DNA from: Geodermatophilus sp. DF01-2 | GTDB taxonomy: Bacteria > Actinomycetota > Actinomycetes > Mycobacteriales > Geodermatophilaceae | Assembly (NCBI RefSeq): GCF_004571065.1 | Contig: NZ_SPQN01000043.1 | Span: 1-37,971 of the forward strand | Length of the DNA: 37,971 nt | Reading direction: 5' to 3' | Shown: positions 1-37,971 of the stretch, piece by piece | How positions within the stretch are numbered: the first letter of the stretch is position 1 | How the letters are laid out: every line of letters begins with the position of its first letter | Notes under the pieces: generated by a model | What the model saw: only the letters and a program-made list of their open reading frames with translations | Told to the model about the DNA's origin: nothing | Databases searched by the model: none | Program-made: the position numbers and the translations under genes

Positions 1-1058
1 CCGCCGGGGCCGCCGGCGCGGGCCGCCGGTGAGCCGGAGCGCAGCGGGGCGCGCCCGACCCCCGGCGAGGGGGTGGCGTCGTCGGGCTGGGCGTCGCTGC
101 GGATGTCGATCCGGCAGCCGGTCAGCCGGGCGGCCAGCCGTGCGTTCTGCCCCTCCTTGCCGATCGCCAGGGACAGCTGGAAGTCGGGGACGACCACGCG
201 GACCGCCTTCGCCTGGCGGTCGACGAGCTGGGCGCTGCCGACCCGCGCGGGGCTCAGCGCCGAAGCCACGAACGTCGCCGGGTCGTCGGACCAGTCGACG
301 ATGTCGATCTTCTCGCCGTGCAGCTCGCTCATGACGTTGCGCACCCGCTGGCCCATGGGGCCGATGCAGGCGCCCTTGGCGTTGAGCCCCGGCACCCTGG
401 TGCGGACGGCGATCTTCGAGCGGTGCCCGGCCTCGCGCGCCACCGCGACGATCTCGACGCTGCCGTCGGCGATCTCGGGGACCTCCAGGGCGAACAGCTT
501 GCGGACCAGGTTCGGGTGGGTCCGGGAGACGGTGACCTGTGGGCCGCGGAAAGTGCGCGAGACCGACACCACGTAGGCCTTGAGCCGGCTGCCGTGCGGG
601 TAGCTCTCGCCGGGCACCTGCTCCACGGCGGGGAGCACGGCCTCGACCTTGCCGATGTCGACGAGCACCGTGCCGCTGGCGTTGCGCCGCTGGTCGGCCT
701 GCACGATGCCGCTGACGATGTCGCCCTCCTTGCCGGCGTACTCGCCGAAGGTCTGCTCGTGCTCGGCGTCGCGCAGCCGCTGGACGATGACCTGCTTGGC
801 GGTGCTGGCCGCGATCCGGCCGAAGCCCGCGGGCGTGTCGTCCCACTCGCGCACGACCTCGCCGTCCGGCCCGAGCTCCTGGGCCAGCACGGCGACCTCG
901 CCGCTCTTGCGGTCGACGTGCACGCGCACGTGCTTGCTGGCACCGTCGGCGTGCCGGTAGGCGGTCACCAGCGCCGTCTCGATGGCCTCGATGACGGTGT
1001 CGGCCGGGATGCCCTTCTCCCGCTCGACCGCCTTGAGGGCGGTCACGTCGATGTTCAC
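1..1058 (-). CDS. nusA: Transcription termination/antitermination protein NusA (3' end outside window)
   Basis: NusA binds RNA polymerase and nascent RNA and controls pausing, termination and antitermination. The minus-strand frame opens at GTG 1058 ([17 protein letters not shown]) and stays open for 352 codons to the window edge with no stop, so the C-terminus is missing. Order seen: an N-terminal RNAP-binding domain (about 1-125), an S1 domain with GDIVSGIVQ near residue 125, then KH1 and KH2, including [22 protein letters not shown] and [23 protein letters not shown]. The last visible residues are Pro/Ala/Gly rich, typical of the actinobacterial tail just before the stop. The start overlaps the rimP stop by four bases (GTGA), so translation of the two is probably coupled. 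Identification is secure; only the exact C-terminus is unknown. Confidence 0.96.
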
Positions 1059-1627
1059 TGTCCTCCTCCGTCGTCGTCCGCGGGATCCGGCTGACCGTCC
1101 GCCGGCGCCTCGTGCCGGCCGAACTCCACCTGCACCCGCCCGGCGCCCAGCTCCTGCCACGGCACCTGCCGCCGGGTGGGCGGTCGCTTCTTCGCCCCGG
1201 GCCTGCCCTTCGCCTCCACCGCGAGGGCGACCCCGGTGTCGTCGACCTCGAGCACCCGCGCGGTCACCTGCTCGGCCGCCCCCGCAGGGCCGACGCCGAC
1301 GGTGACCAGCCGCCCGGCGTTGCGCCGCCAGTGCCGCGGCTCGGTGAGCGGCCGGTCGACGCCGGGGCTGGTGACCTCCAGCACGTAGGGGACGCTGCCG
1401 AACTCGCCGTCGTGCTCGTCGAGGGCCGTGGACACCGCGCGGCTGACCTCCGCGACCTCGTCCAGGGTCACGCCGGCGTCCCGGTCGACGACCACACGAA
1501 CGACGCTGCGCCGGCCGGCCGGGGTGACGACCAGCTCCTCCAGGTCGTAGCCGGCGGCCTCGACGACGGGTGCGACCAGGCCGGCCAGCCGGGTCGCGAC
1601 GGGGTCGGTGCGGGAAGCGGCGGACAC
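1055..1627 (-). CDS. rimP: Ribosome maturation factor RimP
   Basis: RimP assists maturation of the 30S subunit. The 190-residue product has the N-terminal alpha/beta domain ([46 protein letters not shown]) and the signature [23 protein letters not shown] near residues 81-103, followed by the SH3-like C-terminal domain and an acidic, disordered tail ([10 protein letters not shown]). Length is normal for actinobacteria. It is the first gene of the rimP-nusA operon and overlaps nusA by four bases. The upstream divergent region (1628-1848) should hold its promoter. Confidence 0.95.
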
Positions 1628-1848
1628 GGCTCCCTCCCTCTCGTGCCTCGATCGGCAGCACGCGCGCGGCGGTCCGGCGCCGCATGTCGCGGCCCGTCGC
1701 GGTCGCGGCGGACGCGCCGTCGGCCCGGTAGCGGGCGAAGGGTCAGGCTACCGCTCTCCCGTCCAACCCGAGACCGGGCGCCGAGGAGGGACCCGCCCGC
1801 CGGGTGTGCTCCCGGCCGGCCGCGCGCGCGGCTGAGAGGATGGGGGCG
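1628..1848. promoter_or_regulatory. Divergent intergenic region between rimP and the lipoprotein gene
   Basis: No gene is visible here. The region must hold the start signals of the rimP-nusA operon (leftward) and of the lipoprotein gene (rightward). A 7-bp inverted repeat (CGGTAGC at 1726-1732, GCTACCG at 1747-1753) is visible. On the minus strand it contains a TAGCCT hexamer that could be a -10 element, but no well-spaced -35 is evident. The promoter role is inferred from gene orientation only. Confidence 0.4.
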
Positions 1849-2340
1849 ATGGCCCCCTCCCCCACCCCCGCCCCCGCGGGCTTCTCCCGACGTGCCCTGC
1901 TGGCGAGCTCGGTCGGGCTCGCGCTGCTCGCCGCCGGCTGCACGGCCGGCTCGTCCGGCGCCGGGGTCGGCACCGAGGAGGCCGACCGGCTGGCCGAGCA
2001 GGTCGCCGTCCAGGAGGCGGTGGTCGCTGCGTACGCGCTGGCGACGACGGCGGACCCGGCCCTCGCGCTGAGCGACCTCGCCGCACAGGCCACCGAGCAG
2101 CTCGAGCGGCTGCGTGCCGCGGCGCCGTCCCCCGGCACCCCGTCGGCCGCGGCCTCGACGGCCGGGGCTGCACCGCCGTCGCCCCCGCCGGGCGCGGACG
2201 TGCGCACCTGGCTGCGCGAGCAGGTGGCCGTCGCGGCGGAGGCACACGCCCGGGCCGCCGTCGCCCAGACCGGGGCACGGGCGGCGCTGCTCGGCTCGAT
2301 CGCCGCGGGGTTGCGCGGGCACGAGGCGGCACTGGCGTGA
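1849..2340 (+). CDS. Putative secreted lipoprotein, Ala-rich
   Basis: The likely start is ATG 1849 (MAPSPTPAPAGFSRRALLA), giving 163 residues; an in-frame ATG at 1840 is also possible. The N-terminus has an RR-containing n-region, a hydrophobic stretch (ALLASSVGLALLAAGC) and a lipobox ending in LAAGC, so the mature protein should be lipidated on Cys and attached to the outer face of the membrane. The rest is helical and Ala/Glu rich with a Pro/Ser/Ala linker and no enzymatic motif I recognise. It lies 27 bases upstream of a DUF4439 gene in the same orientation. The pair matches the position of M. tuberculosis Rv2843-Rv2844 next to rimP, so it may be a membrane-tethered partner of the ferritin-like protein. 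Function unknown. Confidence 0.75.
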   Translation: MAPSPTPAPAGFSRRALLASSVGLALLAAGCTAGSSGAGVGTEEADRLAEQVAVQEAVVAAYALATTADPALALSDLAAQATEQLERLRAAAPSPGTPSAAASTAGAAPPSPPPGADVRTWLREQVAVAAEAHARAAVAQTGARAALLGSIAAGLRGHEAALA

Positions 2341-2367
2341 GGCAGCCGCACCGGGAGGGGGTCGGAG

Positions 2368-2829
2368 GTGGCTGACGACGGCGTCCTCGACGAGGGCACG
2401 GAGACCGCGGCGCTGCGCGACGTCCTGGCCGCCGAGCACGCCGCCGTCTGGGGGTACGGCACGGTGGGCGCGGCCCTGCCGCCGGAGTCCCGGGCGTCGG
2501 CGGTGGCGGCGGAGATCGCCCACCGTGACGTCCGCGACCGGCTCGTCGCGCTGCTCGACGCACGCGGCGCCGAGCCGGTGCCCCGGGAGGCGGGCTACAC
2601 CCTCCCGTTCCCGGTGCTGTCGCCGGTGGACGCCGCGACCCTGGCCGTCGTCCTCGAGGAGGGCGTGTCCGCGGCCTGGGCCGGGCTGCTCGACCGGGCC
2701 GTGGAGCCCGCCGTGCGCGAGCTCGCGGTCGGCGAGCTGGGCGCTGCCGAGGTCCGCGCCGTGGGCTGGCGCAGGGCCGCCGGCCGAATCCCGGTCACCG
2801 ACGCGTTCCCCGGCCTGCCGGAGGGCTGA
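2368..2829 (+). CDS. DUF4439 ferritin-like domain protein
   Basis: This 153-residue protein starts at GTG 2368 behind a purine-rich ribosome-binding site (GGGAGGGGGTCGGAG). The pattern ALRDVLAAEHAAVWGYGTVGA, followed by HRDVRDRLVALLDARG and VVLEEGVSAAWAGLLDRAV, is the four-helix ferritin-like arrangement of the DUF4439 family, with Glu and His residues (EH near residue 27, H near 52) at potential metal positions. In actinobacteria this family sits beside rimP/nusA. The biochemical role is not established. It probably forms a two-gene unit with the upstream lipoprotein. Confidence 0.85.
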   Translation: MADDGVLDEGTETAALRDVLAAEHAAVWGYGTVGAALPPESRASAVAAEIAHRDVRDRLVALLDARGAEPVPREAGYTLPFPVLSPVDAATLAVVLEEGVSAAWAGLLDRAVEPAVRELAVGELGAAEVRAVGWRRAAGRIPVTDAFPGLPEG

Positions 2830-2919
2830 CCGGAAGGACGTCGGTCCCTGGTGGGGACGACCGCGCCGGAGCAGACTCCGCGCCGCCGGTGCGCCGCCAC
2901 TGCCCGGGAGGGACCCCCG

Positions 2920-3840
2920 ATGAGCGCGACCTCCACGCCCCACCCACCGCAGCTGTCCCTGCCCGGTCAGGTGCACGCCGCGGAGGGGCCGCTCGACATG
3001 AGCGGCACGTACGTCATGCACCACGCCTTCCGGCGCGACCTCGACCGCTTCGCCGCGGCCGTGCGGGCCACGCCGCCGCAGGACGCCGCCGTCTGGCGGG
3101 CGCTCGCCGGCCGGTGGCAGCGCTTCGCCATGGTGCCGCACCACCACCACACCACCGAGGACGCCGACATCTGGCCGCTGCTGCTGGCCCACGCGGACGT
3201 GTCCGGGGACGCCCGGGCGTGCGAGACCCTCGGCGCGATGGCCGCCGAGCACGGGACCCTCGACCCGCAACTGGCCGCCTGCGGCGAGGGCTTCGCCACG
3301 ATGGCACGGTCACCGGACGCCCGCGTCCGTGACAGGCTCGCCGAGGACGTCGCGACGCTGCGCGACGGGCTGCACCACCACCTCGCGCACGAGGAGTCGG
3401 CCGTCCTGCCGCTGGCGCAGCAGCACCTGTCCCGGGCCGAGTGGGCCACCGCCGAGGACGCCGCGAAGAAGGCCTGCGCGCCGCGTGAACCGGGCGTCCT
3501 CGTCCCCTGGGCCGCCGACGGCCTGGACCGCGCGTCGCTGGACCGTGCGTTCGCGGGGGCGGGACCGGTCTTCCGCATCCTGTACCGGCTCACCCGGGGC
3601 CGCTTCGCGCGTCGAGCGGATCGCGTTCGGCTACAGCAAGGACCTCCCTGCCCCCCGCCCCTCGTAGAAGGACCCCGTCCTCCCCACCCCTCGCAAGCTC
3701 GGGACGGGACCCTGCAGGAAGGCCGTCAACCGAGGTTGCCGAGGAAGGCGTCGGTGACGTCGACGGCCACGCTGCTGGACTGCCCGCCCTCGACGAGGAC
3801 GGCGAAGGCGAGGTCGCCCTGCGGGCCGCCGAGCTGGTAG
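2920..3840 (+). CDS. Hemerythrin/HHE-domain protein with an abnormal, repeat-derived C-terminus
   Basis: Start ATG 2920 follows GGGAGGGA. Residues about 25-175 form a hemerythrin HHE cation-binding four-helix bundle: H34/H35, the HHHH run at 74-77 with E80, H111, and HHH 152-154 with HE 157-158. Such proteins bind a di-iron centre for O2, NO or redox sensing. The normal body ends near LYRLTRGRFARR (about residue 232, nt 3615). After that the frame runs on through a hairpin repeat (3641-3722) and antisense to the end of the neighbouring PBP gene, giving about 75 non-homologous residues (306 aa in total). In the +1 frame, from about nt 3611, the sequence reads VERIAFGYSKDLPAPRPS and stops at 3667 with a TAG supplied by the repeat, so a frameshift near 3611 is likely. 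Confidence 0.8.
   Translation: MSATSTPHPPQLSLPGQVHAAEGPLDMSGTYVMHHAFRRDLDRFAAAVRATPPQDAAVWRALAGRWQRFAMVPHHHHTTEDADIWPLLLAHADVSGDARACETLGAMAAEHGTLDPQLAACGEGFATMARSPDARVRDRLAEDVATLRDGLHHHLAHEESAVLPLAQQHLSRAEWATAEDAAKKACAPREPGVLVPWAADGLDRASLDRAFAGAGPVFRILYRLTRGRFARRADRVRLQQGPPCPPPLVEGPRPPHPSQARDGTLQEGRQPRLPRKASVTSTATLLDCPPSTRTAKARSPCGPPSW
3641..3722. repeat. Hairpin repeat copy A (between convergent hemerythrin and PBP genes)
   Basis: Outer arms CCTCCCTGC (3643-3651) and GCAGGAAGG (3714-3722) pair over 9 bp with one mismatch. A nested stem pairs CCCGTCC with GGACGGG around the conserved core CCCCTCGCAAGCTCGGG. The element starts three bases after the PBP stop codon, and TAGAAGGACC inside it ends the alternative hemerythrin frame. 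It could act as a bidirectional terminator between convergent genes. Confidence 0.85.
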
Positions 3841-5621
3841 CCCATGAACCAGCCGTGCGCGTCCGGCGGGGTGTTGCTGCCGTACTCGGCCGTGCCGGTC
3901 TTGCCGAACACCTCGCCGCGGTCGGCGAGCGCGGACGCGGTGCCGGAGAGGACCACCTCGCGCATCATCGGCCGCAGCGACTCGAGGACCGCCGCGTCGG
4001 GCCCGGCCGGCAGCGGGCCGGCCGGCTCGGCGCCGACGACCTCGACCGGCGCGACCGGGGTGCCGCCCGCGACGCCGGCCGCCACCAGCGCCAGCTGTGC
4101 CGGGCTCATGAGCACCCGGCCCTGGCCGATCGCGTCGGCCGCCTTCGCCGTCCCGGTGCTGTCGGCCGGCACGCTGCCGCTGAACACGTCGACCGGCAGC
4201 TGCCAGTCGGTGCCGACGCCGTAGGCGGCGGCCGCGGTGGCGAGCGCGTCGTCGGGCAGCTGCAGCGCCAGCTGCATCAAGGTCGTGTTGCACGACTGCG
4301 CGAAGGCCTCGGTGAACGGCACGGTGCCCAGGTCGAACCGGTCGGCGTTCTCGAACTCGCGGCCGTCGACGACGAAGGTGCCGGGGCAGGCCACCGGCGT
4401 CTGCGGGGCGACCGTGCCCGTGGCCAGCAGTGCCGTCGCGGTGATCGCCTTCATGCTGGAGCCCGGCGGGTACCGGCCGGTCAGCGCGTTCCCCGCCGCG
4501 GCGGTCTCGTTGGAGGAGACGGCGAGGATCTCCCCGGTGCCGGGCCGGACGACGACCAGGTGGGTCGGCAGCTGCTGGGTCGCGACGGCGGCGTCGGCGG
4601 CGGTCTGCACCGCGCGCACCAGCGGCGTCTGCAGCGGCTCGCCGGGCACCGGCTCCACCGCGTCGACCTCCCGTCCGGCGTCCCCCGTGGCCTCGTCGGT
4701 GCTGACGACGGTCACGGTGAAGCCGGGGGTGCCGGTGAGCTGTTCCTGGAAGGCCCGCTGAAGGCCGGAGAGGCCCAGCTGGTCCCCGGCGGCGTACCCC
4801 GGGGTGCCGTCCTCGGCGGTCTCCTCCAGCACCTCGGCGGTCGCCGGGCCGACCCGGCCCAGCAGCGCGGAGGCGAAGCGGGCGCTGGGCGCCAGCAGCC
4901 GGGTGTCGGTGGGGAACACCGCGCCCGGCAGGTCGAAGACCTGCGCACGGATGGCCTCGAAGTCCGGACGGCGCAGCGTGATGACCGGGACGAACTGGCC
5001 CTCCGGCGCGGCCTGGACGTCGGCGACGATCTCCTCGGCGGCGATCCCGGTGGCCGCCGACAGCGCCTCGGCCAGCGCCGGGAGATCGGTGACCTGGGCC
5101 GGATCGACCCCGATGTCGACCACCTCGGTGGGGGTGAACAGCGGTTGGCCGGCCGCGTCGGTGATCGGGGCGCGCTCGGGCAGCACCCGCTCGAGCAGCA
5201 GCCGTTGGCCCTCCCCCAGCTCCGGGTGCACCAGCGTGGGCTCGGCGACGACGTCCCACCCCTCCTCGGCCTCCTGCAGGCGCAGCGTGGCGGGGTAGCT
5301 CCAGTCGGGCGCGGCCGCGAGGTCCCAGGAGGCGGTCCAGTCGACGGTGGCGGTGCCGTCCTCGACGGCGACCCGGCCCAGCTCGGGGGTCAGCGTCGCC
5401 TCGGGCAGGTCGGTCGCCGTCTGCTCGAGCAGCGCGGTCGCCATTTCCGGATCGGTGGTCGCACCGGCGGCGGCCGCGGTGTCGCCGGCCGCCCAGTCGG
5501 TCAGGAAGGCCTCGGCCGCGGCCCGGACGTCGTCCTCGGCGTCGCCCGAGCAGGCGGCGAGCACCGGCACGGCGAGCAGCGCGAGCGCGGATCCCAGGAC
5601 CGTCGTCCGACGTGTACGCAC
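3726..5621 (-). CDS. MecA-like class B penicillin-binding transpeptidase, lipoprotein
   Basis: A D,D-transpeptidase that cross-links peptidoglycan outside the membrane. From GTG 5621 it is 631 residues: a signal sequence with lipobox LAAC (C24), an NTF2-like MecA N-terminal domain (about 28-140), a PBP dimerisation-type region (about 150-340) and the transpeptidase domain. Catalytic motifs are complete: SxxK is S388-S-M-K391 (in YPPGSSMK), SxN is S443-C-N445, and KTG is K574-T-G576 (FGKTGTAEY). It matches the penicillin-binding lipoprotein next to the GNAT and ispG genes of M. tuberculosis (Rv2864c). MecA-like PBPs often have low beta-lactam affinity, but that cannot be judged here. The longer upstream frame to 6452 only reads antisense-frame noise through the GNAT gene and was not used. 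Confidence 0.92.
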   Translation of the reverse strand: MRTRRTTVLGSALALLAVPVLAACSGDAEDDVRAAAEAFLTDWAAGDTAAAAGATTDPEMATALLEQTATDLPEATLTPELGRVAVEDGTATVDWTASWDLAAAPDWSYPATLRLQEAEEGWDVVAEPTLVHPELGEGQRLLLERVLPERAPITDAAGQPLFTPTEVVDIGVDPAQVTDLPALAEALSAATGIAAEEIVADVQAAPEGQFVPVITLRRPDFEAIRAQVFDLPGAVFPTDTRLLAPSARFASALLGRVGPATAEVLEETAEDGTPGYAAGDQLGLSGLQRAFQEQLTGTPGFTVTVVSTDEATGDAGREVDAVEPVPGEPLQTPLVRAVQTAADAAVATQQLPTHLVVVRPGTGEILAVSSNETAAAGNALTGRYPPGSSMKAITATALLATGTVAPQTPVACPGTFVVDGREFENADRFDLGTVPFTEAFAQSCNTTLMQLALQLPDDALATAAAAYGVGTDWQLPVDVFSGSVPADSTGTAKAADAIGQGRVLMSPAQLALVAAGVAGGTPVAPVEVVGAEPAGPLPAGPDAAVLESLRPMMREVVLSGTASALADRGEVFGKTGTAEYGSNTPPDAHGWFMGYQLGGPQGDLAFAVLVEGGQSSSVAVDVTDAFLGNLG

Positions 5622-5667
5622 GGGGAGACAGCGTTCCAGACGAGGACGTCGATTCCTGTGAGGCTGG

Positions 5668-5721
5668 CCCCCTCCCGGGCACCGCCCCGAGCGGGCGAGG
5701 TGTGGGGAGGAGGGGGTCCCT
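5668..5721. repeat. Hairpin repeat copy B
   Basis: Arms CCCCCTCC (5668-5675) and GGAGGGGG (5709-5716) pair perfectly over 8 bp. The sequence differs from the commonest arm pair (CCCCGTCC/GGACGGGG), but both sides changed together. The inner core keeps CCGCCCCGAG and GAGGTGTGG. On the minus strand it begins four bases after the stop of the GNAT gene, separating it from the PBP gene. Confidence 0.8.
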
Positions 5722-5724
5722 ACT

Positions 5725-6576
5725 TCAGAACAGGACACTGGCGAACCGTCCGACCTCGCGGAAGCCGACCCGTGCGTAGGCGGCGCGGGCCGGGCCGTTG
5801 AAGTCGTTGACGTAGAGGCTGACCAGCGGCGCGATCGCGGTGCGGGCGTACTCGACGACGGCCGCGGTGCCGGCCGCGCCGATGCCGCGGCCGCGGTGGG
5901 CGGGGGCGACCCACACGCCCTGCACCTGGCAGACGCTGCGGGACACCGCCCCGATGTCGGCCTTGAACACCACCTCGTCGCCCTCGATCCAGGCCAGCGA
6001 CTGCCCGGCGCGGACGAGGTCGGCCACCCGGGCGCGGTAGCCCGCGCCGTCGTCCACCCGCAGCGGGCTGACGCCGACCTCCTCGGTGAACATCGCCACC
6101 GCGGCCGGGAGCAGGACGTCGAGCTCGGCGAGGCCCACCGGGCGGACCCGCGGCTCCGGGGCGATCGCCGGCGGCCCCTCGATGGCCAGCAGGGGCTGGT
6201 GGGGGCGGTGGTCGCGGGCCGGGCCCCACGATGGCGCCAGGAGCTCCCACAGCGGGTCCACCGACGCGGCCGGGCCGACGATGGTCGAGCACCGGCGGCC
6301 CGCGCGGCGGGCGCGGTGGGCGAAGGCGGCGGCCGCAGCGCCCTCGGACCCCGGCAGGGCGAACGGGATGAGGTTGGCCCCGGCCAGGCAGACCGCCTCC
6401 AGGGAACGGCCGCTGCCCAGCCCCCACAGCGGGGCGCCGAGGGACGCCGCACCGGTGCCGGCGGCCTCCACCCGGCCCGCGATCACGCAGGCGGCCACCG
6501 GGTCGGTGGCCAGCAGACGGCGCACGGCGGGCTCGTCGGTCTCGTCGAGGACCCGCGCGGCCGGCGTGCGCAGCAC
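5725..6576 (-). CDS. GNAT family N-acetyltransferase (DUF4081-type N-terminus)
   Basis: Start GTG 6576 (VLRTPAARVLDETDEPAVRRLL) lies eight bases after the ispG stop; 283 residues. The N-terminal half resembles DUF4081 (DPVAACVIAGRVEAAG), and the C-terminal half is a GCN5-type fold with the acetyl-CoA loop VQGVWVAPAHRGRGIGAAGTAA near residues 215-236 and the ending LYVNDFNGPARAAYARVGFREVG. It corresponds to the GNAT gene that lies between ispG and the penicillin-binding lipoprotein in mycobacteria (Rv2867c position). The acceptor substrate is unknown. It is probably cotranscribed with ispG. Confidence 0.9.
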   Translation of the reverse strand: MLRTPAARVLDETDEPAVRRLLATDPVAACVIAGRVEAAGTGAASLGAPLWGLGSGRSLEAVCLAGANLIPFALPGSEGAAAAAFAHRARRAGRRCSTIVGPAASVDPLWELLAPSWGPARDHRPHQPLLAIEGPPAIAPEPRVRPVGLAELDVLLPAAVAMFTEEVGVSPLRVDDGAGYRARVADLVRAGQSLAWIEGDEVVFKADIGAVSRSVCQVQGVWVAPAHRGRGIGAAGTAAVVEYARTAIAPLVSLYVNDFNGPARAAYARVGFREVGRFASVLF

Positions 6577-6584
6577 GGAACCGG

Positions 6585-7745
6585 TCAGCTGACGGTGACG
6601 ACGGGTGGACCGGAGGGCGTGCCGACGTCGACCTGCTCGCCGGCCAGACGCATGGCCTCCTCGATGAGGGTCTCGACGATCTGCGACTCGGGCACGGTCT
6701 TGATGACCTCGCCCTTGACGAAGATCTGGCCCTTGCCGTTGCCGGAGGCGACGCCGAGGTCGGCCTCGCGGGCCTCGCCCGGGCCGTTGACGACGCAGCC
6801 CATGACGGCCACCCGCAGCGGGACCTCCATGCCCTCGAGCCCGGCGGTGACCTCGTCGGCCAGCCTGTAGACGTCGACCTGGGCGCGGCCGCACGAGGGG
6901 CAGCTGACGATCTCCAGGCCGCGTCGGCGCAGGTTCAGCGACTCGAGGATCTGGGTGCCGACCTTGACCTCCTCGGCCGGCGGGGCGGACAGCGAGACGC
7001 GGATGGTGTCGCCGATGCCCTGGGAGAGCAGCGCGCCGAAGGCCACCGCGGACTTGATGGTGCCCTGGAACGCCGGGCCGGCCTCGGTGACGCCGAGGTG
7101 CAGCGGGTAGTCGCACCGCGCGGCCAGCAGCTCGTAGGCGCGCACCATGACCACCGGGTCGTTGTGCTTGACCGAGATCTTGAGGTCGCGGAAGTCGTGC
7201 TCCTCGAACAGCGAGCACTCCCACAGCGCCGACTCCACCAGCGCCTCCGGGGTGGCCTTGCCGTACCTGGCCAGCAGCCGCTTGTCGAGCGAGCCGGCGT
7301 TGACGCCGATGCGGATCGGGATGCCGGCACCCTTGGCCGCCCGGGCGATCTCGCAGACCTTGTCGTCGAACTTCTTGATGTTGCCGGGGTTGACCCGGAC
7401 GGCGGCGCAGCCGGCGTCGATCGCGGCGAAGACGTAGCGCGGCTGGAAATGGATGTCGGCGATCACCGGGATCTGCGACTTCTTCGCGATGATCGGCAGC
7501 GCCTCGGCGTCGTCGGTGTCGGGGACGGCGACCCGCACGATCTGGCAGCCGGACGCGGTGAGCTCGGCGATCTGCTGCAGCGTCGCGTTGACGTCGGCGG
7601 TCTTGGTCGTCGTCATCGACTGCACGCTGACCGGGTGGTCGCTGCCGACCCCGACGCCGCCGACGTCGAGCTGCCGGGTCTTCCGCCGGGGTGCCAGGAC
7701 GGGTGGAGGCGCAGCGGGCATGCCGAGACTGACAGGGATCGCCAT
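6585..7745 (-). CDS. ispG: 4-hydroxy-3-methylbut-2-enyl-diphosphate synthase IspG (GcpE)
   Basis: IspG is the [4Fe-4S] enzyme of the MEP isoprenoid pathway that converts methylerythritol cyclodiphosphate to HMBPP. The 386-residue product carries the TIM-barrel motifs [31 protein letters not shown] and RVNPGNI, and the cluster ligands C282 and C285 (SCPSCGR) and C317 ([10 protein letters not shown]), with E324 of NGPGE also present. Length is normal. In M. tuberculosis ispG lies directly beside rip1 and dxr. Here it is separated from rip1 by about 2.5 kb of accessory DNA, but both MEP genes remain in the same neighbourhood and on the same strand. Confidence 0.97.
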
Positions 7746-7863
7746 GGCACCGAGTATCCCCCGCCTCCCGATGCCGCCGTCGGCGCAGCGGCCAGCGACC
7801 GGATCTCCCGGGGATGACCGCGCAGATGCCGGCGACGCCCCGTTGCGCCACTACGCTCGCCGC

Positions 7864-8418
7864 ATGAGAGGCGTGCTGGTGGAGGTGCCCGAGCAGATGC
7901 TCGCCGAGCGTCGGCGCCTGGGGCTCGACGGGCGCGACGAGATGTGGGAGGGAGTCCTGCACATGGTGCCTCCGGCCGGCGGACGGCACCAGCGGCTGGG
8001 CAGCAGTCTGCTCATGACCCTGGGTCCCGTCGCAGAGCGGTGGGGACTGGTCGTTTCGTACGAGACCGGACTCTTCCGCAACGGCGACGACTACCGGGTG
8101 CCCGACCTGCTGTTCTACCGGCCGGAGCACGCCTCGGACCGCGGCGCCGAGGGGGCGGACCTGGTGGTCGAGCTGCGCTCACCCGGCGACGAGAGCTACG
8201 CCAAGCTTGACTTCTACGCGGCGCTCGGCGTCCGTGAGGTGCTGGTCGTCGACCCCGCCGGCCCGGCCGTCGAACTGTTCCGCCTCGTCGGCGAGCGGTT
8301 GCTCCCGGTGTCGGCGGACACGGAGGGCGGGGTTCGCAGCGACGTCCTCGCCGTCCGCTTCCACACCTCCGGCGACGCACTCCGGCTGACCTGGGTCGGC
8401 GGCGAAGCCGCCCTCTGA
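7864..8418 (+). CDS. Uma2 family (DUF820) putative endonuclease
   Basis: The 184-residue protein has the PD-(D/E)XK-like Uma2 pattern: a hydrophobic N-terminus with EMWEGVLHMVPPAGGRHQRL, then YRVPDLLFY (D), DLVVELRSPGD (E-x-R/K), YAKLDFYAALGVREVLVVDP with the conserved Lys/Asp, and a short beta-rich end. The family is widespread in cyanobacteria and actinobacteria, often in accessory regions, and its biological function is not settled. It is oriented opposite to ispG and sits in the insert between ispG and rip1, followed by a hairpin repeat and an IS element, consistent with acquisition. No antitoxin-like partner is visible next to it. Confidence 0.88.
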   Translation: MRGVLVEVPEQMLAERRRLGLDGRDEMWEGVLHMVPPAGGRHQRLGSSLLMTLGPVAERWGLVVSYETGLFRNGDDYRVPDLLFYRPEHASDRGAEGADLVVELRSPGDESYAKLDFYAALGVREVLVVDPAGPAVELFRLVGERLLPVSADTEGGVRSDVLAVRFHTSGDALRLTWVGGEAAL

Positions 8419-8458
8419 CCCGTGGTCGCGCCAGGTGACGTACTGGAACGGCCACCCT

Positions 8459-8522
8459 TCAGGGTCCCGCCGGCCCCGTCCCGGGCCCCGCCCCGAGCTT
8501 GCGAGGGGTGGGTAGGACGGGG
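8459..8522. repeat. Hairpin repeat copy C, left part (split by the IS)
   Basis: Contains the reference core: CCCCGTCC (8474-8481) pairs with GGACGGGG (8515-8522), enclosing CCCGCCCC and GGGGTGGG around the GAGCTTGCGAG loop. The 3' arm ends exactly where the IS begins. The continuation of the element (TCCTTCT) is found on the far side of the IS. Confidence 0.88.
8514..8522. repeat. Putative target-site duplication, left copy
   Basis: AGGACGGGG at 8514-8522 is repeated at 10193-10201, just outside the right end of the IS. Nine bases fits the range known for IS4-type elements. Joining the left flank to the right copy would restore an uninterrupted hairpin repeat. Confidence 0.65.
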
Positions 8523-8615
8523 CAATGCCGTTTACTTGGCGCGTTCGTGCAGGTCAGGCTGTAGGCGACGAGCGCGGGGTGCGGTGGCGGTCGGCGTGGC
8601 AGCGCCGTTGATGAA

Positions 8616-8671
8616 GAAGCTCCCGGCAGGACGGCGATCGCCGAGATCAGAACGTCCGTACCGGGAGCTTC
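8616..8671 (+). promoter_or_regulatory. Hairpin hiding the transposase ribosome-binding site
   Basis: GAAGCTCCCGG (8616-8626) and CCGGGAGCTTC (8661-8671) are a perfect 11-bp inverted repeat. A further 5-bp pairing is possible inside (GGACG with CGTCC). The 3' arm contains GGGAG (8663-8667), placed five bases before the transposase ATG at 8673. A transcript entering from outside the IS would fold and mask this site, a control known for IS10 and IS50. The folding effect is inferred. Confidence 0.7.
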
Positions 8672-8672
8672 G

Positions 8673-10190
8673 ATGCCGAAGTCTGCCACCCTTGCTGTTC
8701 CCGCGGTCGCATCCTCAGCCGCCGGCCGCGATGACGGTGGCAGCCTGTCCGCGGCGCTGCCGGCGGAGAAGGGGCTGCCGCTGCGGCTGGGAGTGCTGAC
8801 CGAGCACGTTCGGCCGGAGCTGGTCGATGAGGTGGTGGCCGCGACCGGGCGGGTGCAGCGGCGGTGCCGGCTGTTGCCGGCGCGGGCGGTGGTGTACTTC
8901 GTGCTCGCGTTGTGCCTGTACAGCGCCGCCGATGCCGCCGGCCCGCCGGGCTACCGCAGCGTGCTGCGGTCGCAGACCACCGGGCTGCGCCAGCTGCGTG
9001 GGCTGCGGCTGCCGACCAGGGCGGCGCCGACCCGGGCCCGCCGACGGCTGGGCGCCGGGGCGCTGCAGGCGTTGTTCGCCCGCCTGTGCGGGCCGCTGGC
9101 CGCGGTCGCAACCTTGGGGGTGTTCGCCTTCGGCCGCCGGGTGGTGGCCTTCGACGGCACCGGCCTCGATGTCGCCGACACCCCGGCCAACGTCGAGGCC
9201 TCCGGCCGCGCCGGGGACGCCGGTCATCCGCAGCTGCGGCTGCTGGCGTTGATCGAGTGCGGCACCCACGCGGCGCTGGCCGCGGCCTTCGACGGCTTCT
9301 ACGCCGCCAGTGAGCAGGTGCTGGCCCGTCGGGTGCTGGCCGGGCTGCGGCCGGGCATGCTGCTGTTGGCCGACCGGAACTTTCCCGGCTACCAGCTGTG
9401 GGGCGCCGCGGCGGCCACCGGGGCGGACCTGGTCTGGCGGGTCAAGAAGAACACCGTGTTCATTCCGGTGCGCCGGCTGGGGCAGATCGTTCCTGTCGGT
9501 CATGCCCACCCCCGCCGACGGCCTGCGCCACGTCCGGGCCCGGTCCGCCGGCCGGCCGCTGCCCGGCCCACCCGAGGGCCACCCGGTGCGGATCATCGCC
9601 TACACCGTCACCGTGACCGCCGCCGACGGCAGCCGCCGGGTCGAGTCGTTCCGGCTGGTCACCACCCTGCTCGACCCTCTCGAGGCGCCGGCGGAGCAGC
9701 TGACCGCGCTGTATCACGAGCGCTGGGAGAGCGAGGTCGGCTACGGCGAGATCAAGACCCGGCTCCGCGGCGCAGGATTCATCCTGCGCTCCCGCACACC
9801 CGAGCTGGTCCGCCAGGGAATGTTCGCCTTCCTCGTCGTCAGCCAGGCCCTGTGCGCGATGCACACGGCCGCCGCGGCGACCACCGGCATCGATCCCGAC
9901 CGGATCTCCTTCACCATCACCGTCCGCCTGGCCCGCGACCAGCCCGGCACCACAGCCGCCGCCACCCCGGCCACCCTGCAGCAGGCCCACCAGCAGGCCA
10001 TCACCGACCTGCTCGACGACCTGCTTCCGCCCCGACGGTCACGAACCTGCCAGCGGGCCAAGCGACGCCCCAAGGGCCACTACCCGACCAGACGACACAA
10101 CCAGACCCGACCACCGAGCAAGGTCAGCTACACGCTCACCATCACCGGCGACGCCCCCACCTGGGTAAACGCCATAAGTAGACGGCATTG
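8673..10190 (+). pseudogene. IS4 family transposase, frameshifted
   Basis: The DDE transposase is split between two frames. The N-terminal part starts at ATG 8673 and is coherent to about nt 9485: LGVFAFGRRVVAFDGTGLD carries the first catalytic Asp and LLLADRNFPGYQLW the second (DRNFPG). From about nt 9487 the +1 frame continues with SFLSVMPTPADGLRHVRARS, and then YHERWESEVGYGEIK, which is the Y(2)R(3)E(6)K signature of IS4 with the catalytic Glu. One extra base, or two missing, near 9483-9489 explains the break. The C-terminal frame has no stop inside the element and reads across the right inverted repeat. IS4 members do not normally use programmed frameshifting, so this is probably an inactivated gene, though an assembly error is possible. 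Confidence 0.8.
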
Positions 10191-10192
10191 GA

Positions 10193-10236
10193 AGGACGGG
10201 GTCCTTCTCCGAGGCGTGGGGGGCAGGGTGGTCCTT
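10193..10236. repeat. Hairpin repeat copy C, right part (with right target duplication)
   Basis: AGGACGGGG (10193-10201) followed by TCCTTCT completes the hairpin element that the IS interrupted. A second half-element (GGGGGGCAGGGTGGTCCTTCTA) extends to the rip1 stop. On the minus strand the rip1 TAG stop is itself the start of the family motif TAGAAGGACC. Confidence 0.75.
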
Positions 10237-11634
10237 CTACTGCTGCAGGGTGATCGGGTTGACGACGTCGGCGACCAGCAGCAGGCCCGACAGGAGCACG
10301 AACAACCCGGCGACGACGTAGGCCACCGGCATCAGCCGGGCGATGTCGAACGGCCCGGGGTCGGGCCGGCCGCGCAGCCGGGCGACGACCGACCGCGCCT
10401 TCTCGTACAGCGCGCCGGCGACGTGCCCGCCGTCGAGCGGGTAGATCGGCAACAGGTTGAACAAGAACAGCACCAGGTTGATGCTCGCCAGCAGCTGCAG
10501 GAACGTGCTGACCTTCTCCATGCCGGTCAGCTCGGGGATGGCGAAGACCTCACCGGAGATGCGGCCCACGCCCACGACCCCGATCGGCCCGTTCGGGTCC
10601 CGCTCCTCCCCCAGGAACGCCGCACGGAACAGCTGCGGGATGCGCTCGGGGATCTCGATCAGCCGCTCGACGGCGCGCGTGACGACCATGCCGAAGTAGC
10701 CGGGCAGGTCGGCGAGGTCCTGCCGGGCCAGCTCGACGGTCGGTGCGACGCCGAGGTACCCGGCGGTCGTCGTCCCCGCGGCGGGGTCGGTCGGGTCGGC
10801 GTAGACGGTGTTGGCGATCGGCGTCACCGTGAGCTCGCGCCGCTCGCCGTCCCGCACGATGGTCAGCCCGAGCGGCTCGCCCGGGCTGGTGCGGATCGCC
10901 TCCTGGACGACCGTCCAGCTGTCGTACCCGGTGGGCTCGAGGGGCTGACCGCCGATGGCGACGATCGTGTCGCCGGGGCGCAGCCCGGCGGCCGCGGCGG
11001 GGCTCTGCTGCGGCAGCGCACAGCCCGGCGTCCCGGCCTCGCAGGTCTGGCCGGCGGGCGTGATCGGCACCGAGCAGGCGTTCTCCGCGGTCGCCGTCTC
11101 AGCCTCGGCCGGCAGCACGCACGCCGGGACCTCGTCCACCGTCGTCGACAGCACGCTGGTGCCGACGACGGTCAGCAGGACCGCGAAGAGCAGGACCGCC
11201 AGCACCAGGTTGTGGAAGGGGCCGGCGAACATCACGATGACCCGCTGCCACCAGGGCTTGGCCCAGAACACCCGGCCCTCGTCGCCGGGGCGGACGTCGT
11301 TGAGCGCCGCGCCGCGCACCTCGGCGATAAACGAGCGCATGCGGGTGGCCCGCTTGCTCTCGTTCTCCTCGGCCGGCGGGATCATCCCGATGATGCGGAT
11401 GTAGCCGCCGAGGGGGACGGCCTTGATCCCGTACTCGGTCTCGCCGCGCGTCCGGGACCAGATCGTCGGACCGAAGCCGACCATGAACTGCGGCACGCGC
11501 ATGCCGAATTTCCGGGCCCACCAGAAGTGGCCGGCCTCGTGGAAGGCGATCGAGAACAGCAGCCCGACGGCGAACGCGACGATCCCCAGGACGGTCAGCA
11601 GGATCCCGCTCAGCTCAGCCTCCGGCGATGACAC
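10237..11634 (-). CDS. rip1: Site-2 protease, RseP/Rip1 family zinc metalloprotease
   Basis: An intramembrane protease that cleaves membrane-anchored anti-sigma factors during regulated proteolysis. 465 residues from GTG 11634: the first membrane helix (about 10-30) carries the zinc motif HEAGH at H32-E33-H36. A second helix follows (about 132-155, [21 protein letters not shown]), then a PDZ domain (about 195-270, [20 protein letters not shown]), a helix with [12 protein letters not shown] (third ligand Asp of LDG) and a last helix near the C-terminus ([22 protein letters not shown]). A Cys-rich segment at about 167-200 lies before the PDZ domain. Its start lies inside the end of dxr (20-base overlap), so dxr-rip1 are one operon as in mycobacteria. 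Confidence 0.95.
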
Positions 11635-12811
11635 CCCGGGCGTGCTCCCGGGCCCACCCCTCCGCCGCCAGGACGTCCTCGACGCAGGTGGGGGCGCCGA
11701 GGTCCGGCGCGTCGTCGAGGGTACGCGCGACCGTGTCGACGATGCCCCGGAACGACAGGTGACCCGCCACGAACGCCGCGACCGCCTCCTCGTTGGCCGC
11801 GTTGTACAGAGCGGGGACCACGCCGCCGGCCTCGCCGGCCGAGCGGGCCAGCCGGACGGCGGGGAAGGCGACCTCGTCGAGCGGCAGGAACTCCCAGGTG
11901 CTGGCGGCCGACCAGTCCAGGGCGGGCTGGACGTGCGGCAGCCGGTCGGGCCAGGCCAGCGCCAGCGCGATCGGCAGCCGCATGTCCGGCGGGCTGGCCT
12001 GGGCGATCGTCGCGCCGTCGGCGAAGGTCACCATCGAGTGCACGATCGACTGCGGGTGCACCACGACGTCGATGTCGGCGTAGGGGACGCCGAAGAGCAG
12101 GTGCGCCTCGACGAGCTCCAGGCCCTTGTTGACCAGGGTCGCGGAGTTGATCGTCACGACCGGGCCCATGTCCCAGGTCGGGTGGGCCAGCGCCTGCTCG
12201 ACGGTGACGCCGGCCAGCTCGGCGGCGCTGCGGCCGCGGAAGGGCCCGCCGCTGGCGGTGAGCACCAGCCGGGCCACCTCACTCAGGTGCCCGCCGCGCA
12301 GGCACTGGGCCAGCGCCGAGTGCTCGGAGTCGACGGGCACGAGCTGCCCCGGCGCCGCCGCCGCGGTGACCAGGTTCCCGCCGGCCACCAGCGACTCCTT
12401 GTTGGCCAGCGCGACGGTGCGGCCGGCGGCCAGCGCGGAGAGGGTGGGGCCCAGGCCGATCGAGCCGGTGACGCCGTTGAGGACGACGTCGGCCGGACGG
12501 GCGGCCAGCTCCTCGGCCGCCCGCGGGCCGGCGAGGATCTCCGGCAGCGCGTACTCGCCCTTCGACCAGCCGCGCTGGGACGCCGCGGCGTAGAACGCCA
12601 GCTGCAGGTCCTGGGCGGCGGTGGCGCGGGCGACTGCGACGGTGCGGACCCCGAGGGTCAGCGCCTGCTCGGCGAGCAGCCCGACGTCCCCGCCGCCGGC
12701 GGCCAGACCGGTGATGCGGAGCCGGTCCGGGTTCTGCCCCGCCACCTCGATCGCCTGCCGGCCGATGGAGCCGGTGGAGCCCAGCACCGTCACCTCTCGC
12801 GGGTCGCTCAC
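11615..12811 (-). CDS. dxr: 1-deoxy-D-xylulose-5-phosphate reductoisomerase Dxr
   Basis: Second enzyme of the MEP pathway; makes 2-C-methyl-D-erythritol 4-phosphate with NADPH and a divalent metal. The 398-residue product has the NADPH loop GSTGSIG (residues 11-17), [10 protein letters not shown], the metal and substrate motif [22 protein letters not shown] and [24 protein letters not shown]. The C-terminal helical domain has [15 protein letters not shown] start at 12811. It overlaps rip1 by 20 bases. This operon and ispG at 6585-7745 place two MEP steps in the same neighbourhood. Confidence 0.97.
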
Positions 12812-13047
12812 GATGCTCTCCGGTCGCTCCCGCGGCGCGCTCCGCTCCCCGGTCGCTGGCGCTCCCTGCGATGCGCACGCACCTGTCCGCTCACAGGGGC
12901 ATCCTCTCCGACGGCGGCGCGCCGTCCTCCCTCGGCGGGTGCCGCCGATCGGGGGCTGGCAGGATGACGAGCGAGCGAGCTCGCGAGCGAGCCGATGGAC
13001 ACGGCGGTGCCGCGAGCGCGATCGACGGCCGTCAACGAGGAGAGAAC
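12812..13047. promoter_or_regulatory. Divergent region between dxr and the DUF2631 gene
   Basis: No gene seen. It should contain the dxr-rip1 promoter (leftward) and the promoter of the DUF2631 gene (rightward). A run of GCGAGC repeats with the perfect palindrome GCTCGCGAGC lies near 12979-12988. No convincing -10/-35 pair was identified. Confidence 0.35.
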
Positions 13048-13374
13048 GTGAGTGAGCAGACCCATCGCGAGCGGATCACCACGGACCACCCCGCGACCGA
13101 GCGGGTCAACCAGCCCGGGCGCGAGGAGGCCGTCGTCCGGGCCGACGCGCACCCGATCGAGCACGAGCGGCCCGAGGACTGGGGCTGGCACGGCGAGACC
13201 GGGAAGTGGGGCCGGGTCGGCGCGGTCATCGCCATCCTCTTCACGCTCGCGTACCTCTTCGGCAACCACGAGGGCCGCGTCGAGGACATCTGGGTCGTCA
13301 GCATCGCCGGCCTGATGGTCCTGATCATGCTGATCGACTGGCGGCGCCGCAGGAACGCCTGGCGCAGCAAGTGA
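13048..13374 (+). CDS. DUF2631 small membrane protein
   Basis: The 108-residue protein starts at GTG 13048, preceded by the ribosome-binding site GAGGAGAG. The first 55 residues are polar, with the family-typical [19 protein letters not shown]. Two membrane helices follow ([17 protein letters not shown] and [19 protein letters not shown]), and the tail is basic ([10 protein letters not shown]). DUF2631 proteins are actinobacteria-specific and lie near dxr/rip1 in mycobacteria (Rv2876 position). Function unknown. It ends two bases before a hairpin repeat. Confidence 0.88.
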
Positions 13375-13478
13375 CGGACCCCGTCCCTCCCACCCTTTCG
13401 TAGAAGGACCCCCTGCCCCCCGCCGCTCGCAGGCTCTCGGCGGGACCCTGCAGGGGGCCGGGCCGGGTACGGGGCCGC
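13375..13478. repeat. Hairpin repeat copy E (between convergent DUF2631 and VIT1 genes)
   Basis: Outer arms CCCCCTGC (13409-13416) and GCAGGGGG (13450-13457) pair over 8 bp, and inner arms CCCGCCG (13419-13425) and CGGCGGG (13438-13444) over 7 bp. TAGAAGGACCCC precedes the stem. A partial GGACCCCGTCC module directly follows the DUF2631 stop, and a GCCCCGTACCC module follows the VIT1 stop. It is placed like a terminator serving both genes. Confidence 0.88.
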
Positions 13479-14195
13479 TCAGGTGACCGCGACGCCGATC
13501 GCCGAACCGATCGCGTAGGTGACCCCGGCCGCGACGGCGCCGAAGAGCAGCTGGCGCAGCCCGGCGTACCACCACGGCCGCGGTGTGAAGCGCGACGACA
13601 GCGCGCCCGCCACCGCCAGCCCCACGGCACCGCAGAGGAGCGCGGCCCCGAGCACGGAGAAGCCGAGCAGGAAGGGCAGCAAGGGGATCACCGCGCCGGT
13701 CGCGAAGGTGAGGAATGACGAGACCGCCGCCGTCCACGGCGAGGGCTTGTCGGCCGGGTTGAGCCCCAGCTCGGCGACGACGTGCAGCCGCAGCGCGGTG
13801 TCGGGGTCGCGGTGCAGCTGGACGGCGACCTGCCGCGCCAGCTCCTCGTCGACGCCGCGAACGCGCAGCATCTGCACCAGCTCGGCGAGCTCGCCGCGCG
13901 GGTTGCGCTCCAGCTCGCGGCGCTCCTTTTCGACCTCGAGGTCGAGCTGCTCGTTCTGCGTCCGCACCGAGGTGTACTCCCCCAGCGCCATGGAGATGGC
14001 GCCGGCGACCAGGCTGGCCACGCCGGAGAGCACGATCGCGCGGGGCGGGGCACCCCCGCCGCCGACGCCGGCGACCAGCGCGGTGTTGGTCACCAGGCCG
14101 TCCATGGCGCCGAAGACGGCGGCCCTCAACCAGCCGCCGGAGACGTCGGCGTGGGTGTGCTCGTGCGCCTCGGCCGCCGACGCCGGGGTGGTCAT
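13479..14195 (-). CDS. VIT1/CCC1 family membrane transporter
   Basis: 238 residues. Proteins of this family move Fe2+ or Mn2+ out of the cytosol. Visible: the signature [20 protein letters not shown] after a His-containing N-terminus (HEHTHAD), [27 protein letters not shown], a cytosolic charged helical region (about 85-140), then three hydrophobic helices ([59 protein letters not shown]). Five membrane segments fit the family. Its ATG overlaps the rlmN stop by four bases. Metal specificity is not predictable from sequence. Confidence 0.92.
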
Positions 14196-15433
14196 GCGTC
14201 CGCCTCGGCCCCGAGCTCCGCCGGCGGCTCGAGCGAGGGTGCCGGCACCGCGACGGTGGGGACGCCCGGAAGGACCCCGTCGTCCTCACCCCTCGGAGGG
14301 GCGGTACCCGGACGGGGCCGAGCCTCGCGACGGGGCCATCCGTCGGCCGCGGCCAGCTGCCCGCAGGCGCCGTCGATGTCCTGGCCGCGGGTGTCGCGGA
14401 CCGTCGTCGGCACGCCGTGCGCGCGCAGCCGCGTGACGAACTCCCGCTGCGCTGGCAGCGGGCTGGCGTCCCAGGGGCTGCCCGGCGTGGGGTTGAGCGG
14501 GATGAGGTTGACGTGCGCCCGCCGCCCGGCGAGCAGTCGGCCGAGCAGGTCGGCGCGCTCGGGTGAGTCGTTCACGTCGCGGATCAGGGCGTACTCGACC
14601 GAGTAGCGGCGGCCGGTGCGCTCGGCGTAGGCGTCGGCGGCAGCGACGACCTCGGCCACCTTCCACCGGGTGTTGATCGGCACGAGGGTGTCGCGCAGCT
14701 CGTCGTCGGGGGCGTGCAGGCTGACCGCGAGGGTGACCGACAGGCCCTCCTCGGTGAGCCGCCGGATCGCCGGGACGACGCCGACGGTGGAGACGGTGAC
14801 CGAGCGCTGGGACAGCCCCAGCCCGTGCGGCGCCGGCGTCACCAGCCCGTCGAGGGTCTTGCGGACCCGCGCGTAGTTGGCCAGCGGCTCGCCCATGCCC
14901 ATGAAGACGACGTTGGACAACCGGCCCGGGCCGCCGGGGATCTCGCCGCTCGCCATCGCCGCCGCGGCCGCGACCGCCTGGCCGATGATCTCGGCGGTGG
15001 AGAGGTTGCGGGTCAGGCCGTTCTGGCCGGTGGCGCAGAAGGGGCAGGCCATGCCGCAGCCGGCCTGGCTCGAGATGCAGACGGTGGCGCGGTCCGGGTA
15101 GCGCATCAGCACGCTCTCGACCAGCGCGCCGTCGTGCAGTCGCCACAGCGTCTTGCGGGTGCGCCCGCCGTCGGCGGACTGGTGCCGCACCGGCGTGAGC
15201 AGGCCGGGCAGTAGCGCGCCGGTGAGCGACTCGCGGACGGCGGCCGGCAGGTCGGTCATCTGCGCCGGGTCGGTGACGCCCCGGTAGAAGTGCCGGGCGA
15301 GCTGGTCGGCCCGGAACGCCGGCTGGCCCAGCTCCGCGACCGCGGCACGGGCCTCCTCGCGGGTCAGGTCGGCGAGGTGGCGCGGCGGCTTGCCCCGGCG
15401 GGGGGCGTCGAAGACCAGGGGGAGCGCAGTCAT
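14192..15433 (-). CDS. rlmN: 23S rRNA (adenine2503-C2)/tRNA methyltransferase RlmN
   Basis: A radical-SAM methyltransferase that methylates A2503 of 23S rRNA. From ATG 15433 (GGGGAG four bases upstream) it has 413 residues. The cluster motif CxxxCxxC is C126-GMA-C130-PF-C133, preceded by [19 protein letters not shown] is the SAM-binding GEP motif, and C357 ([10 protein letters not shown]) is the methyl-carrying catalytic Cys. The family body ends near residue 365. Residues about 374-390 ([18 protein letters not shown]) are encoded by a copy of the dispersed hairpin repeat, so the tail is lineage-specific. It is coupled to the VIT1 gene by an ATGA overlap. Confidence 0.95.
14272..14320. repeat. 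Hairpin repeat copy F, inside the rlmN coding end
   Basis: CCCCGTC (14275-14281) pairs with GACGGGG (14311-14317). Inside, CCCCT and AGGGG form a small stem with a CGG loop. In the rlmN frame it encodes [15 protein letters not shown], close to the GGEDGVLL read from the copy in the DUF952 gene. Confidence 0.75.
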
Positions 15434-15466
15434 GGCGCTCCCCATCGTCCCACTAGCCTGCGCCGG

Positions 15467-16099
15467 GTGACCGAGGCCGAGAGGGAACTCACCCCGCTCG
15501 ACACCGTCGGCGTGGGCCCGTGGAACGGGCCGTGGCCCGAGGACCCCCGCTACGACCCCGAGCTGCTCGCCGCCGGCGACCGGCGCAACGTCGTCGACCG
15601 GTACCGCTACTGGACCGTCGAAGCGATCGTCGCCGACCTCGATCACCGACGGCACCCGTTCCACGTCGCCATCGAGAACTGGCGGCACGACCTCAACATC
15701 GGCACGGTGGTGCGGACGGCCAACGCCTTCCTCGCCTCCGCCGTCCACATCGTCGGACGGCGGCGCTGGAACCGCCGGGGCGCGATGGTCACCGATCGCT
15801 ATCAGCACGTCCGCCACCACCCCGACGTCGCGGTGCTGGCCGGGTGGGCGCGGGCCGAGGGGCTGCCGCTCCTCGCCGTCGACAACCTGCCCGGCGCCCG
15901 TCCACTGGAGACCGAGCCGCTCCCCCGCGCCTGCGTGCTGCTGTTCGGCCAGGAGGGCAGCGGGCTCTCCGCCGAGGCGCGGGACGCCGCGGACGGCGTG
16001 CTCTCGATCGCCCAGTTCGGATCCACCCGCTCCATCAACGCCGGCGTGGCGGCCGGGATCGCGATGCACGCCTGGATCCACCAGCACGCACCAGGGTGA
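15467..16099 (+). CDS. TrmH (SpoU) family RNA methyltransferase
   Basis: 210 residues from GTG 15467. The SPOUT fold motifs are present: motif 1 [12 protein letters not shown] (about residues 77-88), motif 2 [19 protein letters not shown], and motif 3 [23 protein letters not shown]. It therefore 2'-O-methylates a ribose in tRNA or rRNA using SAM; the target site cannot be told from sequence. It lacks the N-terminal substrate-binding domain of RlmB/TsnR and has a short N-terminal extension instead. The start is divergent from rlmN, 33 bases away, so the two promoters must overlap or lie within each other's leaders. Confidence 0.9.
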
Positions 16100-16237
16100 T
16101 CAGCCTCCTGGAGATCGCGACGGTGTGCGCAGACGAACAATGGGGCCGGGCCTGCGCTGCGCATCCCCGCACACTGTCCGGACGCCCAGCGCGACGTTGA
16201 ACGCGCCGACGTGGGGAACCCCTGCAAGGCTCCGGGC

Positions 16238-17014
16238 ATGAGCCGTCTCGAGGAGGTCGACCTCTCCGCCCGCCTGTCGAAGCGCGAGGGCAAGGAGCAG
16301 CTGGAGCAGGCCCAGCGGCGGCTGGTGCACCTGCGCCTGCTGCTCGGCGGGCAGATCGGGTCCGGGGAGCTGGGGCCGCCGCTGTGCGTGCTGTTCGAGG
16401 GGTGGGACGCCTCGGGGAAGGGAGGGGCGATCAAACGGCTGGTCGACCACCTCGACCCCCGGCACGTCCGGGTCGCGCAGTTCGCCGCCCCCACGTTCGA
16501 CGAGAAGCGGCACCACTTCCTGTGGCGGTTCTGGCCGGTGCTGCCCGGGTGGGGCGGCATGGCCGTGCTCGACCGCACCTGGTACGGCCGCGTCCTCGTC
16601 GAGCGGGTCGAGGGCTTCGCCACCGAGGAGCAGTGGCGGCGGGCGTACGGCGAGATCGTCGACCTGGAGACCACGCTGGCCGCCGAGGGCATGATCCTGG
16701 TCAAGTTCTGGATGCACGTCTCCCCCGAGGAGCAGCTGCGCCGCTTCGAATCCCGCCGCGACGACCCCTATCGCGGGTGGAAGCTCACCGACGAGGACTG
16801 GCGCAACCGCGAGAAGCGCCCTGCCTACGAGGCCGCCGTCGAGGAGATGCTCGAGCGCACCGACTCTCCCGCTGGCCGGTGGCACGTCGTCCCCGGCGAC
16901 GACAAGCGGTGGGCGCGGGTGGCGGTGGTCCGCACCGTCTGCGAGGTGGTGGAGGCGGCCCTCGTGGCCCGGGGCCTCGATCCGGACCCGCCCCTGTCCG
17001 CCGCCACCGGGTGA
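16238..17014 (+). CDS. ppk2: Polyphosphate kinase 2 family protein
   Basis: 258 residues from ATG 16238 (in-frame GTG 16211 is an alternative). PPK2 enzymes transfer phosphate between polyphosphate and nucleotides. Walker A is GWDASGKGGAIKRLVDHLDPR, the family hallmark. FWPVLPGWGGMAVLDRTWYGRVLVERVEGF gives Walker B and the lid region, and SPEEQLRRFESRRDDPYRGWKLTDEDW is also typical. Whether AMP, ADP or GDP is the acceptor is not clear. The stop overlaps the start of the DUF952 gene by four bases (GTGA), implying a shared transcript. Confidence 0.93.
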   Translation: MSRLEEVDLSARLSKREGKEQLEQAQRRLVHLRLLLGGQIGSGELGPPLCVLFEGWDASGKGGAIKRLVDHLDPRHVRVAQFAAPTFDEKRHHFLWRFWPVLPGWGGMAVLDRTWYGRVLVERVEGFATEEQWRRAYGEIVDLETTLAAEGMILVKFWMHVSPEEQLRRFESRRDDPYRGWKLTDEDWRNREKRPAYEAAVEEMLERTDSPAGRWHVVPGDDKRWARVAVVRTVCEVVEAALVARGLDPDPPLSAATG

Positions 17015-17482
17015 CGGTGCTGGTGCACCTGGTCGAGCCCGCGGCCTGGCGTGCCGCTCTCGACACCAGGGCGCTCCGGCCGCCGTCCCTGGCCGATCAG
17101 GGGTCCTTGCACCTGTCCACCCCGGAGCAGGCGCACCTTCCGGCCGAGCGGCTGTTCCCCGGCCGGCGGGACCTGGTGCTGCTCGTCGTCGACCCCGCGC
17201 GGCTGCCCGACCCGGTGCGCTGGAAGCCAGGGAGGCGGTCCCGTCCCGGGTCCCGCCCTCAGCTCGCGAAGGGTGGGGAGGACGGGGTCCTTCTCCTGCA
17301 CGGTCCGCTGCCGGTGACCGCCGTCGTCGCCGTCGTCCCCCACCGGCCGCCGGTCGAGCCGGTCCTCCCCGAGCCGGACGACGCCCTCGGTCGGGCTCTC
17401 GCGCTGCAGCTTTCCCTGCCGGTACGGCGGGCCGCCGAGGTGCGCGACGTCCCCGGCGGCATGGCCGTCCTCGACGGGGCGC
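17011..17482 (+). CDS. DUF952 domain with an in-frame hairpin repeat, open into a GNAT domain
   Basis: Starts at GTG 17011, overlapping the ppk2 stop. Family residues are clear: VLVHLVEPAAWRAA, LRPPSLADQGSLHLSTPEQ, RRDLVLLVVDPARL. After PVRWKPG (nt 17227) the expected FPHLYGPLP segment is replaced by a longer stretch read from a hairpin repeat ([27 protein letters not shown]), after which the family sequence resumes (VTAVVAVVPHRP). There is no stop after the domain. The same frame continues into what looks like the N-terminus of the following GNAT protein (ALGRALALQLSLPVRRAAEVRDVPGGMAVLDG), then loses sense at about 17480. DUF952 function is unknown. The entry ends at the frameshift, not at a stop. 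Confidence 0.72.
17227..17298. repeat. Hairpin repeat copy G, inside the DUF952 coding region
   Basis: CCCGTCC (17240-17246) pairs with GGACGGG (17280-17286) around CCCGCCCTCAGCTCGCGAAGGGTGGGG, nearly the family core. It is inserted in frame between two conserved segments of the DUF952 domain. Confidence 0.82.
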
Positions 17483-17512
17483 TTCCCACACTCGCGGGAC
17501 GACAACCGGCTG

Positions 17513-18172
17513 GTGCTCACCGCGCCGGTGGACGCCGGCACCGTGGAGACGACGACCGCGGAGGTGGCCGCCACGGCCGGCTGGCCGCACCGGGCCGCGG
17601 CGCTGCTCTGGCCCGGCGCCGCACCGGTCGCCGCCGCACTGGCCGCACGCGGCTGGGAGGCCGTGGAGCTGCTGGTCGTGGCCAGGCCGGCCGAACGGCT
17701 GCCGGGTGGCGAGCGCGCCGAGGTGGTCGGCCAGTCCGAGCTGCACTCCTTCTGGGACCGCTCCTGGCGGCGGGACCTCGCGCCGCACCCGGACCTGGAC
17801 ACGGTGGTCGCCCAGCTCATCGGCCGGGAGCACCGCAACGACGAGGTCGTCGCGGTGACCGACGTGGGAGTCCGGGAGGGCGGCCGGGTGGTGGCCGCCG
17901 GGCAGCTGCGGGTGGACGGCGCGACGGCCGCCGACGAGTCGGTGGTGACCGAACCGGGGTTCCGCGGGCGCGGGCACGCCGACGCCGTCCTCGCCCGGCT
18001 GCTCACGCTGGCCGCGGACGCCGGCTGCGACCGCGTGGTGCTGCAGGCCGACGCCGCCGACTGGCCGCGGCAGTGGTACGCCCGCCGCGGCTTCGTCGCC
18101 GTCGGCTCGACCTGGGACGTCGTCCGGCCGGCTCGGGTTCAGGCCGGCGCGACCACCGAGAGCAACAGGTAG
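17513..18172 (+). CDS. GNAT family N-acetyltransferase, probably frameshifted from the upstream frame
   Basis: Frame 2 from GTG 17513 gives 219 residues. The acetyl-CoA region is ESVVTEPGFRGRGHADAVLARLLTLAADAGCDRVVLQAD, ending YARRGFVAVG as in GNAT enzymes. Upstream in this frame, FPHSRDDNRL (nt 17483-17512) clearly belongs to the same protein, and the preceding VRDVPGGMAVLDG lies in frame 1. Removing one G from the GGGG run at 17475-17478 would give continuous VLDGRFPHSRDDNRLVL and a single 386-residue DUF952-GNAT product. So this is a one-base frameshift or a sequencing error. The substrate is unknown. The last 34 bases overlap the end of convergent cdsA. Confidence 0.75.
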   Translation: MLTAPVDAGTVETTTAEVAATAGWPHRAAALLWPGAAPVAAALAARGWEAVELLVVARPAERLPGGERAEVVGQSELHSFWDRSWRRDLAPHPDLDTVVAQLIGREHRNDEVVAVTDVGVREGGRVVAAGQLRVDGATAADESVVTEPGFRGRGHADAVLARLLTLAADAGCDRVVLQADAADWPRQWYARRGFVAVGSTWDVVRPARVQAGATTESNR

Positions 18173-19176
18173 GCGACGGCCGCCGAGGGCAGCATGGAGT
18201 CCAGCCGGTCCATGATCCCGCCGTGGCCGGGCAGCAGGTGCCCCATGTCCTTGAGGCCGAGGTCGCGCTTGATCAGCGACTCGCCGAGGTCGCCCGCGGT
18301 CGCGCTGACCGCGAGCGCGGCGCCGAAGAGGACGCCGCCCCACCACGGCCCGTCGAGGGCGAGCGTCACGATCGGGGTGGCGATCAGCACACAGGCGACC
18401 ACCGAGCCGGCCATGCCCTCCCACGACTTCTTGGGGCTCACCGACGGCGCCATGGGGTGCTTGCCGAACAGCACACCGGCGGCGAAGCCGCCGACGTCGT
18501 TGCCGACCACCGTGGCCATGAACGCCAGTACCCGCGCCGCGCCGTCGTCCGGGACCAGCAGCAGGACGGCGAACCCGGCCAGCAACGGCACGTACAGCGT
18601 GACCAGGACGCCGGCCGAGGCGTCCCGCAGGTAGCCCTCGGAGCCATCACCCAGCCGCCACAGCAGGACGGCGAGAACGGTGAGCAGGAAACCCACGACC
18701 AGCCCGGAGGGGCCCCGGTTCCAGGCGAGGGCGGTCATCGCCACGGTGCCGACCAGGACCGGCACCAGCGGCGGGTCGGCACCCCCGGCCTCGAGGGCAC
18801 GGGTCAGCTCCACCACACCCACGAGGATCGCGACGAGCAGCACCAGCAGGAACGCCGGCCGGTGGACCAGCAGCGAGAGGAGGATGACCGCGGCCAGGCC
18901 GACGCCGACGCCGACGGCGGCGACCATGTCCCGGCCGGCGCGACCGGGGGCCTTGGCCGGAGCGCCGTCCCCGGGCCCGGGGTCCCGCGCGGACTCCGGA
19001 TCGGTGCGGGCGCCACCGGCCGCGCCGTCCTGCGGGCCGCCGGCGAGCTCGGCGGTCGACGGCTCGTCGACGGGGAGGCTCGAGGTCCGTAGCTCGGCGA
19101 CCGGCCGTGGCGGCCGGGGCGGCGCCGGACGCCGGCCGACGAGCGGGATCGGCCCGGTGTCGGGGTCGGAGGTCAT
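18139..19176 (-). CDS. cdsA: Phosphatidate cytidylyltransferase CdsA
   Basis: CdsA makes CDP-diacylglycerol from CTP and phosphatidic acid, the precursor of phosphatidylinositol, cardiolipin and phosphatidylethanolamine. 345 residues: a disordered Pro/Ala-rich cytosolic head of about 80 residues (common in actinobacteria), then seven to eight membrane helices. The signature SLIKRDLGLKDMGHLLPGHGGIMDRLDS lies near residues 298-325, and SPKKSWEGMAGS is upstream of it. It follows frr by 19 bases, so it probably belongs to the same transcript, as in mycobacteria (pyrH-frr-cdsA). Confidence 0.95.
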   Translation of the reverse strand: MTSDPDTGPIPLVGRRPAPPRPPRPVAELRTSSLPVDEPSTAELAGGPQDGAAGGARTDPESARDPGPGDGAPAKAPGRAGRDMVAAVGVGVGLAAVILLSLLVHRPAFLLVLLVAILVGVVELTRALEAGGADPPLVPVLVGTVAMTALAWNRGPSGLVVGFLLTVLAVLLWRLGDGSEGYLRDASAGVLVTLYVPLLAGFAVLLLVPDDGAARVLAFMATVVGNDVGGFAAGVLFGKHPMAPSVSPKKSWEGMAGSVVACVLIATPIVTLALDGPWWGGVLFGAALAVSATAGDLGESLIKRDLGLKDMGHLLPGHGGIMDRLDSMLPSAAVAYLLLSVVAPA

Positions 19177-19195
19177 GGCGGGACGACGGGGCGGC

Positions 19196-19753
19196 TCAGA
19201 CCTCGAGCAGCTCGCTCTCCTTGTTCTTGACCGCCTCGTCGATGCCGTGCACGTGCTTGGCGGTGAGGTCGTCGAGCTCCTTCTCCGCCCGGCGCACCTC
19301 GTCCTCGCCGGCCTCGCCGTCCTTGGCGATGCGGTCGAGCTCTTCCTTGGCCCGGCGGCGCACGTTGCGGATGGCGACCTTGGCGTCCTCCCCCTTGGCG
19401 CGGGCCTGCTTGACCAGGTCGCGGCGGCGCTCCTCGGTCAGCTGGGGGAAGACCACGCGGATGATCTGGCCGTCGTTGGTCGGGTTGACGCCCAGGTCGC
19501 TGTCGCGGATGGCCTTCTCGATGGCCGACAGCTGGCCGGTGTCATAGGGCTTGATGACCGCCATGCGCGCCTCGGGCACCGTGATCGACGACATCTGCGG
19601 CACCGGCGTCGGGGCGCCGTAGTAGTCGACCAGGACCTTGTTGAACATCGAGGGGGCGGCGCGCCCGGTGCGCACCGAACCGAGGTCCTCCCGTGCGACC
19701 GACAGGGCCTTGTCCATCCGCTCCTCGGCGTCGAGCAGGGTGTCGTCGATCAC
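19196..19753 (-). CDS. frr: Ribosome recycling factor
   Basis: RRF splits post-termination ribosomes with EF-G. The 185-residue length is exactly that of the family. Motifs: [87 protein letters not shown] and [13 protein letters not shown] at the C-terminus. GTG start at 19753, 71 bases after pyrH. Essential gene, intact. Confidence 0.97.
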
Positions 19754-19824
19754 GGGTCTCTCCTCCTGGTGCGGCGGGTGTTCCGCCGCGGGTCCGGGGT
19801 GCGGGCTGACTCGGGCGGTGGTGC

Positions 19825-20613
19825 TCAGGCCGGGCCGCTGATCAGCGTCCCGATCCTCTCACCTGCCACGGCGCGGGCGATGTTGCCGTCGCGCAGCAGG
19901 TTGAAGACCACGATGGGCATGCTGTTGTCCATGCAGAGGCTGATGGCGGTCGCGTCGGCGACCTTGAGCTGTTTGGCCAGCACCGTGCCGTAGTCGAGGT
20001 CGTCGTACATGACGGCGGTGGCGTTGGTCCTGGGGTCGTCGTCGTAGACACCGTCCACACCGTTCTTGCCCATGAGCAGCACCTGGCACTCGATCTCCAG
20101 AGCGCGCTGGGCGGCGACCGTGTCGGTGGAGAAGTACGGCATGCCGGCGCCGGCGCCGAAGATGACCAGCCGGCCCTTCTCGAGGTGGCGGATGGCCTTG
20201 CGCGGGATGTAGGGCTCGGCGACCTGGCCCATCGTGATCGCCGACTGCACGCGGGTCTCTAGCCCGGCTTTCTCGCAGAAGTCCTGCAGCGCCAGGCAGT
20301 TCATCACCGTGCCCAGCATGCCCATGTAGTCGGCCTTGGTGCGGTCCATGCCGGCCTGCGACAGCTCGGCGCCGCGGAAGAAGTTGCCACCGCCCATGAC
20401 CACGGCGACCTGGGCGCCCTTGCCGACCACCTCGGCCAGCTGGGTGGCGATGCCCCGGACGATGTCGGCGTCGACACCGACCCGGCCGCCGCCGAAGGTC
20501 TCACCCGACAGCTTCAGCAGGACCCGCTTGTACCCCGCCCGGTCGGCGGGCTGGAAGGCGGTCGGCGCGGACAGTGGCACGGTCGTGGCACTCAGCGCGG
20601 CGGTGTCGGTCAA
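19825..20613 (-). CDS. pyrH: UMP kinase PyrH
   Basis: Phosphorylates UMP to UDP; an amino-acid-kinase-fold hexamer. I chose TTG 20613 ([18 protein letters not shown]), because AGGGAAG lies seven bases before it. This gives 262 residues with a roughly 28-residue N-terminal extension before [15 protein letters not shown]. Other motifs: [73 protein letters not shown]. The next in-frame upstream start (20676) would read through a region without family similarity. It is preceded by two strong hairpins that separate it from tsf. Confidence 0.95.
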
Positions 20614-20713
20614 CGGTTCTTCCCTCGCTCGACGTCGTCCCCTTGATCCTGCCGCACGGGCTCGGCGACAGCTCACGGGCAGGGGCCCTCCCGCTCCCGC
20701 GCCCGGACATGCG

Positions 20714-20746
20714 ACCGGCCCCGTCCCGGGAGGGGACGGGGCCGGT
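20714..20746. terminator. 14-bp perfect hairpin between tsf and pyrH
   Basis: ACCGGCCCCGTCCC (20714-20727) and GGGACGGGGCCGGT (20733-20746) form a perfect 14-bp stem with a 5-base loop. The arms contain the CCCCGTCC/GGACGGGG pair of the dispersed family. No U-run follows, so it would be a GC-only terminator or a processing or pausing signal; the role is inferred. Confidence 0.65.
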
Positions 20747-20749
20747 GAG

Positions 20750-20804
20750 GACCCTCCTGCCCCCCACCGCTCGCATGCTCGCGGCGGGACCCTGCAGGAG
20801 GGTC
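20750..20804. repeat. Hairpin repeat copy H
   Basis: GACCCTCCTGC (20750-20760) and GCAGGAGGGTC (20794-20804) pair perfectly over 11 bp around CCCCCACCG...CGGCGGGACC. Both arms differ from other copies in matching ways. On the minus strand it starts two bases after the tsf stop codon. Confidence 0.88.
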
Positions 20805-20806
20805 GC

Positions 20807-21622
20807 TCAAGCTTGGCCGACCTCGAAGCGGGCGAACCGCTCGACGCTCAGGCCGGCCTCGTCGACGATCTGCTTGACCGTGCGCTTGGGCTCGGTGATC
20901 GACGGCTGCTCGAGGAGTACGAAGTCCTTGAAGTAGGCGTTGACCCGCCCCTCGACGATCTTGGTGATCGCCTGCTCGGGCTTGCCCTCCTCCTTGGCGG
21001 TCTGCTCGGCCACGCGACGCTCGGTCTCGACCGCCTCGGCCGGGACCTCCTCGCGGGTGAGATAGCGTGGGCGGGCAGCGGCGATGTGCATCGCCAGGCC
21101 GCGCGCAGCGTCCTCACTACCGCCGCTGTACTGCACGGCGACGCCGATGGCCGGCGGCAGGTCGGTGGCCCGCTTGTGCAGGTAGGTGGCGGTCTGGCCG
21201 GCGAAGACCACGAACCGGCTGAGCACCAGCTTCTCGCCGATGCGGGCCGACTCGCCCTCGACGAGCGCGGCGACGGTCTGGCCGTCGATCTCGGTCGCCA
21301 GGAGCGCGTCGACGTCGGCCGGCTTCTCGGCCAGCACGATGTCGAGCAGGCGCTCGGCCAGCTTGACGAAATCGGCGTTCTTGGCGACGAAGTCGGTCTC
21401 GCAGTCGAGCTCGAGCAGCGCGCCGTCCTTGCTGACGACGACGCCGTTGGTCGTCGAGCGCTCGAGGCGCTTGCCGACGTCCTTCGCGCCCTTGATCCGC
21501 AGCAGCTCGACGGCCTTGTCGTAGTCGCCTTCGGCCTCGGTGAGCGCCTTCTTGCAGTCCATCATGCCGGCGCCGGTGGCGTCGCGGAGACGCTTGACGT
21601 CGGCTGCGGTGAAGTCAGCCAT
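20807..21622 (-). CDS. tsf: Translation elongation factor Ts
   Basis: EF-Ts exchanges GDP for GTP on EF-Tu. 271 residues, starting [41 protein letters not shown], the UBA-like N-terminus and family signature. [19 protein letters not shown] (TDF motif) and the second signature-bearing core domain follow, with the C-terminal helical element to [12 protein letters not shown] 21622. It follows rpsB in the usual order, but 184 bases separate them and that gap is filled with hairpin repeats. Confidence 0.97.
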
Positions 21623-21654
21623 GTCTTGTTCCTCTTGGTGTCTGGTTGGCCCGG

Positions 21655-21806
21655 CCCCCTGCAGGGTCCCGCCGGCCCCGTCCCGGGTCCCGCCCCGAGC
21701 TTGCGAGGGGTGGGGAGGACGGGGTCCTTCTACGATGGGGAGCAGGGGGTCTTTCTACGAGGGGTGAGGAGGACGGGGTCCTTCAAGGGGCCTCCGGGGT
21801 CCTTTC
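21655..21806. repeat. Composite hairpin repeat copy I, between rpsB and tsf
   Basis: Contains the clearest core: CCCCGTCC (21676-21683) pairs with GGACGGGG (21717-21724) around CCCGCCCCGAGCTTGCGAGG. An outer pair CCCCCTGC (about 21655-21662) and GCAGGGGG (21742-21749) nests around it, and a further GGACGGGGTCCTTC module lies at 21771-21784. On the minus strand the first module (AAAGGACCCC) starts directly after the rpsB stop. Confidence 0.88.
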
Positions 21807-22769
21807 TCAGCCGTTCTGTGCACCCTGGGTGCCGGTGATCGTGTCGCCGGTGGCCGGCACGCCCTCGACCGGGGCGACCTCGTTCGCGGTCACGGCCGGG
21901 GGCTCGGCCGGGGTCTCCGGCAGCGGAGTGGCACCGGCCTCAGCGGCGGCGTCGGCAGCGGCGTCGGCAGCGGCGTCGCCCTGCTGGCCGGTGAGCAGCT
22001 CGCGCTCCCAGTCGGCCAGCGGCTCGTCGCCGCCGATGGCCGGCTGGCCGCCGTCCTCGCGGCCGGCGTTGGCCTGCGCGGCCGAGCGGGCCATGAGGCC
22101 CTCGGCGACGGCGTCGGCGACGACGCGGGTGAGCAGCGCGGCGCTGCGGATGGCGTCGTCGTTCCCCGGGATCTTGTAGTCGACCTCGTCGGGGTCGCAG
22201 TTGGTGTCGAGGATCGCGACGACCGGGATGTTGAGCTTGCGGGCCTCGCCGACGGCGATGTGCTCCTTCTTGGTGTCCACGATCCAGACGGCGCTGGGCA
22301 CCTTCTGCATGTCGCGGATACCGCCGAGGCTGCGCTCGAGCTTGGCCTTCTCCCGGGTCAGGCCGAGCTGCTCCTTCTTGGACAGGCTGACCAGCACGCC
22401 GGTCTGCTCCATGTCCTCGAGCTCCTTGAGCCGCTGCAGCCGCTTGTGCACGGTCGAGAAGTTGGTGAGCATGCCGCCGAGCCAGCGCTGGTTGACGTAG
22501 GGCATGCCGACCCGCTGTGCCTGCTCGGCGATGACCTCCTGCGCCTGGCGCTTGGTGCCGACGAACAGGATCGTGCCGCCGTGCGCGACCGTCTGCTTGA
22601 CGAACTCGTAGGCGTTGTCGATGTACCCGAGCGTCTGCTGCAGGTCGATGATGTAGATGCCGTTGCGCTCGGTGAAGATGAAGCGCTTCATCTTCGGGTT
22701 CCAGCGACGGGTCTGGTGCCCGAAGTGGACGCCGCTGTCGAGCAGCTGCTTCATGCTGACGACTGCCAT
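21807..22769 (-). CDS. rpsB: 30S ribosomal protein S2
   Basis: 320 residues from ATG 22769 ([32 protein letters not shown]). The core also has [37 protein letters not shown] and the second signature [26 protein letters not shown]. After about residue 230 comes an Ala/Asp/Glu-rich tail of about 90 residues ([14 protein letters not shown] and so on), as in other actinobacterial S2 proteins; it is probably disordered. The upstream frame to 22874 is the leader and was not included, since no family member extends there. The leader contains two hairpins. Confidence 0.97.
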
Positions 22770-23077
22770 GGCCGCAGCCTCTCTGTTCTCTGCGCGCGGC
22801 CACGCAAGGCCGCGCTCCTCGGTTGTCGCGGGCACCGGGGTGGTGCACCGCCCTGGCGTCCGGGGCGCCACCACCCCGCGGGGGACCGCGAGGACCGGGG
22901 TGGCGACCGTCCCGCTGCTGCCAGCGGGCGGAAGGACGCGCGAAGTCGACCCGCCGCAGACGGGTCGCGGCTGTCATCATACGCCCCACCGGGAGCGGTC
23001 CTCCTCAGCGGCAGGGGCCGTCCACAGACCGCTCTCCGGCGCCCCGGTCGCCCCCCCTCCGGCCGCACCCTCTCCCC
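22770..23077. promoter_or_regulatory. Divergent rpsB / M23 intergenic region with structured rpsB leader
   Basis: The 308-base gap holds no gene. On the rpsB side are two hairpins: GCGCGGCC/GGCCGCGC (22794-22815, 8 bp, 6-base loop), about 25 bases before the ATG, and CGGGGTGGTG/CACCACCCCG (22836-22845 with 22869-22878, 10 bp). Part of the second arm recurs at about 22896-22903. A structured 5' leader would fit feedback control by S2, but this is inferred. Promoters for both directions must lie here. Confidence 0.5.
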
Positions 23078-23593
23078 GTGCTCCGACGGGTCCTCGCTCC
23101 CCTGCCACTCCTACTGCTCCTGCTGACTCCGCTGCTGTCCGCCGGTGGGGCCTCTGCCGCGCCCGCTCCCCCGGCCGACGTTCCGGTCGGCCTCTGGTCG
23201 CGGCCCGTGGAGGGCGCGGTGACCCGCACCTTCGACCCGCCGCCGGACCGGTACGGGGCCGGGCACCGCGGCGTCGACCTCGCCGGTTCACCGGGCTCCG
23301 TCGTCCTGGCCGCCGGGGACGGCGTCGTGGTCTTCGCCGGGATGGTGGCCGGGCGGCCGGTGGTCAGCGTCGACCACCCCGGTGGCCTGCGGACGACGTA
23401 CGAGCCGGTCGACGCAGTGGTCGGCGCCGGCCAGGTCGTCGCCCGCGGTTCCCCGCTGGGGACGCTGGCCGCCGGGCACGCGGGGTGCCCGGCGGCAGCC
23501 TGTCTGCACTGGGGCCTGCGCCGCGGAGAGGTCTACCTCGACCCGCTCGGCCTGCTGGAGCCGCCCGAGGTCCGGCTGCTGCCGATGGGCTGA
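23078..23593 (+). CDS. M23 (LytM-type) peptidase family protein, secreted
   Basis: 171 residues from GTG 23078. A signal peptide (VLRRVLAPLPLLLLLLTPLLSAGGASAAPA) is followed by a compact LytM domain: GHRGVDLAGSPGSVVLAAGDGVVVFAG supplies zinc ligands His and Asp (HxxxD), and CLHWGLRRGEVYLDPLGLL supplies the third His. In classical LytM peptidases the last motif is HxH and another catalytic His lies before it. Here the first position is Cys and the middle His is not evident (RTTYEPVDA). The protein may bind zinc and peptidoglycan without cleaving it, or act as a regulator of other hydrolases. It is divergent from rpsB, as M. tuberculosis Rv2891 is. Confidence 0.88.
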   Translation: MLRRVLAPLPLLLLLLTPLLSAGGASAAPAPPADVPVGLWSRPVEGAVTRTFDPPPDRYGAGHRGVDLAGSPGSVVLAAGDGVVVFAGMVAGRPVVSVDHPGGLRTTYEPVDAVVGAGQVVARGSPLGTLAAGHAGCPAAACLHWGLRRGEVYLDPLGLLEPPEVRLLPMG

Positions 23594-23595
23594 CC

Positions 23596-23928
23596 TCAGG
23601 TCGGCGGCGCGCCGTCCGTCGGCGTCGCGGTGAGCACCTCGCGGAAGTGCTCCACCGTGGGGAACGGGTCGTAGAAGGAGTGCAGGAGCTCCCGCCAGCG
23701 CTGGTAGCCGGGCGAGCCGCGGAAGCCCTCGGTGTGGTCCTCGAGGCGCTCCCACTCGACCAGCAGCAGGTAGGTGCCGGGCCGTTCCAGGCACCGCGAC
23801 AGCGACAGCCGCCGGAACCCGGGGCTGGCCGCGATGATCGCGCGGGCCTCGGCGAAGGCGGCCTCGAAGGCCGCTTCCCGGCCCGCTCGGACCGGCAGCA
23901 GCGCGTGCTCGAGGACCACCGTCGTCAC
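23596..23928 (-). CDS. Antibiotic biosynthesis monooxygenase (ABM)-like small protein
   Basis: 110 residues from GTG 23928, overlapping the whiG stop by four bases (GTGA). The pattern [79 protein letters not shown] fits the dimeric alpha/beta ferredoxin-like ABM/EthD-type fold. No cofactor-binding residues are obvious, and these proteins range from quinone oxidases to haem-degrading enzymes, so the reaction is unknown. The tight overlap with a sporulation/motility sigma factor gene suggests they are translated together. Confidence 0.8.
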
Positions 23929-24827
23929 GCGATGTCGGCGAGCTTGGTCCGCAGGTGCAGCACGGCCTTGGTGTGCAGTTGGCAGATGCGGCTCTCGGTG
24001 ACGCCGAGGACGCGCCCGATGTCGGCCAGCGTGAGGCCCTCGAAGTAGTAGAGGCTCACCACGACCTTCTCCCGCTCGGGCAGCTGCTCGACCGCGCGGG
24101 CCAGCAGCTGGCGGGCCTCGCCGTGCTCGGCCATGGCCTGCGGGTCCAGGGCGCTGGTGTCCTGCAGCGTGTCGACCAGGCGGGGGGCGCCGCCCTCGTC
24201 GTCGGAGAGCAGCTCGTCGAGGGCGACGACGTTGACCAGGGAGAGCTGGCCGAGGAACCTGCGGACCTCCTCGACGTCCATGTCCATCTCCGCGGCCACC
24301 TCCTCCTCGGTGGGGCTGCGCTGCAGCCGGCTCTCGAGTGCGGCGACCGTGCGCTCGAACTGGCGGGCCTTCATCCGCACCGACCGCGGGATCCAGTCGG
24401 TGCTGCGCAGCTCGTCGATGATCGCGCCGCGGATGCGGGCCATCGCGTAGCTCTCGAACTTCACCTCGCGCGAGGGCTGGTACCGGGTGATCGCGTCGAT
24501 GAGGCCGAAGGTGCCGTAGGAAACCAGGTCGGCCTGCTCGACGTGCGCGGGCAGGCCGCTGCCGACGCGTCCGGCGACGAACTTGACCAGCGGTGCGTAG
24601 TGGAGGATCAGCCGGTCCCGCAGGTCGGGCGCCCGGTCGGTGACGTAGGCGGCCCACAGCTCGACCAGCGCCGCATCCGTGTCGTCCGGAGTCGCGTCGA
24701 GTCGGTGGGTGGCGGCCTCGGTCACGGTCTGCACTCCCGACTGTCGGAGGCCACTCGCGGATGGCCTCGGGGTGGGCACGGTGGTGGCGCGCGATCCGGT
24801 GGCGCGCAGGCCAACTGTGTCAGACAC
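23925..24827 (-). CDS. whiG: RNA polymerase sigma factor, WhiG/FliA family
   Basis: 300 residues from GTG 24827; the first 45 are weakly conserved and a start nearer [15 protein letters not shown] is possible. Region 2 is strong: [83 protein letters not shown]. Region 3 follows ([21 protein letters not shown]), and region 4 ([41 protein letters not shown]) binds the -35. WhiG controls early sporulation in Streptomyces, while FliA directs flagellar genes. It sits near rpsB as in Streptomyces. Mycobacteria lack it, supporting a sporulating or motile lineage. Confidence 0.93.
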
Positions 24828-24841
24828 GGGCGGCGGTCCTC

Positions 24842-25777
24842 TCAGGCGCGCGGGTGCGCTTGGGCGTGGACGGCACGCAGCCGCTCCACGGTCACGTGCG
24901 TGTAGATCTGGGTCGTCGCGAGGCTGGCGTGACCGAGCAGCTCCTGGACCGAACGCAGGTCGGCTCCGCCCTCGAGCACGTGGGTGGCGGCGGAATGCCG
25001 CAGGCCGTGTGGGCCGATGTCGGGGGCACCCGGTGCGGCAGCCACCGCTGCATGCACGGTGCGGCGGACCTCTCGCGCGTCCAGCCGGCCGCCGCGCAGG
25101 CCGAGCAGCAGCGCCGGCCCCGACCGGTCGATGGCCAGAGCCGGTCGACCGCGGATGAGCCAGGCGTCGAGCGCCCGCTCGGCCGGGGCACCGTAGGGCA
25201 CGCTGCGCTCCTTGCGTCCCTTGCCCAGCACCCGCAGCAGGCGGCGGCCGCGATCGACGTCGTCCACGTCGAGCCCGACCAGCTCGCTGACCCGGAGACC
25301 GCTGGCGTAGAGCAGCTCGAGGACGACCGCATGGCGCAGGCCGACCGGCTCCTCGGCTCCGGCGGCGGATTCGACGACGTTCCGCGCCTGGTCGGGGGCG
25401 AGCACGTCGGGCAGGGTGCGCCGCGCCTTGGGGCTGACCAGCCGCTGGCCGACGTCGTCGGGGGTGAGGCCGGCCCGCCGCAGCCAGCCGGTGAGGGAGC
25501 GGGCGGCCGCAGCGCGCCGGGCGGTGGTCGCCCGGCCGGCACCGCGAGCGCGGCCCTGGGCCAGCCAGCTGCGCAGCGTGGCCAGGTCGAGGTCGTCGAC
25601 GCGCATCCCACCGCGCCGCGCCAAGTGGTCGAGCAGCCAGACGGTATCGCCGACGTACCCGCGCACGGTGTGCTCGGAGAGGTCCCGCTGCGTGCGCAGG
25701 TGTTCCTCGTAGCCGGCCAGCGCCTCCGCCAGTGCCGGCGGCAACGCTGCGCGCGCGTCTGCGGTGCGGGCAGTCAC
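24842..25777 (-). CDS. xerC: Tyrosine recombinase XerC
   Basis: Resolves chromosome dimers at dif with XerD. 311 residues from GTG 25777. The N-terminal SAM-like core-binding domain is FEEHL-like ([33 protein letters not shown]). The catalytic set is complete: R162 ([11 protein letters not shown]), a Lys in LGKGRKER (186-190), H257 and R260 ([10 protein letters not shown]), H283 ([11 protein letters not shown]) and nucleophile Y292 (IYTHV). A location near rpsB and dprA matches other actinobacteria. Intact. Confidence 0.95.
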
Positions 25778-25860
25778 CCCGAGACGGTCCGACGCGGTCC
25801 GGCGGGGGTCAAGCCGCCGCGCCGACCCTCCACCTCCTCACGCCGCCTCCTTACCTGCCG

Positions 25861-27126
25861 TCACCTCCGTCCCTCCCCGGCGGCCGGCTTCCCCGCGGCG
25901 ACCCGCCATCCGGCGTCGGTGCGCTCGACCAGGTCGGCGAGCTCCAGCACGGGCAGCACCCGCAGCACGTCGAGGACGTCGCAGCCGGCCACCGTGGCCA
26001 GTCGTTCGGGGCTGACGCCGTTGCGCACCGGGCAGGCGTCGAGGACCCGGACGGCGAGGTCGGAGAGGCCGTCCCGGGCGCCGGTCGGGCGCTCGGGCGG
26101 ATCGGCGAGGTCCTCCCCCAGTCGGCCTACCGTCTCCACGACGTGCGCGGCGGACGCGACGAGGACGGCGCCCAGCTCGGCGTCGCGCAGCAGCTCGTGG
26201 CAGCCCACCGACATCGCCGAGGTGACCGGGCCCGGAACCACCATCACCTGCCGGCTCAGCTTCTGCGCCCGCCGGGCCGTGGCCTGCGCGCCGGAGCGCG
26301 CCGCCGCCTCGACGACCACGGTGCCGCGGGTCAGCGCGGCGATGAGCCGGTTGCGGACCAGGAAGCGGTGCTTGTGCGGTGCAGCACCGGGCGGCCACTC
26401 GCTGACGAGCAACCCCTCCTCGGCGATGCGGTGGAACAGCGCCCCGTGCGCCGCCGGGTAGACGCGGTCGACGCCGCAGGCCAGCACCGCGACCGTCGGT
26501 GCGTCCGCGGCCAGCGCGCCGCGGTGGGCGGCCGCGTCGATGCCGAAGGCCCCGCCGGAGACCACGGTCCAGCCCCGCTCCCCCAGCTGGTGGCCCAGCT
26601 CGGCGGCCACGTGCTCGCCGTAGGCCGTCGAAGCCCGGGCGCCGACGACGGCCACCGACCGGTCGGCCAGCTCGTCGAGCCGGGCCGGGCCGCGGACCCA
26701 CAGCGCCAGCGGCGGCACCGGGGCCGCGGCCCGCGGTGACTGGTAGCGCGGGTCGTCGGGCTCCTCGAGCGTCGCGAGCGTGAGGCAGTGCAGCAGGTGG
26801 CCGGGCCACTCGTCGTCCTCGGGGACCACGAGGCGGGCGCCGCAGCGCTCGGCCCGCAGCAGGTCGGCCAGCGAGGCGTCCTGGCGGGCGCGGGCACCCA
26901 CGAGCGCCTGGACGACGTCGGGTGCGCGGCCGGCCCGCAGCCGGCGCACCGCTTCCACCGGGCCGACGTCCTCGACGAAGCGCCAGAACACGACGCTGCC
27001 GGGCTCGGCCGCCCGGCTCAGCCACGCCCGGGCCCGGCGCACTGCGGGGCCGGCGACGCCGTCGGAGGTTCCCGCCCCGACCAGCCCCTGCTCCATGTCC
27101 TCGTCGAGACTCGGCACGGCGGTCAT
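25861..27126 (-). CDS. dprA: DNA-processing protein DprA
   Basis: DprA loads RecA on incoming single-stranded DNA in transformation. 421 residues: a variable N-terminal part with the SAM-like region to about residue 110, then the Rossmann-like core (VAVVGARASTAYGEHVAAELGHQLGERGWTVVSGGAFGIDAAAHRGAL, CGVDRVYPAAHGALFHRIAEEGLLVSEWPPGAAPHKHRFLVRNRLIAALTRGTVVVEAAARSGAQATARRAQKLSRQVMVVPGPVTS), and a C-terminal winged-helix-like segment (about 345-410). ATG 27126 overlaps the yifB stop by four bases. Actinobacteria keep dprA without evident competence machinery, so natural transformation cannot be concluded. Confidence 0.95.
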   Translation of the reverse strand: MTAVPSLDEDMEQGLVGAGTSDGVAGPAVRRARAWLSRAAEPGSVVFWRFVEDVGPVEAVRRLRAGRAPDVVQALVGARARQDASLADLLRAERCGARLVVPEDDEWPGHLLHCLTLATLEEPDDPRYQSPRAAAPVPPLALWVRGPARLDELADRSVAVVGARASTAYGEHVAAELGHQLGERGWTVVSGGAFGIDAAAHRGALAADAPTVAVLACGVDRVYPAAHGALFHRIAEEGLLVSEWPPGAAPHKHRFLVRNRLIAALTRGTVVVEAAARSGAQATARRAQKLSRQVMVVPGPVTSAMSVGCHELLRDAELGAVLVASAAHVVETVGRLGEDLADPPERPTGARDGLSDLAVRVLDACPVRNGVSPERLATVAGCDVLDVLRVLPVLELADLVERTDAGWRVAAGKPAAGEGRR

Positions 27127-28643
27127 GCCGCTGCCCGCTGCAGCCGCAGTCCGAGGGCCTCGGCGACGTCGTCAGCGCCCGGCACGGTGCGGCCGGCCAG
27201 GTCCGCCAACGTCCACGCCACCCGGAGCACGCGGTCGTAGCCGCGCACGGACAGCGCGCCGCGTTCCAGCGCGCGCTCCACCAGCCGTAGCGCCGACCTC
27301 GGTGGGGACCACCGATCGCGCAGCAGCCGGCCGGGCACCTGACTGTTGACGTCGAGCCCCGTGCCGTGCAGCCGCGCCGCGGCGATCGCGCGGGCCTGGG
27401 CGACGCGACCGGCGACGACGGCGGTCGGCTCCGGCGGCGTCCCGGCCTCCAGCCAGGCGGCCCGGGTGACCGCCGGGAGCTCGACCCGGAGGTCGATGCG
27501 GTCCAGCAGCGGGCCCGACAGACGGGCCTGGTACCGCCGCCGCTCCAGGGGGCTGCAGGTGCAGGCGGCGTCCCCCGCAGCACTGGCACAGGGGCAGGGG
27601 TTGGCCGCCAGGACCAGCTGCGCGCGGCATGGGAAGGTGGTCGCACCGCTCGCGCGGGAGATGGTCACCGAGCCGCGCTCGAGCGGCTGGCGCAGCGTGT
27701 CGAGCACCGCCCGGGAGAACTCCGGCGACTCGTCGAGGAAGAGCACGCCCTTGTGGGCCCGGCACAGCGCGCCGGGGCGGATCAGCCCCGAGCCGCCGCC
27801 GACGAGGGCGGCCATCGTCGCCGAGTGGTGCGGGGCCTCGAACGTCGGGCGGGTGACGAGGGGCGCGTCGGGCGGCAGGGTCCCGGCCACCGAGTGGATG
27901 GCGGTGACCTCCAGGGCGGCCTGCTCGTCCAGCGCGGGCAGCAGGCCCGGGAGGCGCTCGGCGAGCATCGTCTTGCCCGCCCCCGGCGGCCCGCTCAGGA
28001 AGAGGTGGTGCCCGCCGGCGGCCGCGACCTCGATGGCGCGGCGGCCGATCGGCTGGCCGACGACGTCCCCCAGGTCCGGCCCGGGCGGGGCCGGCGGCAA
28101 CGGGCGCCGATCGTGCCGACGCAGCGCCGCCCGGCCCTCCAAGTGGGCGACGACCTCGGCGAGGGTGCCGGCGGCCAGCACCTCGACGCTCTCGACGAGC
28201 GCCGCCTCCTGGGCGTTGCCTGCGGGCACCACGACCGTCCGGTGGCCGGCACGGGCGGCGGCGAGCACGGCGGGCAGGACCCCGCGGACGGCGCGCACCG
28301 AGCCGTCGAGCCCCAGCTCGCCGATCAGCACCAACCGGCCCACCGACTCGGCCGGCACCGCCCCGTCCGCGGCCAGGACCGCGGCCGCCAGCGCCAGATC
28401 GAAGCCGCTGCCCTGCTTGGGCATCGAGGCCGGGGACAACCCGATCGTGATCCGCCGCAGCGGCCACTTCCCTCCGGCGTTGACCACCGCCGCCCGCACG
28501 CGGTCGACCGACTGGCGGACGACGGCGTCGGGCAGCCCGACGAGCACCACGCCGGGCACGCCGGCGGACAGGTCGACCTCGACGTCGACCATCGCACCGT
28601 GCACCCCGGCCAGCCCCACCGACCACGTCCGCGCCAGCGTCAC
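27123..28643 (-). CDS. YifB/ComM family Mg-chelatase-like AAA+ ATPase
   Basis: 506 residues from GTG 28643, overlapping yraN by four bases. The N-terminal ribosomal-S5-like fold ([27 protein letters not shown]) is followed by the AAA+ core: Walker [21 protein letters not shown], Walker [25 protein letters not shown], and [16 protein letters not shown] with a Cys cluster ([14 protein letters not shown]) typical of the family. A C-terminal domain ([16 protein letters not shown], then [32 protein letters not shown]) completes it. ComM in some bacteria is a branch-migration helicase in recombination. The link to dprA agrees with a DNA-processing role. Confidence 0.94.
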
Positions 28644-28999
28644 GAGAACGCCCCCCGCAGGTGGGTGACGAGCGCGGGCCTGTCCGGCCGCACGAGCACA
28701 CCGACGACGTCGAAGCGCAGGTCGGGCGCGTGCTCGTCGTGCTCGGCGAGCCAGCGCTGGGCCAGCGTCCTCAGCCGTCGCTGCTTGGCGGAGCCGACCG
28801 CCTCCACGGGGTGGCCGAAGCCGACCGCCCGGCGGGTCTTGACCTCGCAGAACACCAGCGCGTCGCCGTCGCGGGCCACGATGTCGAGCTCGCCGTCGCG
28901 ACAGCGCCAGTTCCGGTCGAGGACGCGCAGCCCGCTGTCGGTGAGGTAGGCGGCGGCGATGCGCTCACCGTGGGCGCCGAGGTCCGATGTCGTTCGCAC
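28640..28999 (-). CDS. YraN family (UPF0102) putative nuclease
   Basis: 119 residues from GTG 28999. Endonuclease-like fold of the YraN/UPF0102 family: [51 protein letters not shown] carries the conserved E (GERIA), the D/E pair (GELDIVA) and the E-x-K (CEVKTR) of a PD-(D/E)XK arrangement. The C-terminus has [16 protein letters not shown] and LRFDVVGVL. The family's cellular role is unsettled. First gene of a translationally coupled yraN-yifB-dprA run. Confidence 0.92.
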
Positions 29000-29131
29000 C
29001 GGCCGACCGTCGTCCGGCGGCCCGGCTCGCCGCCACCCCGTCGCGCGGTCTGTGGACGGGGACGCTGCCTGTGGACGCCGGGCTCCGGACCGTCCCCGAC
29101 GCCCAGCAGCCTCGGCGCCGTGACGTGGAGA

Positions 29132-29452
29132 TCAGGTCAGCCGGGGGCCGTCGGGCAGCTCGAGGTCGGGCTTGTCCAGCTCCTCGACGTTGACGTCCTT
29201 GAACGTCAGCACCCGCACGTTGCGCACGAAACGCGCCGGCCGGTACATGTCCCAGACCCACGCGTCGGAGAGCTTGAGCTCGAAGTACACCTCGCCGCCG
29301 GCCTCCCGCACCTGCAGGTCCACGGAGTTGGCGAGGTAGAAGCGCCGCTCGGTCTCCACCACGTAGGTGAACTGCCGGACGATGTCCCGGTACTCGCGAT
29401 AGAGCTGCAGCTCCATCTCGGTCTCGTACTTCTCCAGGTCCTCGGTGCTCAT
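29132..29452 (-). CDS. DUF2469 family protein
   Basis: 106 residues, strongly conserved in actinobacteria (Rv2901c position): STEDLEKYETEMELQLYREYRDIVRQFTYVVETERRFYLANSVDLQV, then YFELKLSDAWVWDMYRPARFVRNVRVLTFKDVNVEELDKPDLELP. No catalytic motif is apparent and the function is not known. Its ATG overlaps the rnhB stop by four bases, so the two are expressed together. 132 bases of non-coding DNA separate it from yraN downstream. Confidence 0.93.
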   Translation of the reverse strand: MSTEDLEKYETEMELQLYREYRDIVRQFTYVVETERRFYLANSVDLQVREAGGEVYFELKLSDAWVWDMYRPARFVRNVRVLTFKDVNVEELDKPDLELPDGPRLT

Positions 29453-30225
29453 CGCGGCTCTCCGGACACAGGGCGCATGGACCCATCATCGACCATGGCG
29501 CCGGGGCAGGTCAGCTGGAGTCCCCGTGCGGCGTGTGCGTCGCGGGCCCGCGCGACGTTGACGAAGCGCAACCGGTGCTCCGGGCAGGGCCCGTACCGGT
29601 CGAGGGCGGCGCTGTGCGCATCGGTGATGTAGCCCTTGTGGACGGCGAAGTCGTACTCGGGCCAGCGCTCGTGCAGGTCGAGCATGATCCTGTCCCGCGT
29701 GACCTTGGCCAGCACCGACGCCGCGGCCACGCACGCCGCCACCCGGTCGCCCTTCCACACCGCGAGAGTCGGACGGGCCAGCCCCGGCACCGGGAAGCCG
29801 TCGGTGAGCACGTAGTCCGCCCCGGGGTCGAGGGCCCACACCGTGCGGCGCAGCGCCTCGATGTTCGTCACGTGCATGCCGCGGGCGTCGAGGTCGGCGA
29901 CGGGGATGACGACCACCGACCAGGCCTCCGCGCGGTCCACGACCTCCTCGTAGACCCGCTCGCGGGCAGCGGCGCTCAGGAGCTTGGAGTCCGCGAGACC
30001 GGGGACTCGCCCACGGCGACCTGCGGGAAGTACGCACGCGGCGGCGACCAGCGGACCGGCACAGGCCCCGCGGCCGGCCTCGTCGGCACCTGCGACCGCT
30101 CCGAACCCGCGGCGGTGCAGCGAGCGCTCCATGTTCCACAGGGCGTCGGGTCGGTCGTCGGCGGACACCCCGGGGCGGACTCGGCCGCGCGGCCCGGGGG
30201 GAGCGGGAGTGGTACGGACAGCCAT
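29449..30225 (-). CDS. rnhB: Ribonuclease HII
   Basis: Removes ribonucleotides and RNA primers from DNA-RNA hybrids. 258 residues from ATG 30225. Catalytic carboxylates: D and E in VAGADEAGRGACAGPLVAAA (the DEAGRG motif), the Asp in YVLTDGFPVPG, and Asp in AKVTRDRIMLDLHERWPEYDFAVHKGY. The roughly 35-residue N-terminal part before WNMERSLHRRGF is not conserved, so a later start is possible. A region of tandem hairpins lies upstream. Confidence 0.94.
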   Translation of the reverse strand: MAVRTTPAPPGPRGRVRPGVSADDRPDALWNMERSLHRRGFGAVAGADEAGRGACAGPLVAAACVLPAGRRGRVPGLADSKLLSAAARERVYEEVVDRAEAWSVVVIPVADLDARGMHVTNIEALRRTVWALDPGADYVLTDGFPVPGLARPTLAVWKGDRVAACVAAASVLAKVTRDRIMLDLHERWPEYDFAVHKGYITDAHSAALDRYGPCPEHRLRFVNVARARDAHAARGLQLTCPGAMVDDGSMRPVSGEPR

Positions 30226-30333
30226 CGCGCTCCGACAGTACGAGCCACCAGCGACCCGACGGCACGCTGTGCGGGGGACCCGCCACGCAGGTCGGCGACG
30301 AGCCGTCGGGCCCGCGCAGGATGGCCGGGAGCG

Positions 30334-30374
30334 CCAGGGACCGGCCCTCGGGGTCAGAGAGGGCCGGTCCCTGG
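30334..30374. terminator. 16-bp perfect hairpin
   Basis: CCAGGGACCGGCCCTC (30334-30349) and GAGGGCCGGTCCCTGG (30359-30374) form a perfect 16-bp stem with a 9-base loop. Its place after the regulator gene and before rnhB suggests transcription termination. No U-tract follows on the minus strand, so this is inferred from strength and position only. Confidence 0.65.
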
Positions 30375-30451
30375 ACGGTCGGCCGCCGGAGCGGCCTGGC
30401 GAGCGCCCGGCCGGACCGTCGAGGAGGCGGACGGTCCGCCCGGCCCCTGCA

Positions 30452-30594
30452 GGGACCCCGGCCCCGTTCCGGGTCCCGCCCCGAGCCTGCGAGGGGTGGG
30501 AGGGCGGGGTCCTTCTCCGAGCGGCGGGGGCAGGGCGGCCCCGTCCAGAGGCTCGCCGTGAGCCTGCGAACGGTGAGGAGGACGGGGTCCTCGT
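30452..30594. repeat. Composite hairpin repeat copy J, after the LuxR gene
   Basis: Two modules. The one next to the gene pairs CCCCGTCC (30539-30546) with GGACGGGG (30580-30587), and on the minus strand starts four bases after the stop (GAGGACCCC). The second keeps the core GTCCCGCCCCGAGCCTGCGAGGGGTGGG with weaker arms, followed by CCCTGCAGGG. Confidence 0.85.
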
Positions 30595-31299
30595 TCAGGC
30601 CTCGGCGGAAGTCAGGGTGTGGGCGCCGCAGGTGCAGCCGGGAGTGCGAGAGGACAGGACCAGGGAGACCGCGTGCGCCCGGTCGCGGGCACCCAGCTTG
30701 CGCAGGATGGCCTTGACGTGGGACTTGACGGTGTCCTCGCTGATGAACAGGTTGCGGCCGATCTGCCGGTTCGACTGGCCCTGGATGAGCTCGTCGAGGA
30801 CGTCGGACTCCCGGCGGGTCAGCGGCACCTCGGGGGTGAACGGCTTGGCGGCGGGAACGGCCGAGGGCTCGACCCGGCGGATCTGCGGGTCGACGACGGT
30901 GCGGCCGGCGCGGGCAGCCAGGATGGCCCAGCCGAGCAGGGTCGGCGAGGTGTTGATCATCAGGTAGCCGCGGACACCGGCGGCCAGGGCCTCGTTGACC
31001 ACGGCGGGGTCCTCGGAGGTTCCCAGGGCCACGATCGTCACCCGCGGGTACCGGCGACGCAGGTCCCGGCAGGCGTTGAGCGTCGCGGCGCGGCCCGAGC
31101 CCAGCTCCACGACCACCGCGTCGGGGCGGGCCGTCTCGACCAGCGTCAGGGCCCGGCGCAGCTCACCCGGAGTCCCGACCGACTGCATGCCGGCGGTCTC
31201 GTTGACCATGCTCACCAGCCCGCGGCGCAGGACGGGGGCGTCGGCGAGGATGAGCACGCGGGTGACGCCACGAGCGGCACTCGCCATGGGTGCGGACAC
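30595..31299 (-). CDS. LuxR/NarL-type regulator with degenerate receiver domain
   Basis: 234 residues from GTG 31299 (GGAG six bases upstream); ATG 31287 is an alternative. A receiver-like domain (about 13-135) is followed by a LuxR HTH (about 165-225): LTRRESDVLDELIQGQSNRQIGRNLFISEDTVKSHVKAILRKLGARDRAHAVSLVL. The receiver lacks the phosphorylation residues: the acceptor Asp position is E65 (PDAVVVELGSG), the acidic pair is reduced to A19-D20, the Thr/Ser position is G92 and the conserved Lys is I114 (GYLMINTSP). The last residues contain CTCGAH. No sensor kinase is adjacent. It probably binds DNA independently of phosphorylation, perhaps in a permanently active state. It sits between lepB and rnhB, which are neighbours in mycobacteria. 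Confidence 0.9.
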   Translation of the reverse strand: MSAPMASAARGVTRVLILADAPVLRRGLVSMVNETAGMQSVGTPGELRRALTLVETARPDAVVVELGSGRAATLNACRDLRRRYPRVTIVALGTSEDPAVVNEALAAGVRGYLMINTSPTLLGWAILAARAGRTVVDPQIRRVEPSAVPAAKPFTPEVPLTRRESDVLDELIQGQSNRQIGRNLFISEDTVKSHVKAILRKLGARDRAHAVSLVLSSRTPGCTCGAHTLTSAEA

Positions 31300-31440
31300 A
31301 ACGGACTCCGTTTCACACGTTCGGGGAAGTTCTCACGACCTCCATCGGACGGGCGAGACAATTGCTTGAACGCTTTTCCAATATTTTTTGAGAGATTTCT
31401 CCTCACCCGGTCGTAGTGGTGTCTCAGTCACACCAGTAAC
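31300..31440 (-). promoter_or_regulatory. AT-rich upstream region of the atypical regulator
   Basis: Bases 31358-31405 (ACAATTGCTTG, CCAATATTTTTTG and so on) are strikingly AT-rich for this genome. An interrupted dyad TGGTGT-N7-ACACCA lies at 31417-31435, and could be an operator, possibly for the regulator itself. The AT-rich stretch suggests a strong or regulated promoter and a relatively long leader. No unique -10/-35 assignment is made. Confidence 0.55.
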
Positions 31441-31504
31441 GCGGAATCGGCGACCGACGGTATTCGTGTCGACATGGCGACGCCATTCCCGAACGGATTC
31501 GAGA

Positions 31505-31553
31505 ACGACTCGACCCGCACATCCCGGTTCTGGGGAGGTGCGGGTCGAGTCGT
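31505..31553 (-). terminator. Terminator hairpin after lepB
   Basis: ACGACTCGACCCGCAC (31505-31520) and GTGCGGGTCGAGTCGT (31538-31553) form a perfect 16-bp stem with a 17-base loop, 22 bases past the lepB stop on the minus strand, followed by TCTCGAATCC. The position and perfect pairing support termination of the rplS-lepB transcript before the regulator gene. Confidence 0.8.
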
Positions 31554-31575
31554 GATGGAGGCGCTCGTGCGGGAC

Positions 31576-32532
31576 TCAGCCGGCGCGGGCACGCCGCCGT
31601 CGCCGTCGCCAGGCGGTGAGCGGCACGGCGCCGACGAGGCCGAGCGCGTGGGGCGCGGCGACCGCGGCCGCTCCGGACACCGGTGCCGGGCCGTCCGGGA
31701 CGCCGGCCGCCTCGAGACCCTGGATGTCGGGCGAGTCGAGGATGCCGAAGCGGTCGAGTGGCCAGACGATCAGCGCGGCCTTGCCGATGACGTCGTCCAC
31801 CGCGACCGTCCCGGAGTACTCGTCGCCGATGTGCTGCCGCGAGTCCGCGGACGCCGACCGGTGGTCGCCCATGACCCACAGCCGGCCCTCGGGGACGGTG
31901 ACGGGGCCGAACGCCCGGCTCTCCAGCGGAGTGTTCTCGAAGATGTAGGGCTCGTAGAGCGGCTCGCCGTCCACCGTGACCCGGCCCTCGGCGTCACAGC
32001 ACTGCACCGTCTGGCCCTCGGTCGCGATGACCCGCTTGACGAAGTCGTCCTCGCTGGGCGGGGCCACCCCGATGGCCCGGCCGAGCCACATCAGGCTGCT
32101 GGACAGCCAATTGCCCGGCTCGGTGACCTCGACCTCCGGCGACCAGCTCTCCGGCCCCTCGAATACCACGATGTCGCCCGGCTCGGGCTCCCCGAACCAG
32201 TAAGGCACCTTGTTGACCAGGACGCGGTCGCCGGTGCAGCCGGGGCAGCCGTGCAGGGTCTGCTCCATGGAGCCGGAAGGAATGAAGAAGGCCTGCACGA
32301 GGAAGGTCTTCACCAGCAGCGCGAGCACAAAGGCGATCAGCAGCAGCACGGGTAGCTCGCGCAGCAGCGAACCCTGCTTCTGCTCCTTGCGGCGGCGGGC
32401 CCGGCGACCGCCCGACGAGCGGAGGCGGCCGGCGCCTGCGGTGGCTCCGCCTTGGTCCGTGGACCCGGCCGCTCGGGGGTCCTCCCCCTCGGGAACGACG
32501 TCGGCGGGCCTCCCGGGCCGGTCACTGCTCAT
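31576..32532 (-). CDS. lepB: Signal peptidase I
   Basis: Membrane protease that removes signal peptides from Sec/Tat substrates. 318 residues from ATG 32532: a cytosolic basic head (RRARRRKEQKQ), a membrane helix (about 58-82), catalytic Ser88 in FFIPSGSMEQTL, and catalytic Lys166 in DDFVKRVIA. The GDH box VMGDHRSASADSRQHIG and the C-terminal VIGKAALIVWPLDRFG are present. After the catalytic domain a second hydrophobic segment (AAAVAAPHALGLVGAVPLTAW) and an Arg-rich end (RRRRRRARAG) suggest a C-terminal membrane anchor, common in actinobacterial signal peptidases. Follows rplS by 66 bases. Confidence 0.95.
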   Translation of the reverse strand: MSSDRPGRPADVVPEGEDPRAAGSTDQGGATAGAGRLRSSGGRRARRRKEQKQGSLLRELPVLLLIAFVLALLVKTFLVQAFFIPSGSMEQTLHGCPGCTGDRVLVNKVPYWFGEPEPGDIVVFEGPESWSPEVEVTEPGNWLSSSLMWLGRAIGVAPPSEDDFVKRVIATEGQTVQCCDAEGRVTVDGEPLYEPYIFENTPLESRAFGPVTVPEGRLWVMGDHRSASADSRQHIGDEYSGTVAVDDVIGKAALIVWPLDRFGILDSPDIQGLEAAGVPDGPAPVSGAAAVAAPHALGLVGAVPLTAWRRRRRRARAG

Positions 32533-32598
32533 CGGAACCAGCGTACGGCCGCGGGAGACCCGCCGTGGTCAGGCCGGACTGACCGGCCTCAGAACGTG

Positions 32599-32955
32599 TC
32601 AGCGGGAGACGGTCTCGCGCTTCTCCTTGATCTTGGCGGCCTTGCCGCGCAGCTCGCGGAGGTAGTACAGCTTGGCCCGGCGGACGTCACCGCGGGTCAG
32701 GACCTCGATCTTCTCGACGACCGGGGTGTGCACCGGGAAGGTGCGCTCCACGCCCACACCGAAGCTGACCTTGCGAACGGTGAAGGTCTCGCGGATGCCC
32801 CCACCCTGCCGGCGGATGACCACGCCCTGGAAGACCTGGATCCGCGAGCGGTTGCCCTCGATGACGCGCACGTGCACCTTGACGGTGTCGCCCGGGCGGA
32901 ACGCGGGGATGTCGTCGCGCAACGAGTCGGCGTCGAGTACGTCCAGGGTGTTCAT
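32599..32955 (-). CDS. rplS: 50S ribosomal protein L19
   Basis: 118 residues, ATG 32955: [113 protein letters not shown] covers the whole family. Located at the 30S-50S interface. In related genomes it follows trmD directly; here a broken NUDIX gene lies between them. Confidence 0.97.
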
Positions 32956-33100
32956 TGCGGCAGTCCTGTCCTAGCGGTCATGTCGTTGCAGTGCGGACAG
33001 CAGCCGGCCCCGGCTGTCCGATCCGGGGAGCTGCGCTCCGGGAGGAACTCGGCGCCGATGCACCCGACCGTCCGCAGCGGCTCTCTACTGTGCCACATCG

Positions 33101-33602
33101 TCAGCCGACGAAGCGCGGCGGCCCCGGCCAGGGTCCGGCCAGCAGCCCCGGCGGCAGGTGGGCGAGCTCCGCGGGCGCGAAGGTCTCCGCGCTGTCCGCG
33201 ACTTCCGCGGCGCTCCGCCACCGGTGCGGCTCGGCACCGAGCAGTTCCAGCTCTGTCCGCCCGCGCGGGTCCGCCTGGTGCACGACGTCGCGCAACACGA
33301 AGAAGGTCTCCCGCGAGTCGATCTGCATCGAAGGCGTTCGGGCCGACGTGTCGCCGGAACCACACCGGGCCCTCCAGCGCCGCGGGCGCCACGACGAGGC
33401 CGATCCCCTCGGCCAGCTCCCGCACAGCGGCCTGCCACACGCTCTCCCCCGGCTCCACGCCGCCGCCGAGTGTGTACGAGAACAGCACCTCCCCGGGCGG
33501 GACCGCCGGGTCGGTCAGCCGGGCGCCGAGCAACAGCACCCGCCCTCACGGGTCGAGGACGACCATCCGTGCGGTCGGCCGCACCCACGGCCGGTCAGCC
33601 AT
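33101..33602 (-). pseudogene. NUDIX hydrolase pseudogene (nonsense codon plus frameshift)
   Basis: From ATG 33602 (overlapping the trmD end by eight bases) the frame reads [18 protein letters not shown], then TGA at 33548-33546 (codon 19), then GRVLLLGARLTDPAVPPGEVLFSYTLGGGVEPGESVWQAAVRELAEGIGLVV. This is the Nudix box, but its EE pair is EG, losing a metal ligand. At about 33330 the frame breaks (FRRHVGPNAFD), and the +1 frame continues with MQIDSRETFFVLRDVVHQAD, then EPHRWRSAAEVADSAETFAPAELA, to a stop at 33101. A restart at GTG 33539 could bypass the stop but not the frameshift. Three independent lesions make real decay more likely than sequencing error. Confidence 0.82.
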
Positions 33603-34338
33603 CGCCGAGGACGGCGCGGTCGGCGGCCGACAGGGTCTCGACCGGCAGCGCCGCCAGCAGGTCCGGCCGCCGGGCCGCCGTCCGCCGTAGGGACTCCGCC
33701 CGCCGCCACCGGGCGATCGCCGCGTGGTCGCCGGAGAGCAGCACGGGCGGGACGTCGTGGCCGCGCCAGGACGCCGGGCGGGTGTACGAGGGCCCCTCGA
33801 GCAGCCCGTCGGCGTGCGAGTCGAACTCGACCGACTCCCGCTTGCCCACCACGCCGGGCAGCAGCCGGGTCACCGCCTCGACCATGACGAGCACCGCGGA
33901 CTCGCCGCCGGCCAGCACGTAGTCGCCGATCGACACCTCGGAGACCGGGCCGGCCTCCGCCGCCCAGTCGGCGACCCGCTGGTCGATGCCCTCGTAGCGG
34001 CCGCAGGCGAAGACGAGGCCGGGCTCGGCGGCCCACTCCGCGGCAGTGGCCTGGGTGAAGGGGCGCCCGGCCGGGGTCGGGACCACCAGGCGGGTGCCCG
34101 GCGGGCGGACGGCCTCGAGCGCCCGGGCCCACGGCTCCGGGCGCATCACCATGCCGGGGCCGCCGCCGTAGGGGGCGTCGTCGACGGTGCGGTGCACGTC
34201 GTCGGTCCACTGCCGCAGGTCGTGCACGCCGATCGAGACCAGGCCGCGCCCGGCGGCCTTGCCCAGCAACGACTGGCGCAGTGGCGCGAGGTACTCGGGG
34301 AAGATGGTGACGACGTCGATGCGGAAGCCGGAGCTCAC
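33595..34338 (-). CDS. trmD: tRNA (guanine-N1)-methyltransferase TrmD
   Basis: Makes m1G37 in tRNAs, preventing frameshifting; a SPOUT knot dimer. 247 residues: [61 protein letters not shown], then [42 protein letters not shown] (knot) and [35 protein letters not shown]. The start overlaps rimM by four bases. Intact. Confidence 0.97.
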
Positions 34339-34868
34339 AGGTCGAGCAGCCCCTCGGGCGGGTCCACGACGAGGAAACCGCCGGCCAGGTCGACGGTCGG
34401 CACGATCGCCGTGACGAACGGCACGAGCAGCTGTCCACCCTCGTCCCGGCGGACGACGAGCAGGTCGGCGCCCTCGTGCCGCACGGCGTCGACCGTGCCG
34501 AGCCCCGCGCCGTCGGGCAACTGCGCGCGCAGACCGACCAGCTGGTGGTCGTAGAAGACGTCGGGGTCGTCGAGCGCGGGCAGCTCGGCCACCGGGACGA
34601 GCAGTTCGGTGTTGCGGAGGAGCTCGGCCGCCTCGCGGGTGTCGACGCCCTCGATCTGCAGCAGGAGGACCTCACGGTGCCAGCGGCGACCGGCGACGGT
34701 GAGCCGCCCGCGGTCGGCGGGGTCGGTACGCAGCAGCGCGCCCGGGGTGAACCGGAGGTCCGGGTCGTCGGTGCGGACCTCGACGGTGACCTCACCACGG
34801 ACACCGTGGGGCCGGCCGATGCGGCCGACCACCACGGTGTCGGGGGGGTCGTCTGGCTCTGCCTTCAC
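34335..34868 (-). CDS. rimM: Ribosome maturation factor RimM
   Basis: Helps assemble the 30S head with S19. 177 residues from GTG 34868. Two domains: N-terminal [28 protein letters not shown], and a C-terminal PRC-barrel ([66 protein letters not shown]). The stop overlaps the trmD start (ATGA-type overlap at 34335-34338). Normal length. Confidence 0.96.
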
Positions 34869-34892
34869 CAGATGGCGCTCAGAGAGAGGCGC

Positions 34893-35129
34893 TCAGCGCC
34901 CGTCGGTGTCGACGACATCGACCCGCAGGCCGCGACCGCCGACGCCGGTCATCACCGTGCGCAGCGCCTTGGCGGTGCGGCCGCCACGGCCGATGACCTT
35001 GCCGAGGTCGTCGGGGTGCACCCGGACCTCGAGGGTCTTGCCGCGGCGGTTGCCGATCAGGTCGACCGTGACGTCCTCGGGGTGGTCGACGATGCCCTTG
35101 ACCAGGTGCTCGAGCGCCTCTTCGAGCAC
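34893..35129 (-). CDS. khpA: KH-domain RNA-binding protein KhpA
   Basis: 78 residues from GTG 35129: LEEALEHLVKGIVDHPEDVTVDLIGNRRGKTLEVRVHPDDLGKVIGRGGRTAKALRTVMTG. A single KH domain with the GxxG loop in IGRGGR. KhpA forms a pair with KhpB/EloR in many Gram-positives and affects RNA metabolism and cell elongation. It sits three bases after rpsP and 24 bases before rimM, in the canonical operon. Confidence 0.95.
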   Translation of the reverse strand: MLEEALEHLVKGIVDHPEDVTVDLIGNRRGKTLEVRVHPDDLGKVIGRGGRTAKALRTVMTGVGGRGLRVDVVDTDGR

Positions 35130-35132
35130 TGG

Positions 35133-35573
35133 TTACTCGGCGGGCGTCTCGGCGGCGGCGTCGGTCGCAGCCGCGTCGTCGGCCTTGGCGGCGGCCTTCT
35201 TCCTCGGGGTGGTCGCGCCGACGGCCGGCTCCTCACCGGCGGTGCGGACGGCCTCCTCGTAGAGGGCCTTCTTGTCCGGCTTCGGAGCGGCGACCTTCAT
35301 GGGCGGCGGGGCCGGCTCGCCCTTGAACTTCTGCCAGTCACCGGTGACCCGGAAGATGGCGGCGACGGGCTCGGTCGGCTGCGCGCCGACGCCCAACCAG
35401 TACTGCGCCCGCTCGGTGTCGACCTCGATGAAGGACGGGTCCTCCTTCGGGTGGTACTTGCCGATCGTCTCGATGACGCGACCCTCGCGCTTGGTGCGGG
35501 AGTCGGCGACGACGATGCGGTAGTACGGAGCGCGCATCTTGCCCAGGCGCATGAGCTTGATCTTGGTGGCCAC
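35133..35573 (-). CDS. rpsP: 30S ribosomal protein S16
   Basis: 146 residues from GTG 35573 ([46 protein letters not shown], then [29 protein letters not shown]). The first 85 residues are the S16 fold; the remaining 60 are an Ala/Lys/Glu-rich tail as in other actinobacteria. The frame is open upstream to 35831, but that part reads a hairpin repeat and shows no similarity, so it was excluded. ffh, which often precedes rpsP, is not next to it here; proS is. Confidence 0.95.
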
Positions 35574-35743
35574 GGTGGGTGGTGTTCTCCTCGAACGCAG
35601 GTCGTGTGCCCGCCCGGCACGACGCGTGGGGGTACGCCGGGGGGCGGTGCGGCTGGACACGGCCGGCAACGGTGAGAGGGCCGCCCACCGCCGTGTTCGA
35701 CCGACCATTGTGCCAGACGCGCGGAAGCCGTCCGCGGCCAGCG

Positions 35744-35870
35744 CGGACGGCCCCGTCCAGAGGCTCGCGCCGAGCTTGCGAGAGAAGGAACCCGCTCCTC
35801 CTCGAAGGGCCCCGTCCCTCTCACCGCGCACGGGCTCGCGGCGAGTCTCCGGACGGGGCCCGGAGCGGTC
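35744..35870. repeat. Composite hairpin repeat copy K, between proS and rpsP
   Basis: GGGCCCCGTCC (35807-35817) pairs perfectly with GGACGGGGCCC (35851-35861), 11 bp. A second module (GGCCCCGTCCAGAGGCTCGCGCCGAGCTTGCGAGAG) lies beside it at 35748-35783. On the minus strand the first arm follows the proS stop by about ten bases. The 298 bases between proS and rpsP contain this and presumably the rpsP promoter. Confidence 0.85.
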
Positions 35871-35871
35871 T

Positions 35872-37620
35872 TCAGCCCCGGACGGCGGCCAGCACCCGAG
35901 CGGCCGCCTCGCCGACCGGCACCTCCTCGCGCTGCCCCGTGGCCCGGTCGCGCAGCTCCAGGACGCCGTCGGCGAGCCCGCGGCCCACGGTGACGATGGT
36001 CGGCATCCCCAGCAGCTCGGCGTCCTTGAACTTCACCCCGGGAGAGACCTTGGGGCGGTCGTCGTAGAGGACGGTGAGCCCGGCGGCGACCAACTCGTGG
36101 GCGAGGCACTCAGCGGCCTCGAAGACCCCGGCGTCCTTGCCGGTGGCGACCACGTGCACGTCGGCCGGTGCCACTTCGCGCGGCCACACCAGGCCCAGCT
36201 CGTCGTGGGTCGACTCGGCGATGGCCGCGACGGCCCGGGAGACGCCGATGCCGTACGAGCCCATCGTGACCGTGATCAGCTTGCCGTTCTCGTCGAGCAC
36301 CTTCAGGTCCAGCGCCTCGGCGTACTTGCGGCCGAGCTGGAAGATGTGGCCCATCTCCACGCCGCGGGCCAGTTCGAGCGGGCCGGAGCCGTCGGGCGCC
36401 GGGTCACCGGCGAGCACCTCGGCGGCCTCGATCACGCCGTCCCAGGCGAAGTCCCGGCCGGCGACCAGGTCGAACACGTGCTTGCCCGCTTCGTTGGCGC
36501 CGGTGACCCACCGGGTGCCGCGCACGACCCGCGGGTCGACCAGGTAGCGGACGCCCGACTCGCTGTCGGCGCCGAGCACCTGCGGGCCGATGTAGCCCTT
36601 GACCAGCGCCGGGTGGTCCTCGAAGTCGGCGAAGGGCTCGACCTCGGCGGGCGCGACCTGCGCCTCGAGCCGCTTGAGGTCGACCTCGCGGTCACCGGGG
36701 ACGCCGATGGCGAGCGGCTCTCGGGTGCCGTCGGGGTGCACCAGGGTGACGACGACGTTCTTCAGCGTCGAGGCGGCCGTGTAGCCGGCGTCCGGGAACA
36801 GCTGGCGCGCGACGGCGACCAGCGTCTCGATGGTCGGGGTGTCGGGGGTGTCCTCGACGTGGGCGTCGGGCAGACCCTCCAGCGGGATCTCGTCGGGGAC
36901 GACGGTGGCCACCGCCTCCACGTTGGCCGCGTAGCCGCCGGCCGAGCGGACGAAGGTGTCCTCGCCGATCGGCGTCGGGTGAAGGAACTCCTCGCTCTTG
37001 GACCCGCCCATGGCCCCGGACATCGCCGAGACGATGACGTACTCGAGGCCCAGCCGGTCGAAGATCCGGATGTAGGCGTCGCGGTGGGCGGCGTAGCTCT
37101 TGTCCAGCCCGGCGTCGTCGACGTCGAAGGAGTAGCTGTCCTTCATCGTGAACTCGCGACCGCGGAAGAGCCCGGCCCGTGGCCGCGCCTCGTCCCGGTA
37201 CTTCGTCTGGATCTGGTAGAGCGAGAGCGGCAGGTCCTTGTACGAGGAGTACAGGTCCTTGACCAGGAGCGTGAACATCTCCTCGTGGGTGGGGCCGAGG
37301 AGGAAGTCGTTGCCGCGGCGGTCCTGCAGCCGGAACAGGTTCGGCCCGTACTCGGTCCAGCGGCCGGTCGCCTCGTAGGGCTCGCGCGGCAGCAGGGCCG
37401 GGAAGTGCACCTCCTGGGCGCCCATCCGGTCCATCTCCTCGCGGACGATCCGCTCGACGTTGCGGAACACCCGGTAGCCCAGCGGCAGCCAGGTGAACCC
37501 GCCCGGCGCAGCCCGCCGGACGTAGCCGGCCCGCACCAGCAGGCGGTGGCTGGGGACCTCGGCGTCGGCCGGGTCGTCGCGCAGCGTGCGCAGGAACAGC
37601 GTGGACATCCGCAACAGCAC
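35872..37620 (-). CDS. proS: Prolyl-tRNA synthetase, bacterial type
   Basis: Charges tRNA-Pro. 582 residues from GTG 37620; ATG 37608 ([32 protein letters not shown]) is an alternative, but family members have a few residues before it. Class II motifs: motif 2 [27 protein letters not shown], and motif 3 [17 protein letters not shown]. The INS editing domain is inserted between them (about 225-395, [33 protein letters not shown]), and the C-terminal anticodon domain ends VLAAVRG. In M. tuberculosis proS is next to nusA; here it lies upstream of rpsP. Confidence 0.96.
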
Positions 37621-37675
37621 GGACCGAGTCTCCCAGGCGTGCCCGCACGGTCGCGGGTGGGTTTGTCACCACGCG
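37621..37675 (-). promoter_or_regulatory. Short leader upstream of proS
   Basis: The 55 bases between the proS start and the 86-bp tandem array are unique sequence. The proS promoter must lie here, inside the array, or beyond the window. No clear hexamers seen. Confidence 0.35.
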
Positions 37676-37971
37676 GGCTCAGCACGCGCCGGGTACGGCT
37701 CGTGGCCGCGGTGGCCCGGTCGCGGGGGCCCGCAGGGTCTCCCGACCGGGACACGGGCAACGGCTCAGCACGCGCCGGGTACGGCTCGTGGCCGCGGTGG
37801 CCCGGTCGCGGGGGCCCGCAGGGTCTCCCGACCGGGACACGGGCAACGGCTCAGCACGCGCCGGGTACGGCTCGTGGCCGCGGTGGCCCGGTCGCGGGGG
37901 CCCGCAGGGTCTCCCGACCGGGACACGGGCAACGGCTCAGCACGCGCCGGGTACGGCTCGTGGCCGCGGTG
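37676..37971. repeat. 86-bp tandem repeat, at least 3.4 identical copies, continuing past the window
   Basis: AGCACGCGCCGGGTACGG recurs at 37681, 37767, 37853 and 37939, a period of exactly 86. The three full units I compared are identical. Each unit contains CCCGGTCG and CGACCGGG (37715-37722 with 37743-37750 in the first), an 8-bp stem with a 20-base loop. 86 is not a multiple of three, and no gene reads through it, so it is non-coding. It begins about 56 bases upstream of the proS start. Confidence 0.95.

Follow-up and report, generated by a model that had tools for sequence, protein, structure and literature searches.

Copies of the element at the locus

The window, the whole stretch of 37,971 nucleotides analysed from Geodermatophilus sp. 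DF01-2, contains ten strong copies of a dispersed hairpin element (56.9–87.3 bits), detected with a covariance model (R1) trained on 26 copies, all from the source genome. Gene calls come from a simple script based on codon usage rather than a standard gene finder. The gene names of the original prediction fit the Pfam assignments: S2 (rpsB), EF-Ts (tsf), DUF4081/GNAT, PBP, DUF2631, VIT1, an M50 peptidase (rip1-like), LuxR/GerE and a class II tRNA synthetase with an editing domain (proS-like).

The first copy (3655–3731, minus strand; 72.3 bits) is sense to the PBP gene, 2 nt from its stop codon (3726), with half-copies beside it. The next (5658–5734, plus strand; 76.3 bits) is antisense to the DUF4081/GNAT gene (stop 5725), with the junction TGA AGTAG GGACC. 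Further copies are located between the convergent DUF2631 and VIT1 genes (13391–13467, minus strand; 79.7 bits) and between the PPK2 and GNAT genes, as named from Pfam (17229–17305, plus strand; 68.0 bits). The copy at 20735–20811 (minus strand; 79.5 bits) comes right after the tsf stop codon (20807), where reading of the sequence also reveals a separate, plain terminator-type hairpin (20714–20746, minus strand). The highest-scoring copy (21666–21742, plus strand; 87.3 bits) lies antisense 3′ of rpsB and is nested in another copy. Downstream of the LuxR-family gene, a nested copy (30452–30527, plus strand; 67.9 bits) is accompanied by one that is antisense and flush with the stop codon (30529–30605, plus strand; 75.6 bits; TGA ACGA GGACC). 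The copy at 35792–35868 (minus strand; 56.9 bits) follows the proS-like stop codon (35872) in sense orientation. Two other R1 matches are weak: a doubtful one within a predicted gene (14257–14327, minus strand; 32.2 bits) and one at 35741 (19 bits).

Two copies are nested 3′ of the rip1-like gene, and the inner element (8464–8540, plus strand; 71.3 bits) contains an IS4-family insertion sequence (8523–10190, plus strand; ends placed by eye). The ORF of the insertion (8673–10181) matches Nterm_IS4 and DDE_Tnp_1 in Pfam, and an imperfect 11-bp duplication, GTAGGACGGGG (8512–8522) and GAAGGACGGGG (10191–10201), is found at its two ends. As judged by eye from the sequence, the insertion cuts the right arm of the inner element; the displaced right part, together with the right half of the outer element, occupies 10191–10239 (plus strand) and ends at the rip1-like stop codon (TAG AA GGACC).

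A two-tier hairpin with covarying arms

The hairpin unit is two-tiered and about 53 nt long. Its tip, GAGCNTGCGA, is conserved, its arms covary, and its foot bears a degenerate tag, GNNG-AA, which precedes GGACC when read on the opposite strand. On the core strand the hairpin is followed by a pyrimidine-rich tail, TCCTTCT, which qualifies the earlier view of an element without a U-tract. Copies with a long left end have GTTCC after the hairpin on the opposite strand and imperfect terminal inverted repeats, CTG...CAG. Copies also sit within the central part of other copies.

Core matches with at most three mismatches number 7 in the window, compared with 0.05 expected, and the predicted hairpin family is confirmed. 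The arms differ among copies, yet 93.5% of cells are paired (26 copies, 19 pairs), with double changes at 11 of the 19 pairs. The 52 double-change cells exceed both shuffles (15.8 ± 2.8; none of 500 as high) and slid versions (1–7), confirming the compensatory arm changes that had been proposed. Pairing is asymmetric on the core strand: G-U outnumbers A-C by 189 to 18 among copies of 77 nt with a sufficient number of pairs (97 of 137). This excess follows the core strand also in copies antisense to their gene. The core excess, the arm covariation and the restriction to one family exclude chance hairpins of GC-rich DNA. No Rfam family scores above its gathering threshold in the window.

The covariance model finds 137 copies in 1.19 Mb sampled from the source genome (4.45 Mb), a density that is biased upward because the sampled stretches are contigs with known copies.

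Distribution and turnover among relatives

Geodermatophilaceae are a family of desert and stone bacteria, and the hairpin family is almost restricted to them. Searching related genomes with the covariance model reveals copies in 29 of 38 Geodermatophilaceae genomes; in a separate draw, all 18 genomes of the family have copies, compared with 2 of 132 others of the order. The lineage specificity that had been suggested is thus upheld. Within one genus, G180 has a single copy whereas G120 and G184 have at least 126 each, and G064 and G127 are further copy-poor genomes; counts near 126–150 per genome, and near 31 in the separate draw, are lower bounds. The single match in G180 is genome-wide, with none in 39.5 kb of syntenic sequence, and the model may miss a variant there.

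The same gene 3′ ends in related species carry the element in either orientation or are empty. We compared genomes G161 and G170 (Geodermatophilus obscurus), about 95% identical, at 215 ortholog pairs over about 239 kb, scoring a copy in a convergent gap for both genes. The element is present at 63 gene ends in at least one genome: at 40 in both, and at 13 and 10 in one only. Hairpins at the same gene ends are hardly more alike than random members of the family, with a median alignment identity of 0.77 for same-slot, same-orientation hairpins (26 pairs) versus 0.72 for random pairs. A further 6 pairs, of 32 in all, are in opposite orientation. Identity counts in the slot-sharing comparison itself are ungapped. 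Replaced copies keep near-identical spacing. Filled, empty and inverted gene ends and fast replacement in close relatives support the mobile, REP-like spread that was originally envisaged. An origin of the outer arms from host terminators was considered and dropped, since the same slot bears different arms in relatives.

The 40 shared slots compare with about 12 expected under independent insertion (53 and 50 of 215). Such reuse also fits selection for a hairpin at these sites, or gene conversion.

Register with the stop codon

Most placed copies (110 of 124) face at least one gene 3′ end, a count that omits 10 copies lying within called genes and 3 not flanked by genes on both sides. The predicted location at gene 3′ ends holds for the majority; the exceptions are the 14 of 124 in divergent gaps and the 10 of 137 within called genes. 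Intergenic density is 1.77 copies per kb in convergent, 0.88 in tandem and 0.28 in divergent gaps.

Statistics on spacing, on the bases before the stop and its orthologs, on target-site duplication and on the left end were obtained by motif searches tolerating few mismatches. The p values for spacing, stop codons and register are too small, because related genomes contribute a given slot repeatedly. The start a few nucleotides after a stop codon, with GGACC, is a property of antisense copies, 47 of 135 of which lie exactly 4 nt after the stop; it does not extend to sense copies (1 of 119). A spacing set by the terminating ribosome was dropped as an idea because sense copies show no such peak. 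In the exactly spaced copies, the UCCUUCU tail on the core strand is antisense to the gene.

Among antisense copies, the stop-to-hairpin distance is fixed and the kind of stop (TGA, TAG or TAA) varies with it: TGA is found at 4 or 1, TAG at 2 or 5. This dependence of stop identity on register suggests that the foot of the element helps to form the stop codon. At some loci a presumed old stop, according to inferred ancestral states, lies beyond the element. The foot is not simply a TGA carrier, since the foot position that holds the A of TGA when the spacing is 4 is mostly T in other copies (A in 7 of 84). Furthermore, orthologous stops are mostly unchanged, both where the element lies within 12 nt in the two genomes (20 of 21) and where it does so in one (19 of 22), which is hard to explain by an insertion bringing its own stop codon.

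The foot tag was scored in 120 of the 137 copies, leaving 17 unscored; among the 84 copies away from stops 53 have GNNG, as do 18 of the 36 next to stops, as raw counts without a shuffled control. Away from stops (n = 84), the tags include GTAG (12), GGAG (10), GTGG (9) and GCAG (8).

C precedes TGA in 44 of 46 exactly spaced copies, versus 711 of 1229. The mycobacterial repeat MIRU has DTGA as its target. A pre-existing CTGA as the host target of the present element is weakened by orthologs of exactly spaced genes that are themselves not so spaced: CTGA occurs in 41 of 69 comparisons, with genes counted repeatedly, and in 51 of 105 in the background. Flush copies, 63 in number, show no target-site duplication (the longest common word is 4.90, versus 4.74 in controls), and one locus flanked by GGCGTGA is more plausibly a GTGA overlap that has been split.

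Possible terminator activity

The main role originally proposed, a terminator or 3′ stabiliser, is possible rather than established. The exactly spaced copies are antisense, and a separate plain terminator hairpin is observed by eye 3′ of tsf in 9 of 11 genomes (6 of 8 with the element and 3 of 3 without). The fraction folding with z < −2 in a fixed window is 0.32 for 103 element-bearing gene ends, 0.22 for 23 gene ends whose element occurs solely in the other genome, and 0.39 for 28 element-free convergent gaps.

A rival reading would have the copies as bidirectional intrinsic terminators or 3′ stabilisers under selection, with arms swapped by gene conversion and mobility as a by-product. The peak density in convergent gaps, the TCCTTCT tail on the core strand, the GTTCC on the other strand of long-left-end copies, the reuse of slots above expectation and the near-identical spacing of replaced copies are compatible with it. 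In addition, the rpsB 3′ end has a plain hairpin or an element, by eye, in 11 of 11 genomes, and the plain tsf terminator is gone in G161 and G159, which both carry the element. We nevertheless regard selected terminators as rather unlikely. The six element-bearing genomes above retain their plain tsf terminator, the exact spacing is antisense although a hairpin should work both ways, and the pairing asymmetry tracks the core strand and not the gene strand. Moreover, G180 is nearly devoid of the element, barring a variant missed by the model.

Search for a mobiliser

REP families are known above all from Proteobacteria, and RAYTs are linked to their spread. If the element were a classical GTAG-type REP, with a RAYT (Y1) transposase to move it, this would account for the degenerate GNNG foot tag, the location mostly downstream of genes and the high copy number. 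Nonetheless, Y1_Tnp (PF01797) has no match at E ≤ 0.1 in the 38 family genomes, compared with matches in 8 of 14 control genomes, and none in 25 genomes of the genus; the unit also exceeds the 20–40 bp given for REPs in PMC3733652. A RAYT as mobiliser was rejected on these searches, and this explanation is very improbable.

Origin as a MITE from a DDE insertion sequence that some genomes still carry is, in our judgement, highly improbable: long-left-end copies do have the imperfect CTG...CAG inverted repeats, but the 63 flush copies lack a detectable target-site duplication and the arms vary more than terminal inverted repeats usually do. Left-end matches total 183, of which 141 have no core nearby; about 75 nt of each match was covered.

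Copying via RNA by a reverse transcriptase (RT), for example the retron-like RT that occurs across Geodermatophilaceae, would explain the strand asymmetry (G-U over A-C) and the polarity, and in genera g5 and g6 a PF00078 match goes with at least 38 copies (six genomes) and its absence with at most 13 (three genomes); it is still highly improbable, as several copy-rich genomes lack an RT, and an RT as the required mobiliser is not supported. Eight genomes with at least 66 copies have no match in either RT search (G057, G085, G171, G172, G174, G106, G181 and G140), and copy-rich G120 and G184 lack a retron-like RT. No element (E ≤ 0.01) is present within stretches of up to 14 kb around 12 retron-like RT genes, and of the 16 stretches with an RT just one contains elements, L143, whose RT is of the group II intron type.

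A probable mobile palindrome and its relation to known systems

The element is probably a REP-like, non-autonomous mobile palindrome of Geodermatophilaceae. The unit would be mobilised in trans, as a core-strand hairpin, by a non-Y1 enzyme. Its foot would contribute to the stop codon, which would let insertions at gene ends survive, and once in place the hairpin may work as a bidirectional terminator. Points that weigh against a mobile palindrome are that our searches found no mobiliser, the lack of a target-site duplication in flush copies, the reuse of slots and the unchanged stops.

More tentatively, the family might represent a new class of mobile palindrome, in which the foot is a stop-codon cassette. 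The element would be joined directly to the coding sequence, terminate the gene with its own bases in varied registers, be exchanged among gene ends more quickly than the neighbouring genes diverge, and be moved by an enzyme unrelated to Y1/RAYT. A GTAG-like, RAYT-less palindrome in Actinobacteria that turns over extremely fast and has its foot in fixed register with a stop codon would suggest another way of moving hairpins and another way of rendering insertions harmless. With 1 copy in one congener and at least 126 in others, the search for a mobiliser becomes directly testable.

Among the top matches listed in the literature covered, no title or abstract describes this hairpin family. The original statement that no described family matches needs qualifying. 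Like intrinsic terminators, the element is a GC-rich hairpin at gene ends; it differs in that its exactly spaced copies are antisense, often stand beside a plain terminator and turn over fast.

The closest resemblance in foot tag, location and copy number is to GTAG REPs, which PMC3733652 describes as short, high-copy palindromes of 20–40 bp with an unpaired GTAG-like tag at one foot that is degenerate at its second and third position, with complementary stem changes, and lying for the most part 3′ of genes, where two ORFs are in tandem or converge. The present element is likewise a short palindrome in high copy (137 in 1.19 Mb) with a GTAG-like unpaired foot tag and a location facing gene 3′ ends. 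The REP families of PMC3733652 are likewise known chiefly from Proteobacteria, with a spread linked to RAYTs; the lists of phyla in that paper do not include Actinobacteria, and "actinobacter" does not occur in its main text. The element differs in its actinobacterial host, its two-tier stem of about 53 nt, the lack of a detectable Y1 transposase in 38 family genomes, and a foot in fixed register with the stop codon. To this extent the claim of novelty stands. CGTC-tagged REPs (PMC3733652) are also palindromes without a dedicated transposase, with another tag and mainly in alpha-Proteobacteria.

Mycobacterial MIRU, compared here by its description in PMC12548453, is an actinobacterial dispersed repeat that similarly inserts at gene borders; MIRU is described as going into start codons with a coupled ORF, whereas the present element is a hairpin at stop codons.

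Structure and covariation of the element

The repeat unit has the layout GGCC-arm-AGGG-CCCGCCCC-GAGCNTGCGA-GGGGTGGG-GA-arm-GGTCC-TTCT, comprising a ten-base tip, an inner stem and an outer stem. Judging from the sequence, sheared G-A pairs and a short GC stem could arise within the tip. In the window, the CCCGCCCCGAGCTTGCGAGG core has 7 near matches against 0.05 expected, and R1, a covariance model trained on 26 copies from this genome, finds 10 strong copies, bearing out the original prediction of a core shared by dispersed loci. The predicted covariation of the arms is likewise confirmed: over the 26 copies, 93.5% of cells are paired and double changes number 52, against 15.8 in shuffles and 1–7 in slid versions. 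A search of Rfam gave no match for the element.

Some copies are nested within others, near the tip. One nested element, at the end of a rip1-like gene, is cut by an IS4-family insertion sequence (8523–10190) with an imperfect 11-bp duplication; a Uma2-domain ORF (putative restriction endonuclease, 7453–8418) adjoins this element. The frame of a hemerythrin-domain ORF (2920–3840) continues through another element into the convergent PBP gene. An identical 86-bp tandem repeat reaches the window end (37676–37971), being either a true array or an assembly effect.

On the core strand, we observe 189 G-U versus 18 A-C cells (97 copies, 18 pairs), or 58 versus 18 once two G-U-dominated pairs are removed. 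The excess is found in copies both sense (32 versus 5) and antisense (72 versus 3) to the neighbouring gene, and the asymmetry therefore does not track the adjacent mRNA. It would fit a core-strand form of the element, either RNA or single-stranded DNA, or simply descent from source copies.

Coupling to stop codons

Gene 3' ends are faced by 110 of 124 placed copies, the other 14 lying in divergent gaps; densities are 1.77, 0.88 and 0.28 copies per kb in convergent, tandem and divergent gaps, respectively. The prediction that copies lie just past a stop codon holds for antisense copies (34/85 within 0–9 nt, 15.2 expected if uniform) but not for sense copies (9/66, 11.4 expected). The coupling is polar. 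In stretches of this genome, Geodermatophilus obscurus (G170) and a close relative (G161), a spacing of exactly 4 nt from the stop to GGACC, on the opposite strand, occurs in 47/135 antisense and 1/119 sense copies, and the four intervening bases are purine-rich (RRRA).

Away from stop codons, 53 of 84 copies carry a GNNG tag before AA-GGACC, most often GTAG (12), GGAG (10), GTGG (9) or GCAG (8). Adding stretches of two further relatives (G155 and G158), we find TGA at spacings 4 (65/66) and 1 (11/12), TAG at 2 (7/10) and 5 (4/6), and TAA at 0 (3/4), while element-free genes end in TGA (1561), TAG (182) or TAA (32). The Fisher p for TGA versus TAG by register, 9e-11, is an underestimate, as slots recur among related genomes. 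At spacings 0, 1 and 2, the foot bases AA, GA and AG coincide with the last two stop bases. At spacing 4, the G of the stop lands where the tag usually begins with G (66/84 elsewhere), but its A falls where A is uncommon (7/84). C precedes TGA in 44/46 exactly spaced copies versus 711/1229.

Single-locus comparisons (G161 gene 123 with G155; G155 gene 41 with G158) place a presumed old stop and downstream sequence beyond the element, and an apparent two-gene GTGA overlap is split with both ends retained (G155 and G170 versus G161 and G158). Against this evidence, stop positions are mostly unchanged between G161 and G170 orthologs: 20/21 where both genomes have an element within 12 nt, 19/22 where a single genome does and 160/172 where neither does.

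Turnover between relatives

Corresponding gene ends in ten syntenic relatives variously carry no element, an element in one orientation, or an element in the other. A plain terminator hairpin follows tsf in 9 of 11 genomes by eye: 6/8 element-bearing genomes (gone in G161 and G159) and 3/3 element-free ones.

G161 and G170 are 95.4% identical over the syntenic stretch. Among 215 ortholog pairs, 152 have an element in neither genome, 40 in both, and 13 and 10 in one only. In gaps between 205 conserved neighbours, elements occur in both, one or neither genome in 8, 7 and 12 convergent, 24, 8 and 118 tandem, and 3, 0 and 25 divergent cases. Same-slot hairpins in the same orientation (n=26) have a median identity of 0.77 versus 0.72 for random pairs, with 6 reaching at least 0.85; six further pairs are opposite in orientation. 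The 60-nt flanks of same-slot copies are 0.91 identical past the right end and 0.67 past the left.

A second, distinct dispersed repeat with GATGCTCACTC lies in G. obscurus at about 89484–89647 and 128149–128225 (coordinates of joined loci L064, L065 and L132–L141), and is absent from the same places in G161.

Copy number and range

R1 finds 137 copies in 1,188,099 bases of this genome, and at least 151 genome-wide (150 candidates scored). Density is very uneven, with one match in 120 kb of contig C101 against ten strong copies in the 38-kb window; 80 kb of contig C133 contain no match up to E 1 (loci L050–L053 and L040–L045 for the two contigs).

Matches occur in 29 of 38 family genomes, at 1 to at least 126 per genome; the nine without a match all belong to genera g58, g60 and g61. 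Among congeners, G180 has 1 copy, and G120 and G184 at least 126. Of 150 genomes drawn from the order, all 18 family members (none from g58, g60 or g61) and 2/132 others match. A pattern scan of named genomes returned 34 stretches, all from Geodermatophilus, Blastococcus or Modestobacter, which assigns the window to Geodermatophilaceae.

Relation to REP elements

A reverse transcriptase (RT) as a mobiliser required now is not supported, since eight copy-rich genomes match neither PF00078 (22/38 genomes) nor a retron-like RT family (20/38, fragments counted). The latter (L142, L147–L157) occurs across the family but is missing from scattered members, and G155 and G177 have short partial matches; the best PADLOC models for three scanned members are RT_other and RT_outgroup.

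The original interpretation is supported in part. Because one defining feature of RAYT-driven REPs, a Y1 transposase, was not found in 38 family or 25 genus genomes, we classify the element as REP-like rather than as a RAYT-driven REP. REPs ending in a GTAG tag are described from Proteobacteria, Cyanobacteria, Chloroflexi and the PVC group; the term 'actinobacter' has no match in the main text of that article (PMC3733652). The second and third positions of their tag are degenerate (PMC3733652), which resembles the GNNG foot found here.
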